Assembly: GCF_014842995.1 (NCBI RefSeq)
Contig: NZ_JACYXL010000003.1
Location: 496,001-560,000, forward strand
Direction of reading: 5' to 3'
Source: Rhodanobacter sp. 7MK24
GTDB taxonomy: Bacteria; Pseudomonadota; Gammaproteobacteria; Xanthomonadales; Rhodanobacteraceae
DNA: 64,000 nucleotides
Shown: positions 1 to 64,000 of the stretch, piece by piece
Layout of the letters: each line of letters begins with the position of its first letter
Numbering within the stretch: position 1 is the stretch's first letter
Made by a program: the position numbers and the translations under genes
The notes under the pieces: model-generated
The model's input: only the letters and a program-made list of their open reading frames with translations
The model's database searches: none
What the model was told of the DNA's origin: nothing

Positions 1-140
1 TCGCCCTGCGAACGGAAGTCGTGTGCGGTGGCGATGCTGGCGGCTGGCGCGGGCGTGGTCCACTGGTCGGATGCCGTCTGCGCCGTGGCCGCGAGGGACG
101 GCAGGCAGAGCGACAGGAGTGCAAGGCTTCGGATACGCAT
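1..140 (-). CDS. N-terminal fragment of an exported protein (runs off the window)
   Basis: An open frame begins with ATG at 140 and continues to the left edge, so only about 46 residues are visible. It starts MRIRSLALLSLCLPSLAATA followed by Gln, a textbook Sec signal peptide with a cleavage site near residue 20 (ATA-QT). A G-rich ribosome site (GGGGG) lies about five bases upstream. It follows the sigma-54 regulator on the same strand with about 74 bases between, so it could be the last gene of the exporter cluster or an independent gene. The function cannot be told from this fragment. Confidence 0.6.
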   Translation of the reverse strand, partial: MRIRSLALLSLCLPSLAATAQTASDQWTTPAPAASIATAHDFRSQG

Positions 141-214
141 GGGATCCCCCGGTGGAGCAGCGCGAACGTCACGGCAGCTTTCCATGCCGCCACCCTGCCC
201 GCAAGCGACATAGG

Positions 215-1555
<1,341 letters not shown>

Positions 1556-1641
1556 CTTGTTCCTGCACATGTCCGCATGGATGCGGCTCCAAGGGAAAAG
1601 GTTGCCATGACCATCGACCTAGATGCACGAAAAATTCTGCA

Positions 1642-2877
1642 TCACACGCTGCGCGTGGCTACCACGGGCGGTACGCGCGCAGCGCGTAGCGCGGGCGAAA
1701 GCACCGAAAGCTGCCCCAGTACCCACAATACCAAGCCTCCCAGGGGCAGATACCAGAGCGGCAAGCGCGGCAATTCGTAGCGCATCATCAGCAACAGATT
1801 GAGCAGCACAGCCAGCACCGCGCCAAGCACGATGCCCATCGTGACGATCAGTAAATTCTCAGCCTGAAAATAGCGCCGGATGTCGCCGCGCGTGGCACCA
1901 ATAGCGCGGCGGATACCGATGCTGCGCGTACGTTGCTGTACCCAGAAATTCGCCAGCCCAGTGATACCCAGTGCAGTAACGAACAAGAGGCACAGCGCCG
2001 AAGCAACGAGCAGGCCGACCATGGTGGTGTCGCGCTGGAAATAAGCGTCGCGGATCTGCGAATACGTCTGCACCTGATCCTGGTCGATGACGCGTGTGGG
2101 ATCGACCTTGAACAGCGCTGCCTCCGCTGCCTTCAGGATGCGCTCGCGATCACCCGGCGCCCCACGCAGCACATAGACTTCGCTGGTGCTGTCCGGCAAC
2201 TGCGGCGTGATAACGCTCAGGTAGCCATCCCCCATGCCATGCAACTCCGGACGCGCCAACGTAGCGACAACACCAACCACCTGCAAGGCATTGCCGCCCA
2301 GAATCATCACCTTACCGAGTGCATCCTGCCCCGGATAAAGCTTGTCGGCCAGCTCGCGACTGATGATCGCGACGGACGGATTGTTTTTCGCCGTGTATTC
2401 CCCCGGAAGGAAATCGCGCCCCTCCACCAGTTGCAGCCCCAGCGTGCGGAGCAGGCCGGGTGTGCCATCGTAAAAACTGGACAACGGGCAATCGCCCCCC
2501 TTGAACAACGATGACGTGCGCATCGCCTGGTCGAACACCTGCCGACTGGGGCACGCGGGGCCAAACGAGTCGTTACGGTTCAACGGCAACGCACTGCTCA
2601 CCGCCACGGCGGATTCCACGCCTGGAATCGCACGCAATGCCGCGAGATCGGTTTCATGCAATGCCTGCGCGTTCTGCTTGGTGTCGGTGCCGATGCTCTG
2701 GATCGTGGACAGCCCGCTTTCAGCAATCCCCGTAGGCATCAAAACATCCGCGATGCGGTTGGCGATCATGAAAGCCACGTTGCAGACGATGGCGCAGGTA
2801 AGCGCCACCTGCAGCGTCAGCAGCATGGCCGTGAGTTTGTGGTGGCGCAGGGTAGAAAGAATCGGTCGAAGCTGCAT
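1642..2877 (-). CDS. MacB/FtsX-type ABC permease, B type, pair 9
   Basis: The product is 411 residues. One transmembrane helix lies at about 15-38 after the start MQLRPILSTLRHHKL. A periplasmic MacB-PCD-like domain follows to about 280, then three C-terminal helices of the FtsX permease domain with the coupling motif GIRRAIGATRGD. No nucleotide-binding domain is present, so it needs a separate ATPase; the only one in the cluster is at 28034-28759. It starts 12 bases after the A-type partner and ends with the family tail PPVVATRSV. It is closest to the B gene of pair 7. The two share a pair of periplasmic cysteines about 25-30 residues apart (CPSRQ and DCPLS here). The substrate is unknown. 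Confidence 0.9.
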   Translation of the reverse strand: MQLRPILSTLRHHKLTAMLLTLQVALTCAIVCNVAFMIANRIADVLMPTGIAESGLSTIQSIGTDTKQNAQALHETDLAALRAIPGVESAVAVSSALPLNRNDSFGPACPSRQVFDQAMRTSSLFKGGDCPLSSFYDGTPGLLRTLGLQLVEGRDFLPGEYTAKNNPSVAIISRELADKLYPGQDALGKVMILGGNALQVVGVVATLARPELHGMGDGYLSVITPQLPDSTSEVYVLRGAPGDRERILKAAEAALFKVDPTRVIDQDQVQTYSQIRDAYFQRDTTMVGLLVASALCLLFVTALGITGLANFWVQQRTRSIGIRRAIGATRGDIRRYFQAENLLIVTMGIVLGAVLAVLLNLLLMMRYELPRLPLWYLPLGGLVLWVLGQLSVLSPALRAARVPPVVATRSV

Positions 2878-2889
2878 GGCGATCTCCCC

Positions 2890-4200
2890 TCAAAGTGTCT
2901 TGAGTTGCAGCGCGGGCACCACGCGGCAGGCCCGCCACGCGGGAAGCAAGCCAGCCATCGTGCTGGCGAAAACCGCCAACGCCAGCGTCGTCAACAGCAT
3001 CGACGCGTCCATGCGCGCGATGTGGGCGTAGTCGTCGGGTCTGTGCCGCACGCTCCACAGCCCGAGTTCCGAGATCAGCACACCAAGCACGCCGCCGGCC
3101 ACGCCAATGACTGCCGACTCGATGCCGAACTGCACGAAGATGTCACGCCGCCGCGCACCCAGGGCGCGGCGTACGCTGATCTCGCCGCTGCGGCGCAAGA
3201 ACTTCGCCAGCAGCAAGGCCAAGACATTCACCATGCACACGAGCAGGAAGCCCAGCGCCAGCCACATTTGCAGGCGCACGTCGCCGGGCACGAGGTTTTC
3301 GTGCGCCAGCCAGCCCATCAGGCTGTACAACGTGGCATCGGTCGCCGGGCGCTGAAATCGGCCCAGCGATTTCTGCTCTGCGGAGTAGTCGATCAGGAAC
3401 CGCTTGTACGCAGCCGCCTGCGTGGGTCCATCGAGTTGCACCCAGAACTGCAACCATGCAGTGGTTGCGCTGCGCATATCGCCATTGGGCATTTTTCCCC
3501 AACTGTCCACGCTACCGTCGGTGTTCAAATTCAAATCCACTGCCGTGGACAACGGCAGGAAGAACAGGTCGCGGTCGGCGTACCTCTTGGCCCTCTCGTC
3601 GGCATAGAACAAGGGCGACGGATGCCAGTCGGTAGTTATGCCAACCACGCGAAAATCGTTTTCACCCAGCCTGACCATCTTGCCGATGGCATCGGTGTCG
3701 CCGAACAGCTTGCGCGCAAGCGAATCGGCCAGCACCACCACATGCGCGTTGGCCGAATCCTCAGCCTCGTTCCAACTACTGCCATGCTCGAAAGGCACGC
3801 CGAACATGGCGAAGAAATCCACCGTGGTGTAGCGGCCGCTCACGTAGAACGTCCGCAAATCCGCAGCCGCTGGACGCACCAGCAAATAACCCGCCGCCAG
3901 CGCCGCCTGCCGCCGGGCACGATGCGCCTTGAGCAAGGCCATCGCATCCGGCCAGGTGAGGTGGTCGGAGGGATCATAACCATTGGCGAAAAAGTTGCCC
4001 TTGAGCGGCAACGGATTGAGATGCGGCACATACAGCTGTGCGCTGCGCCCAGGCATCGGATCGTCGGTCATCACATGCAGCACCGTGAGCATGGTCATCG
4101 ACGCTCCGATACCCAATCCGATCGCCAGAACCATCAGGCCGGTGAGGATCGGCGTGCGCTTGAGGCTGCGCCAGGCCAGGTCGAGGTAATAGCCAAACAT
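2890..4200 (-). CDS. MacB/FtsX-type ABC permease, A type, pair 9
   Basis: The product is 436 residues from the start MFGYYLDLAWRSLKR at 4200. An upstream in-frame start is possible, but this one matches all A-type paralogs. It has an N-terminal helix at about 18-42, a periplasmic domain with the A-type signatures ARKLFG and FFMFGVPF-like segments, then three C-terminal helices with the motif VRRALGARRRDI. It has no ATPase domain. It is strikingly similar to the A gene of pair 7 (both share MTDDP, PGRSAQLY, LTWPDAMALLKAHR), whereas pair 8 between them is more distant. The periplasmic cysteine pair seen in six other A genes is missing here. It precedes its B partner by 12 bases. Confidence 0.9.
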   Translation of the reverse strand: MFGYYLDLAWRSLKRTPILTGLMVLAIGLGIGASMTMLTVLHVMTDDPMPGRSAQLYVPHLNPLPLKGNFFANGYDPSDHLTWPDAMALLKAHRARRQAALAAGYLLVRPAAADLRTFYVSGRYTTVDFFAMFGVPFEHGSSWNEAEDSANAHVVVLADSLARKLFGDTDAIGKMVRLGENDFRVVGITTDWHPSPLFYADERAKRYADRDLFFLPLSTAVDLNLNTDGSVDSWGKMPNGDMRSATTAWLQFWVQLDGPTQAAAYKRFLIDYSAEQKSLGRFQRPATDATLYSLMGWLAHENLVPGDVRLQMWLALGFLLVCMVNVLALLLAKFLRRSGEISVRRALGARRRDIFVQFGIESAVIGVAGGVLGVLISELGLWSVRHRPDDYAHIARMDASMLLTTLALAVFASTMAGLLPAWRACRVVPALQLKTL

Positions 4201-4310
4201 ATGTCGCTCCCTTTCGCTTTCCCACGGGAATGCACCGTGCGGTCGATGGCTCATAGCTTCGATCTAGCGCCAGTGCACTCGCGCATTGGCACGCTCCTTC
4301 TAGCCGACCT

Positions 4311-5537
4311 TCATACCGACCGCGTCGCCACCACCGGTGGCACGCGCGCAGCGCGCAATGCGGGCCCGAGCACGGCGAGCTGGCCTAGCAGCCACAGCAC
4401 GACGGCGCCCGTAGCCAGCCACGCCAGCGGCATGTGCGCCAACTCGTAGCGCTGCATCAGCCACAGGTTCAATCCGACCGCACCGAGCGAGCCGATCACG
4501 ATGCCGGCGGTGACGATCAACAGGTTCTCGAACTGGAAGTAGCGCAGGATGTCGCGCCGCGTGGCACCGATGGCGCGGCGGATGCCGATCTGCCGGGTGC
4601 GCTGCTGAACCCAGAAACTGGACAGACCCACCACGCCAAGCGCGGTCAGTGCCAGCAGGCAGCTCGTGACCACCACCAGCACCCAGATCATGGCGCGGTC
4701 GCCGTGGTAGAAGTCCGAGACGGTATCGGAATAGATGTGATCTTCGGTGACCATGCGCAGTGGATCGATGCGGGTGAGCACCTCGGGCAAATCGCGCTTT
4801 ACCGCACCGCGCGCACCCGGCTTTACACGCAATACGTAAAGACCGCCCCGTACCATGGCCACAGGCAGGATGAAGCTGCGGTCGATGCCTTGCGCATTGT
4901 TGATTTGCGGATTGAGCAAGTGGTCCACCACGCCTACCACTTGGAGGGCATCCTTACCGTTGCTGTCTTGCCAGAAGGTCTTCCCCAGTGGATCCTGGCC
5001 CGGCCACAGTTCTTCGGCCAACGTACGCGTGATGATGGCTACCGTCGGCGGCAGCTGACCTTTCTTGAACGGATCATAGTCAACGTGTTCCTTCGGCAGG
5101 AAGTCGCGTCCTTCTGACACCTTGATGCCAAGGGTGCGGAGCATGCCGGGCGATCCCATGTACTCGACGACGTTGTCCAAACTGCTTCCCTTGTCGCCAG
5201 ATCGGCGATACACGGATCTACTGAACATGTCGCCGGACAACGGCAACCCGCTGGTCGTCACCACCGATTCGACACCGGGCATGCCTTGCAACGCGGCCAT
5301 ATCCGCAGCCGTATCGTCTCCTGCCTTGCCTCCCTGTCCCAGATCGAGACCACTGGTTTGGGCCCACACCAGTTCGTTGTCGGATACACCGGTAGGAGCG
5401 CGTATGGCCGCCACGCGATCTCCTATCAGAAACAATGCGTTGGTGACGATGGCGCAAGTCAGCGCGATTTCCAGCGCTACTAGAACAACGGTGGTCTTGT
5501 GGTGCTTCAGTGCGGAAATGATCGGATGCATGGTCAT
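4311..5537 (-). CDS. MacB/FtsX-type ABC permease, B type, pair 8
   Basis: The product is 408 residues, starting MTMHPIISALKHHKTT at 5537; a start at the second Met (5531) is equally possible. The layout is one helix, a periplasmic domain of about 240 residues, and three C-terminal helices with GIRRAIGATRRDILRYFQ. The start lies only four bases after the stop of the A partner, which suggests translational coupling. The tail is VPPVVATRSV. Unlike the B genes of pairs 7 and 9, it lacks the two periplasmic cysteines. The substrate is unknown, and transport needs an external ATPase. Confidence 0.9.
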   Translation of the reverse strand: MTMHPIISALKHHKTTVVLVALEIALTCAIVTNALFLIGDRVAAIRAPTGVSDNELVWAQTSGLDLGQGGKAGDDTAADMAALQGMPGVESVVTTSGLPLSGDMFSRSVYRRSGDKGSSLDNVVEYMGSPGMLRTLGIKVSEGRDFLPKEHVDYDPFKKGQLPPTVAIITRTLAEELWPGQDPLGKTFWQDSNGKDALQVVGVVDHLLNPQINNAQGIDRSFILPVAMVRGGLYVLRVKPGARGAVKRDLPEVLTRIDPLRMVTEDHIYSDTVSDFYHGDRAMIWVLVVVTSCLLALTALGVVGLSSFWVQQRTRQIGIRRAIGATRRDILRYFQFENLLIVTAGIVIGSLGAVGLNLWLMQRYELAHMPLAWLATGAVVLWLLGQLAVLGPALRAARVPPVVATRSV

Positions 5538-5541
5538 GGCC

Positions 5542-6855
5542 TCACTGCGTCTTGAGCAAACGGGCCGGTACGATGCGGCAGGCGCGCCACGCCGGAAACA
5601 AGGCCGCCAGCAAGGTGGCACACACCGCAAGTGCAATGGTGGCGCCGAGCATCGCCCCATCCATGTGCGCCAACGCGGCGTATTCCACCGGCTGCTGACG
5701 CACGATCCACAAGCCGAGGGCTGCAAGAAGCAGCCCGGCGACACCACCTGCCGCTCCCACCAGTGATGCCTCCACCAGCAATTGCGCGAACACCGCGCGC
5801 TTCGACGCCCCCATCGCGCGACGCACGGAAAGCTCACCACCGCGGCGCAGGAACTTGACCAGCAGCATGGCCACCGTGTTGACCAGGCATACCAGCAGGA
5901 AGCCCAGCGCCAGCAGCGTTTGCAATTGCACGCTGCCGGGCAACACATGGTTGTAGTCCAGCCATGCCATCACATCACGCAGGCGTGTGTTCGGCGACCG
6001 CGCAAAGCGGCCGAGTGCTTTTTGCTGTTCCGAATAATTGACGAGGAACTCGCGGTAGGCGGCGACCTGCGCTGGCGTGTCCAGCTCCACCCAGAGAGTC
6101 ATCCAGCCGCAAGCAGTCGCCTTGCGCATGTCGTTGTCGTCAGGAAAATATCCGCCACCCCAGCAAGTGATGCTGTTGTAGGTACTGAGTTTCAAATCCA
6201 GCCCGGCATGCAAGGGCAGATACACCTGTTCCGGTTGGTTGGTGTAGTTGCCCATGCCCAGATCGTAGAAATGCGGCGATGGGTTCCATTGGTCGATCAC
6301 GCCAACGACGCGGAAGGCGTACTTGCCAAGCTGCAACATCCGGCCGACGGCATGTGGCGTACCGTAGAGCTTGTCGGCCAGATCACGCGCTATCACCGCT
6401 ACGCGGGAACGCTGCTCGTCGTCGCGTGCCGTCCAGCCACTGCCGTCAACGAAAGGCACATCGAACATCGGAAAAAAATCTGCTGTGGTGGATCGCAGTG
6501 GAACGAAAAAGGCGTGCGAAGCGCCTTGTGGCGGAATCACCGTCACGCGCCCCCCGCTCATCGCAACCTTGTGCACACCCTCACTGGCATGCAGCAGGTT
6601 CATCGCATCGATCCATGTCAGTTGATCCGGCGGATCGGGTGTCGTGTTGTCGCTGTCCATGGGACGCGGATCGACCTGCGGATAGAACAGTTGTCCGCTT
6701 CGCCCCGGTATCGGATCGGCCGTCATCACGTGCAGCACGGTGATCATCGTCATGCTCGCGCCGATACCCAGTGCGATGGCCAGCACCATCAACGCGGTCA
6801 GCACCCTGTTGCGCTTGAGGCTGCGCCATGCCAGGTCGAGGTAGTAGCCGAGCAT
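5542..6855 (-). CDS. MacB/FtsX-type ABC permease, A type, pair 8
   Basis: The product is 437 residues from the start MLGYYLDLAWRSLKRNR at 6855, which matches the paralogs better than the longer open frame. It has an N-terminal helix (LTALMVLAIALGIGASMTM), a periplasmic domain, and a C-terminal FtsX domain with VRRAMGASKRAVFAQ. It carries the cysteine pair of the A family (TCWGGG and ACGWM, about 18 residues apart) just before the WVELD segment, a likely periplasmic disulfide loop. A CCTCTCCC/GGGAGAGG hairpin separates it from pair 7 upstream. Confidence 0.9.
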   Translation of the reverse strand: MLGYYLDLAWRSLKRNRVLTALMVLAIALGIGASMTMITVLHVMTADPIPGRSGQLFYPQVDPRPMDSDNTTPDPPDQLTWIDAMNLLHASEGVHKVAMSGGRVTVIPPQGASHAFFVPLRSTTADFFPMFDVPFVDGSGWTARDDEQRSRVAVIARDLADKLYGTPHAVGRMLQLGKYAFRVVGVIDQWNPSPHFYDLGMGNYTNQPEQVYLPLHAGLDLKLSTYNSITCWGGGYFPDDNDMRKATACGWMTLWVELDTPAQVAAYREFLVNYSEQQKALGRFARSPNTRLRDVMAWLDYNHVLPGSVQLQTLLALGFLLVCLVNTVAMLLVKFLRRGGELSVRRAMGASKRAVFAQLLVEASLVGAAGGVAGLLLAALGLWIVRQQPVEYAALAHMDGAMLGATIALAVCATLLAALFPAWRACRIVPARLLKTQ

Positions 6856-6879
6856 TCCTGTCTCCCTCAATCGCACCGT

Positions 6880-6900
6880 CCTCTCCCACCGCGGGAGAGG
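6880..6900. repeat. inter-pair hairpin CCTCTCCC/GGGAGAGG
   Basis: There is a perfect 8-base inverted repeat with a five-base loop (accgc) in the 52-base gap between pair 7 (stop at 6908) and pair 8 (start at 6855). In the transcript it would form a compact GC-rich stem. It has no T-tract, so it may be an RNA processing or stabilising element rather than a strict terminator. The same core recurs at several other pair boundaries. Confidence 0.7.
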
Positions 6901-6907
6901 AGAAAAA

Positions 6908-8140
6908 TCACACGCTTCTCGTCGCCACCACCGGTTGCACCGCCGCCGCACGCCGCGCAGGCGACAGCACCGAAAGCTGGCCCAGCGCCCACAGTGCCAG
7001 CGCGCCGACCGGCAGGTACCACAATGGCAGGCGTGGCAGTTCGTACTGCGTCATCAGCAGCAGGTTCAGACCGATGGCCAGCAGTGCGCCGATCGCCACG
7101 CCGGCGGTAACGATCAGGAAATTCTCGGCCTGGAAGTAGTGCAGGATGTCGCCGCGCGTTGCACCGATGGCACGACGGATGCCGATGCTGCGCGTGCGCT
7201 GCTGCACCCAGAAATTCGCCAGCCCGGCGATGCCCAGCGCGGTAACGAACAGCAGGCCTAGCGCGGAAGCGATCAGCAGGCCGATCATGGTGGTGTCGCG
7301 CTGGAAGTAGCCGCGGCGGATCTGCGTGTAGGTCTGCATCTGCTGGGGATCGACGATGCGGTTGGGGTTGGCCTGGAGCAACGCGGCTTCGGCGGCCGTG
7401 AGCACGCGCTGGCGATCCTGCGGCGCGCTGCGCAACACGTAGGTGACGCCGGTGTCGTCGGGCCGTTGCGGCCAGATCATGCTGTCGGCGTCGACGCCCG
7501 GCTTGCGCAAGGCAGGCCGCAGCAGGGTATCCACGATGCCGACGATGCGGATGAAATTGTCGCCGTCGTACATGTTCTGCCCCAGCGCCGGCCGCCCCGG
7601 ATACAGCTTCTCCGCCAACGCACGCGTGACGATCGCAACCGCGGGCTTGCCCTTGCTCACGTATTCGCCTGGCAGGAAATCGCGCCCTGCAACGAGATGC
7701 AGGCCCAACGTGACGATCAATCCCGGCGTACCGTCGTACAAGGCAGGTTGCACGCAGCCGCTGCCATCGATCGAATTGAGCTGTATCGCCCGATCCAGCG
7801 CCTGCTTGCTGGGGCAGATGCCACTGGACGACTCGTTCTGGTTCAGCGGCAACGAATAACTGACCGCCGCGGCGGAACGCACCCCGGGAATCGCGCGCAA
7901 GGCCGCCAGATCAGTCGTTTGCCGCGCCTGCATGTTTTCGCCTTTTCCGATGCCGACGCTGTGGATCACCGACAGTTCGTTCTCAGCGATACCGGTTGGC
8001 ACGCTGATGCGTTGCACGCGCTTGGCCACCATGAAGGCCACGTTGCAGACGATGGCGCAGGTGAAGGCCACCTGCAGGGTCAGCAAGGTGGCGGTGAGCT
8101 TGTGGTGGCGCAGGGTGGAAAGGATGGGTCGGATTTGCAT
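6908..8140 (-). CDS. MacB/FtsX-type ABC permease, B type, pair 7
   Basis: The product is 410 residues, starting MQIRPILSTLRHHKLTA. The first helix contains FTCAIVCNVAFMV. The periplasmic domain has a cysteine pair (GICPSKQ and SGCVQP) shared with the B gene of pair 9. The C-terminal FtsX domain has GIRRAIGATRGDILHYFQAE. The tail is QPVVATRSV. Unlike most pairs, where A and B are about 10 bases apart, 142 bases including a REP-like element lie between it and its A partner, so coupling is probably lost. Confidence 0.9.
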   Translation of the reverse strand: MQIRPILSTLRHHKLTATLLTLQVAFTCAIVCNVAFMVAKRVQRISVPTGIAENELSVIHSVGIGKGENMQARQTTDLAALRAIPGVRSAAAVSYSLPLNQNESSSGICPSKQALDRAIQLNSIDGSGCVQPALYDGTPGLIVTLGLHLVAGRDFLPGEYVSKGKPAVAIVTRALAEKLYPGRPALGQNMYDGDNFIRIVGIVDTLLRPALRKPGVDADSMIWPQRPDDTGVTYVLRSAPQDRQRVLTAAEAALLQANPNRIVDPQQMQTYTQIRRGYFQRDTTMIGLLIASALGLLFVTALGIAGLANFWVQQRTRSIGIRRAIGATRGDILHYFQAENFLIVTAGVAIGALLAIGLNLLLMTQYELPRLPLWYLPVGALALWALGQLSVLSPARRAAAVQPVVATRSV

Positions 8141-8162
8141 GGTCAGCCCCGTGATGCATTCG

Positions 8163-8254
8163 TACCGTCATTCCGGCGCAAGCCGGAATCCAGCGGCCGT
8201 GTGGTCTGTACAGGCGTGGTCGCCACTGGACCCCGGCTTGCGCCGGGAGGACGA
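8163..8254. repeat. REP/BIME-like inverted repeat element
   Basis: Two hairpins face each other. ATTCCGGC-gcaa-GCCGGAAT lies at 8170-8189 and CCCGGC-ttgc-GCCGGG at 8232-8247. The outer flanks TCATTCCGG...AATCCAG and CTGGA...CCGGG are themselves roughly inverted. This is the typical dispersed REP/BIME style repeat of high-G+C proteobacteria. It sits between the A and B genes of pair 7, the only pair so interrupted. Confidence 0.8.
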
Positions 8255-8282
8255 ACATGAGAAATGGCGATGCTTCGCGCCA

Positions 8283-9593
8283 TCACATCGCTTTCAGTTG
8301 CAGCGCCGGCGGCACGCGGCAGGCACGCCACGCCGGCAGCAGGCCGGCCAATACGCTGGCGACGACGGCGAACATGAGCGTGCCCAGCAGCATCGATGCG
8401 TCCATCTGCGCCAGTCTGGCGTAGTCGTCCGGGCGCTGGCGGATGCTCCACAAGCCCAGCTGCGCAATGGCCACGCCCAGCGCGCCACCGGCCACGCCGA
8501 TCAGCGCCGACTCAATGCCCAGCTGCACGAAGATGTCGCGCCGCCGGGCGCCCAGTGCACGGCGCACGCTGATCTCGCCGCTGCGGCGCAGGAACTTCGC
8601 CAACAGCAGCGCCACGATGTTGACCATGCACACGAACAGGAAACCCAGCGCCAGCCACAGCTGCAAACGCACGTCGTTGGGCACCAGATTCTCGTGCGCC
8701 AGCCAGCCCATCAGGCTGTACAGCTTCGCGTTGGTCGGCGGCCGCTGGAAACGACCCAGCGCCTTTTGCTGCGCGGAGTAGTCGACAAGGTACTGCCGAT
8801 ATGCCGCGATCTGTGCCGGCGTATCCAGTTGCGCCCAGAACTGCAGCCAGCTCATGTTCGCGCTGGTCAGCGCAGTCTCGTCGCCCTTGGCCCAGCCAGA
8901 CCGATTGCCGCTGACCTGCAACTTCTGGCTCACCGCCGCCGAGAGCGGCAGAAAGAACAGATCGGCGTCGCTGTATTGGGTGCCGGTCTGGTCGGCATAG
9001 AACAGAGGCTTCGGCACCCAATGGGCGGCGACGCCGATCACACGGAAGTCGTGCTCGCCCAAGCGCACCGTCTGGCCGACCGCGTTGCCCGTACCGAACA
9101 ACTTGCGCGCCAGCGTTTCGGTCAGCACCACCACTTGCGCTGCGGCCGCATCGTCTGCCGCGCTCCAGCCGCCGCCGCGCTCGAACGGCACGCCGAACAG
9201 CGCGAAGAAGTCTGCTGTGGCGTAGCGCCCGTTCACATAGAAAGGACGCAGATCGCTGCGACCCGGCCACAGCAGCAACGAGCCGCCCGCCATCGCCGCC
9301 TGCCGCACGCCGCGATGGGCTTTGAGCAGCGCCATCGCATCGGGCCAGGTCAGATCGTCGGTGGGATTGGGACTGTCGTCTCTTAGTTTGTACTCAAGCG
9401 GCAGCGGATCGAGATGCGGCGTGTACAGCTGCGCGCTACGCCCCGGCAGCGGATCGTCGGTCATCACGTGCAGCACGGTCAGCATCGTCATCGACGCGCC
9501 GATGCCGAGCCCGGTTGCCAGCACCATCAGGCCGGTGAGGATCGGCGTGCGCTTCAGGCTGCGCAGTGCGAGATTCAGGTAGTAACCGAGCAT
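8283..9593 (-). CDS. MacB/FtsX-type ABC permease, A type, pair 7
   Basis: The product is 436 residues from the start MLGYYLNLALRSLKRTP at 9593. It has an N-terminal helix, a periplasmic domain with the A-type segments ARKLFG and DYSAQQKALGRFQ, and a C-terminal FtsX domain with VRRALGARRRDIFVQ. It lacks the periplasmic cysteine pair seen in six A paralogs, like the A gene of pair 9, its closest relative. It is the first permease downstream of the hydrolase gene; the gap of 82 bases carries no obvious promoter. Confidence 0.9.
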   Translation of the reverse strand: MLGYYLNLALRSLKRTPILTGLMVLATGLGIGASMTMLTVLHVMTDDPLPGRSAQLYTPHLDPLPLEYKLRDDSPNPTDDLTWPDAMALLKAHRGVRQAAMAGGSLLLWPGRSDLRPFYVNGRYATADFFALFGVPFERGGGWSAADDAAAAQVVVLTETLARKLFGTGNAVGQTVRLGEHDFRVIGVAAHWVPKPLFYADQTGTQYSDADLFFLPLSAAVSQKLQVSGNRSGWAKGDETALTSANMSWLQFWAQLDTPAQIAAYRQYLVDYSAQQKALGRFQRPPTNAKLYSLMGWLAHENLVPNDVRLQLWLALGFLFVCMVNIVALLLAKFLRRSGEISVRRALGARRRDIFVQLGIESALIGVAGGALGVAIAQLGLWSIRQRPDDYARLAQMDASMLLGTLMFAVVASVLAGLLPAWRACRVPPALQLKAM

Positions 9594-9675
9594 TGGTTCC
9601 CCGTCCAGATGCTTACTACAGACTTCTCCCGAGGCCGCCCGCGATGCCGAAGCATCGCGGGAACCTCGCCCAGGA

Positions 9676-10836
9676 TCAGTGGTTGCGCTCGGTCTCGGTC
9701 GGCGCCGCATCGCCGGCCTTCTGCGCATACGGCAACACGTCGTCCACCAAATGAACCAGGAAGCGACCAGGCTGCTCCAGCATGATCATGTGCGCCGAAT
9801 CGGCGAACACCACCAGATGCTTGGACGGTGCCTGGAGCTTGTCGAACCACTGCTCGGCCAAGGTGTGCGAGGTGGTGTTGTCGTGCGCGCCGACGAACAG
9901 CACCACCGGGCAGCCGAAGGTGGTGGTGCGATCGAAATCGACCGACAGCAGCGGCTTCAGCAGATGCTTCAGCGAGAAAAGGCTGCCTTTGCCGACGGCG
10001 TCCACATCGCTTTCGCTGTAGTCGGGCGACAGGTCCCAGGTGTCCGCCGCGAACTGGTAATCCTGGCGCCCCCAGGCGAGGCCGCCGTAGTACATCTCCC
10101 ATTTGTCGCGCACGCTGATCTGGTCAAGCGTGATGTCCTTCGGCCCCGGATAAGGGGCGATCGATTCCAACTCGTGCACGGCGGCGGCATTGCCATGCGT
10201 CTTGGCCTCGCGCATGGCGAAGGCGTAGCCGTCCTCTTCGTTCCGGCGCATGTTCACGACCTGGCCCACGCCGACATAGGCGTAGAGCCAGTCCGGATGG
10301 CGCTGCGCCAGTTCCACGCCCAGCACGCTGCCCCAGGAGTGCCCCATCACGAAGATCTTCTGCTTGTGGAAGCGCTGGCGCAGGTAGTCGACGAGCTGCG
10401 CCGCATCGTCGGCCATCCCCGCGATGCTCATGCCCGGTGCCATCTGCGCTTCGGTATTCGCGGCATAGGTCTTGCCCGCGCCGCGCTGGTCCCACTCGAC
10501 CACGGTGAAGTAGTCCTGCCACGGCGACTCGAACGTCCAGGCCTGCGGCATGTCCGTCGAAGCCGGGCCGCCATGCAGCACCAGCAGGATGGGATTGCGC
10601 AGGTCGCGGCCGCGTATCGTCAGCCACTGGTCGATGCCGCCGATGCGTACCTTGATCTGCTCCTGGATGCCGTTCGACGAAACGATCTTCTGGTTGGCGG
10701 CGATGACGCCGGTGACCTGGGCACGTGTCATCCAGTGCGCGGCATCCTGCTCCGCCGGGGCGGCATTCGCGGCACCTGCTGTTACGAGCACGGCCGTAGC
10801 CAATACGGTGCCGATTGCCCGCCGAATCTTCTTCAT
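9676..10836 (-). CDS. secreted alpha/beta hydrolase, proline iminopeptidase-like
   Basis: The product is 386 residues with a Sec signal peptide (MKKIRRAIGTVLATAVLVTA, cleavage near AANAA). The mature part is an alpha/beta hydrolase of the S33 peptidase type. It has the oxyanion motif HGGPAS, the block WDQRGAGKT, the nucleophile Ser167 in GHSWGS, a likely acid in VGAHD and a late His in DSAHM. The start is supported by GGAG six bases upstream. It sits inside the permease array between pairs 6 and 7 on the same strand. It would act in the periplasm, where it could process or inactivate a small peptide, amide or ester handled by the exporter; that link is inference from position only. Confidence 0.9.
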   Translation of the reverse strand: MKKIRRAIGTVLATAVLVTAGAANAAPAEQDAAHWMTRAQVTGVIAANQKIVSSNGIQEQIKVRIGGIDQWLTIRGRDLRNPILLVLHGGPASTDMPQAWTFESPWQDYFTVVEWDQRGAGKTYAANTEAQMAPGMSIAGMADDAAQLVDYLRQRFHKQKIFVMGHSWGSVLGVELAQRHPDWLYAYVGVGQVVNMRRNEEDGYAFAMREAKTHGNAAAVHELESIAPYPGPKDITLDQISVRDKWEMYYGGLAWGRQDYQFAADTWDLSPDYSESDVDAVGKGSLFSLKHLLKPLLSVDFDRTTTFGCPVVLFVGAHDNTTSHTLAEQWFDKLQAPSKHLVVFADSAHMIMLEQPGRFLVHLVDDVLPYAQKAGDAAPTETERNH

Positions 10837-10890
10837 GCATCACTCCATCAAGGTCAACGATTGGTGGCGGCTTCCCGCCCATTTGGAACA

Positions 10891-12108
10891 TCACACGGAT
10901 CGCGTCGCCACCACCGGCGGCACCGCCGCCGCGCGCAGGGCCGGACCCAGCACCGCGAGCTGGCCAAGCATCCATAGCGCAAGCGCGCCCATCGGCAGGT
11001 AGTACAGCGGCAGGTGCGGCAATTCGTAGAACTTCATCAACACCGCATTCAGCACGTAGGCCAGCAGCATGCCGAGGGCGATGCCGAAGGTGACGATGAG
11101 GAAGTTCTCGGTCTGGAAGTAGCGCAGGATGTCCCCGCGCGTCGCTCCGATCGCACGGCGTATGCCGATCTGCTTGCGACGTTGCGCCACCCAGAAACTG
11201 GTGAGGCCGACGATGCCGAGAGCGGTGACACCGAGCATGAGGGCGACCACGCCCAGCAGCAGGCCGATCATGATGCGGTCGGTCAGGAAGTATTTCGTGC
11301 GCAGGTCGCTCAAGGTCCTGCTGTTGTCCTGGTCCAGAACGACGTCGGGCGCGATCTTCTGCACGGCACCACGCGCCACCTGCAGCACGCGCTGCACATC
11401 CTGCGGCCGGCCCCGCAGCAGGTAGGTGCCGGCCAGCGAGCCACCCGGCACGACCGGCGTGAACACGGTCCACTCCCCCTGCTGCATCTCGTACTGACCG
11501 GGTTGGGCGCGGGCGAAGTGATCGACCACGCCCATGACGCGGAAATGCATCTTGTCGCACCAGAAATCCTTGCCCAGCGGGCTTTCGCCAGGCCATGCGT
11601 GTTCCGCCAGGGCGCGGGTGACCAGCACCTGCACATCCTCAGGAGCGAAGCTGGTGGCAGGCTGGTAGTCACCGGGCTGCGGCAGGTGCCCTTCGACCAG
11701 TTTCAAACCGAGCGCCTTGTACGTGCCCGGTCCTGCCATCACGAAATCCACCACGCCGATCAGGTCCTTGAACCCGCCAGCATCTGGCGAGATGCCGGCT
11801 GCACCTGTTTGCGGTCCGAACGGCACCTCGCTGATGAGGGTGGCCGACTGCATCCCCGGGATCGCCCGCAAGCCGGCCAGCATGCGCGCATTGACGTCGG
11901 CGGCTTGGCTCGGTTCGAAGCCGTTGACCGTCAACACCGCCAGCGAACTCTCGTCGACGCCGCTGTTGATCTGGATCATCGTCCAGCGCCGCGCCACCAG
12001 GAAACAGGCGTTGCACAGCACGGCACAGGCGAACGCGATTTCCATCGCGATCAGCAAAGTGGCCAGGCGGTGGCGGCGCAGTGCCGCGAGTATCGGTTTG
12101 ATCTGCAT
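10891..12108 (-). CDS. MacB/FtsX-type ABC permease, B type, pair 6
   Basis: The product is 405 residues from the start MQIKPILAALRRHRLATLL at 12108; the open frame continues far upstream, but only this start fits the family and follows the A gene by 11 bases. The first helix is IAMEIAFACAVLCNACFLV. The periplasmic domain differs from other B paralogs (PFGPQTGAAGIS, KDFWCDKMHFRV). The C-terminal FtsX domain has GIRRAIGATRGDILRYFQTE. The tail is VPPVVATRSV. The hydrolase gene follows 54 bases downstream. Confidence 0.9.
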   Translation of the reverse strand: MQIKPILAALRRHRLATLLIAMEIAFACAVLCNACFLVARRWTMIQINSGVDESSLAVLTVNGFEPSQAADVNARMLAGLRAIPGMQSATLISEVPFGPQTGAAGISPDAGGFKDLIGVVDFVMAGPGTYKALGLKLVEGHLPQPGDYQPATSFAPEDVQVLVTRALAEHAWPGESPLGKDFWCDKMHFRVMGVVDHFARAQPGQYEMQQGEWTVFTPVVPGGSLAGTYLLRGRPQDVQRVLQVARGAVQKIAPDVVLDQDNSRTLSDLRTKYFLTDRIMIGLLLGVVALMLGVTALGIVGLTSFWVAQRRKQIGIRRAIGATRGDILRYFQTENFLIVTFGIALGMLLAYVLNAVLMKFYELPHLPLYYLPMGALALWMLGQLAVLGPALRAAAVPPVVATRSV

Positions 12109-12119
12109 GTTCGGCCTCC

Positions 12120-13424
12120 TCACAGCGCCTTGAGTTGCCAGCCGGGAACCACGCGACTGGCGCGCAGCGCCGGTATCAGCCCGGCGATCAGGCTGGCACC
12201 GATGGCCATTGCGAACGTGACGAAGAACATGGCGGTATCCAGATGCGCGAGATGGGCGTAATCCACAGGCTGCCGCCGCACCAGCCACAAGCCGACCAGG
12301 GTCAGCAGCCAGCCGAAGAAGCCGCCGAGCAAACCGATCAAACCGGCTTCGACCAGGCACTGCGCGAAGATGGCGCCACGACTGGCACCCAGCGCGCGGC
12401 GCACGCCGATCTCGCCGCTGCGGCGCAGGAATTTCGCCAGCAGCAGGCCTACCGCGTTGAACAGGCAGATGACGAGGAAGGCCGACGCCAGCCATGCCTG
12501 CAAGCGCACATCGTCGGGCACCTGGCCGCGATCGGTCAGCCATGTCATCAGGTCGTGCAAACGCGCGTGCTCGCTGCCCACCGCAAATCGGCCCAGCGAC
12601 TTTTGCGTGTTGGCGTAGTCGTCCACGAAACGCGCGTAGTCGCGCACCTTGGCCGGGCTGTCCAGTTCGGCCCACACCCATACCCATACGCAATCGGCAT
12701 CCTGCAGATTGCCCATCGACGGCGGCACGTGCCAGCAGGTGTAGGCCTGGAAGTTGCCCTTGTTGATCTCGAGGCTGCTGCTGAACGGAGCAAAGACATC
12801 TTCCGACTTGCTGAAGTTCTGGCTCCACGGGTCGTAGAACAGCGGCGTGGGGCGCCAGGGCTTCAGCACACCCACGATGCGCATGTCCGCATCGCGCACG
12901 CGCAGGATGCGGCCCACGCTGTTGGCGCCGCCGAACAGCTTCTGGTTCAGGTCGGCCGAGATCACCGCCACGCGTGCACGACTGGCGTCGTCGTCCGCAC
13001 TCCAGCCCGAGCCGTACTGGAACGGCACGTCGAACATCGGGAAAAAATCCGTCGACGTGGAGAGCATGCTCAGCATCAATGGCGGTTGACCACTATCCGG
13101 CAGGCGCACTTTCACGGAGCTGCTGGTGAGAATCGCCTGACGGTCGGCTCGGTGCGAACTCCAGATGTCGACTGCTGAACGGTAATCCATGGCCGGCCAT
13201 GGATTGCGATGCAGCGAGAGCGTGACCGGGTTTTCCGGATCCACCTGCGGGAAAAACAGCACGCTGCTCTTGCCGGGCATCGGATCGCCCGACAGCAGAT
13301 GCACCACCGTCAAGGTGGTCATGCTGGCGCCGATGCCCACCGCGATGGCCAATACCATCAGCGCGGTGAGCACCCTGTTGCGCTTGAGGCTGCGCAAGGC
13401 GAGGTCGAGGTAGTAGCCAAACAT
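12120..13424 (-). CDS. MacB/FtsX-type ABC permease, A type, pair 6
   Basis: The product is 434 residues from the start MFGYYLDLALRSLKRNR at 13424. The N-terminal helix is LTALMVLAIAVGIGASMTT. The periplasmic domain contains the A-type cysteine pair (Cys near 230 in TCWHVP and near 245 in DCVWVW). Three C-terminal helices carry GVRRALGASRGAIFAQ. No ATPase domain is present. It shares the PQVDP and SGDPMPGKS segments with pairs 3 to 5. Confidence 0.9.
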   Translation of the reverse strand: MFGYYLDLALRSLKRNRVLTALMVLAIAVGIGASMTTLTVVHLLSGDPMPGKSSVLFFPQVDPENPVTLSLHRNPWPAMDYRSAVDIWSSHRADRQAILTSSSVKVRLPDSGQPPLMLSMLSTSTDFFPMFDVPFQYGSGWSADDDASRARVAVISADLNQKLFGGANSVGRILRVRDADMRIVGVLKPWRPTPLFYDPWSQNFSKSEDVFAPFSSSLEINKGNFQAYTCWHVPPSMGNLQDADCVWVWVWAELDSPAKVRDYARFVDDYANTQKSLGRFAVGSEHARLHDLMTWLTDRGQVPDDVRLQAWLASAFLVICLFNAVGLLLAKFLRRSGEIGVRRALGASRGAIFAQCLVEAGLIGLLGGFFGWLLTLVGLWLVRRQPVDYAHLAHLDTAMFFVTFAMAIGASLIAGLIPALRASRVVPGWQLKAL

Positions 13425-13475
13425 TGCATCTCTCCTTTGTTGCATTTCCTTCCACGCGCGCGAGGAAGGGAAAAC

Positions 13476-14681
13476 TCATGCGCTACGCGTCGCCACCACC
13501 GGCGGCACGGCTGCCGCACGCAACGCAGGGCCGAGCACAGCAAGCTGGCCGATGGCCCACAGCGCGACCGCGCTGACCGGCAGGTAGTACCAGGGCATGC
13601 GCGTTATCTCGTAGTACCGCATCAGGTACAGGTTGATGCCATCGGCCAGCGCCGTGCCGAGCACCACGCCGGCGGCGCTGAGCAGGAAGTTCTCGGTCTG
13701 GAAGTACTGCATGATGTGGCCGCGGCTGGCGCCCACCGCGCGGCGGATGCCGATCTGCTGGCGCCGCTGCCCCACCCAGAAGCTGGTGAGGCCGACGATG
13801 CCGAACGCGGTCACCGCGAGCATCACGACGCAGACCAGCACCAGCATCCACACCATGCTGCTGGTGTCGGCGAAGTAGTCGGTGCGCATGTCAGCGTAGG
13901 TCGTTCCATCCACCACCGCGCCAGACTCCAGTTTACCCAGCAGCTGCGCCGCCTCGCGCACGACGCGTGCGCGGTCCTGCGGTGCGCTGCGCAGCACGTA
14001 GTCGCCCATCACCCCGTCCGGATGCAGCGGGAAGAACACGCTGGAGTAGCGGCCGCCCGGCCCGCTGAACCTGGGATCCTGTGCCAGCACGTCGGCGACC
14101 ACGCCGATCACCGTCCAGCCGGTGTCATTGGTGTACAGGGTCTTGCCCAAGGCGCTCTGACCCGGCCACAAGCGTTGCGCGTCGCTTTGCGTGATCAGCA
14201 CGACGTGACCGGTGGAATTGAAGTCCTTGGAGCCGCTGTCCGCATACTCTTCGGCATTGAAGAAGCGCCCCTCCAGCAGGTGCAGGCCCAGTGCCTGCTC
14301 GCCGCCGCTACCGAGGAAATAGATCGAGGTGTTCACCGTGGTCTTGCCGTTCGGCGTGGCGGTGAAGTCCGACAGTGCCCCGTTGTGATCCAGCGGCATG
14401 CTGGTCGCCGCGGCCACTGCGGTCGCCCCGGCAATTCCGCGCAAGGCGACGAGGTTGCGCGGAATGTCGCTGACGGCAAGCTTGGGATCGGCGCCGTTCA
14501 CGGTGACCACCGAAATGCCCTGCTCGTCGATCGCGTTGGGCCAATGGATATCGGCAACGCGCTGGCCGATCATGAACACCGCATTGCACAGCACCGCGCA
14601 GGCCAGTGCGATCTCCAGCACGATCAGCGCGGCCGGAATGCGGTGCTTGCGCAGGCTGGTGAGTATCGGACGGATTTCCAT
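13476..14681 (-). CDS. MacB/FtsX-type ABC permease, B type, pair 5
   Basis: The product is 401 residues from the start MEIRPILTSLRKHRIPAAL at 14681, which matches pair 4 closely. It has one N-terminal helix, a periplasmic domain, and a C-terminal FtsX domain with GIRRAVGASRGHIMQYFQTE identical to pair 4. The tail is VPPVVATRSA. The gap to its A partner is 60 bases, longer than the usual ten. The two B genes of pairs 4 and 5 are the clearest recent duplicates in this half of the array, but their periplasmic parts differ. Confidence 0.9.
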   Translation of the reverse strand: MEIRPILTSLRKHRIPAALIVLEIALACAVLCNAVFMIGQRVADIHWPNAIDEQGISVVTVNGADPKLAVSDIPRNLVALRGIAGATAVAAATSMPLDHNGALSDFTATPNGKTTVNTSIYFLGSGGEQALGLHLLEGRFFNAEEYADSGSKDFNSTGHVVLITQSDAQRLWPGQSALGKTLYTNDTGWTVIGVVADVLAQDPRFSGPGGRYSSVFFPLHPDGVMGDYVLRSAPQDRARVVREAAQLLGKLESGAVVDGTTYADMRTDYFADTSSMVWMLVLVCVVMLAVTAFGIVGLTSFWVGQRRQQIGIRRAVGASRGHIMQYFQTENFLLSAAGVVLGTALADGINLYLMRYYEITRMPWYYLPVSAVALWAIGQLAVLGPALRAAAVPPVVATRSA

Positions 14682-14741
14682 GATTGGATTCCTTTGAAAA
14701 ATGCGGCCACGGGTGACCGCTTTCTGCACAGGGAAAGTGCA

Positions 14742-16046
14742 TCAGTTGGCTTTCAATTGTGGAGCCGGCGCCACCGCACAGGCGCGCCACGCGGGCAGCA
14801 GACCGGCGACCAGGCTGGCTGCCAGCGCCACCACGAAGGTGAACAGGAACATCGGCAGGTTGAGGTGCGCGAGGCTGGCGTATTGCGCCGGCTGATGACG
14901 GATGCCCCACAGCCCCAGCTCGGCAAAGACGAGCCCCAGCGCGCCGCCGGCCACGCCAACGATGGCGGCCTCGGCCATGAACTGCCCAAAGATCGCGCTG
15001 CGCGAGGCACCCAGCGCGCGGCGCACGCCTATTTCGCGCGAGCGACGCAGGCATTTCGCCAGCAACAGGCCCACCGTGTTCACCACGCAGATCAGCAGGA
15101 AACCGAACGCCATGCCGGTCTGCAAGCGTGCATCATCCGGCACCACATGCTCGTTGCGCAGCCACTGCATCAGTCCCGACAAGGCCGTGCGCGACTTCTG
15201 GAAGCGTCCCAGCGCCACCTGCTGCTGCGCGTAATCGGCAAGGAACAGCCGGTAAGCCGAAACCGCGGAGGCATCCGGCAGCTCCAGCCACACGCCCAGC
15301 CAGATCGAGGGCGAAGTCTCCAGGTGCTCCATGCTGGCGCCGGGGCCGTAGGACATCATCATGCTGGGACCGATGCCATCCGCGCGCGCACCCAGTAGCG
15401 GCATGAACACCCCTTCGCCGTTGCCGTAATCGCGGCCGCCCAGATGCAACCCGTAGAAACGCGGCTGCGGCGCCCAGGGCTTGAGTACGCCGATGACGCG
15501 GAAATCGTGGTCCTCAATGCGGATCATGCGGCCCACGCTGTTCGCACCACCGAATAGCTTGTCATTGAGAAAGCCCGCAATCACCGCGACCTGCGCGCGG
15601 CTGTCGTCGTCGGCCGCTGACCAGCCAGCCCCGTACTGGAACGGCGCATCGAACATCGGGAAGAAGTCCGCCGTCGTCATCACACTGTCCGCGTAGAACG
15701 GCTTGCCCTCCTGCGTCTTCGGCATCACTTTGACCCGCGACCGCGCCAGTGCCGTCTGCCGCTGCGCCTTGCCCGCATGCAGCAGGTTCATCGCATCGAC
15801 ATAGCTCATCAGCCACGGCATCTGGCCGCTGCGCGAGAAAGGCTTGCCCGCCGGATAAGGGTCCACCTGCGGGTAGAACAGCTGCGCGCTCTTCTGCGGC
15901 AGCGGATCGCCGGACAGCAGCCGCAGCACGGTCAGCGTGGTGATCGTGGCGCCGATGCCCAGCGCCAGCGCCAGCACCATCAGGGCGGTGAGCACCCTGT
16001 TGCGCTTCAGGCTGCGCAAGGCCAGATCGAGGTAATAGCCGAACAT
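14742..16046 (-). CDS. MacB/FtsX-type ABC permease, A type, pair 5
   Basis: The product is 434 residues from the start MFGYYLDLALRSLKRNR at 16046. The N-terminal helix is followed by LRLLSGDPLPQKSAQLFYPQ, nearly the same as pair 4. The C-terminal FtsX domain has IGVRRALGASRSAIFGQFM. In the cysteine-pair segment it instead reads SMMMSYGPG and SPSIWLGVW, so the putative disulfide is absent although its near twin in pair 4 has it. No ATPase domain is present. Confidence 0.9.
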   Translation of the reverse strand: MFGYYLDLALRSLKRNRVLTALMVLALALGIGATITTLTVLRLLSGDPLPQKSAQLFYPQVDPYPAGKPFSRSGQMPWLMSYVDAMNLLHAGKAQRQTALARSRVKVMPKTQEGKPFYADSVMTTADFFPMFDAPFQYGAGWSAADDDSRAQVAVIAGFLNDKLFGGANSVGRMIRIEDHDFRVIGVLKPWAPQPRFYGLHLGGRDYGNGEGVFMPLLGARADGIGPSMMMSYGPGASMEHLETSPSIWLGVWLELPDASAVSAYRLFLADYAQQQVALGRFQKSRTALSGLMQWLRNEHVVPDDARLQTGMAFGFLLICVVNTVGLLLAKCLRRSREIGVRRALGASRSAIFGQFMAEAAIVGVAGGALGLVFAELGLWGIRHQPAQYASLAHLNLPMFLFTFVVALAASLVAGLLPAWRACAVAPAPQLKAN

Positions 16047-16069
16047 CTCATACTCCTCCATCGATTGCT

Positions 16070-16092
16070 CCCCTCTCCCCAAGGAAGAGGGG
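16070..16092. repeat. inter-pair hairpin CCCCTCT/AGAGGGG
   Basis: A seven-base inverted repeat with a nine-base loop lies in the 54-base gap between pair 4 (stop 16101) and pair 5 (start 16046). It belongs to the same CCTCTCC/GGAGAGG class as the hairpins at other pair boundaries. Confidence 0.55.
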
Positions 16093-16100
16093 AAGAGCCG

Positions 16101-17330
16101 TCACGCGCTACGCGTCGCCACCACCGGCGGCACGTTCGCCGCGCGCAGTGCAGGGCCAAGCACGGCCAGCTGGCCCAGCCCCCACAGGACGATCGCGCTG
16201 ACCGGCAGGTAGTACCAGGGCAGCCGCGTGATTTCGTAATGCCGCATCAGATACAGGTTGATGCCGTAGGCCAGCGCCACGCCGAGCACCACGCCAGCGC
16301 CGCTGAGCAGGAAGTTCTCGGTCTGGAAGTACTGCATGATGTGGCCGCGGCTGGCGCCCACCGCGCGGCGGATGCCGATCTGCTGGCGCCGCTGCCCCAC
16401 CCAGAAGCTGGTGAGGCCGACGATGCCGAACGCGGTCACCGCGAGCATCACGACGCAGACCAGCACCAGCATCCACGCCATGCTGCGCATGTCGGCGAAG
16501 TACTGATCGCGCATGTCCGAGTAGATCGCGCTCTTGGTCACGCCGTTGGGATTCAGTTCGATGAGCTTCTGCTCCGCCGCGCGCATCACGCGGTCGCGGT
16601 CGCCCGGAGCGCTGCGCAGCACATAGCGCCGAAGATTGCCCTTGGAGCCCTCCGCGCTCATCGGGTAGAAGGCGCTGAAGTAATTGCTCGCTTCGCCCTG
16701 GCCATCGATGTTCGGCCGCAGCACGTCGGCGATCACGCCGACCACAGTGTAGTAATGCGACGTGGTGTAGTAGGTCTTGCCCAGCGCCGACTGCCCCGGC
16801 CACATGCGCTCCGCGATGCTGTGCGTCACCAGGGTCACGTGCGTCTCCGGCAGGGGCGCGCTGCCGAACGAGCTGTCCGCGTAGTCGTCGGCGTTGAAGA
16901 AGCGTCCCTCCAGCAGCCGCAGGCCCAGCGCCTTGTCGGCACCTTCGCCGAGGAAGAACAGCGAGAAATTGACCGTCTTCTTGTTGAAGATCGACTCATC
17001 TGGCGAGGTGCCGAAGCTCCATCCCCAGTTGTTGTGGCTGAGCGGCAAGGTGCTGATCGCCCCTACCGCCTGCACGCCGGGAATGCCGCGCAGCGCCGCG
17101 AGGTTGCGCGGGATATCGCTGCCGGCGGTTTTCTCGTCGGTGCCGCTCAGCCCGACCGTACTCAGGCTGTGCTCGTCGATGGCATTGGGCAAGCGGATGG
17201 CGCTCACGCGCTGGCCGATCATGAAGACGGCATTGCACAGCACGGCGCAGGTCAGCGCGATCTCCAGCACGATGAGCACGGTCGGGATGCGGTGCTTGCG
17301 CAGGCTGGCGAGTATCGGAAGGATTTCCAT
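16101..17330 (-). CDS. MacB/FtsX-type ABC permease, B type, pair 4
   Basis: The product is 409 residues, starting MEILPILASLRKHRIPTVL. The first helix is LEIALTCAVLCNAVFMIG. The periplasmic domain extends to about 280, followed by three C-terminal helices with GIRRAVGASRGHIMQYFQTE. The tail is VPPVVATRSA. It starts ten bases after its A partner. It is a near duplicate of the B gene of pair 5 in the membrane part; the periplasmic part is more diverged (NWGWSFGTSPDES here). Confidence 0.9.
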   Translation of the reverse strand: MEILPILASLRKHRIPTVLIVLEIALTCAVLCNAVFMIGQRVSAIRLPNAIDEHSLSTVGLSGTDEKTAGSDIPRNLAALRGIPGVQAVGAISTLPLSHNNWGWSFGTSPDESIFNKKTVNFSLFFLGEGADKALGLRLLEGRFFNADDYADSSFGSAPLPETHVTLVTHSIAERMWPGQSALGKTYYTTSHYYTVVGVIADVLRPNIDGQGEASNYFSAFYPMSAEGSKGNLRRYVLRSAPGDRDRVMRAAEQKLIELNPNGVTKSAIYSDMRDQYFADMRSMAWMLVLVCVVMLAVTAFGIVGLTSFWVGQRRQQIGIRRAVGASRGHIMQYFQTENFLLSGAGVVLGVALAYGINLYLMRHYEITRLPWYYLPVSAIVLWGLGQLAVLGPALRAANVPPVVATRSA

Positions 17331-17340
17331 AGGTATCTCC

Positions 17341-18648
17341 TCAGCTGGCCTTGAGTTGCGGTGCCGGCGCCACCGCGCAGGCGCGCCATGCGGGCAGCAG
17401 CCCGGCGACCAGGCTGGCCATCACTGCGACCACGAAGGTAAACAGGAACATCGACAGATCCAGATGCGCGAGGCTGGCGTACTCGGCGGGCTGGTGGCGT
17501 ATCCCGAACAGGCCCAGCTCGGCGAAGCAGAGTCCGAGCACGCCACCGACCAGGCCGACGATGCCGGCTTCGACCATGAACTGGCCGAAGATCGCACCGC
17601 GCGTGGCGCCCAGCGCACGACGCACACCGATCTCGCGCGAGCGGCGCAGGCACTTGGCCAGCAGCAGACCGACCGTGTTCAGCACGCAGATCAGCAGAAA
17701 GCCGTACGCCAGGCCGGCTTGCAGCCGCACGTCGTCGGGCACTACCTGCTGGTCGCGCAGCCAGCCCATCAGATCCAGCAGCGCGGTCTCGTCGCGACTG
17801 AAGCGACCCTGGGCCACCTGTTGCTTCGCATAGTTGGCGAGAAACGTCCGGTAGTCGGCCACGGCCGCCTGGTCCGGCAGTTCCGCCCACACGCCCAGCC
17901 ACATGCACGGCGCGGCCGCGAGGTTGTCGACATCGGTGACTGCGTTGTAGCACTCGATGTCCTGCGGCCCCATCTTCAGATCCATGGCGGTCTTCAGCGG
18001 CAGGAACATCGCATCGCCATCGCCGCCGTAGTCATGGCCGCCCAGGTCCAGCGCATAGAAGCGCGGCTGCGGCGACCACGGCTTGAGCACGCCGACGATG
18101 CGGAAGTCGTGGTCGTTCATGCGGATCGTCTTGCCCACGCTGTTGGCGCCGCCGAACAGCTTCTGGTTTAGGAAGCCCGCGATCACGATCACCTGGGAGC
18201 CGCCCTCGTCGTCCGCCGCCGTCCAGCCGCTGCCGTACTCGAACGGCGCATCGAACAGGCCGAAGAAATCCGCCGTCGTCTGCACTCCGTCGCTGTAGAA
18301 GGGCCGCTCGTTGGCCCGCTGCGGCGCGATCTTGCCCGAGGTCAGCGCCACCGCCGCCTGCCGCTTCGCGCGGTGCGCGTGCAGCAGGAACATCGCGTCG
18401 ACGTAGGTCATCGTCGCCGGCGGCTCGGTCTGGCCGGCGATATAGCCTTCTTTGGCGTTGGGATCGACCTGCGGATAGAACAGCTGGCCGCTCTTCTGCG
18501 GCAGCGGGTCGCCCGAAAGCAGTCGCAGCACGGTCGTGGTGGTGATGCAGGCGCCGATGCCCAGCGCCAGCGACAGCACCATCAACAGGGTGAGCACCTT
18601 GTGGCGCTTCAGGCTGCGCAAGGCGAGATCGAGGTAATAGCCGAACAT
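17341..18648 (-). CDS. MacB/FtsX-type ABC permease, A type, pair 4
   Basis: The product is 435 residues, starting MFGYYLDLALRSLKRHK. The N-terminal helix is LTLLMVLSLALGIGACITT. The periplasmic domain has the cysteine pair (ECYNAV and PCMWLGVW). The C-terminal helices carry GVRRALGATRGAIFGQFM. It is closest to the A gene of pair 5. A TTCTTCCG/CGGAAGAA hairpin precedes it in the gap to pair 3. Confidence 0.9.
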   Translation of the reverse strand: MFGYYLDLALRSLKRHKVLTLLMVLSLALGIGACITTTTVLRLLSGDPLPQKSGQLFYPQVDPNAKEGYIAGQTEPPATMTYVDAMFLLHAHRAKRQAAVALTSGKIAPQRANERPFYSDGVQTTADFFGLFDAPFEYGSGWTAADDEGGSQVIVIAGFLNQKLFGGANSVGKTIRMNDHDFRIVGVLKPWSPQPRFYALDLGGHDYGGDGDAMFLPLKTAMDLKMGPQDIECYNAVTDVDNLAAAPCMWLGVWAELPDQAAVADYRTFLANYAKQQVAQGRFSRDETALLDLMGWLRDQQVVPDDVRLQAGLAYGFLLICVLNTVGLLLAKCLRRSREIGVRRALGATRGAIFGQFMVEAGIVGLVGGVLGLCFAELGLFGIRHQPAEYASLAHLDLSMFLFTFVVAVMASLVAGLLPAWRACAVAPAPQLKAS

Positions 18649-18673
18649 ATCCTTTTCTCCTTACTGCATTCCC

Positions 18674-18693
18674 TTCTTCCGCAAACGGAAGAA
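18674..18693. repeat. inter-pair hairpin TTCTTCCG/CGGAAGAA
   Basis: A perfect eight-base inverted repeat with loop caaa lies in the 58-base gap between pair 3 (stop 18707) and pair 4 (start 18648). It is related in position, less so in sequence, to the other boundary hairpins. Confidence 0.6.
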
Positions 18694-18706
18694 AGGAGAG
18701 GGAAAC

Positions 18707-19942
18707 TCACACGCTGCGCGTCGCCACCACCGGCGGCACGTTCGCTGCCCGCAGCGCGGGGCCGAGCACGGCCAGCTGGCCGATGCCCCACAGCACCAGG
18801 GCGCCCACCGGGAAGTAGATTCCGGGCAGCCGCGGCAATTCGTAATGCAGCATCAGGAACAGGTTGATGCCATAGGCCAGCACCATGCCGAGCGCGATGC
18901 CGAAGCTGGCCAGCAGAAAGTTCTCGGCCTGGAAGTAGTGCAGGATGTCGCCGCGGGTAGCGCCCAATGCGCGGCGCACGCCGATGGTGCGGCGACGCTG
19001 CCCCACCCAGAAACTGGCGAGGCCCACGATGCCCAGCGCAGTCACGGTGAGCAGCGCCAGGATCACTCCCACCAGGATGCCGGCCATCGCACGGTCACCG
19101 GCGAAATACTCTCGGCGCGCATCGTCGTAGGTGCGCTTCACCAGCACCACGCGGTTGGGATCGAGTTGCTTCAGCTTGGCCACCGCGGCCTTGAGTATCG
19201 CTTCGCGATCCTGCGGCGCCGTGCGGAGGATGTAGCTGGAGCCGTCGGCTACCGTCATGCGTATCGGTAGTACCGCGCTGTACTGGACTCCCTGCTCCAG
19301 CTGTTTCGGCCGCGCCAGGCTCGCGACCACGCCGATGACGCGGAACGGCAAGGCGTCGCCGAAGTAAACCGTCCTGCCCAAGGCTTCCTGTCCCGGCCAA
19401 AGGCGTTCGGCAAGACCTCGGGTAAGAATGATTTCCTGCGGCAGGCCACGCGCATTGCCATCGTGCAGCGCCTGCACCGCCGCATCGAAGTCGACGTATT
19501 CGCTGGGCTGGAAGTCGCGCCCTTCCACCAGTTCGGCTCCAAGCGTGCTCAGCAAGCCGGCGCCGCCCATGAACTCCGCGACCTGCGCGGTCCCTTGCTG
19601 CTGGTGCGGATCGAGCATGATGCTGCCAGTGGAATCACTGCAGCAGCTGAAGGGCATCTGGTTGGTCATCGCCGCCTGCCGCACTCCGGCGATCTGCCGC
19701 AGGGCAGCCAGATCCGTGGCCGATTGCGCTTTGGCATCGGCGTTCTTGCCGATGGGGCCCAGTTGGATCTGCACCAGCTCGTGCTCGGCGATGCCACTGG
19801 GAAGATCCATGCGCTGCAGGCGCTGCCCGATCAGGAACACCGCGTTGCAGACGATGGCGCAGGTCAGCGCGATTTCCAGTATCAGCAGCCACGCCGTGGT
19901 CTTGTGCCGCCGCAGGGTGGAAAAGATCGGTCGCAGCTCCAT
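18707..19942 (-). CDS. MacB/FtsX-type ABC permease, B type, pair 3
   Basis: The product is 411 residues, starting MELRPIFSTLRRHKTTAWL. The first helix is LEIALTCAIVCNAVFLIG. The periplasmic domain has an unusual adjacent Cys-Cys (PFSCCSDS). The C-terminal FtsX domain has GVRRALGATRGDILHYFQAE; most other B genes have GIRRAIGA. The tail is VPPVVATRSV. It starts ten bases after its A partner. Confidence 0.9.
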   Translation of the reverse strand: MELRPIFSTLRRHKTTAWLLILEIALTCAIVCNAVFLIGQRLQRMDLPSGIAEHELVQIQLGPIGKNADAKAQSATDLAALRQIAGVRQAAMTNQMPFSCCSDSTGSIMLDPHQQQGTAQVAEFMGGAGLLSTLGAELVEGRDFQPSEYVDFDAAVQALHDGNARGLPQEIILTRGLAERLWPGQEALGRTVYFGDALPFRVIGVVASLARPKQLEQGVQYSAVLPIRMTVADGSSYILRTAPQDREAILKAAVAKLKQLDPNRVVLVKRTYDDARREYFAGDRAMAGILVGVILALLTVTALGIVGLASFWVGQRRRTIGVRRALGATRGDILHYFQAENFLLASFGIALGMVLAYGINLFLMLHYELPRLPGIYFPVGALVLWGIGQLAVLGPALRAANVPPVVATRSV

Positions 19943-19952
19943 CGTGGCGTCC

Positions 19953-21260
19953 TCAGTTGCTCTTCAATTGCAGGGCGGGCGTCACCTGGCAGGCGCGCCA
20001 TGCGGGCAGCAGGCCGGCCAGCAGGCTCGCGCCCAGTGCCAGCAGGAAGGTGGCCAGCAACATCAGAGGATCGAGGTGCGCCAGCGGCGCGTATTCCGCC
20101 GGCTGCCGGCGTACCAGCCACAAGCCAACCAGCGCCAGCAACAGACCGCCCACGCCGCCGATCAGCCCGACCACGCCGGACTCCACCAGCAGTTGCGCGA
20201 ACAGTGCACGACGCGAGGCACCCAGCGCCCGGCGCACGCCCAGTTCGCCGGCACGGCGCAGGAACTTCGCCAGCATCAAGCCCACCGTGTTCACCAGGCA
20301 CACCAGCAGGAAGCCGAAGGCCAGCCCCGTCTGCAGGCGCACGTCGTCGGGCACCACTTGCTGGTAGTCCAGCCACTGCATCACGCTGCGCAGCCGGACG
20401 TTCGGCGACCGCTGGAAACGCCCCAGCGCCCTCTGCTGCTCGGAATAGTGGACGAGGAATTCCTTGTAGGCGGCAACCTCGGCCGGGCTGTCCAGTTGCA
20501 CCCAGAGCTGCATCCATGCGCAGGGGGAATCGTGGTCCGGCGCCTGACCGGCGCCGCCGTTGCCCCAGCAGTTGACGCTGCCGTCGTGGGCCATGCTCAG
20601 GTCCTGCGAGGTGGACAGCGGTATGAACACGCCTTCGTCCTCGTTGTAGCTTTTGCGGTTCAGGTCGTAGAAGTTCGGGTTGGGATGCCAGTCGCCGGTC
20701 ACGCCGACGATGCGGAAGGCCGCACCATCCAACCGCAGCGTCTTGCCGGTGCTGTCGCCGCCGCCGAAAACCTTGTCGTTGAACCGGCTGCTGATGACCG
20801 CCACCCTGGCATGCGCCTCGTCTTCCGCGTCGCCCCAGGCGTGGCCGTACTCGAAGAGCACGCCGAACATCGGAAAGAATCCGGTCGTGGTGAAGCGCGT
20901 GTCCTCGTAGAACGGATCAAGCGTGCTGTTGTCGGGTTGCACCGCCACGTCGCCGCCGGTCATCAGCGCCTGCCGATCGGCGCGTTTCGCCTGCAGCAGG
21001 TTCATGCCATCGATCCAGGTCAGCTGGTCCATCGGCTCCACCTTTCCAGGCACGTAACCATGGCCATCGCGCGGATCGAGTTGCGGGTAATACAGCGATC
21101 CGCTGCGTCCAGGCAGCGGATCGCCTGACAGCACGTGCAGCACCGTGAGCGTGGTCATCGACGCGCCGATGCCCAGCGCGATCGCCAGCACCATCAGCGC
21201 GGTGAGCGCGTTGTTGCGCCTGAGGCTGCGCAGTGCCAGATCGAAGTAGTAGCCGAACAC
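19953..21260 (-). CDS. MacB/FtsX-type ABC permease, A type, pair 3 (GTG start preferred)
   Basis: The product is 435 residues if translation starts at the GTG at 21260, giving (M)FGYYFDLALRSLRR exactly as in the paralogs. GGGGAG then lies nine bases upstream. The ATG at 21269 would leave no space after the same G-rich site. It has an N-terminal helix, a periplasmic domain with the cysteine pair at about 231 and 247 (NCWGNG and PCAWMQLW), and a C-terminal FtsX domain with GVRRALGASRRALFAQ. No ATPase domain is present. Confidence 0.88.
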   Translation of the reverse strand: MFGYYFDLALRSLRRNNALTALMVLAIALGIGASMTTLTVLHVLSGDPLPGRSGSLYYPQLDPRDGHGYVPGKVEPMDQLTWIDGMNLLQAKRADRQALMTGGDVAVQPDNSTLDPFYEDTRFTTTGFFPMFGVLFEYGHAWGDAEDEAHARVAVISSRFNDKVFGGGDSTGKTLRLDGAAFRIVGVTGDWHPNPNFYDLNRKSYNEDEGVFIPLSTSQDLSMAHDGSVNCWGNGGAGQAPDHDSPCAWMQLWVQLDSPAEVAAYKEFLVHYSEQQRALGRFQRSPNVRLRSVMQWLDYQQVVPDDVRLQTGLAFGFLLVCLVNTVGLMLAKFLRRAGELGVRRALGASRRALFAQLLVESGVVGLIGGVGGLLLALVGLWLVRRQPAEYAPLAHLDPLMLLATFLLALGASLLAGLLPAWRACQVTPALQLKSN

Positions 21261-21281
21261 GCTGTGCATCTCCCCGGTTGG

Positions 21282-21307
21282 CCCCTCTCCCATCTGCGGG
21301 AGAGGGG
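21282..21307. repeat. inter-pair hairpin CCCCTCTCCC/GGGAGAGGGG
   Basis: A perfect ten-base inverted repeat with the six-base loop atctgc lies in the 61-base gap between pair 2 (stop 21322) and pair 3. This is the longest of the boundary hairpins. It has no following T-run on either strand. Confidence 0.75.
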
Positions 21308-21321
21308 GATACAGCGAAAGC

Positions 21322-22575
21322 TCAAGCCGCCCGCGTAGCCACCACCGGCGGCACGTTGGAGGCGCGGCGCGCAGGATTGAACACGGCGCCCTGCCCCAGC
21401 AGCAGCACCAGCACCACGCCGACCAGCACGTAGAGCACGGGCATGCGGTCCATCGCGTAGTGCTGCATCAGCAGCAGGTTGAGGCCGATGGCCAATGCCA
21501 CTCCGATCACGGCGCCGATGCCGGCGATCAGCAGGTTCTCCATCTGGAAGTAGCGCAGGATGTCCACTTTGCGCGCACCCAGCGCGCGGCGTACGCCGAT
21601 CTGGCGATGGCGCTGGCCCACCCAGAAGCTGGTGAGGCCCACGATGCCGGCCGCGGTGACGCCGAGCAGGATCACGCAGATCACGCCCATCAGCGCGGCC
21701 ATGCCCACGTCGGCGCGATAGGCGTCGCTGCGTATGTCGGCGAACGATTTGACGCTGTCGTCGTCCAGCACGCGCAGGGGATTGACCTTGTACAGCAGGG
21801 GCGTGGTGGCCTTCATCGCCGCCAGCAGGCGACCCGGCTTGGCGCGCACGGCGTAGCTGGACGAATTGCCGTTGAGGCGCACCGGTTCGATCGTCGCATT
21901 CCAGGCGAAGCTGCCGGCCCAGCTGCCCGTCGAGGGCACCTGCAGGCGTTCGACCTCGCCGATGATGGTGCTGGGCGTACCGCTGCCGTCGAGGTAGACG
22001 ATCTTGCCCACCGCATCGCCCTTCGGGAACAGCTTGTCGGCCAGCGCCTTGGTCACGATCACCACGGCGGGTTCGCTGGTGTTGCGGAAGCCCTTGTTGG
22101 TGACGTCGCCTGCGTTGAAGTCGCGTCCGGCGATCAGGTGCAGGCCCAGCGTATGCACGAAATTCTCGTCGCCGAAGTAGTAGGTGGTCCGCGCATTTCC
22201 GTCGAGCAGCTTGGCGTCCGCATTGAGCGACATCGCGCCGTTCCAGCTCTGGTTGAGCAGTGGCAGCGAATTCGTCGGCGTCACCGAGGCCACGTCCGGC
22301 ATCGCGCGCAGCGCGGCGAGATCCTCGCGCTGCATGGCGTCCATCTTCTGGATGCTGTCCGCATCGTCGCCGGTGGGCGCACCTACCCATTGCTGGGAGA
22401 CGAGGTACAGGTCCTGCTCCTGGAGGCCGGTGGCGCGATTCACGCGTTCCACGCGATGGCCGATGATGAAGACCGCGTTGCAGACGATGGCCAGCGTCAA
22501 CGCGATTTGCAGCGCGATCAGCACTACGCCTGCCTTGTGCCTGCGCAGCGCCGAGATCATGGGATGCAGTTTCAT
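21322..22575 (-). CDS. MacB/FtsX-type ABC permease, B type, pair 2
   Basis: The product is 417 residues, starting MKLHPMISALRRHKAGVVL. The first helix is LQIALTLAIVCNAVFIIG, almost the same as pair 1. The periplasmic domain contains LHLIAGRDFNAGDV, and the C-terminal FtsX domain has GVRRALGARKVDILRYFQME. The tail is VPPVVATRAA. It follows its A partner by ten bases. With pair 1 it forms a distinct subfamily marked by GVRRALGAR and LALQIALTLAIV-like first helices. Confidence 0.9.
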   Translation of the reverse strand: MKLHPMISALRRHKAGVVLIALQIALTLAIVCNAVFIIGHRVERVNRATGLQEQDLYLVSQQWVGAPTGDDADSIQKMDAMQREDLAALRAMPDVASVTPTNSLPLLNQSWNGAMSLNADAKLLDGNARTTYYFGDENFVHTLGLHLIAGRDFNAGDVTNKGFRNTSEPAVVIVTKALADKLFPKGDAVGKIVYLDGSGTPSTIIGEVERLQVPSTGSWAGSFAWNATIEPVRLNGNSSSYAVRAKPGRLLAAMKATTPLLYKVNPLRVLDDDSVKSFADIRSDAYRADVGMAALMGVICVILLGVTAAGIVGLTSFWVGQRHRQIGVRRALGARKVDILRYFQMENLLIAGIGAVIGVALAIGLNLLLMQHYAMDRMPVLYVLVGVVLVLLLGQGAVFNPARRASNVPPVVATRAA

Positions 22576-22585
22576 GGCGCTCTCC

Positions 22586-23911
22586 TCAGTTGCTCTTCAG
22601 CTGCCACGCGGGTTGCACGCGCGAGGCTCGCCAGGTGGGATACAAACCGGCCAGCACGGTGGCGATCACCGCCACCACCAGGGTCATGGCCAGCAGCGAC
22701 ACGTCCAGCCTCGCCAGCGCGGCGATGTCCTTCGGCAGCACCCAACCCACGCAGGCCACGCCCACGCCGGTGAGCAGCAGGCCCAGCACGCCCCCCGCCG
22801 CACCGACCATGCCCGCCTCGGTGAGGAACTGCGCATACACCGCCGCGCGCGGAGCACCCAGCGCGCGACGCACGCCGATCTCGCCGCTGCGGCGCAGGAA
22901 CTTCGCCAACAGCAGCCCTGCCGTGTTGACCAGGCAGACGATCAGCAGGCCCAGCGCCACCAGCAGCGACACCTTGGTGTCGTCGGGCACCACGTGCTCG
23001 GAGTCCAGCCATGCGGGCAGGTCGCTCAATTTGTATTTGGGCGCCCAGTTGAAGCGGCCGGCCTGTTGCTGCTGGCGCATGTAGCCATCGAGGTAGTTCT
23101 TGTAGCTGTCGACGTCGGTGGCGCTGTCCAGCTCCACCATGTAGGCGATCCATACGCAGCTCGAATGCTGCAGGCCGATGAAGCCCGCTTCCTTCGGGAT
23201 CTCGTTGCAGTTGGTGTTGCCGTTGTTGGGCATGCCCACGTCGATGGCGGTATTGAACGGCAGGAACACATCCTCGGCGCCGTCGCCGACGAAGCCGCCG
23301 GTGTTCACCACGTCGTAGTAGCGCGGCTGCGGATTCCAGCGGTCGACCACGCCGACCACGCGGTAATCCTTGCCCTCGATGTTGACGCTCTTGCCCACGC
23401 TGTTGACGTCGCCGAACAGCTTCTGGTTGAGCTTGTCGCTGAGCACCAGCACGTGCGAGCGGTTCTGGTCGTCCTGCGCGCTCCAGCCGCTGCCGTACTT
23501 GAACGGCGCCTCCACCATCGGGAAGAACTCGCTGAACACGGCATGGCCGCTGACGTTGATCGGGTGCTTGGCGGCATCCGCCGGCACCACCGACGGCGAC
23601 ACCTGGTACATCGCCGACTGCAGCTTGCCGCGGTGGTCGCGCATCAATGCCAACGCGTCGGTGTAGTCGAACGCATCGGAGATATCGGTATAGCCACCCT
23701 TCTTGCGGCTGTCCGGTCCCCAGATGTCGAGCTGGGGCACGAACAGCCGGGACGACTTCCACGGGATCGGATCGCCCGACACGGCGCGGAACACTGACCA
23801 CGTGGTCATCGATGCGGCCACACCGAAGCCGATGGCGAGCACCATCAGCAGGGTGAGGCCGGGGCTGCGTTTCAGGCTGCGCAGTGCCAGGTCAAGGTAG
23901 TAGGCGAACAT
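22586..23911 (-). CDS. MacB/FtsX-type ABC permease, A type, pair 2
   Basis: The product is 441 residues from the start MFAYYLDLALRSLKRSPG at 23911; the longer open frame upstream is non-coding in style. The N-terminal helix is LLMVLAIGFGVAASMTT. The periplasmic domain has a cysteine pair (NCNEIP and SCVWIAYM). Three C-terminal helices carry GVRRALGAPRAAVYAQ. It differs from pairs 3 to 9 by FAYY in place of FGYY and SVFRAVSG after the first helix, like pair 1. Confidence 0.9.
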   Translation of the reverse strand: MFAYYLDLALRSLKRSPGLTLLMVLAIGFGVAASMTTWSVFRAVSGDPIPWKSSRLFVPQLDIWGPDSRKKGGYTDISDAFDYTDALALMRDHRGKLQSAMYQVSPSVVPADAAKHPINVSGHAVFSEFFPMVEAPFKYGSGWSAQDDQNRSHVLVLSDKLNQKLFGDVNSVGKSVNIEGKDYRVVGVVDRWNPQPRYYDVVNTGGFVGDGAEDVFLPFNTAIDVGMPNNGNTNCNEIPKEAGFIGLQHSSCVWIAYMVELDSATDVDSYKNYLDGYMRQQQQAGRFNWAPKYKLSDLPAWLDSEHVVPDDTKVSLLVALGLLIVCLVNTAGLLLAKFLRRSGEIGVRRALGAPRAAVYAQFLTEAGMVGAAGGVLGLLLTGVGVACVGWVLPKDIAALARLDVSLLAMTLVVAVIATVLAGLYPTWRASRVQPAWQLKSN

Positions 23912-24000
23912 TTCGTTCTCTCCGGGGTTTGTCTCCTCCTGTTCATCAGGAGAAGACGTTTGCCTTCCCTCCCCTGCAGGCAGGCGAGGGATCAAAAACG

Positions 24001-25242
24001 TCACACCGAGCGCGTCGCCTCGACCGGCGACACGCGCGAGGCGCGCAGCGCCGGCGCCAGCACGGCACCCTGTCCCAACAGAATCAGCACGAGCACACCA
24101 ACGCCCACGTAGGCCATCGACATGGGACTCATCGCGAAGCGGGTCACCGTCCACAGGTTGAAGGCGATCGCGAGCACGGTGCCAAGTGCCACGCCCGCCG
24201 CACTGATGAGGAAGTTCTCGGTGAGGAAATACGTGAGGATGTCGCGTTGCCGTGCGCCCAGTGCGCGTCGCACGCCGATCTGCTTGCGGCGCTGGCCGAC
24301 CCAGAAGCTGGTGAGCCCCACGATGCCCGCGGCGGTGATCGCCAGCAGTACCACGCAGATGATGCCCATCAGGATCGCCATGCCGCGGTCGCTGTCGAAT
24401 ACCTTGCGACGGATGGTGGCGTAGTCCTGGATGCCGTCCTTCGGGTCGATGATGCGCATGCGACTTTGTGCATACAGCGCCTGCGGTGCTTCGCGCATCG
24501 CAGCGGCGAGCTGACCGGGTTTGGCGCGCACCATATAGAAGATGCCGCGCGAATCGTCTGCCCGCAGCGGCCAGATCAACGCCTGCCCGGCATAGCCGTT
24601 GCTGTATTGATCCACGCCCTGGCGGTGCAGCGGATCGACGATGCCGATGATGGTGCTCGGCGTGGGGCTCATCGCATAGAAGCTCTTGCCCAGCGCATTG
24701 CCATCGGGAAACAGCTTGTCGGCGAGTGCCTTGCTCACAATGGCCGCGGCTGGGGTGATGGATTGCTGGGTGCCCATCACCATCACCTCGTCGGGCCGGA
24801 AATTGCGCCCGGCGATGAGTCGCAGGCCCAACGTGTCGATGTAATGCTCGTCACCGGTATATACCGCGGAATCGGTGACCGGCTTGGGCTGGTCAGGCGT
24901 CAGCGTGACGAAGTTGTCCCAGCCGCCGCCCGACAGCGGATAGCCGCCGCTGACAGGCGTGGCGTCACGCACAGCAGGCAGTTGCCGCAGCGCAAGCAGA
25001 TCGGCTTTCACCTGTGCATCGACCTGCGGCGTCGGCCAGTCGGCCGCCCACTGGTTGCGGATCACGAAGACGCTAGATTCATCTACGCCGCTGACTTCCG
25101 ACAGGTTGGTCAGCCGCTGGTGGATGATGAACAGCGCATTGCACACGATGGCCAGCGTCAGTGCGATCTGCAACGCGATCAGCAAGGTGCCCGCCTTGTG
25201 CCGGCGCAGCGCGACGAGGATGGGCCTGATCTGGATGTTCAT
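24001..25242 (-). CDS. MacB/FtsX-type ABC permease, B type, pair 1
   Basis: The product is 413 residues, starting MNIQIRPILVALRRHKAGT. It has one helix (LQIALTLAIVCNALFII), a periplasmic domain with LRLIAGRNFRPDEV, and three C-terminal helices with GVRRALGARQRDILTYFLTE. The tail is VSPVEATRSV, a slight variant of the usual PPVVATRS. It follows its A partner by ten bases. The gap to pair 2 (23912-24000) contains an imperfect TCTCCT/AGGAGA repeat. Confidence 0.9.
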   Translation of the reverse strand: MNIQIRPILVALRRHKAGTLLIALQIALTLAIVCNALFIIHQRLTNLSEVSGVDESSVFVIRNQWAADWPTPQVDAQVKADLLALRQLPAVRDATPVSGGYPLSGGGWDNFVTLTPDQPKPVTDSAVYTGDEHYIDTLGLRLIAGRNFRPDEVMVMGTQQSITPAAAIVSKALADKLFPDGNALGKSFYAMSPTPSTIIGIVDPLHRQGVDQYSNGYAGQALIWPLRADDSRGIFYMVRAKPGQLAAAMREAPQALYAQSRMRIIDPKDGIQDYATIRRKVFDSDRGMAILMGIICVVLLAITAAGIVGLTSFWVGQRRKQIGVRRALGARQRDILTYFLTENFLISAAGVALGTVLAIAFNLWTVTRFAMSPMSMAYVGVGVLVLILLGQGAVLAPALRASRVSPVEATRSV

Positions 25243-25252
25243 GGCGTCTTCC

Positions 25253-26566
25253 TCAGCTCGACTTCAATTGCCAGGCCGGCTGCACGTGCGCCGCGCGCCA
25301 CGCCGGATAGAACGCCGCAAGCACGGTGGCGACGATGGACAGGGCAAACGTGAGCGCCACCAGCGACGGATCGAGCTTCGCCAGCCTCGCGATCTCGGGC
25401 CGGAATAACACGCCCACACCACCCACTCCCACCGCAGTGAGCAGCAAGCCGAGCACGCCGCCGGCCAGGCCTACCGTGCCGGCCTCGATCAGGTACTGGG
25501 TATAGATTTCGCCGCGCGTTGCGCCAAGGGCACGGCGCACGCCGATTTCGCCGGCGCGGCGCATGAACTTTGCCAACAGCAAACCGATGGTGTTAACCAG
25601 GCAGATCAGGAAGAAGCCCAGCGCCACCATGAGCGATATCCGGCTTTCCGGGGGCACCACCTGCTGGTAGTCCATCCACTGCGCCACGTCGCGCAGGCGC
25701 ATGTTGGGCGCCCAGCCGAAGCGGCCTGCACGCTGCTGCTCGGCGGAATAATTGGTTAGGAAACTGCGGTAACTCGCGACTTCCGCCGGGCTGTCCAATT
25801 CCACCCATGGCGAGATCCACACGCAATTGCTTTGCGTGTAATCCGTCCAATTTGTGAAGCTGAGCTTGCCGCGGCAGCTGTTGCGGGCACCGGTGTACAT
25901 CTGCAGGTCCAGTGCACGGCTGAACGGCATGTAGAAATCGGGCTCTTCGGCGAAATCGTCGTTGTCGAACAAGTCGTAGAAGCGCGGTTGCGGGTTCCAA
26001 TGACTGGCGACGCCCACGACACGATAGTCATGGCCGCCGAAATTAATTGTCCGCCCCACGCTGTTCGCACCGCCGAACAGTTTTTGGTTGAGGTCCGCAC
26101 TGATGACCACGTCGGCCGCGCGCGACTCGTCATCCTGCGCACTCCAGCCGCCGCCATAGCGGAACGGCACTTCGAACATGGTGAAGAAGTCGCTGCCCAC
26201 GGCGTAGCCACTCGCATTCAACGGCAGATCGCGATTGGCATCCGGCATCACGGCAAGCTGCACCTTGTACAGCATGGTCTGGCGCTTCGCCGCATGCGCA
26301 TGCAGAAGCGCTACCGCGTCCACGTAATCCAGCGCATCAGGTGGCTCGTTGCCCTTCAGGTTCTGCTGCGGCCCCCAACTGTCCACCTGTGGGGTGAACA
26401 ATTGCGCCGACTTGTCGGGAATCGGATTGCCCGATACCGCGCGGAACACGGAGTACGTGGTCATCGACGCAGCCACGCCGAAGCCGATTGCCATCACCAT
26501 CAACGCGGTAAGCGCGGGATTGCGGCGCAAGCTGCGCAGGCCGAGTTGGAAGTAATAGGCAAACAT
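25253..26566 (-). CDS. MacB/FtsX-type ABC permease, A type, pair 1
   Basis: The product is 437 residues, starting MFAYYFQLGLRSLRRNPA with AAGGAG seven bases upstream. The N-terminal helix is LTALMVMAIGFGVAASMTT. The periplasmic domain has the cysteine pair (SCRGKL and NCVWISPW). The C-terminal FtsX domain has GVRRALGATRGEIYTQ. It is the first permease of the array, directly downstream of the outer membrane channel gene. Its closest relative is the A gene of pair 2. Confidence 0.9.
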   Translation of the reverse strand: MFAYYFQLGLRSLRRNPALTALMVMAIGFGVAASMTTYSVFRAVSGNPIPDKSAQLFTPQVDSWGPQQNLKGNEPPDALDYVDAVALLHAHAAKRQTMLYKVQLAVMPDANRDLPLNASGYAVGSDFFTMFEVPFRYGGGWSAQDDESRAADVVISADLNQKLFGGANSVGRTINFGGHDYRVVGVASHWNPQPRFYDLFDNDDFAEEPDFYMPFSRALDLQMYTGARNSCRGKLSFTNWTDYTQSNCVWISPWVELDSPAEVASYRSFLTNYSAEQQRAGRFGWAPNMRLRDVAQWMDYQQVVPPESRISLMVALGFFLICLVNTIGLLLAKFMRRAGEIGVRRALGATRGEIYTQYLIEAGTVGLAGGVLGLLLTAVGVGGVGVLFRPEIARLAKLDPSLVALTFALSIVATVLAAFYPAWRAAHVQPAWQLKSS

Positions 26567-26590
26567 GCCCTCGCTCCTTGGTTGATTCCT

Positions 26591-26637
26591 CTCTCCCGTG
26601 GGAGAGGCCCGTTGCTTCTCTCTCGACTGCGAGAGAG
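26591..26637. repeat. two tandem hairpins between channel gene and permease array
   Basis: CTCTCCC-gt-GGGAGAG at 26591-26606 and CTCTCTCG-actg-CGAGAGAG at 26618-26637 lie in the 79-base gap between the TolC-like gene and pair 1. They match the boundary hairpins further along the array and mark the junction of the fixed exporter module with the permease series. Confidence 0.7.
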
Positions 26638-26645
26638 CTTTGGCG

Positions 26646-27989
26646 TTACTGCAGCAACCCGTTCACCGCTTCCAGGTCGTGCATGTCGATGGTGCCTGCG
26701 GCCTGCTTGAGCAGCAGCTTGTCGAGGACGAACTGGTACCTGGCCGCGGCGTACTGGCTCTGCGTCTCGGCCAGGTTCTGGATCGCGAAAACCACGCTGG
26801 TCAGGGTCTGCGTACCGATGGAATAACCCGCGCGCATCGAGGTCAGCGATTTCTGCGCAGCGTCCACCGCGTCACGCGCACTGCCCACCTGATCGATGCC
26901 GTCGTTGACCAGGTTGAAATAGTTGGCGACGTCACGCGCAGCCTGACGGCGCTGGCTTTCCAGCGTGCCGAGATCGGCATCGCGCTGGTAAAGCGCCTGC
27001 TTGACCTGCGCATGAACCAGGCCGCCGCTGAACAGTGGAATGTTGAGCGTGAGGCCCACGGTGGTGGTGGCCGGCCCGTAGGCGGCGGTGCCCGGCATGC
27101 TGTTCGACCACTGGCCGAATTTGTTGTAGCCCACGCCCGCGGTAAGCGTGGGCAGGTGGCCGGCGCGCGCGGCCGACACCTTGTGCTCGTCGCTGGTCAC
27201 GGCGTAGCGCGCGGCAAGCACGGTGGGGTTGGTCTTCATCGCCGCGTCCACCCACGTCTGTTCGTCGTTCGGCTGCGGTGCCTGCATGGGCATATCGTCG
27301 CGCAACTTCTTCAACGCATCGGTCGGTTTGCCGGTGATCTGTTCCAGTGCGCGACGCGCGTCCTTGAGATTGTCCTCCGCGCTGATCCGCATACCTTTGA
27401 TGTACAGGTAGTACGACTTCGACTGGTTGACGTCCGCCTCCATCGACAAACCGCTCTTGAAGCGCGTGGAAGTCTGCTCGAACTCCGTCTTGTAGCCGTC
27501 CTCGTAGGCGCGGTCGATGTCCAGCATGTCCTGTGCCTGCAACACGTTGAAGTACGCCGTGGCCACGCGCACGTAGAGGCTCTGCAACGCGGCCTGGTAG
27601 GTCTGCTCCTGCGAGTCGCGTGCGGCGTCCGCTGCACGCAGGTTGTTGATGGCGGACAGGTCGAGGATGGACTGGCTGAGGTTGCCGGAGAGGTTGCGGT
27701 CACGCGTGTGACCGCCGCTGCCGGTGCTCACGATGTTGCCGTTGCTGCTGGTGGTCTCACCGCCACCGCCGTGGATCTGATCCACCTCCAGCGCGCCGGA
27801 CAACTGCGGCAGCAACGCCGCGCGCGCCACCGGCACGCCCTCGGCCACCATCAGCCGCTGCGCATCGGCCGTGGCCAGCACCGGATCGTTGGCGATGGCC
27901 TGCCGGTAGGCATCCATCAAATCCTCGCCGTGCCCCGCGACGGGGGCGACGGCGAGCAGGAGCAGCACGGGCAGCAGCTTCAGGCGCAT
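26646..27989 (-). CDS. TolC-family outer membrane efflux protein
   Basis: The product is 447 residues with a signal peptide (MRLKLLPVLLLLAVAPVAGH). Two outer-membrane-efflux repeats follow: the first from about 25 to 235 with ARAALLPQLSG and ATAYFNVLQAQD, the second from about 245 to 440 with ARAGHLPTLTAGVGY, LNIPLFSGG and YSIGTQTLTSVVFA. These are the canonical TolC repeats forming the beta-barrel and periplasmic alpha-barrel. It is the only outer membrane channel in the cluster and follows the ATPase gene by 44 bases. It presumably connects with the membrane fusion protein to complete a MacAB-TolC-like export path. Confidence 0.95.
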   Translation of the reverse strand: MRLKLLPVLLLLAVAPVAGHGEDLMDAYRQAIANDPVLATADAQRLMVAEGVPVARAALLPQLSGALEVDQIHGGGGETTSSNGNIVSTGSGGHTRDRNLSGNLSQSILDLSAINNLRAADAARDSQEQTYQAALQSLYVRVATAYFNVLQAQDMLDIDRAYEDGYKTEFEQTSTRFKSGLSMEADVNQSKSYYLYIKGMRISAEDNLKDARRALEQITGKPTDALKKLRDDMPMQAPQPNDEQTWVDAAMKTNPTVLAARYAVTSDEHKVSAARAGHLPTLTAGVGYNKFGQWSNSMPGTAAYGPATTTVGLTLNIPLFSGGLVHAQVKQALYQRDADLGTLESQRRQAARDVANYFNLVNDGIDQVGSARDAVDAAQKSLTSMRAGYSIGTQTLTSVVFAIQNLAETQSQYAAARYQFVLDKLLLKQAAGTIDMHDLEAVNGLLQ

Positions 27990-28033
27990 GGATGAGACTC
28001 GCGATTGATGGATACGTGGACGGCCATGCGCGC

Positions 28034-28759
28034 TCAGGCCTGACTGGCGTTGCCGCGGGCGGCGGCCACGCTGGCGTGGAAGCGCGGATCCTCGGACAGG
28101 TCCACCACCTGGCCGTCGATGATGTGCACGTTGCGCTGCGCGCGTGCTGCCAGTTCAGGATCGTGCGTCACCATCACGATGGTGGCGCCGTCGCGGTGGA
28201 TTTCCTCCAGCAGCTCCATCACGCCACGTGCCATCTGCGTGTCGAGGTTGCCGGTGGGTTCGTCGGCGAGCAGCAGACGGGGCGAGCCGGCCAGTGCACG
28301 CGCGATCGCCACGCGCTGCTGCTGGCCGCCGGAGAGCTCGGCCGGGTAATGCTTGAAGCGCGAGGCCAGGCCCACGCGCTCCAGCGCGTCCATGATGCGC
28401 TGCTTGCGCTCGGGCGCCTTCATGCCGCGGTAGCGCAACGGCACTTCCACGTTGTCGAACACGTTGAGGTCGGGGATCAGGTTGAACGCCTGGAAGATGA
28501 AGCCGATCTTCTCGTTGCGGATCTTCGAGCGTGCGTTGTCGTTGAGCTGGCTCACCTCGATGCCGTCGAGGTGGTACTCGCCTCCGGTGAAGGTTTCCAG
28601 CAGGCCGGCGATGGTGAGGAAGGTGGTCTTGCCCGAGCCGGACGGACCAGTGACGGCGACGAACTCGCCTTCCTTCACGTCGATATTGAAATCGCGCAGC
28701 GCGTAGGTCTCCACCACTTCGGTGCGGTAGACCTTGGACAGGTGGGTCATCTTCAGCAT
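28034..28759 (-). CDS. ABC transporter ATPase, MacB/LolD type
   Basis: The product is 241 residues, a stand-alone nucleotide-binding domain. It has Walker A GPSGSGKTT at 38-46, a Q-loop near FIFQAFNLIPDL, the signature LSGGQQQRVAIARAL, Walker B LLLADEPTGNLD and the switch His in VTHDPE. The family energises MacB, LolCDE and BceB type permeases without moving substrate through a channel of its own. It is the only ATPase among 18 permease genes lacking one, so it likely serves them all. It lies between the membrane fusion and channel genes on the same strand. Confidence 0.95.
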   Translation of the reverse strand: MLKMTHLSKVYRTEVVETYALRDFNIDVKEGEFVAVTGPSGSGKTTFLTIAGLLETFTGGEYHLDGIEVSQLNDNARSKIRNEKIGFIFQAFNLIPDLNVFDNVEVPLRYRGMKAPERKQRIMDALERVGLASRFKHYPAELSGGQQQRVAIARALAGSPRLLLADEPTGNLDTQMARGVMELLEEIHRDGATIVMVTHDPELAARAQRNVHIIDGQVVDLSEDPRFHASVAAARGNASQA

Positions 28760-28800
28760 GGTTCACGTTCCTCGGTGGTGGTGGATGGTTCTTTGAAGCC

Positions 28801-28905
28801 CCTCTCCGCGAGAGAGGTTGGGGGAGAGGATTCGGCTGGAACGAGACGTTGTGCTCCGCCCGTACCCTCTCCCGCCCCGCGGGCACCCTCTCCCGATGGG
28901 AGAGG
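28801..28905. repeat. CCTCTCC-type hairpins between fusion protein and ATPase genes
   Basis: The 154-base gap upstream of the ATPase gene contains a perfect CCTCTCCC-gat-GGGAGAGG hairpin at 28887-28905 and a second imperfect CCTCTCC/GAGAGAGG repeat near 28801-28819. They belong to the same class as the hairpins between permease pairs. No promoter is obvious in the gap. Confidence 0.65.
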
Positions 28906-28913
28906 AAAAGCCC

Positions 28914-30185
28914 TTACCTGCTAATCGCTACGCGCTGCGCGCCCTTGAAGCTGTCGGTACCGGAGATCACGATGCGGTCGCCTTCCTTCAGGCCCTGCAG
29001 GATCTCCACCTTGTCGATGCTGCTTTCGCCGACGCGGATCGGAGTCTTGGTGGCGATGCCGTCGGTGACGACGTAGGCATAGCTGCCGCCGGACTCGTCG
29101 ACGAAAGAGCCACGCTGCACGGTAAGCACGTTGCTGCGCTGGTCGAGCAGGATGCGCACGGACAGGCGCTGGTTCTGGCGCAGCTCCTTCGGCGTGGTGC
29201 CTTCGAAGCGCACGCGGGCGGCCACTTCGCCGTTCACCACTTCGGGCGAGATCGCGCTGACCAGGCCCTTCCAGGTGGTGCCGTTGCCGCTGATCTCGCC
29301 ACCCATGCCGATGGCAAGGTCGCGCGCGAAGCTCTCGGGCACCTGCACTTCCACTTCCAGCGCGGTGAGGTCGATCACGCTGAGCAGTTGCGCGTCCTTC
29401 GCCACCGTGGCCACCGGCGCAATGAACAGCTGGCCGACCTGGCCGTCCACCGGCGACTTCACGTTGAGGTTGTCCACCTGGCGCTGCAGGTCCTGCACCA
29501 CCAGCATCTGGTTGTCGTGCGCCAGCTTCTTCGCCTGGATGTTGAAGTTCAGGCTGTCGTTGTTCATGCCGAGATCGGCCTTGGCGTGGTCCAGCGCGAT
29601 GCGCGCCTTTTCCAGATCGTCCTTGGCCTTGTCGACCGCGACTCCGGTGGAGGCGCCGGCGGCGTAGGCCTTCTGCTCGCGGTCGAGGTTGTTGGCGGCG
29701 CTCTTCGCGTCGATCTGCGCGTTGTCGTAGGCCTTCTGCAGGTCGCCGCGCTTGGTACGGGCGTCCACCTGCGCCTGCAGGTAGTCAACCTGCATCCCAT
29801 CAGCCTTGGACTGTTCCTGCGCCAGCTTGTTGCGCAGCTCGGGGCTGTCCACCACGGCCAGCACCTGGTTCTTCTTCACCACGTCGCCGGCGTGCACCAG
29901 CAGCTTCACCGCGCCGCCGTAGGTGGCGTAGAGCGTGGGGCTGTTCGCCGCCACCACCTTGCCCTCGGCGGCGATGTCGCGCACGAACGGCCCGCGCTCG
30001 ACGGTGGCGAAGGCCAACCGCGACGCGCTCACCGAGGCATCGGCGGAGAAGAGGCGAAGGATGCTTGGCATGACGAACGCCAGCACCACCAGCAAGGCCA
30101 CGCCACCGCCAATGAACAGCAGGCGGCGCTTGCGGTTGGGCTTGACCTCGACGATGCGGTCTTGCGCGGAAGTGTCGCGGATCAT
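28914..30185 (-). CDS. periplasmic membrane fusion protein (HlyD/MacA type)
   Basis: The product is 423 residues. It has a cytoplasmic N-terminus rich in Arg and Lys and a single anchor helix at about 22-45 (LLFIGGGVALLVVLAFVM). A split lipoyl domain (YATYGGAVKLLVHAGDVVKKNQ), a long coiled-coil hairpin of roughly 100-230 with many Lys, Glu and Gln, and beta-barrel and membrane-proximal domains (VQVPESFA, VRILLDQRSNVLTV) follow. It is the adaptor linking inner membrane permease and outer membrane channel. It is the first gene of the array, with a GGGGA ribosome site and a sigma-54 promoter about 45 bases upstream. The ATPase gene follows. Confidence 0.95.
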   Translation of the reverse strand: MIRDTSAQDRIVEVKPNRKRRLLFIGGGVALLVVLAFVMPSILRLFSADASVSASRLAFATVERGPFVRDIAAEGKVVAANSPTLYATYGGAVKLLVHAGDVVKKNQVLAVVDSPELRNKLAQEQSKADGMQVDYLQAQVDARTKRGDLQKAYDNAQIDAKSAANNLDREQKAYAAGASTGVAVDKAKDDLEKARIALDHAKADLGMNNDSLNFNIQAKKLAHDNQMLVVQDLQRQVDNLNVKSPVDGQVGQLFIAPVATVAKDAQLLSVIDLTALEVEVQVPESFARDLAIGMGGEISGNGTTWKGLVSAISPEVVNGEVAARVRFEGTTPKELRQNQRLSVRILLDQRSNVLTVQRGSFVDESGGSYAYVVTDGIATKTPIRVGESSIDKVEILQGLKEGDRIVISGTDSFKGAQRVAISR

Positions 30186-30229
30186 CGTGTATTCCCCGGC
30201 CGCGGACAGTGCGACCCTGCCCTCATTTC

Positions 30230-30245
30230 AGCAATCCGCATGCCA
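30230..30245 (-). promoter_or_regulatory. sigma-54 (-24/-12) promoter of the exporter array
   Basis: On the minus strand the sequence is TGGCATGCGGATTGCT, a near perfect fit to the sigma-54 consensus TGGCACG-N4-TTGCW, with ten bases between the GG and GC dinucleotides. Transcription would start near 30220, leaving a leader of about 35 bases before the membrane fusion gene. A sigma-54 activator is encoded at the other end of the array (215-1555), which makes the assignment coherent. Confidence 0.85.
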
Positions 30246-30310
30246 ACCCGAAACTCCACAAAAACACCTTTGATTACTGCAACTTGCGATCATGACACCG
30301 AGGCCACCCG

Positions 30311-30341
30311 GTGTCCGCGGACACTGCGCGGACAACGGACA
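30311..30341. promoter_or_regulatory. candidate activator binding site (CGGACA repeats)
   Basis: The perfect 14-base palindrome GTGTCCGCGGACAC at 30311-30324 is followed by two more CGGACA copies at 30329 and 30336. The cluster lies about 65-110 bases upstream of the sigma-54 promoter, the usual place for an NtrC-family upstream activating sequence. A further CGGACA occurs at 30203 in the leader. Binding by the response regulator is inferred. Confidence 0.55.
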
Positions 30342-30454
30342 GGGCAGTGCGGTCTGGTGCCGAAAAGCTCGGTGGACGCAGCAATTCGCGGTTTGAGGGC
30401 GTCGGATGGTTTGCCGATCCGCCTTGAAGCGGCTTGAAACGGCTTGCCTGATGT

Positions 30455-30545
30455 CCGGAAAGTGCAGGACTGCACTTTCCGGGCTCGCTGCACCCAGACC
30501 GGGTCCGGGTGCAGTTCCACCGGTCAAGCGTAGCGCTTGACCGGT
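30455..30545. repeat. two perfect inverted repeats in the 408-base gap between TonB receptor and exporter genes
   Basis: CCGGAAAGTGCAG-ga-CTGCACTTTCCGG spans 30455-30482 with 13-base arms. ACCGGTCAAGCG-tag-CGCTTGACCGGT spans 30519-30545 with 12-base arms. The second would form a strong transcript hairpin, without a T-run. The first, with a two-base centre, looks more like a protein binding palindrome. The remainder of the 30186-30593 gap holds the sigma-54 promoter and no gene. Confidence 0.6.
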
Positions 30546-30568
30546 GTGCGATCCGTCCGTGGATCGCC

Positions 30569-30597
30569 CTGATCGGCGGCCTGCGGCCGCCGATCAG
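30569..30597 (-). terminator. hairpin at the end of the TonB receptor gene
   Basis: CTGATCGGCGGC-ctgcg-GCCGCCGATCAG is a perfect 12-base inverted repeat that overlaps the receptor stop codon (30594-30596). It is well placed as a transcription terminator or 3-prime stabiliser. No T-tract follows, so intrinsic termination is uncertain. Confidence 0.55.
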
Positions 30598-33170
30598 AAG
30601 TCCTGCTTGAAGCGGACGCCGAAGGTGCGCGGCTGGCTGTAGCCGGTATAGACCTGCCCGTCCGGATACAGCGACGATGCGCCGTGGGCGCCGCAGATAT
30701 CCACGCCGCACTCGGCGAACTTGTACTGTGCCGCGTGTGCGTTGAACGCGTTGTTGAGGTAGAGGCTGGCCGTCCAGCTGCCCTTCTCGAAACCTGCGGA
30801 AAGGTTGACCAGGTTGTACGCCGGCAGGTCGCCGAACAGGCTGTTCTCCTCGACTCGCAGGTCGGTGCTGCGCTCGCCCACGTGCACCAGGGCGCCCTGC
30901 ACGTAGGCATCGTTGTCGCCCAGGTCGAAGGTGTAACGCGCGACGAGGTTGCCCTTGAAGCGCGGCGTGATCGGAAGGTGGGTGCCGGTGGGCGCCTCCG
31001 GCCCGGTCACGGCGTCGCCGGTTTGCGGGTTGATGGTGCCGGCCGGGCAGTTGGTGACCGGGTTGCCTGCGTTGTCCGTGAAACCGCAGTAGTTCGAGGT
31101 CAGCTTGGCATCGTAGAACGCGACGCCTGCGCTGAGATTCAGGTGGTAGCTGGCCTGCCAGACCAATTGCGACTCGAAACCGTCGATGCGCGCGGAGCCC
31201 GCGTTCTTGATGATGGTCAGGCCGTTGGGGCCGAGGATGTTGAACTGGAAGTTGTTCCAGTTCTCGCGGAACACGGCGCCGTTGAACGAGAGGCGGTTGT
31301 CGAGCCAGGAGGTCTTCCAGCCGAATTCGAAGTTGGTCAGGAAATCCGCTTGGTAAGGCGGTGTATCGCCCGCGCGGTTGATGCCACCCGGTCGAAAACC
31401 CTCCGAGTGGGTGAGGTAGATCATCGCGTCGTGCGAAATGTTCCAGGTCAGGTTCGCCTTGCCCAGCGAACCGCTGTCCTTGACTGACTTGTTGAAGTCC
31501 AGGCATGGCGCGCCGAGGAAGGGCGAGGCGTTGATGCAGCCGGCCTGACCGTAGCTCGAGGTGGGGTCGAAGCCGGTGCTGTAGCCGTAGAAGCCGTAGA
31601 GGTTGTTCTTGGTCCGGTAGTAGCGCTCGCCGATCGTCAGGGTGAGCACGTCGGGAATGAAGTCGTAGGACAGCTCGCCGTACACCGCCTCGTTGTAGTC
31701 GTAGCGCATCTGCCGGGTCAGCCAGATCGTGTTCGGCCAGCCGGGCACCGACAGCGAGGACGCCAGGCCGTCGATCTGGTAGTCCTGCATGATGTCGTGC
31801 TTGTCCTTCTGCCAGAACGCGCCGGCCACCAAGCGCAAGCGGTCGTCGCTGGGCGAGGCGATGCGCAGCTCGTGGCTGCTGTCGGTGTAGTGGTCGCGGT
31901 CGGTGATGAACTGGGACGGATTGATCAGCTGGCCACTGTTGTCAGTGATATAGCTGCCCCAGCCCTCCAGCGTGTCGTACCAGAAGGAGTAATCGCTGTA
32001 ATCGGTCGCTTCCTCCTGGTTGCGCTTGAGATGCGAGTAGTTGTAGGTGAGATCGAAATCGCCGATCTTGCCCTGCACAGTGAGCGCACCCTGCCACCAG
32101 CGGTCGTCGACATATTCGGGATAGAAGTGGGTGACGTCCTGGTAGCCGACGGTCGGGTCGCTGGCGAAGGTGCCGTGCGAAATGGTCTGCTGACCCATCA
32201 GGGTGGGGGTGATCGACCAGTTGTCGTCCAGGTCCACCTTGAGCGCGGCGCGGCCGCCGCTGGTGTTGACGTCGTTGTAGTCGTTGCGGGCATGGCCCAC
32301 GCACTGCAGCGTGGCGCTGGGCACGCAGTTGTCCGCGTTGCTGATCGTGATGCCGGAAGTCGGGTAGGTGCGGGTGCCGGCCACGTTGTCGACATAGCCG
32401 GCATCGTGCTCGTGCCAACCCACCAGGCGGATCGCCGCGTCGCTGCTCAGCGGAATGTTGAGCATCCCCTCCACGGTCCCGCCGATGCCGCCGTGCGTGA
32501 CCGTGTTGGTATCCAGCGAATAGTTCGCCGCGAAAGCGCTGGCGTCGGGCTTGTTGGTGATGATACGCAGCGCACCGGCCTCGGCGCTGGCGCCGTACAA
32601 GGTGCCCTGCGGTCCGGCCAGCACCTCGATGCGGGCGATGTCGTACATGTGGATGTCGAGCGGCCCCTGGATCGTGGTGATCGGCTGCTCGTCGAGGTAT
32701 ACGCCCACGCTGGGTTGCGAACCGGAGTGGTTGGTGTTGCCGCCGCTGGCCACGCCACGCATGTAGATCGAGGCGAAGCCCGGTCCGGTGGCGATGCCGC
32801 CGCCGCCTTCCTGGAAATCGACGCTGGGCAGGTATTGCACGTAGTCCTTGAAGCCCTGCACCTGCAACGACTGGAGCTGGTCGTTCTCCAGCACGTTGAT
32901 GCTGATCGGCACCTTCTGCAGGTTCTCGACGCGCTTCTGCGCGGTCACCGTGACCTCGCTCAGGGTGGTGGTCTTTGGCTTCTTCGCCGGCGGCGTTGCT
33001 TGCTTCGCCGTCGCCGTCGCCGTCGCCGTTCCGCCCTGCCCGGCAGGTTGCCCTGTGTCCTGGGCAATGGCCGGCGCGGCGATGGCCAGGCAGATAGCCG
33101 CCGCCAGCGGCAGCCGGGCTACCCGGACCCGCCGCATCCCCATGATCCGTTTCAATCTACTCGTGTGCAT
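30594..33170 (-). CDS. TonB-dependent outer membrane receptor
   Basis: The product is 858 residues. A signal peptide ends near residue 36 (IAAPAIAQ). A Thr-Ala linker encoded by an ACGGCG hexamer repeat follows, then a plug domain (about 70-190) with TVTAQKRVENLQKVPISI, IYMRGV and RIEVLAGPQGTLYGASAEAGALRI. The rest is a 22-strand type beta-barrel ending FGVRFKQDF with terminal Phe. The style is that of Xanthomonadales/Sphingomonadales substrate receptors. A strong GGGAGG ribosome site precedes the start. The TPR-sulfotransferase gene lies 46 bases upstream, so the two likely form an operon. The substrate cannot be told. Confidence 0.93.
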   Translation of the reverse strand: MHTSRLKRIMGMRRVRVARLPLAAAICLAIAAPAIAQDTGQPAGQGGTATATATAKQATPPAKKPKTTTLSEVTVTAQKRVENLQKVPISINVLENDQLQSLQVQGFKDYVQYLPSVDFQEGGGGIATGPGFASIYMRGVASGGNTNHSGSQPSVGVYLDEQPITTIQGPLDIHMYDIARIEVLAGPQGTLYGASAEAGALRIITNKPDASAFAANYSLDTNTVTHGGIGGTVEGMLNIPLSSDAAIRLVGWHEHDAGYVDNVAGTRTYPTSGITISNADNCVPSATLQCVGHARNDYNDVNTSGGRAALKVDLDDNWSITPTLMGQQTISHGTFASDPTVGYQDVTHFYPEYVDDRWWQGALTVQGKIGDFDLTYNYSHLKRNQEEATDYSDYSFWYDTLEGWGSYITDNSGQLINPSQFITDRDHYTDSSHELRIASPSDDRLRLVAGAFWQKDKHDIMQDYQIDGLASSLSVPGWPNTIWLTRQMRYDYNEAVYGELSYDFIPDVLTLTIGERYYRTKNNLYGFYGYSTGFDPTSSYGQAGCINASPFLGAPCLDFNKSVKDSGSLGKANLTWNISHDAMIYLTHSEGFRPGGINRAGDTPPYQADFLTNFEFGWKTSWLDNRLSFNGAVFRENWNNFQFNILGPNGLTIIKNAGSARIDGFESQLVWQASYHLNLSAGVAFYDAKLTSNYCGFTDNAGNPVTNCPAGTINPQTGDAVTGPEAPTGTHLPITPRFKGNLVARYTFDLGDNDAYVQGALVHVGERSTDLRVEENSLFGDLPAYNLVNLSAGFEKGSWTASLYLNNAFNAHAAQYKFAECGVDICGAHGASSLYPDGQVYTGYSQPRTFGVRFKQDF

Positions 33171-33216
33171 AAACCCTCCCCAGGCAAGTCCACGACTGTC
33201 GATCGTTGTCGAACTG

Positions 33217-35235
33217 CTACTCCCCTTCCGGCGCCTCCGGATAACTCTCCAGCACCGGCCCCAGTGCCGATGCCAGCGGCTCCAGCCACGCCATGTAATG
33301 CCGCCAGTGATCCAACCCCTCCCGGTAGATCGGCTGACGTACCTGTTCCGAGCTGGGCGTGCGCACCGGCCGCGGATTCTTAAAAAAGCGCAGACACGCG
33401 TCTTCGAACGGCAGACCGCAGTAGTCGAGCAGCCGGCGTACTTCGCCCTCGGTGTCCTCGACCATGCGCTCGTACGCCACGCGGTGGACGCATCCAGGCA
33501 GCACGGCGTCGAAATGCGCCATCAGCGCCACGTAATCGCGGTAGTAGCGCCCTACGTCCGTCAGGTCGTAACTGAAATGCTGCCCGCGCGCGAAATGCTG
33601 CTTGAAAGCCGAGAAGCCGCAGGCCAGCGGATGTCGGCGCGCGTCGATGATCTTCGCGTTCGGCAGCATCAATTGGATCAGGCCGATGTGCATGAAGTTG
33701 TTCGGCATCTTGTCGATGAACAACGGTGCCGGAGTCTTGCGCTGGATCCGGGTGTGCGCCAGGTAGCGCTCGCCGAGCGCGCGCAGCGCGTCGGCATCGA
33801 GCGCCGCCAGCGCAGCGTGATAGGGCATCGCCTCGTCGGTGTCGCCCTGCTGGCGCAGCAGGCGGGTGATCGAGATGATCTCCGGCAACTCCATCGTGCC
33901 TTCGACCTGGCTGTGACTGGAGAGGATCTGTTCGATCAGGGTGGAGCCGGCACGCGGCAGGCCGACCACAAAGATCGGATCGGGTGCCGTACTGCCGCCA
34001 CCGGCGCGCGCAGCGAAGAAATCGCGGGTGTAATGCTCGCGGATGTAGCGCACCCGCGCGCTGGTGTCGTCGGCGCTGTAGTGCAACTGCGCGCGGCGGA
34101 TCGCGTTGCCTTGCGCGTAATGGCGGAACGACGGTTCGTACTCGCCGGCATCCTCCAATGCCTTGCCGACGGCGAACTCCAGATGCAAACGGTCGCCCTC
34201 GGCCAGATCCGCGCGCGCCAGCTGCGCGCACATCGCGGCCAGTTCGTCTGCGCCGAAGCGGAAGGTCTTCAGATTGGCCAGGCTCCACCAGACTTCGCCG
34301 AACGAGGGTTCGAGTTCCAGGCTGCGGCGATAGGCGGCGACGGCGCGTTCGAGATGGCCGGCAGTCTTCAGCGCATGGCCGTAGCTCACCCACAGCTTCG
34401 GCGTGTCCGGATAGCTCTCCACCAGTTCGGCGTAGATGCGGATGGCCGCTTCGTAGTCGCCGACCCGGCACAACACCGCCGCCTTCAGGTTGCGGCAACT
34501 GGCGTCGCCGGGATCGGCCGAGAGCAGGCGCTCGATCTCGGCCAGAGCCTGCTCCGGCAGATTGCTTCGATGCAGGACCAGCGCGTAGTTGCGGCGCGCC
34601 TCGCGGAAACCGGGCGCCAGCTCCAGGCAGCGCTCGAGCAGTTGCAGGGCGTCCTCGTTGCGGCCCAGCCGGGCGGCGACCTCGGCGAACATGCGGATCG
34701 CCGCCACATCGGTGGGCACCTGCTTCAGGTGCGCGCGCAACTGTTGCTCGGCCTCGGGAATGCGGTTCTCGACCAAGGCGACGGCGGCGGCCATCAATTG
34801 CGGATCGCGGGTGGAATGGCGCACGTGTCTGGCATACGCCGCATCGCCAGCTTCCTGCTCGCCGGCCGCCATCAGGCAATCGCCGAGCACGCGCCAGGCC
34901 TGCGGCAGATCCGGCTTCAGCATCACCGCCCGGCGCAGCGCGGCGATGGCTTCCTGCCCGCGGCCGCTACGCGCCAGGGCCAGGCCCAGGTCGAAGTGGA
35001 TCGCCGCCCAGTTCGGCTGGGCGCGCGCCAGCGGCGCGAGGACGTCCAGCGCGCCAGGCAAGTCACCCTGCAGCGAGCGCGCCGTCGCCAGCAATTGCAG
35101 GGCGCCCGGGTGACCGGGAGCCGCCTGCAGGATCTCGTCGAGCTGCCCGACCGCAAGCGCCGGATCGCGCTCCAGCAAGCGCGCGGCGTGAACCAGGGCC
35201 TGCTCCAGCGTGCCGGTGACGACGACTTCCGTCAT
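33217..35235 (-). CDS. TPR-repeat sulfotransferase
   Basis: The product is 672 residues from the start MTEVVVTGTLEQAL at 35235. The first roughly 390 residues are tandem tetratricopeptide repeats (for example ALQLLERCLELAPGF and AVAAYRRSLELEPSFGEVW). The C-terminal part is a sulfotransferase domain: the 5-prime PAPS loop FVVGLPRAGSTLIEQIL near 420 and the 3-prime phosphate site DARRHPLACGFSAFKQHF near 530. It has no signal peptide, so it is cytoplasmic. Such proteins are commonly encoded beside TonB receptors in this order of bacteria; the acceptor (peptide tyrosine, glycan or small molecule) is not known. Confidence 0.9.
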   Translation of the reverse strand: MTEVVVTGTLEQALVHAARLLERDPALAVGQLDEILQAAPGHPGALQLLATARSLQGDLPGALDVLAPLARAQPNWAAIHFDLGLALARSGRGQEAIAALRRAVMLKPDLPQAWRVLGDCLMAAGEQEAGDAAYARHVRHSTRDPQLMAAAVALVENRIPEAEQQLRAHLKQVPTDVAAIRMFAEVAARLGRNEDALQLLERCLELAPGFREARRNYALVLHRSNLPEQALAEIERLLSADPGDASCRNLKAAVLCRVGDYEAAIRIYAELVESYPDTPKLWVSYGHALKTAGHLERAVAAYRRSLELEPSFGEVWWSLANLKTFRFGADELAAMCAQLARADLAEGDRLHLEFAVGKALEDAGEYEPSFRHYAQGNAIRRAQLHYSADDTSARVRYIREHYTRDFFAARAGGGSTAPDPIFVVGLPRAGSTLIEQILSSHSQVEGTMELPEIISITRLLRQQGDTDEAMPYHAALAALDADALRALGERYLAHTRIQRKTPAPLFIDKMPNNFMHIGLIQLMLPNAKIIDARRHPLACGFSAFKQHFARGQHFSYDLTDVGRYYRDYVALMAHFDAVLPGCVHRVAYERMVEDTEGEVRRLLDYCGLPFEDACLRFFKNPRPVRTPSSEQVRQPIYREGLDHWRHYMAWLEPLASALGPVLESYPEAPEGE

Positions 35236-35511
35236 GCGCCGGCTTGCCGCGACGATGCGACAGGTACCTGTGGGGCAATCCCCGAACGGCACGGCAGGAA
35301 CACAGCGCGTGGCATGGGCAACGGCAGCTCCTCATTGGGTTCGCGGCAATCTAGCATTCGAATCCGGCCGGCAGATAGTGGCACGACGGTGGCGCTGCGA
35401 CGATGGACACACTCGCCGTGATCGGACATACACTGCCGGAACGCGCCGAGCGGGGACGCCGATGAAGACGATGGCCCGTTGCGCCCATGCCACCGGGGAA
35501 TCGAAGCCGTC
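35236..35511. other. divergent intergenic region
   Basis: These 276 bases separate the divergently oriented sulfotransferase and Rieske oxygenase genes and must hold promoters for both. No convincing gene, strong palindrome or recognised operator was seen. Confidence 0.5.
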
Positions 35512-36582
35512 ATGACTGCCGACACCAGGGTCGAGGAACTCAATCGCGCGCATGCCCTGCCCGCCCGCTACTACGCCGGCGAGGCGATGCTGGCGATGGA
35601 GCAGCGCGCGGTATTCGCACGCAGCTGGCAGTTGGTCGCGCAGCAGGGGCAACTGGCCGAGCCGGGCGACCACGTGGTCGAGCAGGTGACCGGCGTTCCC
35701 ATCCTGCTCGTCCGCGGGCAGGACGGCGTGCTGCGCGCCTTCCCCAATGTGTGCCGCCACCGCGCCGGCCCGCTGGCGCTGTGCGACGGCAAGGGTATCC
35801 GCGCGCTGCATTGCAAATACCACGGCTGGACCTACACGCTGGAAGGCCAGTTGCGCAGCGCGCCGGAGATGCAGGACGCCTGCGACTTCAAGGTCGAGGA
35901 CATCCGCCTGCCGCCGCTGCGCGTGCAGGAATGGCAGGGCCTGGTGTTCGTCGCGCTGGCCGCGGAGGTGCCGCCATTCGATGCGGTCTACGGCGGCATC
36001 GCCGAGCGCATCGCGCCGATCGACCTGTCGGCGATGCGCTACCTGCGCCGCGACACCTACGACATCGAATGCAACTGGAAGGTCTACGTCGACAACTTCC
36101 TCGAGGGCTACCACCTGCCGCATGTGCACCCCGGCCTGTCGCGCGTGCTCGACTATCGCGCCTACGACACCGAGCTGTTCCCGTGGCACTCGCTGCAATC
36201 CTCGCCGCTGCGCAACAGCAGCGAGATCTATGGCGACGGCGAGGCGTTCTATTACTTCGTCTATCCCAACGTGATGCTCAACATCATGCCGGGGCGGTTG
36301 CAGACCAACCGCATCCTGCCGCTGGGGCCCGGTCGCTGCCGCGTGGTGTTCGACTACTACTACGCGCAGGATGCGGGCGCGCAGGCGCGCATCGCCGCCG
36401 ACCAGGGTTTCAGCGATGAGGTGCAGCACGAAGACATCGCCATCTGCGAGGCGGTACAGAAGGGCCTCGCCTCCGGCCGCTACGTGCCCGGCCGGCTGAA
36501 TCCGAAACGCGAGAGCGGGGTCTGGCATTTCCAGAACCTGCTGCGCGCGGCCTACGCCGGGCCTGCCGGGGAGTCCGCATGA
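35512..36582 (+). CDS. Rieske non-heme iron oxygenase, large subunit
   Basis: The product is 356 residues from the ATG at 35512. The N-terminal Rieske domain binds a 2Fe-2S centre through C81-x-H83 (CRHRAG) and C101-x2-H104 (CKYHGW). The C-terminal catalytic domain has the mononuclear iron facial triad region (NWKVYVDNFLEGYHLPHVH). The overall pattern is close to quaternary-amine demethylating Rieske enzymes (glycine betaine, choline, carnitine, stachydrine types). No ferredoxin reductase gene is adjacent, so electrons must come from elsewhere. Its stop overlaps the start of the transporter gene (ATGA), indicating translational coupling. The exact substrate is inferred only from neighbours. 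Confidence 0.9.
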   Translation: MTADTRVEELNRAHALPARYYAGEAMLAMEQRAVFARSWQLVAQQGQLAEPGDHVVEQVTGVPILLVRGQDGVLRAFPNVCRHRAGPLALCDGKGIRALHCKYHGWTYTLEGQLRSAPEMQDACDFKVEDIRLPPLRVQEWQGLVFVALAAEVPPFDAVYGGIAERIAPIDLSAMRYLRRDTYDIECNWKVYVDNFLEGYHLPHVHPGLSRVLDYRAYDTELFPWHSLQSSPLRNSSEIYGDGEAFYYFVYPNVMLNIMPGRLQTNRILPLGPGRCRVVFDYYYAQDAGAQARIAADQGFSDEVQHEDIAICEAVQKGLASGRYVPGRLNPKRESGVWHFQNLLRAAYAGPAGESA

Positions 36583-37922
36583 GCAACAACGCGGCCGCCG
36601 CGCACGGCGAGCGCAAGATCGGCTTCTGGACCTGCACGGCGCTGGTGATCGGCAACGTGATCGGCATGGGCATCTTCGTGCTGCCGGCATCGCTGGCGCC
36701 TTACGGCTTCAACGCGCTGATCGGCTGGGGCATCGTGCTGGCGGGCTGCCTGGTGCTGGCCCGCGTGTTTTCGCAACTGGCCCAGGCGTTGCCGGACGTT
36801 GGCGGCCCTTACGGTTACATCAGCCACACGCTGGGCAGGCTGACGGCGTATCTGGCGCTGTGGTCGTACTGGGTGTCGGTGTGGCTCACCAATTCCGCGC
36901 TGGCGACGGGCGTGGTCGGCTATCTGGTCGTGGTGTTCCCGCCGCTGGCCGCGCTGCCGCCCATGTGGTTCGCGCAAGGCCTGTTGTGCGCGCTGGTGGC
37001 GGTCAACCTGTGCGGCGTGCGCAGCAGCGGCGGCATGCAGATCCTCACCACCGTGCTGAAGTTGTTGCCGATGCTGGCGATCGCGTTGCTGGGCGGCTGG
37101 GTGCTGCTGACCTCGCCGGCAAGCTACACCGCGCACCTGCCCGCCACGCCGATCACCCTGGGCGGCGTCACCGCAGCCTCGACCATCGCCCTGTTCGCGA
37201 TGATCGGCATCGAATCGGCCAGCGTACCGGCGGCACGCGTGGACGACCCGGCACGCACCATCCCGCGCTCCACCATGGTCGGCGCCATACTCACCGCGGC
37301 CATCTACATCGTCGTCTCGGCCGTGCCCTTGCTGCTGATCCGGCAGCAGGAACTGGCCGACGCCAGCGCGCCGTTCGCGCTGCTGATGGAACGCTATGCC
37401 GTCGCCGGCTCCGGACGCTGGCTGGCACTGTTCGTGGCGATCAGCGGGCTGGGCGCGTTGAACGGCTGGACCTTGCTGGTGGGCGAGCTGACCTGCACGA
37501 TGGCCGGCAACGGCGTCTTGCCCGCCGTCCTGGCGCGTCACAACCGCCAGGGCACCCCGGTGGTGGCGCTGCTCGTCACTGGTGCGCTGGCTTCGGCGAT
37601 GATCGCGATGAGCTACAGCAAGTCGCTGGTGTCGGCGTTCACCTTCCTCACCCGGGTGGGCACGGCCGCCAGCCTGCCGCTCTACCTGTGCTGCGGACTG
37701 GCGCTGGCCGTGTTGTGGCGCAGGCGCAACGCCGCCTGCGCCACGCGCCGGACCATGATTGTCGCGAGCGTCTGCGTGCTGTTCGTGGTGTTCGCCTTCG
37801 TCGGCACCGGCCGCGAACCTTTTCTGTACGCACTCGGGCTGATCGCCGCGGGCCTGCCGCTGTACGCGCTGATGCGCCTGCGTCGCCATGCCGGCCCGAC
37901 CATCGGGGTGCTGCCGGAATGA
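36579..37922 (+). CDS. APC superfamily amino acid/amine transporter
   Basis: The product is 447 residues with about 12 transmembrane helices. The first helix shows GNVIGMGIFVLPASLAPYG, the glycine-rich substrate motif of the APC family. Helix 6 contains ALFAMIGIESASVPAARVDDPARTIPRST. It resembles basic amino acid/polyamine antiporters of the AdiC/CadB type. It overlaps both neighbours by four bases (ATGA at each junction), so it is co-translated with the Rieske oxygenase and the flavoprotein. It likely imports or exchanges the N-methylated substrate of this pathway. Confidence 0.9.
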   Translation: MSNNAAAAHGERKIGFWTCTALVIGNVIGMGIFVLPASLAPYGFNALIGWGIVLAGCLVLARVFSQLAQALPDVGGPYGYISHTLGRLTAYLALWSYWVSVWLTNSALATGVVGYLVVVFPPLAALPPMWFAQGLLCALVAVNLCGVRSSGGMQILTTVLKLLPMLAIALLGGWVLLTSPASYTAHLPATPITLGGVTAASTIALFAMIGIESASVPAARVDDPARTIPRSTMVGAILTAAIYIVVSAVPLLLIRQQELADASAPFALLMERYAVAGSGRWLALFVAISGLGALNGWTLLVGELTCTMAGNGVLPAVLARHNRQGTPVVALLVTGALASAMIAMSYSKSLVSAFTFLTRVGTAASLPLYLCCGLALAVLWRRRNAACATRRTMIVASVCVLFVVFAFVGTGREPFLYALGLIAAGLPLYALMRLRRHAGPTIGVLPE

Positions 37923-40000
37923 GGGACCCGCGCTACGACATCCTGTTCACCCCGCTCAGGATCGGCCCCGTCACCGCGAAGAACCGATTCTTCCAGGTGC
38001 CGCACTGCAATGGCATGGGCCACGCGATGCCGCTGGCGCATGCGGCGATGCGCGAGACCAAAGCCGAAGGCGGCTGGGCAGTGGTTTCCACGGAGGAATG
38101 CGAAATCCACCCCAGCGGCGACCTCACGCCTTACGTCGAGGCGCGGCTGTGGGACGACCGCGACATCCCCGCGCTGGCGTTGATGTGCGACAAGGTGCAC
38201 GCGCACGGCGCGCTGGCTGCGCTGGAGCTGACCCACAACGGCCCCACCGCGTCGAACCTGTATTCGCGCGAGGTACTGCTCGCACCTTCAGCGCAGCCCA
38301 CCAAGTACGGTTATCCGCACCAGGCGCGCGAGATGACGTTGCACGATATCCGCGAGTACCGGCGCTGGCACCGCGAGGCGGCGATCCGCGGCAAGCGCGC
38401 AGGCATGGACATCATCTACGTCTACGCTGCGCACGACCTGTCGCTGGCGATGCACTTCCTGCAGCGACGGCGCAACCGGCGCAGCGACGAATACGGCGGC
38501 CCGCTGGAGAACCGCGTGCGCCTGCTGCGCGAGGTGCTGGAGGACACGAAGGATGCGGTGGGCGACCGCTGCGCGGTGGCGCTGCGCTTCGCCACCGAGG
38601 AATTGCTTGGCCACGGCGGCGTGGAACTTGCCGAGGCACAGGACATCGTGGGCATGCTGGCCGAACTGCCGGACCTGTGGGATGTGAACCTGGCCGCCTG
38701 GTACAACGACTCGGTGCCTTCGCGCTTCGCCGCCGAGGGTGCGCAGGAGCCCTTCATAGCCTTCGTCAAGAAGAGCACGAGCAAGCCGGTGGTGGGTGTT
38801 GGCCGCTTCACTTCGCCCGACACTATGGTGTCGCAGCTCAAGCGCGGCGTGCTGGACATGATCGGCTGCGCGCGGCCGTCGATCGCCGATCCGTTCCTGC
38901 CGCGGAAGATCGAAGAGGGCCGCATCGACGACATCCGCGAATGCATCGGCTGCAACATCTGCGTCTCCGGCGACATGACCATCTCGCCGATCCGCTGCAC
39001 GCAAAACCCGACCATGGGCGAGGAGTGGCGCAAGGATTGGCATCCCGAACGCATCGCGCCAATACGCACCCCGACCCGCGTGCTGGTGGTCGGCGCCGGC
39101 CCTGCCGGACTGGAAGCCGCGCGTGCCCTGGGCCTGCGCGACTGTGATGTGAGCGTGGCCGAGGCACGCCGCGAACTGGGCGGACGCGTCACCCGCGAGT
39201 CGCGCATGCCGGGGCTGGCCGAATGGGCGCGCGTGCGCGACTGGCGCGTCGGACAGATCAACAAGCTGGCAAACGTGGCCGTCTATCTCGACTCGGCGCT
39301 GAGTGCCCAGGACGTGCTCGACTTCGGTGCCGAGCACGTGGTGCTGGCTACCGGCTGTCATTGGCGCCGCGACGGCTACGGCCGCAGCAACGGCTTCGAC
39401 ATCCCCGGCTTCGCCGACAACCCGTGCGTGTTCACCCCCGACGACCTGATGGACGGTCGCCTGCCACAAGGCCGCGTGGTGGTGTTCGACGACGACGGCT
39501 TCTATCACGGCAGCGTAGCGGCCGAACTGCTGCGCCTGCGCGGCTGCGACGTGGTGCACCTGACCCCGGACGACGGCATCGCGCCGTGGAGCCAGCACAC
39601 GCTCGACTACCGGCATATCCGGAAGCGGATGGCCAAGCTGGGAATCGAGCCGCTGGTATCGCACGACATCGTCGGTTACGACGGCGGCACGCTCACCGTC
39701 GAGGACGTCTGGACCCATCAGCGCCGCGAGCTGGCCTGCGATGCGGTGGTCACCGTCACCGCCCGCCTGCCCGACGATGCGCTGTACCGGGAATTGAAGC
39801 AGCGTGAGGCTGAGTGGTCCGATGCCGGCATCCGCAGCCTGCGCTGCATCGGCGACGCCGAGGCACCAGGGCTGATCGCGCACGCGGTCTACGCCGGCCA
39901 TCGCTACGCCCGCGAACTGCAGGAACCGCGCGCCGGCGAGGTCGCATTCAAGCGGCATTTCCACACACCTGACGCCGACGACCTGCTTCGCTCGCGCTAA
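37919..40000 (+). CDS. trimethylamine dehydrogenase-like iron-sulfur flavoprotein
   Basis: The product is 693 residues, the usual family length. An N-terminal old-yellow-enzyme TIM barrel carries Cys30 in QVPHCNG, the position that holds covalent 6-S-cysteinyl FMN in trimethylamine dehydrogenase. The 4Fe-4S cluster site is C342-x2-C345-x2-C348 with C360. The ADP-binding fold begins at VLVVGAGPAGLEAARALG. The YVYAAH and DLWDVN active-site segments are kept, but the residue at position 60 is Glu instead of the Tyr of the trimethylamine enzyme, so the substrate differs. Relatives demethylate dimethylglycine, dimethylamine or N-methylproline. It is the third gene of an overlapping operon (start ATG at 37919). 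Confidence 0.92.
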   Translation: MRDPRYDILFTPLRIGPVTAKNRFFQVPHCNGMGHAMPLAHAAMRETKAEGGWAVVSTEECEIHPSGDLTPYVEARLWDDRDIPALALMCDKVHAHGALAALELTHNGPTASNLYSREVLLAPSAQPTKYGYPHQAREMTLHDIREYRRWHREAAIRGKRAGMDIIYVYAAHDLSLAMHFLQRRRNRRSDEYGGPLENRVRLLREVLEDTKDAVGDRCAVALRFATEELLGHGGVELAEAQDIVGMLAELPDLWDVNLAAWYNDSVPSRFAAEGAQEPFIAFVKKSTSKPVVGVGRFTSPDTMVSQLKRGVLDMIGCARPSIADPFLPRKIEEGRIDDIRECIGCNICVSGDMTISPIRCTQNPTMGEEWRKDWHPERIAPIRTPTRVLVVGAGPAGLEAARALGLRDCDVSVAEARRELGGRVTRESRMPGLAEWARVRDWRVGQINKLANVAVYLDSALSAQDVLDFGAEHVVLATGCHWRRDGYGRSNGFDIPGFADNPCVFTPDDLMDGRLPQGRVVVFDDDGFYHGSVAAELLRLRGCDVVHLTPDDGIAPWSQHTLDYRHIRKRMAKLGIEPLVSHDIVGYDGGTLTVEDVWTHQRRELACDAVVTVTARLPDDALYRELKQREAEWSDAGIRSLRCIGDAEAPGLIAHAVYAGHRYARELQEPRAGEVAFKRHFHTPDADDLLRSR

Positions 40001-40074
40001 GAACCTTGTTCGCGATCTCCCTGCCCTGCCTGCGCACCCACGATGCGTCCGAGCAGTTGGCGACCCAAAGGCGA

Positions 40075-40566
40075 CTACCGGGCAACCGTTTCGCCGCGCA
40101 GCAAATCAAGGCCATACAGCCGCTGGCGATGGAAGCGCAGCGGATGGGCGTCCAGCGCCCGCAGGTGTGGCGGCGGCGGCACCGATATCGGTTTGCCAAG
40201 CGCCAACAGGCGGTCCCAGCCCAGGTAGTCGGTATCCGGCAGAAGATGCAGGCGCAGGCAGGGATGCCCCTCACGATCGATGCCGTCGATCCACTCGCGC
40301 GGACCATCCGGTGCGATTTCGCTGGCCGCCAACAGCCAGTCCACCCGCAGCAGCGGCGCCAACTCGGGTGTCGCCACCAGCACCTTGCACGACCGCTGCG
40401 GCAGATCCTGGCCGCAGACAACCAGCGGCATGTACAACACGCTGCCGAGTGCCGGCAGCGCGGCGGCCAGCGTCGCCGGCGTCATGCGCAGATGGCGTCG
40501 ACATACGTCCCCGTGTGCGGCCTGCAGGCATCGCGTCAATCGTTGTCGCCACCATGGACCATGCAT
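40075..40566 (-). CDS. unknown protein downstream of hemP
   Basis: The product is 163 residues from the ATG at 40566, which has an excellent GGAGG site six bases upstream. No signal peptide or membrane helix is visible. The sequence is rich in Leu, Pro, Arg and Trp (for example LRVDWLLAASEIAPDG and DTDYLGWDRLLALGKP). I do not recognise the family. It lies 89 bases after hemP on the same strand, downstream of the same Fur box, so it is probably iron regulated and may act in heme handling. That role is a guess from position. Confidence 0.65.
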   Translation of the reverse strand: MHGPWWRQRLTRCLQAAHGDVCRRHLRMTPATLAAALPALGSVLYMPLVVCGQDLPQRSCKVLVATPELAPLLRVDWLLAASEIAPDGPREWIDGIDREGHPCLRLHLLPDTDYLGWDRLLALGKPISVPPPPHLRALDAHPLRFHRQRLYGLDLLRGETVAR

Positions 40567-40655
40567 CGCCCGCCTCCAGCGTCACGAACGCGTGCCATCC
40601 GATCCGCAATAGCGCGCGCCGTCGCCCGCTGCGCCTGCGAACGCCGGCCATGCGC

Positions 40656-40871
40656 TTACTTGGTGAGGATCAGCTTGTCGTTGCGGGTGAGCCGCAGGTG
40701 GTATTCGCTGCCCTGGTGCTGGATCACCAGTTCGCGCCCGCCTTCCAGCAGCGACTGGCTGCTGATGCGGCGCACGGCGGCTGTCGTTTCGTCGGCACGG
40801 GAACGCAGTGAAAGACGCGGCAGCTTGCGGATGCTGGCAGCCGGCAAACTCAAGGTAGTGGCGATCGACAT
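40656..40871 (-). CDS. hemP: hemin uptake protein HemP
   Basis: The product is 71 residues from the ATG at 40871, chosen because GGAG lies about six bases upstream; a TTG further up is less likely. The C-terminal half carries the HemP signature: SSQSLLEGGRELVIQHQGSE followed by YHLRLTRNDKLILTK. HemP is a small cytoplasmic protein needed for full expression of heme uptake in several proteobacteria. A Fur box sits just upstream. No heme receptor gene is adjacent in this window. Confidence 0.88.
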   Translation of the reverse strand: MSIATTLSLPAASIRKLPRLSLRSRADETTAAVRRISSQSLLEGGRELVIQHQGSEYHLRLTRNDKLILTK

Positions 40872-40906
40872 GGATGACTCCGCTGTGAGCTTCAAGCGAA
40901 GTTTAT

Positions 40907-40925
40907 GATAATGATTCTCATTAAC
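40907..40925 (-). promoter_or_regulatory. Fur box upstream of hemP
   Basis: The plus-strand sequence GATAATGATTCTCATTAAC matches the 19-base Fur consensus GATAATGATAATCATTATC at most positions. It is an AT-rich island in GC-rich DNA. It lies about 36 bases upstream of the hemP start, so iron-dependent repression is expected. Confidence 0.88.
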
Positions 40926-40963
40926 ATGTCAATCGACGCGATTGGCAGAGCCGGTCGCCGGCC

Positions 40964-41932
40964 TTACGCGACTGCCTGCGCCACCCGCTGACGCATCGCC
41001 TCGTCCAGCTTCGGCAACACGTCCAGCGCGTCTAGGTTGTGCTGCAGCTGTTCCAGCCGGCTTGCGCCCAGCATCACCGTGGACACATGCGGATTGGCCA
41101 CGCACCAGGCGATCGCCAGTTGCGCGGTGCTGCAACCCAGCTCGTCGGCAAGCGGCCGCAACCGCTGCACCTTCGCCACACGCTGGCCATGCTCGCCGAG
41201 CACCGTGTCGTGCAGCCATGCATAGTCTGGGTGCGCCAGTCGCGAGTCGGCAGGCACGCCGTCGTCGTACTTGCCGCTGAGCAGGCCCGAGGCCAACGGC
41301 GACCAGATCGTGGTGCCCATGCCGAAGTCCTGGTACAGCGGCGCGTATTCCACCTCGACCCGCTCTCGGTGCAGCAGGTTGTACTGGGGCTGCTCCATCG
41401 TCGGCGCCGTCAGGTGGTTCTCGCGCGCGATGCGATACGCCTCGCGGATCGCATCGGCGGGCCACTCGCTGGTGCCCCAATACAGCACCTTGCCCTGGCG
41501 TACCAGGAGATCCATCGCCGCCACGGTCTCTTCGATCGGCGTGTCCGGGTCGGGGCGATGGCAGAAGTAGAGATCCAGGTAATCCACGCGCAACCGCTGC
41601 AGCGCCTGGTGGCAGGCTTCGACCACGTGCTTGCGCGACAGCCCGCGCTGGGTCGGCTTCGGATGATCGCTGGCACCGAAGAACACCTTGCTGGACACGC
41701 ACCAGCTGTCGCGCGGGAAGCGCAGGTCGGCCAGCACATCGCCCATCAGCGACTCGGCCACGCCGTTGCCATAGGTCTCGGCGTTGTCGAAGAAATTCAC
41801 CCCGCGATCCCAGGCCAGCGCCAGCATGTCGCGCGCCAGCGAACGCCCCACGCTCTTGCCGAACGTGGCCCAGGCACCGAAGGAGAGGACCGAAAGAGGC
41901 AGGCCGGATTGGCCAAGGCGGCGGTATTGCAT
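40964..41932 (-). CDS. aldo/keto reductase
   Basis: The product is 322 residues from MQYRRLGQSGLPLSVLSFGA at 41932; a start at 41944 is also possible. It is a TIM-barrel oxidoreductase with the family motifs: catalytic Tyr in FFDNAETYGNG, Lys in CVSSKVFFG and a His in DLYFCHRPD. NADPH contacts are near ASGLLSGKY and the C-terminal LGASRLEQL. The pattern resembles the voltage-gated potassium channel beta-like/YghZ group, which reduces small aldehydes. It is divergent from the fucosidase gene across about 230 bases and may share its regulatory region. Confidence 0.92.
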   Translation of the reverse strand: MQYRRLGQSGLPLSVLSFGAWATFGKSVGRSLARDMLALAWDRGVNFFDNAETYGNGVAESLMGDVLADLRFPRDSWCVSSKVFFGASDHPKPTQRGLSRKHVVEACHQALQRLRVDYLDLYFCHRPDPDTPIEETVAAMDLLVRQGKVLYWGTSEWPADAIREAYRIARENHLTAPTMEQPQYNLLHRERVEVEYAPLYQDFGMGTTIWSPLASGLLSGKYDDGVPADSRLAHPDYAWLHDTVLGEHGQRVAKVQRLRPLADELGCSTAQLAIAWCVANPHVSTVMLGASRLEQLQHNLDALDVLPKLDEAMRQRVAQAVA

Positions 41933-42085
41933 GGGGGACTCCATCGACAGGCAGGGGCGATCGGTGTGTGCCGATCCTTCCGCATGCTGCGTCGGCGCAT
42001 CGAACCAATGCAAGTCTTGCGCGTGTACGCGGCGTGCTTTGCATGAGCGATGAGGCCAGGCACCGGATGCAGTCGCCGGAATGGA

Positions 42086-42115
42086 TCATATTTGAACAAT
42101 ATGGTCATATTTGAA
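42086..42115. promoter_or_regulatory. AT-rich direct repeat upstream of fucosidase
   Basis: TCATATTTGAA occurs at 42086-42096 and again at 42105-42115, a spacing of 19 bases (about two helical turns). The repeat lies in an AT-rich patch 48-77 bases before the fucosidase start. It looks like a double operator or promoter with a regulator binding on one face of the DNA. The regulator is not identified. Confidence 0.5.
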
Positions 42116-42162
42116 TATAGTGGCCTACCGGATGCCATGGCATCGCTCGCGGAGGTTCGCCC

Positions 42163-43653
42163 ATGGATCGTCGCCGTTTCCTGCTCGCCGGCTCGGCCGC
42201 CGCTTCGATGGGCGCGCTTGGCCTGACCCGCACCGCTCGCGCCGACGCGACGGTCGCACCCGTCACCGTCGGAATGCGCCCGCGCCCCACGCCGCAGCAG
42301 TTGCGCTGGCAGCGCGACGAACTGGCCATGTTCGTGCATCTCACGGTGAACACCTTCACTGGCAAGGAATGGGGTGATGGCACCGAATCGCCCGGCATCT
42401 TCAATCCGCGCAAGCTCGACGCGCGGCAATGGGCGCGCACGGCGAAGCAGGCCGGCTTCCGCAGCATGATCCTCACCGCCAAGCACCACGACGGCTTTTG
42501 CCTGTGGCCAACCGCCACCACCCAGCATTCGGTGAAAAACAGCCCATGGCGGAACGGACAAGGCGACGTTGTGCGCGAGTTCACCGACGCCTGCCGCGCC
42601 GAAGGTCTCGGCGCCGGCCTCTATCTGTCGCCGTGGGATCGCAATGCGAAGGTCTACGGCAGCGGCGAGGCCTACAACGACTACTACATAGCGCAACTCA
42701 CCGAACTGCTCGGCAACTACGGCAAGATCGTGGAGGTATGGTTCGACGGCGCCAACGGCGAGGGCCCGAACGGCCGCAAGCAGGCCTACGACTGGCCGCG
42801 TATCCACGCCACCGTACGCAAGCTGCAACCCGACGCGGTGATGTTCTCCGATGCCGGCCCCGACGTACGCTGGATCGGCGACGAGAAAGGCGTAGCCGGC
42901 GAAACCTGCTGGTCCAGCATCGCCCCGGCCAGCGTGCCCTATCCCGGCTACGACCGCCCCTGGGTCGGCGACCTGCTGGGGCACGGCGACCCGCACGGCA
43001 GCGCGTGGCGCCCGGGCGAATCGGACGTGTCGATCCGGCCCGGTTGGTTCTGGCACCCCGAGGAGGACGACGAGGTGCGCTCGCCCGACGCGCTGATGGA
43101 GCTTTACTTCAGCTCGGTGGGCCGCAACAGCAAACTGCTGCTCAACGTGCCGCCGAACCGCGACGGGCTGTTCGAAGATACGGACATCGCGTCGCTGCAA
43201 GGCTTCACCGCCAAGCGCACCGCGTTGCTCGCCGCCAATCTGCTGCAAGGCGCCAGCGTGCACGCCAGCAGCAGCGACATCGCGCACCCGGCCTCCAACG
43301 TGCTCGACGCCAATCCCGACGCGTACTGGAGCGCCGCGCGCAGCGTGCGCAATGCGTGGCTGGAATTCGAACTGCCGCATGAGGTCGAATTCGATACGCT
43401 GGAACTCGGCGAAGCAATCGCGCTGGGCCAGGGCATCGCCAACCATCGCGTGGAAACCTGGAACGAGGGCGCGTGGCAACCGTTGGCCTGGGGTACCACC
43501 ATCGGCCACAAGAAACTCACGCGCTTCGACCCGGTGCGTACGAGCAGGCTGCGCATGTTGCTGGAATTCGCCTACGACACGCCACGGCTTTCGCGCGTGG
43601 CGGTCTACCGTGGTCCGGATCGCCGATACGGGCCGGGACACAACGAGAAGTGA
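42163..43653 (+). CDS. Tat-exported alpha-L-fucosidase (GH29)
   Basis: The product is 496 residues. The N-terminus MDRRRFLLAGSAAASMGALG is a twin-arginine signal with cleavage near ARADA. The GH29 barrel follows with the family blocks MFVHLTVNTFTGKEWGDG, MILTAKHHDGFCLWP and the likely nucleophile Asp195 in EVWFDGANG. The last roughly 140 residues (from about 360) resemble a discoidin/F5-8 or CBM32 sugar-binding domain. It acts in the periplasm or outside on fucosylated glycans. It stands alone in plus orientation, convergent with the next hydrolase gene. Confidence 0.92.
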   Translation: MDRRRFLLAGSAAASMGALGLTRTARADATVAPVTVGMRPRPTPQQLRWQRDELAMFVHLTVNTFTGKEWGDGTESPGIFNPRKLDARQWARTAKQAGFRSMILTAKHHDGFCLWPTATTQHSVKNSPWRNGQGDVVREFTDACRAEGLGAGLYLSPWDRNAKVYGSGEAYNDYYIAQLTELLGNYGKIVEVWFDGANGEGPNGRKQAYDWPRIHATVRKLQPDAVMFSDAGPDVRWIGDEKGVAGETCWSSIAPASVPYPGYDRPWVGDLLGHGDPHGSAWRPGESDVSIRPGWFWHPEEDDEVRSPDALMELYFSSVGRNSKLLLNVPPNRDGLFEDTDIASLQGFTAKRTALLAANLLQGASVHASSSDIAHPASNVLDANPDAYWSAARSVRNAWLEFELPHEVEFDTLELGEAIALGQGIANHRVETWNEGAWQPLAWGTTIGHKKLTRFDPVRTSRLRMLLEFAYDTPRLSRVAVYRGPDRRYGPGHNEK

Positions 43654-43663
43654 CGGCAACCGG

Positions 43664-44578
43664 TCATGAAGACGGGCGCAGCCAATGATCCAGGAAGGCC
43701 AACAGGCGCGCCCGGTACTCCATGCCGCCGTACTTGCAAAGATCGACATGGGCCGCGCCGCGGACTACCCATAATGCCTTGGGTTCTGCCGCTGCCTGGT
43801 ACATCGCCATCGACTCGGCCAGGCGCGTGTGCTGGTCGGCATCGCCGACGATGAGCAGCTTCGGTACGCGAATCTGACTGATCCGGTCGATCGGTCGCAT
43901 CTGCTCCATTGTTACGCCAAGACGCGGCTTGACAGTGACAGCCAGCAAAGGTGCAAGCCAACGCCCTACAACACCCGCGTGCAACTCCAACCGATCATCC
44001 AGCGCCTGGGACAGCGTGGGATAAACCTGTTCGAGCACTATCGCATTGGCATCCAGCGGCGGGTCGGCCAACAAGATCGCCGCACCACCCATCGACGTGC
44101 CCACGATGCCCACACGCTCGCCCGGAGCCAGTCGCTTCAGTTCGGCCAACGCCGCGGCCGCATCCCGTGACTCCAGATAACCGAAGGTGATCCCGCTGCC
44201 ACTGCTTTCGCCGGAAGCCTGGAAGTCGACGAGCATCACGGAATAGCCGGCGTCATGCAGGAACCTCGCCCTGTCCAACATGCTCAGCCGATTGGCGCGT
44301 ACGCCATGGAGCAGCAGCACCGCACCCTTTCCTGATCCCGGTGCGAACCAGCCGTGCAGGAGTGCGCCGGAGGCGCTCTCGATCGACACATCGCGCGCAG
44401 GAAAGTCCGCTGGCGGCGCACCGATGATGGCACGCGCCGGATGCGTCAATACGACGCCCGCGATCCAGATGGCCGCCGACAGCGCGAGTACCACGGCACC
44501 CACTCCGATCGTGACCGTTTTCAGGGTCCGTCGCTTCGACATGAATGCATCCAGCCAGCCATCAAGCGACACGCGCAT
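43664..44578 (-). CDS. membrane-anchored alpha/beta hydrolase
   Basis: The product is about 304 residues; the start is uncertain (44578 used, 44542 at MSKRRTLKTV is equally plausible). One N-terminal helix (VTIGVGAVVLALSAAIWIAG) anchors it, facing the periplasm. The hydrolase domain has LLLHGVRANR, the nucleophile Ser in GTSMGG, a late Asp in VGDADQH and His in GAAHVDL. It resembles BAAT/DUF1749-like or dienelactone-type esterases with no specific substrate evident. It is convergent with the fucosidase. Confidence 0.85.
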   Translation of the reverse strand: MRVSLDGWLDAFMSKRRTLKTVTIGVGAVVLALSAAIWIAGVVLTHPARAIIGAPPADFPARDVSIESASGALLHGWFAPGSGKGAVLLLHGVRANRLSMLDRARFLHDAGYSVMLVDFQASGESSGSGITFGYLESRDAAAALAELKRLAPGERVGIVGTSMGGAAILLADPPLDANAIVLEQVYPTLSQALDDRLELHAGVVGRWLAPLLAVTVKPRLGVTMEQMRPIDRISQIRVPKLLIVGDADQHTRLAESMAMYQAAAEPKALWVVRGAAHVDLCKYGGMEYRARLLAFLDHWLRPSS

Positions 44579-44674
44579 TGCACCAACCAATGCGCAAAGT
44601 GCAATACAACCGCAATCACGTCACCCCGCCATTGCTCCCTTGCAACGACTGCCGCGCGCACGAGTCGATGCTCT

Positions 44675-44717
44675 GAGCGCACTCGGCCCGCATTTTCGAT
44701 ACGGGCCGTGTGCGCTC
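44675..44717. terminator. strong stem-loop between exported lipoprotein and hydrolase genes
   Basis: GAGCGCACTCGGCCCG and CGGGCCGTGTGCGCTC form a 16-base stem with one mismatch and an 11-base loop. It lies 17 bases after the lipoprotein stop and before the hydrolase gene on the same strand, fitting a terminator. No T-run is evident. Confidence 0.65.
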
Positions 44718-44733
44718 TGAAAAGCGACGAACC

Positions 44734-45534
44734 TCAGTTGACGGTGAAGTCGGTGACCTTGAAGGTGATGTGCGCCGTGGCGTTCTCGCGATCAAGCAGC
44801 ATGGCAATGCCGTACTTGTCCAGATAGGCGTAATGCGACCTGCTGGTCGTCACACCATTCCTGTTGATGAAGTCACAGTCGAGACTGCGCGCGGAACCGG
44901 CAATCTTCGGGTTCAGATCCGCCGCACTGAATGCGGCGCCCATGGTGCACTTGGTCTGGCTGTCGACCGATCCGCGCGGCTGCCCCTCGTAGGTTTCGGT
45001 GAACTCATAGTCCAGTTGGTTGCGGCCGCTCGAGACGGCATCGAAATGGGAAATGGCGTTGGTCTCGATGATGCGTGGGGCGTAAGTCTGGTCCAGCCGC
45101 ACAAGCTGAGAACGCAAATTGAAGATGTTCCGATAATTGAGATTCAGCGCCAAGTTCACGGGAATGCCATTGGCCGACATCGTCACGACGCTGCGCATCA
45201 TGCCGTTTCCCTGATTTTCAACCACCCAGTGGTAATCGAATTGAGAAACATCGGTGCCGCCGATCTTCTTGTTGATGGTCTGCCCTTCCACAACGATCCG
45301 ACCGAACCCGGCGGGACTCGCATCCATGTTGACGACATCGTTGCGAACCTCGGCAGACAACTCATACGGCGAGAACTCGCGGCTCACATAGCCATCGGTG
45401 TCCTGCATGATCGACTTGACCGTCGTTTGCCCCTGTGTGACTGGCGGCCGCACCGCGGAAGGCGGCACGCAACCCGCCAGCAAAACGGCAGCCGTCGCCG
45501 TAAACACGCCACCTACGATCTTCCCTTGACGCAT
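44734..45534 (-). CDS. lipoprotein of unknown function (paralog 1)
   Basis: The product is 266 residues from MRQGKIVGGVFTATAAVLLA at 45534 with the lipobox LLAGC, so it is a lipoprotein with Cys near 22. The mature part is mainly beta-rich without recognised domain. It is clearly related to the protein at 47915-48691: both end with blocks such as LNPKIAGSARSLDCDFINRN versus LNPDIQGQAHDVDCQVLNAN, then YAYLDKYGIAMLL versus YSYLEKYGLAILM. Two conserved cysteines (CTMGAAF and DCDF) may form a disulfide. Function unknown. The frame continues upstream into other genes, but only this start gives a signal sequence. Confidence 0.8.
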   Translation of the reverse strand: MRQGKIVGGVFTATAAVLLAGCVPPSAVRPPVTQGQTTVKSIMQDTDGYVSREFSPYELSAEVRNDVVNMDASPAGFGRIVVEGQTINKKIGGTDVSQFDYHWVVENQGNGMMRSVVTMSANGIPVNLALNLNYRNIFNLRSQLVRLDQTYAPRIIETNAISHFDAVSSGRNQLDYEFTETYEGQPRGSVDSQTKCTMGAAFSAADLNPKIAGSARSLDCDFINRNGVTTSRSHYAYLDKYGIAMLLDRENATAHITFKVTDFTVN

Positions 45535-45767
45535 ATCGCTCCCCCTGTGAACACGATGCAAGAAAGCTGGTGTGGGTGCATGGCTTCGACCATTCCACAC
45601 CACCGAAACCAGTTCGCCGATATTACCGATAAACGCCCGTTGCCAGCCAAGCCGACGATCAAAATGCCCGCAAGCCGCGCGACAAAGGTTCTGGCTCAAC
45701 CGCTGCGAAAAACTGGCAACCATATCGCCCGCCGTCCTGCCCAGGCACAACGGGAAGTGGAGCGGCC

Positions 45768-46676
45768 TCAGGCGCTCTCGGCCGCGTAGGCCGCCAGTGC
45801 CTCGAACAGGTAGTCGTAGACCAGCCGCACGCGACGGTTCGCCCGCTGGTCCTCGTGCATCACCAGCCAGGTGTCCAGGTCCAGTCCGAATGCCTCGGGC
45901 AAGACCGGCACCAGTTGGCGTTCGCGGCGGGCAAGCGCGCGCTGGCATGCACCTATGCCGTAGCCGGCGCGCAGTGCCGCCAGTTGCGCCAGCCCGCTGT
46001 CGGTGCGCAACGCGAAATGCTCGCGCGCAAACACCTCTCCGCCCGGTGCGCGGCCGCGCATCGCGCGCAGGGCCGGCGTCTCGCGATCGAAACCGATCAA
46101 TGCGTGCCGATGCAGATCGGCCAACGTGTCCGGCGTGCCGCGTTCCTTCAGGTATCGCCGGTGGGCATACAACCCCAAGCCGATGGCACCCACGCGCCGC
46201 GCCACCAATGCAGCCTGGCTGGGCCGCAACATGCGCACGGCGATGTCGGCGTCCTTGCGCAGCAGATCCTCGGGCGCGTCCGACAGCGAAAGCTCGATCA
46301 CGATGCCGGGCTGCTGCCGGCGCAGGCCGGCCAGTATGGCGGGCAGCACCTCGCCGCCGATCACCTCGCTGCAAGTGATGCGAACCACACCGCGCACCTC
46401 CTGCCGGCTGCCCGAAGCCGCGCGCCGCAGCGCGGATGACGCGGCGGCCATGCCGCGCGCATGTTCCGCCAGTTCGGACCCCACCTCGGTCAGCATCAAT
46501 CCCTGCGGGGAGCGCGTGAACAGGGCCACGCCCAGCGTCGTTTCCAATTGCCGCACGTGCCGCCCCAGGCTGGGCTGGGTCATGCCCAGCATGCGCGCAG
46601 CCGCGGACAGGCTGCCTTCGCTCGCTACCGCGAGAAAGGAACGGTAGAGGTCCCAACCCGGCTCGTTGACATCCAT
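45768..46676 (-). CDS. LysR family transcriptional regulator
   Basis: The product is 302 residues from MDVNEPGWDLYRSFLAV at 46676 (an ATG at 46697 would add seven residues). The N-terminal winged helix-turn-helix has SLSAAARMLGMTQPSLGRHV. The effector-binding domain spans about 90-295. It is divergent from the NmrA-like oxidoreductase gene, with about 90 bases between, so it most likely controls that gene, the standard LysR arrangement. The intergenic region is AT-rich. Confidence 0.92.
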   Translation of the reverse strand: MDVNEPGWDLYRSFLAVASEGSLSAAARMLGMTQPSLGRHVRQLETTLGVALFTRSPQGLMLTEVGSELAEHARGMAAASSALRRAASGSRQEVRGVVRITCSEVIGGEVLPAILAGLRRQQPGIVIELSLSDAPEDLLRKDADIAVRMLRPSQAALVARRVGAIGLGLYAHRRYLKERGTPDTLADLHRHALIGFDRETPALRAMRGRAPGGEVFAREHFALRTDSGLAQLAALRAGYGIGACQRALARRERQLVPVLPEAFGLDLDTWLVMHEDQRANRRVRLVYDYLFEALAAYAAESA

Positions 46677-46766
46677 ACATTTATTTATAGCAAACATTCG
46701 ACATTAGGCAATTTTCAAATATGCAGTCCTGTACCAGGCTGGCTCCACCCATCCAGGAGTACCGCC

Positions 46767-47711
46767 ATGAACACATCGAAGACAACCCTGATCCTCGGCG
46801 CCACCGGCGGCGCTGGCGGCGCGATTGCCGCGGCCCTGCTGCGCCGTGGCTGGACGGTGCGCGCGCTGGTACGCAACGCTGACCGCCCCGGCCTCGATCC
46901 ACGCATCGAATGGCGCGAAGGCGATGCGATGCACGCCAGCGACGTGGCGCGAGCCGCCGCCGGCGTAGACGTACTGGTCCACGCGGTGAATCCGCCGGGC
47001 TACCGCGACTGGGACAAGCTGGTGCTGCCGATGCTGGACAACAGCCTTGCCGCAGCGCGCGCCAATGCGGCACGCCTGGTGCTGCCGGGCACGGTCTACA
47101 ACTACGGCCCCGACGCCTTCCCCCTGCTTGCCGAGGATGATCCGCAGCAACCGCTGACCCGCAAGGGCGCTATCCGCGTGGTCATGGAACGGCGGCTGGC
47201 CGAGGCCACCGACGTGCGCAGCCTGACTCTGCGCTGCGGCGACTTCTTCGGGCCGCGCGCGGGCAACAACTGGTTCGCGGCGATGATCAAACCGGGGCGC
47301 CCCGCACGCAGCCTGCTTTACCCGGGGCGTCATGGCCTGCCGCACGCCTGGGCCTATCTGCCCGACGTGGGCGAAACGGTGGCGCGCCTGCTGGAGCGCG
47401 AAGGCGAGCTGGAACGCCATGCCCGCTTCCACTTCGCCGGCCATCACGTGGACGAAGCCGCCCTGCTTGCCGCCGTGCGTCGCACCACCGGCAATGCCGC
47501 GCTGCCGCTGCGTGCCTTCCCATGGTGGCTGACATGGCTCGCCGCGCCGTTCGTGGTGATGCTGCGCGAACTGCGCGAGATGCGCTACCTGTGGAGCGAG
47601 CCGCTGCAACTGGACAATCGCCGGCTGCTGGCGTGGCTGGGCGAGGAACCGCACACCCCGCTGGAGCAGGCCGTCGAAGCCACCTTGCGCAGCTTCGGTT
47701 GCGTGGAGTGA
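46767..47711 (+). CDS. NAD(P)-binding epimerase/NmrA-like protein
   Basis: The product is 314 residues from the ATG at 46767 with AGGAG seven bases upstream. The Rossmann fold starts with TLILGATGGAGGAIAAALLR, the TGxxGxxG-type nucleotide site. A block LVLPGTVYNYGPDAFP fits the atypical/extended short-chain dehydrogenase group (NAD-dependent epimerase-like) including the Tyr of YNYG. The C-terminus is hydrophobic (WWLTWLAAPFVVMLREL). The substrate is unknown. Its divergent LysR neighbour suggests induction by a small molecule. Confidence 0.87.
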   Translation: MNTSKTTLILGATGGAGGAIAAALLRRGWTVRALVRNADRPGLDPRIEWREGDAMHASDVARAAAGVDVLVHAVNPPGYRDWDKLVLPMLDNSLAAARANAARLVLPGTVYNYGPDAFPLLAEDDPQQPLTRKGAIRVVMERRLAEATDVRSLTLRCGDFFGPRAGNNWFAAMIKPGRPARSLLYPGRHGLPHAWAYLPDVGETVARLLEREGELERHARFHFAGHHVDEAALLAAVRRTTGNAALPLRAFPWWLTWLAAPFVVMLRELREMRYLWSEPLQLDNRRLLAWLGEEPHTPLEQAVEATLRSFGCVE

Positions 47712-47914
47712 GCCCTACATTGCCTACGCTGATCTGATGTGATCAGCGCTCTGATGGTTCGCGGTCTCTGGAGTGACCCTGGGCCGTTCCTGTACCGAGA
47801 CTCAGTTCGCCGATGCGGTCGGGATCTTGACGACGCTGATGCAGTCAGCATGGTCCCGTAGAAAAGTGGCAGGTCATTGGCGCCTCACCGCCTACCAGCG
47901 AGACGCCTTAACCT
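47712..47914. other. intergenic region with a small hairpin
   Basis: These 203 bases lie between the convergent epimerase and exported-protein genes. CGCTGATC-tgatgt-GATCAGCG at 47727-47748 is a likely terminator stem for the epimerase gene. A GTG-started frame of about 58 codons from 47773 exists but overlaps the neighbour and has no support. Confidence 0.5.
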
Positions 47915-48691
47915 TTACTCAGCCGAGAAGTGAGCCAAGGTTTTGCTGAATTCGCTGACCATGGTCTTGGAGTGCATCAAGATGGCGAGACCATACTTTT
48001 CCAGGTAGCTATAACGAATGGTACTCATCGCAATCCCGTTCGCATTTAGCACCTGACAGTCCACATCGTGAGCCTGCCCCTGGATATCTGGGTTGAGTTG
48101 CGATCCTGGATAAGAAGCACCCGCCTTGCAGTCGTAGCGAAGTTGCTCCGTTACCCCACCCCGGATTTGGTAGCCAAAATGAGCACCGCTGATGGATCCA
48201 TCGGAATACTGGAAATCGGAGAGGTTTATGATTCGCGGCATCGCCGTCGCGTTAGCCGGAACCGTCTGTGCACTGAGAGTGATCAAGCCCTGATACGTCA
48301 GCGCGAAGAGGTCGCTGACTTCGAAACCATTTGCCTTTGTCACCACCAATTGTTTGACAAAGCCATGGCCTGCACCCACATACAAGTCGCTACTTTCCAT
48401 CGCCTGCGGCACGGCAGCTCCCGCCTTGTCGTATACGACCTTGGCGTCAATGCTGATGCGCTTGAAGTCGTTATGGCCCGACTCGCTTCGCACAACAGCG
48501 CCGATAAGCTGCTTGGGCAACATCTCGGGCGTGAACTGCCTTGCCAGATACGACTCCTTGTCGTGCAGAACCGCCGCGACGGAAGGACTGTCCAGCCCCC
48601 CAACGGTCGAACCGGTGGCTTGAGCACATACCGCCGTCGCCGGCACTGCAAAGGCAAGAACAGCCCACAATTTCTTGCTGACAGAATCCAT
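47915..48691 (-). CDS. exported protein of unknown function (paralog 2)
   Basis: The product is 258 residues with a signal peptide (KKLWAVLAFAVPATAVCA, cleavage near CAQA). It is a diverged paralog of the lipoprotein at 44734-45534. It shares the overall length, the Cys in YDCKAGASYPGSQLNPD, the DVDCQVLNANGIAMS block and the YSYLEKYGLAIL ending. It lacks a good lipobox, so it may be soluble in the periplasm. Function unknown. The upstream 48692-48880 region holds its promoter and nothing else evident. Confidence 0.8.
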   Translation of the reverse strand: MDSVSKKLWAVLAFAVPATAVCAQATGSTVGGLDSPSVAAVLHDKESYLARQFTPEMLPKQLIGAVVRSESGHNDFKRISIDAKVVYDKAGAAVPQAMESSDLYVGAGHGFVKQLVVTKANGFEVSDLFALTYQGLITLSAQTVPANATAMPRIINLSDFQYSDGSISGAHFGYQIRGGVTEQLRYDCKAGASYPGSQLNPDIQGQAHDVDCQVLNANGIAMSTIRYSYLEKYGLAILMHSKTMVSEFSKTLAHFSAE

Positions 48692-48880
48692 TTGCTTCCC
48701 CTGGTTTTGAAGGCCTTCCCGACTTCACGACGCAATGGCGGCCAGCAGTATGGCGCGTAATCCATACCATGATCTTCATTGCACGACACCGATCTCGGCA
48801 TCTTGCACAAGGGTGTCCTGACCTTGCAAGAGGAAGGATTCGGGCCTGTCACAACCGATTAGCAGAGTACGCTGTGCCCT

Positions 48881-49387
48881 TCAAAGCAAGTTGACGACCG
48901 CCAGCAGGGTCAAGCCAGCAAACACGCCGGCGATCACATCGTCCACCATCACGCCCATGCCACCCTTGAGGCGTCGGTCGAACACGCGGATCGGCCACGG
49001 CTTCCATACGTCGAACAGGCGGAACAGCGCGAAGCCGAGGATCACCGCCCACCATGGCGCCAGCAGCGCGGGCAGCAGCGCGATCCATTGGCCGATGAAC
49101 TCGTCCCACACCAGGGCACGATGGTCGTCCACGCCCAGTGCTCGGCCAGCCACCTCGCAAGCCCATACGCCCAACGCGAAACCCAGCACGATCACCAGCA
49201 GGTTCAGCGGCAACGACAGCTCGCGCAGCAACAGCCACGGCAGGATCGCCGCCAGCGAGCCGAAGGTGCCCTGCGCCACCGGCGCGAGGCCGGAGCCGAG
49301 GCCGCAGGCGATCCAGCCCGCGGGCGTGGCAAGCAGTGCGCTGCGCTGCGCGGCGGTGAGTGCCTTGCGTTCAACGGGAGTATTCAT
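48881..49387 (-). CDS. pgpA: phosphatidylglycerophosphatase A
   Basis: The product is 168 residues, the family length, with several membrane helices. Motifs include GLGSGLAPVAQGTFGSLAAI near the N-terminus, the acidic block DDHRALVWDEFIGQWIALLP, and FRLFDVWKPWPIRVFDRRLK followed by GGMGVMVDDVIAG. It removes phosphate from phosphatidylglycerophosphate in phospholipid synthesis at the inner membrane. Its start overlaps the thiL stop by four bases, so the two are translationally coupled, as in enterics. Confidence 0.95.
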   Translation of the reverse strand: MNTPVERKALTAAQRSALLATPAGWIACGLGSGLAPVAQGTFGSLAAILPWLLLRELSLPLNLLVIVLGFALGVWACEVAGRALGVDDHRALVWDEFIGQWIALLPALLAPWWAVILGFALFRLFDVWKPWPIRVFDRRLKGGMGVMVDDVIAGVFAGLTLLAVVNLL

Positions 49388-50352
49388 GCGGCGAAATGAT
49401 CCCAGCCCGCACGTCCGGGTTCCAGCCAGCGGCCGTCCGCATCACGCACGCGCACGCCCTCGCCCGCCACGATGCTGCCGATGCGCGTGGCGCCGCAGCC
49501 CAGCCGCGCCAGGTCGATCTGTACCTCGGCCACGCGCGCGACAGGCACGGTGAAGCACAACTCGTAGTCGTCGCCGCCGCCCAACGCGAAATCGCGTGCG
49601 GCCACTTCGTCGAACAGACCCAGCAATGCAGGCGAGCGCGGCAGCAGGGCCGCGTCGATCTCCGCGCCCACACCGCCAGCGTCGCAGAGATGACCGAGGT
49701 CGGCGAGCAGGCCGTCGGACACGTCGAGGCAGGCACTGGCGCGGCCACGCAGCGCCAATCCCGCCGCCACCCGCGGCATGGGGCGATTCAGGCGATCGAT
49801 CAGCACATCGCGCATGGACGTCCGGGCGTCCGTCTGCATCGGCCCTTGCAGGCAGCGTAGCCCTGCCGCCGCATCGCCCAGCGTGCCGGTGACCAGCACG
49901 GCGTCCCCCACGCGCGCGCCGGCGCGTGTCAACGCCTGTCCCGGCGGCACGAAGCCGTGCACGGCCACGCTGAGCGTGAGCGGACCGCGCGTGGTATCGC
50001 CTCCCACCAGCGCCAGCCGATGTGGCTGTGCCAATTGCGCGAAGCCGTCGGCAAGACCGTCGATGAAGGCCGCATCGGGCTGCGGCAAGGTCAGCGCAAG
50101 CAAGGCCCAGGCCGGTACGGCCCCCATCGCGGCGAGATCGGACAGGTTCACCGCCAGCGCCTTCCAGCCGATGTCGGCCGGCGCGGTGCCCTGCGGGAAA
50201 TGTACGCCCTCGACCAGGGTGTCGATCGCCACCGCCAGTTCCTGCCCCGCAGGTACGGCCAGCAGTGCGGCGTCGTCGCCAATGCCCAGGCGCACGTCCT
50301 CGCGCCCCAGCGCCGTGCGCTCGCGGATACGGTCAATGAGGCGGAATTCCAT
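49384..50352 (-). CDS. thiL: thiamine-monophosphate kinase
   Basis: The product is 322 residues from MEFRLIDRIRERTALGRE at 50352. The PurM-like ATP-binding fold shows GIGDDAALL, AIDTLVEGVHFP, KALAVNLSDLAAMGA, LVGGDTTRG, CLDVSDGLLADLGHL and GGGDDYELCF, all hallmark ThiL blocks. It makes thiamine diphosphate from thiamine phosphate in the cytoplasm. It lies directly upstream of pgpA; an NTF2-like gene on the opposite strand and a GNAT gene separate it from nusB. Confidence 0.96.
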   Translation of the reverse strand: MEFRLIDRIRERTALGREDVRLGIGDDAALLAVPAGQELAVAIDTLVEGVHFPQGTAPADIGWKALAVNLSDLAAMGAVPAWALLALTLPQPDAAFIDGLADGFAQLAQPHRLALVGGDTTRGPLTLSVAVHGFVPPGQALTRAGARVGDAVLVTGTLGDAAAGLRCLQGPMQTDARTSMRDVLIDRLNRPMPRVAAGLALRGRASACLDVSDGLLADLGHLCDAGGVGAEIDAALLPRSPALLGLFDEVAARDFALGGGDDYELCFTVPVARVAEVQIDLARLGCGATRIGSIVAGEGVRVRDADGRWLEPGRAGWDHFAA

Positions 50353-50486
50353 GGCGGATCTGCAGCAGGGATGACCCAAGAGCAGAGCATCCGCGCGCAC
50401 GCGACGCAAGCCCGTGACCTGCGGCGCATGTGCCGGGGCCGCATGCGTGCAAGGCTGGCTGCACTTCCCCGCCGGAGCTTGCCGCC

Positions 50487-50948
50487 ATGCACTGTGCCCG
50501 TTTCCGTCCTGCCGTCCTGCCACTTGCCCTGCTCGCGGCCGCACCGATGCTGGCTGCAGCCTCGCCATCCGCACCCGGCGACGCAGCCGTGCTGGCGCCG
50601 GTCCAGGCCTTCTTCGCGGCCATGTCGCGCTACGACCAGGCAGGCATGCGCGCGCAAGTGTTGCCTGCGGGCATGGCTACGCTGATGCGCCACGGCAAAC
50701 CGGAACAAATCGCGCTGGGCGACTTCGTCGACCATGTGAAGCCGGGCAAGGCGAGCATCGAGGAACGCATCCGCGACCCGCAGGTGCGCGTGGACGACAA
50801 CATCGCCGTGGTATGGGCGCCCTATGTCTTCCTGCTCGACGGCAAGCCGCACCACTGCGGCACCGACGTCTTCAACCTGGCACAGGTGGACGGGCGCTGG
50901 CTGATCACCGGCATCGCCGACAACAGCCGCGATTGCCCGGCGAGGTGA
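50487..50948 (+). CDS. exported NTF2/SnoaL-like protein
   Basis: The product is 153 residues from the ATG at 50487 (CGGAG about nine bases upstream) with a signal peptide (VLPLALLAAAPMLAAA). The mature part has the cone-shaped NTF2-like fold pattern: VQAFFAAMSRYDQAGMRAQV at the start and VVWAPYVFLLDGKPHHCGTD followed by a strand with DGRWLITGI. This is the DUF4440/SnoaL-like lumazine-binding group. Function unknown. It is divergent from thiL and convergent with the GNAT gene. Confidence 0.82.
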   Translation: MHCARFRPAVLPLALLAAAPMLAAASPSAPGDAAVLAPVQAFFAAMSRYDQAGMRAQVLPAGMATLMRHGKPEQIALGDFVDHVKPGKASIEERIRDPQVRVDDNIAVVWAPYVFLLDGKPHHCGTDVFNLAQVDGRWLITGIADNSRDCPAR

Positions 50949-50957
50949 GTCGCCCGC

Positions 50958-51491
50958 TCAGCGGGCAAACACCAGGGCAGGCTCGCCGTGGTAGGTGGTG
51001 CGCCGCCACTCGCGGAAGCCGGCTTTCGCGGCCACGCGGATGGAGGCGGCGTTGCCTTCGTTGATGAGGCACACCGCACGCATACCCGGCAGATGCACAT
51101 CGGCCCAGGCAGTCGCCGCAGCGATCGCCTCGCTCGCATAGCCATGGCCATGGGCTTGCGGTGACAGCACCCAACCGAATTCCAGCATTCCGACCAGCGA
51201 GGGCTCGATCTCGCGACGGAAGTCGCCGAAGCCGATGTCGCCGACGTAACGGCCGCCGGCCTTTTCCTCGACGGCCCAGTAGCCAAACCCGAGCATGCTC
51301 CACATGCCGCGCGAACCCAGCATGCGGCGCCATGTTTCCTCGGCGGTGAACGGCCGGCCGCCGATGTAGCGCACTACCGCCGGATCGGCCCACATTGCCG
51401 TGCAGGCGTCATGGTCGTCGGGACGATGCGCGCGCAGGCGCAGCCGCGCAGTTTCCAGCTCAGGCACGGACGAGACGCCCATGCCGGTCAT
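50958..51491 (-). CDS. GNAT acetyltransferase (RimJ/RimL-like)
   Basis: The product is 177 residues from MTGMGVSSVPELETARLRLR at 51491, which overlaps the nusB stop by one base. Motifs are LETARLRLRAHRPDD, YWAVEEKAGGRYVGDIGF, the acetyl-CoA loop LSPQAHGHGYASEAI and INEGNAASIRVAAKAGF. This is the acetyltransferase_3 group that modifies protein or peptide N-termini and small amines. It is co-transcribed with nusB by position, an insertion in the otherwise conserved nusB-thiL neighbourhood. Confidence 0.92.
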   Translation of the reverse strand: MTGMGVSSVPELETARLRLRAHRPDDHDACTAMWADPAVVRYIGGRPFTAEETWRRMLGSRGMWSMLGFGYWAVEEKAGGRYVGDIGFGDFRREIEPSLVGMLEFGWVLSPQAHGHGYASEAIAAATAWADVHLPGMRAVCLINEGNAASIRVAAKAGFREWRRTTYHGEPALVFAR

Positions 51492-51937
51492 CAGCCACGC
51501 TTCTCGGTGCTGCGCAGTTCGGCAGCCAGCTTGTCCAGCACGCCGTTGACGTAGCTGTGGCCGTGGTCGGCACCGAAGCGCTTGGTGACCTCGATCGCCT
51601 CGTTGATGACCACGCGGTACGGAACGTCGGGACGGTGCTTCAGCTCGTAGGCGGCGAGGCGCAACGCGGCGCGCTCGATGGGATCGACCTCGGCCACTTC
51701 GCGATCGAGGTAGGGGCGCAGCGAGGCGTCCAGCTCGGCGACGTGCTGCTCCACGCCATGCAGCAGATCCTCGAAGTAGTCGAGGTCGGCCACTTCCATG
51801 TCCTGCTCGTGGCGGAACTGCTCGATCACCGCATTCATGTGGCTGCCGGAAAGCTGCCACGCATACAGCGCCTGCAGCGCACGGCGGCGGGCGCGCGAGC
51901 GCGCGGCAAGGTCGATGCCTTCGGGGCGCGCGTGCAT
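51491..51937 (-). CDS. nusB: transcription antitermination factor NusB
   Basis: The product is 148 residues from the ATG at 51937, which overlaps the ribH stop. The all-helical NusB fold is shown by ARRRALQALYAWQLSG, VDPIERAALRLAAYELKHRP and YRVVINEAIEVTKRFGADHG followed by YVNGVLDKLAAELR. NusB with NusE binds boxA RNA for rRNA antitermination. Genes ribH-nusB are coupled, the common order. Confidence 0.96.
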   Translation of the reverse strand: MHARPEGIDLAARSRARRRALQALYAWQLSGSHMNAVIEQFRHEQDMEVADLDYFEDLLHGVEQHVAELDASLRPYLDREVAEVDPIERAALRLAAYELKHRPDVPYRVVINEAIEVTKRFGADHGHSYVNGVLDKLAAELRSTEKRG

Positions 51938-52413
51938 CAAAGCTGGCCGTACAGGTTGACCATCTCCAGCGCGGCCATCGCCGCGTCGGCACCCTTGTTG
52001 CCGGCTTTGGTGCCGGAGCGTTCGATGGCCTGCTCGATGGAGTCGGTCGTGAGCACGCCGAACGCCACCGGCACGCCGGAATCGAAGCCCGCCTTGGCCA
52101 GCCCCTTGGCGCACTCGCCAGCCACATAGTCGAAATGCGGCGTCGAACCGCGGATCACCGCGCCCAGTGCGATCACCGCGGCGTAACGATTGGCGCACTC
52201 CCGGGAGCCATTGAGCAGCTTGTGCACGGCGGCAGCGATCTCCCACGCGCCAGGCACGCGGATCAGGTCGATGTCGTCGTCTTTCACGCCATGGCGCACC
52301 AGCGCATCGCGCGCTCCGGCCACCAGCGGCTCCACCACGAAGCCGTTGAAACGGCCTGCGACGATGGCAAATCGGCCCTTGGGCGTGGCGAAATCGCCTT
52401 CGATGGTCTTCAT
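51937..52413 (-). CDS. ribH: 6,7-dimethyl-8-ribityllumazine synthase
   Basis: The product is 158 residues. It shows the lumazine synthase blocks ARFNGF-like [50 protein letters not shown] and [20 protein letters not shown] with the catalytic His in PHFDYV. It catalyses the penultimate step of riboflavin synthesis. The 247 bases upstream (52414-52660) show no FMN riboswitch fold that I can recognise and no gene. Confidence 0.96.
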
Positions 52414-52660
52414 GTCAGCAGCAATCCTTGACGGGCCTGGCGCCCATGCGAGAAGGGTATTTTACGGGTTTGGGGGCAACGCTGCTTGGAATCCCTACCT
52501 CAGTCCTGAAGACGCTTACACCCATCGCAGCTCATGAGTAACCAAGAAAGACAGCTGTCAGCGCTAGTCACGAATCGCGTCGCCAACGCAGACCTTGGCT
52601 TTGGACGATCCCGCACCCATGGTGCACACCTGGGAAGTGCTCACCGCCAGGGTCGCCACA

Positions 52661-53344
52661 ATGACCAAACGCATACTTCACGTCGTCACCAACGTGACCC
52701 ACTACGCCGACCCATCCGAGCCGACCGGCCTGTGGCTGTCGGAACTGACCCACGCGTATCAGGTCTTCGCCGAGCGAGGTTGGGCGCAGCGGATCGTGAG
52801 CCCGAAGGGTGGCATCTCGCCGCTGGAGCCGCGCTCCCTCAAATGGCCGAACATCGACGCGACCGCGAAGGCATGGCTGACCGACGATGCCCGCATGGCA
52901 CTCCTGTCGGAAACCGCCCAGCCCGACCAGATCGATCCGGTGGAGTTCGATGCGATCTATTTCACGGGCGGACACGCGGTCATGTGGGACTTCCCCGATG
53001 ACGCAGGGCTGCAGCGGATCACGCGCGACATCTATGAGCGCGGCGGCATCGTTTCGTCTGTCTGCCATGGCTATTGCGGCCTGCTGAACACGAAGCTGTC
53101 GGACGGCACGCTACTGGTCGCCGGACGACGGATCACCGGCTTTGCATGGGCAGAGGAAGTGCTGGCCGGGGTCGCCCGAAAGGTGCCCTACAACGCCGAG
53201 CAAGCCATGAGGCAGCGCGGCGCGCACTACGAGAAGGCGTTGCTGCCGTTCACTTCGAAGGTCGTCGCCGACGGCCGACTGGTAACCGGCCAGAATCCGC
53301 AATCGGCCAGGGCGACGGCGAAGAAGGTTGCAGCGCTGCTCTGA
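52661..53344 (+). CDS. DJ-1/PfpI family protein (Hsp31-like amidotransferase fold)
   Basis: The product is 227 residues from MTKRILHVVTNVTHYADPSE at 52661 (AGGG upstream). A start at 52619 is possible. The DJ-1/ThiJ fold is shown by YFTGGHAVMWDFPDD and the nucleophile elbow with Cys in SSVCHGYCGLLN. Relatives are deglycase/chaperone-like or glyoxalase III enzymes. It is plus strand and lies just left of the cassette array; it might be the outermost cassette or an ordinary gene, as no clear attC follows it. Confidence 0.88.
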   Translation: MTKRILHVVTNVTHYADPSEPTGLWLSELTHAYQVFAERGWAQRIVSPKGGISPLEPRSLKWPNIDATAKAWLTDDARMALLSETAQPDQIDPVEFDAIYFTGGHAVMWDFPDDAGLQRITRDIYERGGIVSSVCHGYCGLLNTKLSDGTLLVAGRRITGFAWAEEVLAGVARKVPYNAEQAMRQRGAHYEKALLPFTSKVVADGRLVTGQNPQSARATAKKVAALL

Positions 53345-53583
53345 GCTCGATGCACGCCGACGCCTTGCACGCACCTTGCGGTTGCCGACATCCGCTTTGA
53401 GGAGAGGATCGCCGCACGATCGTTGCATCCGGGAAAAGCTGCGGGATTAGGCCTTGGGAATAGACAGCGCGACCTGGGGGAATGGTTGATCTGTATAGAA
53501 AGCCATCCATGACTGGAGTCCGCAGGTCGGGATAAGCTGCAGAACTAGACTTCATTCAACAACCGAATCCAAGTTAAAACTCA
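53345..53583. other. intergenic region left of the cassette array
   Basis: These 239 bases hold no supported gene. The last 40 bases (about 53543-53585: ctagacTTCATTCAA then CCAAGTTAAAACTCAATGA) resemble a worn attC site in front of the first cassette gene, but the match is weak. Confidence 0.35.
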
Positions 53584-53874
53584 ATGACTCCTCCCCGCAA
53601 AGTTGTTCTTCATTCGCTGCACGGCTATCGCACTGAGCTCGATGGAATCGTTGCGCAATGGATCAAGGAACAGGTCGGCCATGTCGGAGTGGTTGGAGTT
53701 GACGCGGCAAGGATCGAGGGCGCCATTGACGAGCTGTGCGTCGGAGACGGTTCGCACCCCTACTTCATGCTCACCGCTTCCCACGACACAAATGAAACTC
53801 TTCAAGACGCAGTCCTTCTCGCAGAACAGCTTTCAGGCGAGCTCGCAGGCCATGTACGCGTCGTAGAGTTCTAA
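53584..53874 (+). CDS. cassette gene 1: unknown 96-residue protein
   Basis: The product is 96 residues: MTPPRKVVLHSLHGYRTELD, then a predicted alpha/beta mix (VGVVGVDAARIEGAIDEL, MLTASHDTNETLQDAVLLAE) ending VRVVEF. No signal peptide or membrane helix is visible. I do not recognise the family. It is probably a small cytoplasmic protein of two alpha/beta units. The stop TAA lies inside the left box of the following attC site, a typical cassette arrangement. Confidence 0.65.
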   Translation: MTPPRKVVLHSLHGYRTELDGIVAQWIKEQVGHVGVVGVDAARIEGAIDELCVGDGSHPYFMLTASHDTNETLQDAVLLAEQLSGELAGHVRVVEF

Positions 53875-53925
53875 CCTTTCATCCAAGTTGGACGGCTCCG
53901 CCGCCGCTTAACTCCAGAGTCATGA
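53870..53925 (+). repeat. attC-like site 1
   Basis: The site reads TCTAACCTTTCATCCAAG on the left and GCTTAACTCCAGAGTCATGA on the right around a GGC-GCC core. The left end TCTAAC and boxes TTCATCCAAG / CTTAACTC closely resemble classic attC sites. It lies between cassette genes 1 and 2. Confidence 0.68.
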
Positions 53926-53934
53926 GCAATCCAT

Positions 53935-54261
53935 ATGAAACTCAGCGATCTTGAAAAATCGGCGCTGCAGCTGAATGAGCTCTACGAGCAGCTTGAGATC
54001 AAGAAGTATGGACGCGCCTGGACCACGGAAGAACTGATGCTTGGTTTCGTAGGGGACGTGGGCGAACTGGCGAAGCTCATCCAGGCAAACGCCGGCATCC
54101 GGGATATTGACGGCTACAAAGCAAAACTTGGCCATGAATTGTCGGATTGCTTGTGGTCGATCATGGTTCTTGCAAGCAAGTGTGACATTGATTTGGAGGC
54201 GGAGTTTGTCAGAAACACCCGAGAACTGATCGAATATGTATCTGGCGAGCTTGGCACATAG
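53935..54261 (+). CDS. cassette gene 2: MazG-like nucleotide pyrophosphohydrolase
   Basis: The product is 108 residues, all helical. It has the MazG-type metal motif: EELMLGFVGDVGELAKLIQA with acidic residues in the first helix, and LGHELSDCLWSIMVLASKCD with ExxD in the second. Members hydrolyse house-cleaning or modified nucleoside triphosphates. There is no signal peptide, so it is cytoplasmic. The start has a poor ribosome site; expression may depend on read-through from upstream cassettes. Confidence 0.8.
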   Translation: MKLSDLEKSALQLNELYEQLEIKKYGRAWTTEELMLGFVGDVGELAKLIQANAGIRDIDGYKAKLGHELSDCLWSIMVLASKCDIDLEAEFVRNTRELIEYVSGELGT

Positions 54262-54314
54262 CAATTCATCCGGGCCGGCACCGTTTCGCGGAGCGCTTTG
54301 GTTCAGGCGTCGGC
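54256..54314 (+). repeat. attC-like site 2
   Basis: AATTCATCCGGG on the left and TTTGGTTCAGGCGTCGG on the right flank an imperfect stem (GCCGGCACCG / CGCGGAGCGC). The site starts within the last codons of cassette gene 2 and ends about 20 bases before gene 3. Confidence 0.6.
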
Positions 54315-54332
54315 CGTCAAGGGAGATTTCGC

Positions 54333-54773
54333 ATGAATGAACGAACCGACCCGGTTGTACAGATACTCGACTCGTACAAGGCAGCCGTCTTTGCCAAAGA
54401 CGTCGACGCATTCGCAGCTCTCTATGACGATGACGTGCATGTCTTCGACATGTGGGGCACATGGTCGCTTCACGGCATCCAGTCGTGGCGAAACATGGCG
54501 GATGGCTGGTTTTCTTCCCTCGGCACCGAACGCGTTGTTGTTGATGTCAGAGATGCTCAATCCACTGTGGCCGGGGCGTTGGCCATTGGGCGCGCGATCC
54601 TTACATACACCGCGGTATCAGCCGAAGGGAAAGAGCTGCGATCGCTCAGCAACCGCATAACGATAGGGTTAAAGCGCTCCGACGAGTCATGGAAAATCTT
54701 CCACGAGCACACGTCCGCACCGATCGATCAAGAATCCTTGAAAGCCATACTGAACTATTCGGGTAACGACTGA
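54333..54773 (+). CDS. cassette gene 3: SnoaL/DUF4440-like protein
   Basis: The product is 146 residues with GGGAG seven bases before the ATG. The NTF2-like fold is shown by ILDSYKAAVFAKDVDAFAAL followed by YDDDVHVFDMWG, and RSLSNRITIGLKRSDESWKI followed by FHEHTSAPI. Such proteins bind or isomerise small molecules; the substrate is not evident. Cytoplasmic. The attC-like site 3 follows directly. Confidence 0.82.
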   Translation: MNERTDPVVQILDSYKAAVFAKDVDAFAALYDDDVHVFDMWGTWSLHGIQSWRNMADGWFSSLGTERVVVDVRDAQSTVAGALAIGRAILTYTAVSAEGKELRSLSNRITIGLKRSDESWKIFHEHTSAPIDQESLKAILNYSGND

Positions 54774-54822
54774 TTATTCATCCGAGCGGACGCCCTGTCG
54801 CCGCTTAAATCAAGCGTCGGAT
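54765..54822 (+). repeat. attC-like site 3
   Basis: TTATTCATCCGAGCGGACGC on the left and GCCGCTTAAATCAAGCGTC on the right are strongly similar to known attC arms. The stem CGGACGC / GTCGCCG is imperfect as expected. It overlaps the stop of gene 3 and ends where a spurious ATG (54821) for gene 4 lies. Confidence 0.7.
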
Positions 54823-54850
54823 GGCGGCGGCGAGATCGAAGGAGAATCCC

Positions 54851-55255
54851 GTGGCGAAGACGGAAATGATCCATGGCTCCTGCCGCTGCGGCATTGTTCG
54901 ATGGCGCTTCAAAGGAGTGCCCGAGTCAGCTACGGCGTGCAACTGCACCGCATGTCACCGCTATGGCGCGCTGTGGGCCTATGCTTATGAAGAGGAAGGC
55001 ATTGACGTCTCGGGCCCTACCCAAACCTACACGCAGGGAAGATGGGTCGTGTTTCATTTTTGCGCCGTCTGCGGCTGCGTGGCCTACTGGCGCGGTTTGA
55101 AGGACGACAACAATAGGCTGCGCCCCATGGGGGTCAACCTGCGGCTGGCCGACCTGGAGAGCGTTGCGCAGATTCCCATCGTCCGTCACGACGGGCTTGC
55201 CACTACGGATGACTTGCCACGAGACGGTCGATGCGTCGCTGACTATTGGTTTTGA
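54851..55255 (+). CDS. cassette gene 4: GFA/CENP-V family zinc protein
   Basis: The product is 134 residues from the GTG at 54851, chosen because AAGGAG lies six bases upstream; an ATG at 54821 falls in the attC site. The GFA fold has the zinc cysteines in GSCRCGIVRW, ACNCTACHRYGALWAY and FHFCAVCGCVAYW. The family includes glutathione-dependent formaldehyde-activating-like proteins, most of unknown reaction. Cytoplasmic. The following 378-base gap (55256-55633) holds attC-like site 4 and a hexamer repeat. Confidence 0.85.
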   Translation: MAKTEMIHGSCRCGIVRWRFKGVPESATACNCTACHRYGALWAYAYEEEGIDVSGPTQTYTQGRWVVFHFCAVCGCVAYWRGLKDDNNRLRPMGVNLRLADLESVAQIPIVRHDGLATTDDLPRDGRCVADYWF

Positions 55256-55352
55256 ATCGTTCTCCCTGTCATGGGCAGCATCTGGGGGACGCGGGAGGAT
55301 GTCGGGTAGACGGTGCTGCCTGCCCGTCGAGTTCTGCAATGATGATTCTGCC

Positions 55353-55411
55353 GCTTGCGCTTGCGCTTGCGCTTGCGCTTGTGCCAAGGCGAGGCAAGGC
55401 AAGGCAAGGCA
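55353..55411 (+). repeat. GCTTGC hexamer and GGCAA pentamer microsatellites
   Basis: GCTTGC is repeated four times exactly plus one imperfect copy (55353-55382), followed by about four units of GGCAA (to 55411). The two simple repeats abut attC-like site 4. In one forward frame (from ATG at 55339) the hexamer codes for a Leu-Ala run resembling a signal peptide core, but that frame of about 60 codons has no other support. Confidence 0.8.
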
Positions 55412-55468
55412 ATCATCTAATGCTTCGTTCAATGCGGATGGCTTCGCCACCGCTTAGCTCAGTCGCCA
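55412..55468 (+). repeat. attC-like site 4
   Basis: CTAATGCTTCGTTCAATG on the left and CGCTTAGCTCAGTCGCC on the right flank a near perfect hairpin GCGG(a)TGGC-ttc-GCCACCGC with a single bulged A, the extrahelical-base feature typical of attC. It is the best folded site of the array. Confidence 0.7.
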
Positions 55469-55633
55469 GCCACAGGAAGATGAGTCGTATCGGTCACAGG
55501 CAGGCATTCGACCGGGATTGATCGGGACATGTACCGATCCGAGTCCGTGCAGGCACGAGCACTGAAACGCCAGCCCGCGCAGTCGCGGGCTCTCGCACGA
55601 ACAGGCACCCAGAAATTCATCGTAGGAGCGACC

Positions 55634-56821
55634 ATGATGCGTATCTGCCTACTCGCCTTGCTGTTGTTCGCCGCTCCCCTCATGGCGCGCGAGCCCGGGG
55701 CACTCCCTGCGGGCAGTGCCATCGACCGGCAGGTCGAAAAGCTTATGGAGCACACGGGCGCCAGGGGCGTGGCCATCGCCGTCATCGACCGCGGCAAGGT
55801 GATCTACATCAAGGCCTATGGCGACCGGAACGCCAAGGGCGACCCGCTGCGTACCGACACGGTCATGTACGGCGCTTCGCTGACCAAGACCGTTTTTGCT
55901 TATACGGTGATGCGACTGGTCGACCAGCACCGCATCGATCTGGACACGCCGGTCGCCGCATATCTCGACAAGCCGCTCCCTGCCTACGACACCGAGGCGA
56001 TCTATCGGGACAAGTACGGTCCGTACAAGGACCTCGCCGACGACGAGCGCTGGAAGAAGATCACCCCGCGCATGGTGCTGACCCATTCGACGGGCTTCCT
56101 GAACTTCTATTGGCTTGAGCCCGACCACAAACTGCGCATCCATTTCGAGCCGGGCTCGCATTTCAGTTATTCGGGCGAAGGGATGATCCTGCTGCAGTTT
56201 GCGATCGAGAACGGCCGCAAGTCACAACACCTCGGCGTGGACGTCGGCGACCTCGTGCAGGAGAACGTGTTCGAGCCGCTCGACATGAAGCGCAGCTCGC
56301 TGATGTGGCGTGCCGACTTCGCCGGCAATCTCGCTGACGGCTGGAACGACAAGGGCGAGCCGCAGCCGCATGACAGGCGCTCGAAGGTCCGTGCCGCCGG
56401 CTCCATGGACACGACCATCGACGACCTCTCGAAGTTCGCCGCGGCTCTGGTGAGCGGCAAGGGCTTGTCACCCGCTTCGCGCATGGAGATGGTCAAGCCG
56501 CAACTGCACATCGGAACGCGGACGCAGTTCCCGACGGTCCAGAAGGACCTGCCTGTCGACCAGCAGCGCAAGGACCTGTATGCCGGGCTCGGCGTGGTCG
56601 TGTTCGATGGCCCGCAGGGGCACGGCTTCTTCAAGGGTGGCCATGACGAGCAGACCGGCAACACGCTTGTCTGCATCGAGGCCCATGAGCGATGCGTACT
56701 GATCCTCGCCAACGACGTGCGAGCCGAAGCCGGCTTTGCCGATCTTGTCCGCTTCATCCTTGGCGACACCGGTGTGCCCTACGAGTGGGAATACGGCGAT
56801 CAGGCGGGGAAGTCGAATTAG
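55634..56821 (+). CDS. cassette gene 5: secreted serine hydrolase (beta-lactamase class C fold)
   Basis: The product is 395 residues from MMRICLLALLLFAAPLMARE at 55634 (AGGAG six bases upstream), with a Sec signal cleaved near LMA-RE. The beta-lactamase/penicillin-binding fold has Ser82-x-x-Lys85 in GASLTKTVFAY, the second motif Tyr-Ser-Gly in HFSYSGEGM and the third near FKGGHDEQTGN. It is of the esterase/peptidase (EstB/PBP4*) type rather than a proven beta-lactamase. It acts in the periplasm. It is the largest cassette, and has its own ribosome site and probably promoter. Confidence 0.88.
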   Translation: MMRICLLALLLFAAPLMAREPGALPAGSAIDRQVEKLMEHTGARGVAIAVIDRGKVIYIKAYGDRNAKGDPLRTDTVMYGASLTKTVFAYTVMRLVDQHRIDLDTPVAAYLDKPLPAYDTEAIYRDKYGPYKDLADDERWKKITPRMVLTHSTGFLNFYWLEPDHKLRIHFEPGSHFSYSGEGMILLQFAIENGRKSQHLGVDVGDLVQENVFEPLDMKRSSLMWRADFAGNLADGWNDKGEPQPHDRRSKVRAAGSMDTTIDDLSKFAAALVSGKGLSPASRMEMVKPQLHIGTRTQFPTVQKDLPVDQQRKDLYAGLGVVVFDGPQGHGFFKGGHDEQTGNTLVCIEAHERCVLILANDVRAEAGFADLVRFILGDTGVPYEWEYGDQAGKSN

Positions 56822-56907
56822 AAGTGCGCTGGCGAGCCCTCGATATCGGGCCTATCTTCCAGTGCACGGCAACAGCGTCTGCGGTGCTTTTCTCGTGCAA
56901 TAAGGGC

Positions 56908-56964
56908 GGCAGTTCATATGAGCCGACGCCATTTCGCGGCGCGGATTGATTCAAACATCAAGCA
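56908..56964 (+). repeat. attC-like site 5
   Basis: CAGTTCATATGAGCCGACGCC on the left and GCGGCGCGGATTGATTCAAA followed by CATCAAGC on the right make a strong stem (CCGACGCC / GGCGCGG) with loop atttc. It lies 87 bases after the serine hydrolase stop; the rest of 56822-56979 holds no gene. Confidence 0.6.
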
Positions 56965-56979
56965 TTCCGAGGCTTCGCC

Positions 56980-57407
56980 ATGAAAGTGCAAATCCAAGAG
57001 CTCTTGGAAAAGGTCCAGAGCACCGCAGACTTCGGTTTCGTGCCGTTCCACTCGATCAACGATACGAATGCATCAACGATACGAATGCCCTGGGGGACAA
57101 TGCGCTTCATTGCGTCTGCGTCTGGGGAGATCTCGAAGCCGCCAAACTGCTCGTCGAAAGCGGCATCAATCTGCATCAAAAGGGCGAATTCGGCTTTACT
57201 CCACTTCGGGTAGCCTCCGACTTCGGGCACTCGGCCATCGTGGCGTACTTGCTTGCCGCAGGTGCAGATCCTTCGACACTCGATGCTCCGGAAGTCTTTG
57301 ATCACGAGGCCAATGCGAGACACATGAATTCGCTTGGCGAGCAAATCAAAGGACTGGAAGATCAAGTTGCGCATTGTGCTGCCGGCGCGCCCGGCAGCGC
57401 GGCCTAG
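56980..57407 (+). pseudogene. cassette gene 6: ankyrin-repeat protein disrupted by a 17-base duplication
   Basis: Translation from the ATG at 56980 gives MKVQIQELLEKVQSTADFGF and continues in frame to HSINDTNA. The 17-base unit atcaacgatacgaatgc at 57055-57071 is then duplicated at 57072-57088, which shifts the frame. After the second copy another frame continues as INDTNALGDNALHCVCVWGD and through two ankyrin-like units (GDLEAAKLLVESGINLHQKG, GHSAIVAYLLAAGADP) to a stop at 57405-57407. Removing one copy restores a single protein of about 136 residues. It is either a pseudogene or a slippage-controlled gene. Confidence 0.78.
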
Positions 57408-57495
57408 CTACGCGCTCGACCCTGCCTGCAGGGGCTGGCTGCCTGCTCGATCAAATTCTCCGGTGGCAAAAGCCGCGCAACTCAGGCGTTACGCG
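57401..57495 (+). repeat. possible attC-like site 6 at the array end
   Basis: GCCTAGCTACGC at the ankyrin gene stop and GCAACTCAGGCGTTACGC at the right end could be the outer arms of a last attC. The middle is long and weakly paired. The right end overlaps the tldD stop codon (57489-57491), which would mark the array boundary. Confidence 0.3.
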
Positions 57496-58928
57496 GCAGT
57501 CCCGCCCACCGTCATCGCATCGATCTTCAACGTGGGCTGGCCCACGCCTACCGGCACGCTCTGGCCGTCCTTGCCGCAGACACCCACGCCCTCGTCGAGC
57601 TTCATGTCGTTGCCGATCATGGAGACGCGGGTAAGCACGTCGGGGCCACTGCCGATCAGGGTGGCGCCCTTCACGGGAGCGGTGATCCTGCCGTCCTCGA
57701 TCAGGTAGGCCTCGCTGGCGGAGAACACGAACTTGCCGTTGGTGATGTCCACCTGGCCGCCGCCGAAGTTGGGGGCATAAAGACCCTTCTTCACCGAACG
57801 GATGATTTCCTCCGGCTCGTGGCTGCCGCTGCGCATGTAGGTATTCGTCATGCGCGGCATCGGCAGCGCGGTGAAGGATTCGCGACGGCCGTTGCCTGTA
57901 GGTGCCACGCCCATCAGGCGTGCGTTGAGCTTGTCCTGCATGTAGCCCTTGAGGATGCCGTCCTCGATCAGCACGGTGCAGTTGGTCGGCGTGCCTTCGT
58001 CGTCCACGCTGAGCGAGCCGCGGCGACCGGGCAGCGTGCCGTCGTCCACCACGGTGACGCCGGGCGCAGCCACGCGCTGGCCGAGGCGACCGGCGAAGGC
58101 GGAGCTGCCCTTGCGGTTGAAGTCGCCCTCCAGGCCATGGCCGATCGCCTCGTGCAGCAACACGCCGGGCCAGCCGGGACCGAGTACCACGGTCATCTGG
58201 CCGGCAGGGGCATCGACGGAATCCAGGTTCACCAGCGCCTGGCGCACTGCCTCATCGGCGAAGGCCAGTGCGCGGCCGTTCTCGATCAGCTCGCGGTAGC
58301 CGTAACGGCCGCCGCCGCCCGCATAGCCTTGCTCGCGGCGGCCGTTGGCCTCGGCGATCACCTGCACGTTGAGGCGCACCAGCGGACGCACATCGGCCGC
58401 GAGCGTGCCGTCGGAGGCGGCGATCAGCACGGTGTCGATCGTGGCGGCGATGCTGACGATGACCTGGGTAATGCGCGGGTCGCGCGAGCGTGCGTAGGCG
58501 TCCACCTCACGCAGCAACGCAATTTTGTCCGGATTGGGCAGGCTTTCCACCGGGTCGATGGCCGGATAGAGCTGCCGCGCGTTGCCCAGCGCTAGCGGCT
58601 GGCCGGCACCGCGACCATCCTGCGCGATGGCGCGCGCGGCCCTGGAAGCTTCCAGCAGCTGCGGCAGCACGATTTCGTCGGAATAGGCGAAACCAGTTTT
58701 CTCGCCGGAAATCGCGCGCACACCCACACCCTGCTCGATGGAATGGCTGCCGTCCTTGACGATGCCCTCCTCCAGTGTCCACGACTCGCTGCGCGAGTGC
58801 TGGAAATACAGGTCGGCGGCATCGATGGACGGCCCCATCAATTGCGCGAATACGCGCTCCAGGTCGCCAGTGGCGAGTCCGCCGGGGGTAAGCAGCCGGC
58901 TCTGGGCCTGGGCGATCAGGGAATCCAT
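57489..58928 (-). CDS. tldD: metalloprotease TldD
   Basis: The product is 479 residues, the usual length. The zinc motif [12 protein letters not shown] (HExxxH) lies in [16 protein letters not shown]. The conserved C-terminal region includes [20 protein letters not shown] and [20 protein letters not shown]. TldD with TldE trims leaderless or modified peptides such as microcin precursors and CcdA antitoxin. No tldE is adjacent here. It follows yhdP by 67 bases on the same strand, the order seen in enterics. Confidence 0.96.
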
Positions 58929-58995
58929 GGGTCTTTAGTGTCGATGCGGTGAGAGTCGTAAGAATGGGGGCGCAACGCGTGAAATCAAAGCCGTG

Positions 58996-61900
58996 TCAGC
59001 GACCGGTCGAGGACGCCGCGGCGGGCAACGCCTGCGACGGATCGCGCAGCGGCATCGTGATGGCGGGACTGGACGACGACGCGGCGGGCAACAAGGGCGG
59101 TACGGTCACGGGGGCCGATGCGGCGGGCACATCGTTCTTCTCCACCAGGGTCATCACCGGTTTGTCCCAGCTGCCGGTGACGTGATAGCGGTAGCGCGTA
59201 CTGGCGATCTTGTTGAGGCCCTTGCCCAGGATGCCCTGCACGGCCAGGCCTGCGGCGGCGCCCACCGGACCGCCCACCACCGCGCCGATGACCGGCAGGC
59301 TGTTGCCGATATGCGGAGTCGCCTGCACGTACTGGTCGTAGTCCTTGGCGCGCAAACCGGTGCGACCGGTGATGCTGATCTGCACGGCCGGCCCCTTGAT
59401 GGCCAGGTTGTTGGTGGTGGCATTGCCGTCGGCGAGCTGGAAATCGCCCTTGATCGAATCGAAGCCGAGGCCCTTGCCGAACACGTCGCCGAAATCCAGC
59501 GTCAGGCGGCGCGGCAATTCGGCCAGCGAGATGAGGCCGAACAAACGCCCCATGCCGGGCGCCACTTCGGGGATACGCCCATCGCTGACGTCGACAGCCA
59601 GCGTGCCGGTGGCGTTGGCGAGGCTGAAGGCGGAGGGGGAGCCAGGCCAACTCGCGTCCAGTTGGTCTTCCGTCTTGCCGCCGTTGACCAGACCGGTGTA
59701 GCCGAACGCGGCAAGCATCTTGCCGAGGTCGTCGGCGGCGAAGCCGATGTGCATGCGGGTGTGGCTGTTGGCAGGCGTGCCGTTCCAATCGCCGCTGCCG
59801 GTGATCTGCACGCTGGGCGACAGCGCGCGCAACTGGTCGATGTGCATGCCTTGCGTCGTGGGCCAGGTTTCCAGCCGGGCCTCGCCCAGCTTGGCGTCGC
59901 CGAAACTCAATTCGCCCACCCACAGGTGCAGCGGCGGCAGCGCGGCGGGATTGATGCCGGTGTTGGCGGGATCTTCGACGGGCTGGTTGGCGGCTGCCTT
60001 GCCGGCAGGTGCAGGCGGGTTGGGCCAGTGCAGATGGGTGAGACGCGCGGTGATGCCGCGTTTGTCGAGATCGTTGTCGGGCACGGTGAAGCGGCCTGCC
60101 AACGCCGCGCCGTCCACGTCCACCTGCAAATGGCCGACGGCTGGCGTGGCCTGCAAAGTCATCGCGCCCAAGGGGTGGTCGAACCACTCGGCGTGGTCGG
60201 TGCTCACGTCCACGCTTTCCAGCGCGGGGCCGCTGCTCGTACCCGCTGCGCTACTCGCACCCACTGCGCTACTCGTGCTGCCTGCGCTGCCCGTGGCGGC
60301 GCCGCTGTTGCCGGAGGTGAGGGCGACGGCCTGCTGCACCCAGCCGGTCACGTCCAGCTTGGCCGCATGACCGCGGATGCGCAGACCTTGCGCGGGCAGC
60401 TCGGCGGGCATCTGCGTACCGAACGCCAGCGTGCCGGCCAGCGGCTTGCTGCCATCCGCCAGGCGCAGATGGCCGCGCGCCTGCTCGCCCAGCTGCACCT
60501 TGAGATCGGCGCCGCTCACCGGCAGTGCCAGCACGAGATGCAGCGGCAACGCGGTCGCGGCGTCCTTCTTCAGCGGCACCGGCACCTTCAACACCATGCC
60601 GGTCAGCGTGGAGTCGATGGTGAGGGTTTGCGCCAGTTCGCCGCCATCGGCCGGCGCAGCGAGGTTGAAACCGATGTTGAAGACGCTGCGGCCCTCGCCC
60701 AGCGGCGCCAGCCAGTCCAGCGAGGGATAGCCGTTGGTGATGTCGGTCAGGCTGTAGATGCCGCTCAGCTTCGCCGCCACCACGGTATTCGGATTGCCGG
60801 TCGCGCCGGCAATGGCCAGGTCCAGCGTGGAGGGCTGGCCGTGTGCACTGCCGTTCAATGGGCCGGCATGGAAGCCCTTGCCGTCGAAGGTGGCCGGACC
60901 GTTGAGCTTGTCGAGCTTGAGGCTCCAGTCCTCGTCGTTCACGTCCACATCGTTCAATTGCGCATTGCCAGCGAGCTTGAAGTTCTGCGGCGCGCCCAGC
61001 GGCAACGAGAGATGGAAGTCGAAGCTGCCGCTGCCGCCCAATGTCAGCTTGGCCAGCTGGTCGGCCTGCTTGCTCGCGATGGGGCTCTTCAGCACGAAGC
61101 CCAACAGGTCGGCGCCGTTGCCATGGCCATCGACGTTGAGATCCAGCGTGCCGTTGGCGAATTCCGGGATCAGCGCCACCACCTTGTCGGCCTTCACGCC
61201 GAGCGACTGCCCGGTATCGGCCTGCACCAGCATGCCGCTGTCGATGAAGCTGGCGATGGCGTGGACACCGGTGGCCTCGGGCCAGTCGGCGGCGTAGCGG
61301 AAGCCGAGGCCGCTGATTTCGGCGCGCGCTTCGAAACGACCTTCGTTGTGCTGGAACGGCCAGTCCCTGAGGTCGCCACGTACCAGCGCTTCGGCGTGGT
61401 CAATACTGCCGCCGACCAGCGCACGATCCAGCCATGCCACGGTAGGCGGCGGCATCACATTGACCGGCCAGAACAGCTTGGCGGCAACGACGTCGGCATG
61501 CGTCAGGCTGGTATAGATGTCGAGGAACGGCGGACCGCCGGCGTCATGCAGGCGAATCTCGCCGCGTGCCTGGCCGCCGTAACCCTGTCCCTCGAAATCC
61601 AGCGCATCGACGCCGACATGCCAGTCGTCGTCCGCATGCCAGAACGCCAGCGTACCGGCCACGTTAGACATGACGAAGGGTTGGCGGAACACGTGCGTGG
61701 CGCGTACCGTCGTCGCCTGTGCGGGCAGCTCCAGCGATACCGCCTCGCTGTCGCCGCGCAACGTGCCATCGAGGCCGTCCACGCCGGGCAGCGTGCCGAC
61801 CGGATCGATGGCAAGACCGCTGAACGTGGCGCCCAGGCGCTGCAAGCCGCCGGCCTGCGACCATGCCAGCGACACGTTGTCGAACTTGCCGCGTGGCCGC

Positions 61901-62979
61901 CCGCCGCCCAGCCATGCGGCCAGCGCGGGCGACAGTTTGGGAGCGAGACCCAGCCAAGGCATCAACGGCGCGATCTGCAGGTCGCGCGCAGCGGCCTGCA
62001 CGGAGAGCCGAGGCGTGCCGGGATCGTGCAGCCACACCGCAAGCGCACTGCGGTCGTCGCCAGCCCAGCGCAGTTCATAACCATTGGCAGTGCGCGTGAG
62101 TTCGGCCTCGCCATGCAGCGCGGGTACCTCGGCACTCCCGTTCGTGCCGGTGATGCGCATGCCGTCGAGATCGAAGCGGCTGAGGTTGCGCACCACCTTG
62201 CCCTGCTTCCAGTCCAGCCATGCGGCCACGTCGCCCTTGCCGCCCTGCACGGTGTAGCCGCCCAGATCCACTCCTGCAAACAGCGCGGCGAGGTCGAGCT
62301 GCCGCCCCGACAGCCACACCCTGCCGCTGCTGCCGTCGTCGCGGAAATCTCCTGCACCGTGCAGCACGCCCGGCGCACCCTCGCGGCGCAGCAGCGCGCC
62401 GACGCGGATGTGGCTGCCCCGCCGGCTGAGCCGCAGTTGACTGGCGATCAGGCTGTAATGCTTGCCGCTGGCCTCCTCGGTGATGTCGAGCCGCAGATCG
62501 TCCAGCCACAGTTCCACCGAGAGCCGGCCGAAACCGGGCTGCTGCGAACTGCCGCCGGTGCCGAGGCCGTTGACGTGCCAGCTGCCGTCCCTGGCGTGAC
62601 TGAGGTCGAGCTGCAGGCCGTGCGTGCGCAGGTTCAGCAGGTGCCGCGTGGGCAACCAGCCGCCAAAATCGATCTGCAATTCGGATTCGGGAATGTGGAT
62701 GGTCTTGCCTGCGCCCCCCGGCGGCACGCCCACGGTGACATCGCGCAGCACGAACCGCGGACCGGAGCCGCTCCATCCGCTTTGCAGCGAGGCGAAGCTG
62801 ATCGGGCGCTCCAGCTTCGCGGACAACTCGCGCGCCACCCACTCGGGATGCCGTGCCACCAGCGGCACCAGCAACTGCGCCAGCGCCATCAGCACGGCCA
62901 GCGCGATCACCGCGATGCCGGCGAACCAGCCCAGTGCGAGCGCGACAAAGTGCAGCCGCCGCTGCCAGCCGGCGTTCAT
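58996..62979 (-). CDS. yhdP: YhdP (AsmA-like lipid transport protein)
   Basis: The product is 1327 residues: an N-terminal anchor helix (LGWFAGIAVIALAVLMALAQ), then a long periplasmic body of beta-rich AsmA-like/DUF3971 repeats, ending in the AsmA-like C-terminal domain (FGKGLGFDSIKGDFQLADGN). It is thought to bridge the periplasm and move phospholipid toward the outer membrane. It lies between rng and tldD, a conserved neighbourhood. An Ala-Gly-Ser rich insert (AATGSAGSTSSAVGASSAAG) near 920 may be a flexible linker. Confidence 0.95.
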   Translation of the reverse strand: MNAGWQRRLHFVALALGWFAGIAVIALAVLMALAQLLVPLVARHPEWVARELSAKLERPISFASLQSGWSGSGPRFVLRDVTVGVPPGGAGKTIHIPESELQIDFGGWLPTRHLLNLRTHGLQLDLSHARDGSWHVNGLGTGGSSQQPGFGRLSVELWLDDLRLDITEEASGKHYSLIASQLRLSRRGSHIRVGALLRREGAPGVLHGAGDFRDDGSSGRVWLSGRQLDLAALFAGVDLGGYTVQGGKGDVAAWLDWKQGKVVRNLSRFDLDGMRITGTNGSAEVPALHGEAELTRTANGYELRWAGDDRSALAVWLHDPGTPRLSVQAAARDLQIAPLMPWLGLAPKLSPALAAWLGGGRPRGKFDNVSLAWSQAGGLQRLGATFSGLAIDPVGTLPGVDGLDGTLRGDSEAVSLELPAQATTVRATHVFRQPFVMSNVAGTLAFWHADDDWHVGVDALDFEGQGYGGQARGEIRLHDAGGPPFLDIYTSLTHADVVAAKLFWPVNVMPPPTVAWLDRALVGGSIDHAEALVRGDLRDWPFQHNEGRFEARAEISGLGFRYAADWPEATGVHAIASFIDSGMLVQADTGQSLGVKADKVVALIPEFANGTLDLNVDGHGNGADLLGFVLKSPIASKQADQLAKLTLGGSGSFDFHLSLPLGAPQNFKLAGNAQLNDVDVNDEDWSLKLDKLNGPATFDGKGFHAGPLNGSAHGQPSTLDLAIAGATGNPNTVVAAKLSGIYSLTDITNGYPSLDWLAPLGEGRSVFNIGFNLAAPADGGELAQTLTIDSTLTGMVLKVPVPLKKDAATALPLHLVLALPVSGADLKVQLGEQARGHLRLADGSKPLAGTLAFGTQMPAELPAQGLRIRGHAAKLDVTGWVQQAVALTSGNSGAATGSAGSTSSAVGASSAAGTSSGPALESVDVSTDHAEWFDHPLGAMTLQATPAVGHLQVDVDGAALAGRFTVPDNDLDKRGITARLTHLHWPNPPAPAGKAAANQPVEDPANTGINPAALPPLHLWVGELSFGDAKLGEARLETWPTTQGMHIDQLRALSPSVQITGSGDWNGTPANSHTRMHIGFAADDLGKMLAAFGYTGLVNGGKTEDQLDASWPGSPSAFSLANATGTLAVDVSDGRIPEVAPGMGRLFGLISLAELPRRLTLDFGDVFGKGLGFDSIKGDFQLADGNATTNNLAIKGPAVQISITGRTGLRAKDYDQYVQATPHIGNSLPVIGAVVGGPVGAAAGLAVQGILGKGLNKIASTRYRYHVTGSWDKPVMTLVEKNDVPAASAPVTVPPLLPAASSSSPAITMPLRDPSQALPAAASSTGR

Positions 62980-63006
62980 CGGGGGGCCACGGCCATGGCG
63001 ACTGGG

Positions 63007-64000
63007 TTACAGCAGAACCACATCAAACTGTTCCTGCGAATAATGTTCCTCGGCTTGGAAGCGTATGCTTTTGGAGATGAACTCCTCCAGTTCGGCCACC
63101 GCGGCGGACTCTTCTTCGAGGATGCGGCCGACCACGGCGGGGCTGGCCATCACCAGCAGCTTCTCGGCGTTGAACTGGCGCACCGCGCGGGTGATCTCGC
63201 GGAAGATCTCGTAGGTCACCGTCTCGGCGGTCTTCAGCGTGCCGCGCCCGCTGCAGGCCGGGCACGGTTCGCACAGCTGGCGTTCCAGGCTTTCGGTGGT
63301 GCGCTTGCGGGTCATCTCCACCAGGCCCAGCGAAGACATCGGATATACCGTGGTCTTGGCGTGATCCCGCGCCAGCCCCTTGGCCAGCATGCGCAGCACC
63401 TGGCGCTTGTGCTCCTCGTCGACCATGTCGATGAAATCGATGATGATGATGCCGCCGAGGTTGCGCAGCCTGAGCTGCCGGGCCGCCGCCTGCGCCGCTT
63501 CGAGATTGGTGCGGTAGACGGTTTCCTCGAGATTGCGCGTGCCGAGGTAGGCGCCGGTGTTCACGTCGATGGTGGTCATCGCCTCGGTCTGATCCACCAC
63601 CAGATAGCCGCCCGACTTCAGCGGCACCTCCTTCTTCAGCGCGTGCTGGATCTCGTCCTCCACGCTGTACAGGTCGAAGATCGGCCGCTCGCCGTCGTAG
63701 TGCTCCACCCGGTCGTCCAGGCTGGGCATGAACTTGTGCACGAACTTCACCACCTTGTCGAAGGTTTCGCGCGAGTCCACGCGCACCTTCTCGATGTCGT
63801 CGGTGAGCATGTCGCGCAGGCTGCGCAGCGGCAATGAAAGCTCCTCGTACACGCGCTCGCCCACGCGGGTCTTGGCGATGTTCTCCTGCACCACGCGCCA
63901 CACTTTGCCGAGGTAGGTCACGTCGAAGGCCAGCGATTCGGCGCTCTGCCCTTCCGCATTGGTGCGCACGATGTAGCCCAGCGGGTTCTCGCCGACCAGG
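63007..64000 (-). CDS. rng: ribonuclease G, C-terminal part (runs off the window)
   Basis: At least 331 residues are visible; the frame continues past 64000 (reading LVGENPLGYIVRTNAEGQ at the edge), so the N-terminal S1 region is outside. The RNase E/G catalytic core is clear: RNLGGIIIIDFIDMVDEEHK with the metal-binding Asp residues, and the zinc-link motif CEPCPACSGRG. The tail after the catalytic core is short, as in RNase G, not RNase E. It processes 5S/16S rRNA ends and mRNA. yhdP follows by 27 bases. Confidence 0.93.
   Translation of the reverse strand, partial: LVGENPLGYIVRTNAEGQSAESLAFDVTYLGKVWRVVQENIAKTRVGERVYEELSLPLRSLRDMLTDDIEKVRVDSRETFDKVVKFVHKFMPSLDDRVEHYDGERPIFDLYSVEDEIQHALKKEVPLKSGGYLVVDQTEAMTTIDVNTGAYLGTRNLEETVYRTNLEAAQAAARQLRLRNLGGIIIIDFIDMVDEEHKRQVLRMLAKGLARDHAKTTVYPMSSLGLVEMTRKRTTESLERQLCEPCPACSGRGTLKTAETVTYEIFREITRAVRQFNAEKLLVMASPAVVGRILEEESAAVAELEEFISKSIRFQAEEHYSQEQFDVVLL

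Follow-up and report, generated by a model that had tools for sequence, protein, structure and literature searches.

A putative MacB-like export system of Rhodanobacter sp. 7MK24 and its relatives in which one ATPase and one adaptor may be shared by many permease pairs

MacB, the type VII (mechanotransmission) ABC transporter of MacAB-TolC, works as a homodimer and carries its ATPase in the permease chain. LolCDE transports lipoproteins and is not known to have an adaptor, YbbAP-TesA of E. coli has one permease and no known adaptor or TolC, and the group II ECF systems are vitamin importers with another fold. To our knowledge, acidobacterial genes of the "duplicated orphan permease" family (ADOP; TIGR03434) have no neighbouring ATPases. 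LolCDE is described as a MacB-type permease heterodimer seated on the dimer of a separate ATPase (PMC8277102), YbbAP-TesA as a MacB-class permease with a hydrolase partner (PMC12646458), and the group II ECF system of L. delbrueckii as one module that serves eight S-components (PMC7755397); large ADOP sets, with 28 and 33 copies, are reported for two Dyadobacter genomes (PMC11573002).

The 64,000-nucleotide stretch of the Rhodanobacter sp. 7MK24 genome analyzed here (the window) contains 18 permease genes, all on the minus strand between 1642 and 26566. They form nine pairs, in each of which a B gene is transcribed first and an A gene second, and genes for a membrane fusion protein (MFP; the adaptor), an ATPase, and a TolC-like channel lie upstream as the head of the array (Table 1). 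A reading of the sequence alone (the sequence-only reading) had described nine A/B pairs with one ATPase, one MFP, and one TolC-like gene on one strand; this description stands, except that it overlooked the hydrolase gene between pairs 6 and 7. At its 3' end, the array is followed by a gene for an NtrC-type regulator and then, outside the window, by a kinase gene. The permeases are 401 to 441 residues long with the B3 start placed at 21260 (446 residues for B3 from the upstream start), and all 18 frames are open. Neither half of the array contained a promoter-like site (means of shuffled sequences, 2.2 and 1.7). Terminator-like sites came to 17 in one half, with 10.2 (SD, 2.4) in shuffled sequences, and to 6 in the other half, with 7.6 (SD, 2.9) in shuffled sequences.

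Table 1. Features of the array and its 3' flank
Feature	Coordinates	Strand	Basis
MFP, periplasmic adaptor (HlyD/RND_mfp type), 423 aa	28914..30185	-	Pfam HlyD_D23/HlyD_3 and NCBIfam RND_mfp above cut-off
ATPase (MacB/LolD/DarD-like NBD), 241 aa, sole ATPase of locus	28034..28759	-	ABC_tran; Walker A at 38, LSGGQ at 142
TolC-like outer-membrane channel, 447 aa	26646..27989	-	OEP domain; NCBIfam type_I_sec_TolC, 293 bits (cut-off of 225 exceeded)
Permease B1 (N half of ADOP)	25253..26566	-	TIGR03434 positions 7-401
Permease A1 (C half of ADOP)	24001..25242	-	TIGR03434 positions 411-801
Permease B2	22586..23911	-	Family alignment, pairing
Permease A2	21322..22575	-	Family alignment, pairing
Permease B3 (start not certain; a longer frame extends to 21293)	19953..21260	-	ORF, family alignment
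Permease A3	18707..19942	-	Family alignment, pairing
Permease B4	17341..18648	-	AlphaFold2 model, pLDDT 86.6, MacB fold
Permease A4	16101..17330	-	AlphaFold2 model, pLDDT 89.9, MacB fold
Permease B5	14742..16046	-	Family alignment, pairing
Permease A5	13476..14681	-	Family alignment, pairing
Permease B6	12120..13424	-	Family alignment, pairing
Permease A6	10891..12108	-	Family alignment, pairing
Inserted alpha/beta-hydrolase (S33, proline-iminopeptidase-like), 386 aa, GHSWG at 165	9676..10836	-	Pfam Hydrolase_4/Abhydrolase_1; signal-like hydrophobic N-terminus
Permease B7	8283..9593	-	Family alignment, pairing
Permease A7	6908..8140	-	Family alignment, pairing
Permease B8	5542..6855	-	Family alignment, pairing
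Permease A8	4311..5531	-	Family alignment, pairing
Permease B9	2890..4200	-	Family alignment, pairing; TIGR03434 7-400
Permease A9	1642..2877	-	Family alignment, pairing; TIGR03434 410-801
NtrC-type (sigma-54) response regulator	215..1570	-	Pfam Response_reg, Sigma54_activat, HTH_8
Kinase after the NtrC-type regulator, just beyond the window edge	L009:10424-11809		HAMP, HATPase_c

All 18 proteins can be aligned end to end as permeases, which leaves no space for an ATPase domain. Scans of the same genome detected FtsX (PF02687) in all 18 and MacB_PCD (PF12704) in 15 (all except A3, A6, and A7); in the full Pfam run, which covered B1 and A1, both domains scored above cut-off in both proteins. 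As in type VII ABC permeases, four transmembrane segments are combined with a periplasmic core domain and a C-terminal FtsX domain. MacB was the best fold match for AlphaFold2 models of A4 and B4, and short conserved helices in the single-chain models (B, 337 to 345; A, 315 to 323) are candidate coupling helices. In a scan of two B and two A permeases against the 803-position ADOP model, B matched the N half and A the C half, in agreement with the gene order, each as a half match of 161 to 183 bits compared to the 622.3 bits set for the two-domain chain. Because B and A each correspond to one half of this fused family, the pairs are best read, at the level of sequence, as heterodimers.

Like ADOP genes, the genes described here have both halves in N-C order and occur in many copies per genome, and the same genome and three relatives also carry arrays of fused ADOP genes that are accompanied by an adaptor and by one ATPase or two. 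Unlike in ADOP, the halves are separate genes with scores far below the cut-off, a dedicated ATPase and adaptor are present, and some loci include TolC. Nor does the absence of a neighbouring ATPase hold as a family trait, as one ATPase heads each array, although most dispersed pairs (see below) lack one. The four scanned permeases scored 38 to 61 bits against MacB proper (cut-off, 966), with the best stretches falling within the model's permease portion, and 25 to 32 bits against the LolC/LolCE models (cut-offs, 362 to 473). The ATPase reached 219 bits for LolD (cut-off, 307.75) and 254.1 bits for DarD (cut-off, 375), its best NCBIfam model, and the adaptor reached 81.2 bits for DarC (cut-off, 450). 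As all these scores are below the cut-offs, membership in MacB, LolCDE, or the darobactin exporter was rejected.

The array nevertheless shares the MacB fold, the PCD and FtsX domains, the adaptor, and TolC with MacAB-TolC, but has a separate ATPase gene that is apparently common to many heterodimers. LolCDE likewise joins a MacB-type heterodimer to a separate ATPase but has one pair only, and the darobactin exporter DarBCD provides the best model for the ATPase and, with DarC, one of the models matched by the adaptor. YbbAP-TesA combines a separate ATPase with one MacB-class permease chain of ~800 residues, and its hydrolase partner has a parallel in the hydrolase gene of some arrays, which belongs to a different family. 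SmaCDEF of S. maltophilia, for which published passages on its expression in drug resistance were found, was considered as a possible known single-pair version. Group II ECF importers are analogous but unrelated in that one energising module serves many substrate-specific membrane subunits. Our literature searches found no description in print of a multi-pair system with a shared motor; the earlier claim that no such system is described must be qualified in that the halves belong to the known ADOP/MacB superfamily.

In all 41 family loci, we found the order MFP-ATPase-(TolC)-(B-A)n, with alternating B and A genes in equal numbers, one head ATPase, and n between 1 and 12, and the recurrence of this layout places that of the window beyond chance. 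Thus, the search for arrays with other pair numbers, which the sequence-only reading had called for, gave arrays of 1 to 12 pairs, each headed by one ATPase. In related loci of other families, n is mostly 1 which, together with the tree, suggests that the single-pair unit is likely ancestral; in the n = 1 loci examined, an ATPase of the array type adjoins B-A. The adaptor matched at E <= 1e-40 in 140 of the 147 family genomes. Among 80 named loci, which extend no more than 10 kb beyond the adaptor and supplied names and gene order but no values of n, five break the rule: A precedes B in L081 and L089, and the B frame is split in L090, L121, and L137. The B hits of G007 (12) and G008 (1) were left unclassified, and the G066 locus was not fetched (8 B hits, all in one 20-kb stretch behind its adaptor). 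G011, which is 85% complete, had no B match. ATPase distances at matched regulator distance were smaller for big arrays (0.138 versus 0.234), which has the expected sign; however, clade is confounded with array size and the adaptor is slower as well, and we dropped slower ATPase evolution as support.

G006 contains a 57-kb inverted copy of its own array that resembles an artefact, and this palindrome was excluded from all counts. This copy, together with the split B frames in 3 of the 80 named loci, could be taken to mean that the arrays are non-functional tandem amplifications or assembly artefacts. To this explanation, which is already contradicted, we assign a negligible probability: the paralogues of the window are 34 to 69% (A) and 41 to 71% (B) identical, so that assembly collapse does not account for them; arrays are present in single-contig genomes (e.g., G002, G012, and G164); and the open frames of the window are accompanied by dN/dS values well under 1. 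These values were 0 to 0.63 per region for B1 to B8 and A1 to A7, with orthologue comparisons that were non-reciprocal or below 75% identity excluded, which removed pair 9 and A8. dN/dS was 0.02 to 0.07 for the ATPase (four comparisons) and 0.10 to 0.76 for dispersed pairs (11 comparisons).

Among the 18 window proteins, the closest paralogues come from the same pairs in both the A and the B family (pairs 4/5 and 7/9), which indicates that pairs were duplicated as units. Within arrays, distances of A and B from the same pair correlated with r = 0.82, compared to 0.15 and 0.19 when A was matched to a neighbouring B. The nearest paralogues of A and B agreed in 5044 of 6259 cases (chance, 18%), versus 27% for mis-paired genes (chance, 20%); permease domains of <=150 bits were excluded before the pair counts and this test. 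Given the homology of A and of B from pair to pair and their position in one array, it is conceivable that any B combines with any A to give many pump types from 18 genes. However, the strong pair-specific co-evolution, the tight B-A spacing (median gap, 10 nt inside pairs and 67 nt between them), and the order B then A at 37 of 37 dispersed loci make such combinatorial pairing highly improbable. Across 201 family rows, mean column conservation was 0.82 to 0.83 in A segment 301 to 340 and 0.27 to 0.54 in the periplasmic blocks of A, in line with the earlier statement that membrane and coupling segments are conserved while periplasmic parts have diverged. This divergence would fit different specificities of the pairs.

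Outside the main arrays, we examined 38 B-A loci, i.e., 37 loci with 40 pairs in 18 genomes plus L162; ten further B hits outside arrays by position were not fetched (G070, 1; G076, 2; G081, 1; G116, 3; G144, 2; G162, 1). The flanks covered 4 to 8 kb, and within them 36 of the 38 loci had no ATPase match above 200 bits. Separate ATPases dedicated to such permeases, which the sequence-only reading had named as evidence against itself, were thus found at two loci (L187 and L162). The 200-bit line misses two MacB-class ATPases of the 7MK24 genome (197 and 185 bits), and at the 36 loci nothing fell between 171 and 200 bits; the 171-bit match, located 3.5 kb from the pair at L206, is read as FtsE. 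The lone pair of the 7MK24 genome (L012) is nearest to pairs inside arrays, with B/A identities of 78/68% (G003), 77/66% (G012), and 75/69% (G009).

One alternative is that the ATPase powers a single pair or a small number of them and that the rest are unpowered permease-like proteins serving as periplasmic receptors or decoys. Consistent with this, most dispersed pairs have no ATPase nearby, the CH2 segment of dispersed A is less conserved than that of array A (0.72 versus 0.85), an ADOP gene in G039 had no ATPase in the stretch examined, and the family is named "duplicated orphan permease" by RAST (PMC11573002) and ADOP by NCBIfam. CH1 of dispersed B is slightly below the outgroup (0.79 versus 0.82). 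Nevertheless, the CH1 coupling segment ranks with the most strongly conserved regions in array pairs and dispersed pairs alike (identity to consensus, 86% in array pairs, 85% in dispersed A, and 79% in dispersed B, with 43 to 55% in their periplasmic parts). Moreover, four of six fused-ADOP loci (G000, G018, G045, and G055) lie beside an adaptor and an ATPase, and G030 has an ATPase only, in an incomplete stretch. Finally, none of the seven genomes without an adaptor match had a B match, compared to at least one in each of the other 15 compared genomes. We therefore consider it unlikely that most pairs are unpowered.

Alternatively, dispersed or some array pairs could be served by housekeeping ATPases (LolD, FtsE, MacB-like, or the ADOP-array ATPase). 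Each of ten searched genomes has four to eight matches to this ATPase class at E <= 1e-45, and five of the ten have a second ATPase of 52 to 59% identity, which in genomes with a fused-ADOP array is a possible supplier for some pairs. The same search found one ATPase of the array type per genome (78 to 100% identity), all others being at most 59% identical; this includes the single-contig genomes G164 (12 B genes, 6 dispersed) and G012 (11 B genes, 3 dispersed). That the other listed ATPases are <=48% identical in G164 and <=44% in G061, with six and five dispersed pairs, respectively, argues against such a supply, as do the n = 1 loci with their array-type ATPase beside B-A and the lack of B in the genomes without an adaptor match, which ties B to the array head. 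Supply by other ATPases is, in our judgement, very unlikely. The single-contig genome G002 carries 10 B genes and an ATPase frame that is broken into two parts; if the break is real, this genome may run without the array ATPase.

The proposal that one ATPase is shared by many heterodimers is strongly supported by what the genome comparisons established, namely, the gene content and order of arrays with 1 to 12 pairs, the pairing and co-evolution of A and B, the constraint on them, dispersed pairs without ATPases, one such ATPase per searched genome, and the absence of B without the adaptor. On this basis, we regard it as probable that the genes encode a MacB-like (type VII) exporter in which one ATPase and adaptor are shared by many obligate B-A heterodimers, dispersed pairs included. 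With somewhat less assurance, we favor a genome-wide plug-in export system, in which the ATPase and adaptor serve interchangeable heterodimers, up to 12 per array plus scattered ones, and pairs are mobile specificity cassettes. In the proposed mechanism, each B-A pair would correspond to an ADOP permease split into two chains, would function only as a heterodimer, and would recognise cargo with its periplasmic domain. The ATPase dimer would bind any available pair at its conserved coupling helices and drive that pair, and the adaptor, plus TolC where present, would form the common exit duct. Pairs would behave as cassettes that are copied, swapped, and relocated, either inside the array or to other loci, from where they would keep using the array ATPase in trans. 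The NtrC-type regulator and the kinase may control at least the array.

If this is true, group II ECF importers would have a counterpart in export. Importers are already known to share an energising module; a MacB-class exporter in which one motor runs a dozen exchangeable heterodimers would alter the reading of "orphan" permeases, large ADOP sets elsewhere included. The natural series of 1 to 12 pairs, in arrays and dispersed, would allow the evolution of periplasmic specificity to be followed against an unchanging motor interface, and permeases that lack a motor of their own in clusters for antibiotic peptides might borrow a chromosomal one.

The cargo would most likely be peptides or other amphiphiles from the periplasm or the outer leaflet. 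Peptides appear likely from the neighbours at 3 of 37 dispersed loci, i.e., class III lanthipeptide synthetases at L179 and L187 and a C39-peptidase exporter at L194, and from the S33 hydrolase in some arrays. The hydrolase insert is also present in the arrays of G003, G013, G026, and G006, and 4 of 52 arrays, a minority, carry the gene. A search of the 7MK24 genome for a lanthipeptide synthetase gave weak kinase-type matches only, none above cut-off, and the window array is thus not tied to such a cluster. Some dispersed pairs sit beside BlaI/BlaR1 regulators.

The locus lies on the minus strand of the window (contig C31 of the strain's assembly, G000) and comprises genes for an adaptor (MFP), an ATPase and a TolC-like protein (OMF), followed by nine permease pairs and an NtrC-type response regulator; a kinase gene lies just past the window edge. 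In all nine pairs, B precedes A in the direction of transcription. The sequence-only reading had placed nine pairs behind a single ATPase, adaptor and TolC-like gene, and this layout stands, except that one gene between pairs 6 and 7 had been overlooked; it encodes a proline-iminopeptidase-type alpha/beta-hydrolase whose N-terminus is signal-like. The nearest named relatives of the adaptor are from Rhodanobacter, Fulvimonas, Frateuria, Dyella, and Luteibacter. The G+C content is 0.598 at positions 52001-56000 vs about 0.65 across the remaining window.

Among the 18 array permeases, FtsX was matched in all and MacB_PCD in 15. AlphaFold2 models of A4 (pLDDT 89.9) and B4 (pLDDT 86.6) had MacB of Acinetobacter as the best match, and the system is filed as belonging to the type VII ABC kind. 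Using NCBIfam, we found that the two B proteins scanned match the N half of TIGR03434 (the fused double-permease family ADOP; positions 7-401 and 7-400), and the two A proteins scanned its C half (positions 411-801 and 410-801). These four proteins score 161-183 bits; the ADOP cut-off is 622, and lower scores are to be expected of proteins that each represent one half only. A B-A pair is thus a split form of the fused double permease.

Fused forms are present in the same genome, in which a second related locus on contig C36 contains an adaptor, an ATPase, and four fused ADOP genes (scanning of one of them gave a score above the ADOP cut-off) together with an NtrC regulator and a kinase. Six fused-ADOP loci were examined. 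An adaptor accompanied by one ATPase or two is present in G000 and in the relatives G018, G045, and G055; the incomplete stretch from G030 includes an ATPase, and that read from G039 has an ADOP gene but no ATPase. The 40 kb read from G018 contains a run of ten ADOP genes behind a single adaptor and a single ATPase, with another ATPase (46%) 7 kb farther on. Five fused ADOP genes in G055 are flanked by two ATPases.

Sequence comparison indicates that the B-A pairs are real units. In the window, paralogue identities run parallel for A and B (69/69% for pairs 4 and 5; 67/71% for pairs 7 and 9). Within arrays, A and B distances correlated with r = 0.82 (605 comparisons; 215 pairs from 52 loci); in a mis-paired control, r was 0.19 for A vs the previous B and 0.15 for A vs the next B (442 comparisons each). 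In 5044 of 6259 comparisons, A and B of a pair agreed in their nearest paralogue from a different array (chance 18%); on mis-pairing, agreement was 27% (chance 20%). The median gap is 10 nt from B to A (201 pairs in 41 family loci) and 67 nt between successive pairs (160 gaps). In orthologues of B1-B8 and A1-A7, dN/dS per region was 0-0.63, with the highest dN usually in periplasmic parts; pair 9 and A8 were left out, having no orthologue passing the filter.

Arrays with different pair numbers were sought in related genomes by comparing the locus from 40 relatives with our own. The order MFP-ATP-(OMF)-(B A)n was found in all 41 loci, with equal numbers of A and B, n ranging from 1 to 12, and a single ATPase heading each array. 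A regulator follows the array in 38 of the 41 (not found in G022, G062, and G096). A kinase is present in 33, a count in which the stretches from G004, G019, G035, and G164 end at or shortly past the regulator; in G018, no kinase was found although the stretch extends beyond the regulator. In 14 loci outside the family (identified with the adaptor profile) or second loci, B-A adjoins the same head, with n = 1 in 12 and n = 4 in G048, while G453 has a second A match. Among 80 named loci, each covering 10 kb past the adaptor, five were irregular: at pair 3 of L081 and L089 (both Rhodanobacter), A precedes B, and the B frame is split in L090, L121, and L137. The adaptor was matched in 140 of 147 family genomes (E <= 1e-40) and in 15 of 299 phylum-wide genomes (E <= 1e-70). 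In a tree of adaptor and ATPase, n = 1 loci are basal and G031 (n = 1) is placed beside G164 (n = 6), which implies that arrays grow and probably shrink too.

Pairs also occur outside the arrays, a finding wider than the original claim. Using a B profile on 15 genus genomes and 21 other family genomes, we read all outside-array matches listed except those in G007 (12) and G008 (1). The resulting 38 loci include 37 with 40 B-A pairs from 18 genomes, in all of which A directly follows B on the same strand, and a second full locus (L162). With a related ATPase defined as scoring over 200 bits on the array-ATPase profile and flanks of 4-8 kb on either side, 36 of the 38 loci lack a related ATPase, while L187 (410 bits) and L162 have one. 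The 200-bit line sets this family apart well, the ADOP-array ATPase scoring 313 bits on the profile, but the own genome has two further MacB-class ATPases that fall below it (197 and 185 bits). The best match remaining among the 36 loci (171 bits, L206) looks like FtsE. The nearest relatives of the own genome's lone pair (L012) are inside arrays of G003, G012, and G009, so that this pair looks like a moved cassette. Other dispersed pairs appear to be old, e.g., those of L178 and L188 from two genera (87/88% identical; dN/dS 0.14-0.18). A BlaI-BlaR1-B-A layout is common to L177, L182, L192, L203, and L204 from five genera, placing an antibiotic-type sensor next to an ATPase-less permease pair; dN/dS in this group is 0.50-0.76 (two comparisons), which is a weak point.

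A separate motor dedicated to such pairs was also looked for genome-wide. With the array ATPase as the query, each of ten genomes had one ATPase of this type (78-100% identity), and all others were at <=59%. A relative at 52-59% is present in five of the ten and heads the fused-ADOP array in G000 and G018; it is missing from G164 (12 B genes) and G061 (9 B genes), where the others among the matches listed are <=48% and <=44%, respectively. None of seven genomes lacking an adaptor match (three of them <90% complete) had a B match, and the remaining 15 in this comparison each have at least one. With coupling helices placed based on a review (PMC8277102) and on short helices in the AlphaFold2 models, CH1 identity to the array consensus (A/B) was 86/86% in arrays, 85/79% in dispersed pairs, and 78/82% in the outgroup; the periplasmic parts gave 45/55, 43/51, and 38/46%, respectively. 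For CH2 of A, the value was 72% in dispersed pairs vs 85% in arrays. In the single-contig genome G002, the array ATPase is encoded in two overlapping frames rather than one; this is either a broken gene, which would count against sharing, or a sequencing error. The proposal that one ATPase is shared by many permease pairs is well supported by comparison, including 1-12 pairs per ATPase, ATPase-less dispersed pairs, and one such ATPase per genome searched. This is a real modular exporter family, in which one motor would serve many permease pairs, both in arrays and dispersed.

In the open-licence literature, we found no published account of a shared-ATPase B-A export system, and "duplicated orphan permease" appears in the literature searched as an annotation remark only. 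A shared FhuC ATPase seems to be the subject of one paper, going by its title (PMC10147376). For ECF importers, a shared module, as proposed here for an exporter, is known (PMC7755397).

Locations of selected features in the loci read (L), with genome (G) and contig (C) where given
Feature	Location	Remark
Fused-ADOP array of own genome	L010:4562-19379	
Long fused-ADOP gene runs in relatives	L164-L165, L168	
Split array ATPase frame	L018 (G002:C1:1066623-1067344)	
BlaI and BlaR1 (M56) directly before dispersed B-A pair	L203:4939-9932	
Class III lanthipeptide synthetase cluster containing B-A pair	L179:2625-9783	
Class III lanthipeptide synthetase cluster containing B-A pair	L187:5225-12960	
DUF885 protein (PF05960)	L029:12929-14749	same position in eight other arrays
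Inverted copy of whole array	L170-L172 (G006:C44:60000-119700)	

MacB-class pumps clear cargo from the periplasm via mechanotransmission, as described in the review PMC8277102. Peptides are our first guess for the cargo here, with about equal chances of being right or wrong. The synthetase adjoining the pair in L187 scores 643 bits, above the cut-off of 575, and this cluster also has its own ATPase copy; the synthetase in L179 scores 519 bits, below that cut-off. The dispersed pair in L194 adjoins a C39-peptidase exporter. Of 52 loci searched, 9 encode the DUF885 protein, its gene coming after the last permease and ahead of the regulator; none of the six sequences checked has an HExxH motif. 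The S33 hydrolase, which in the window lies between pairs 6 and 7, is present in 4 of the 52, and also in G006. The inverted array copy in G006 spans 57 kb and is 99.99% identical; its centre adjoins the ATPase, and the adaptor gene is absent from the stretch. This copy resembles an assembly artefact, yet it may be a genuine palindrome.
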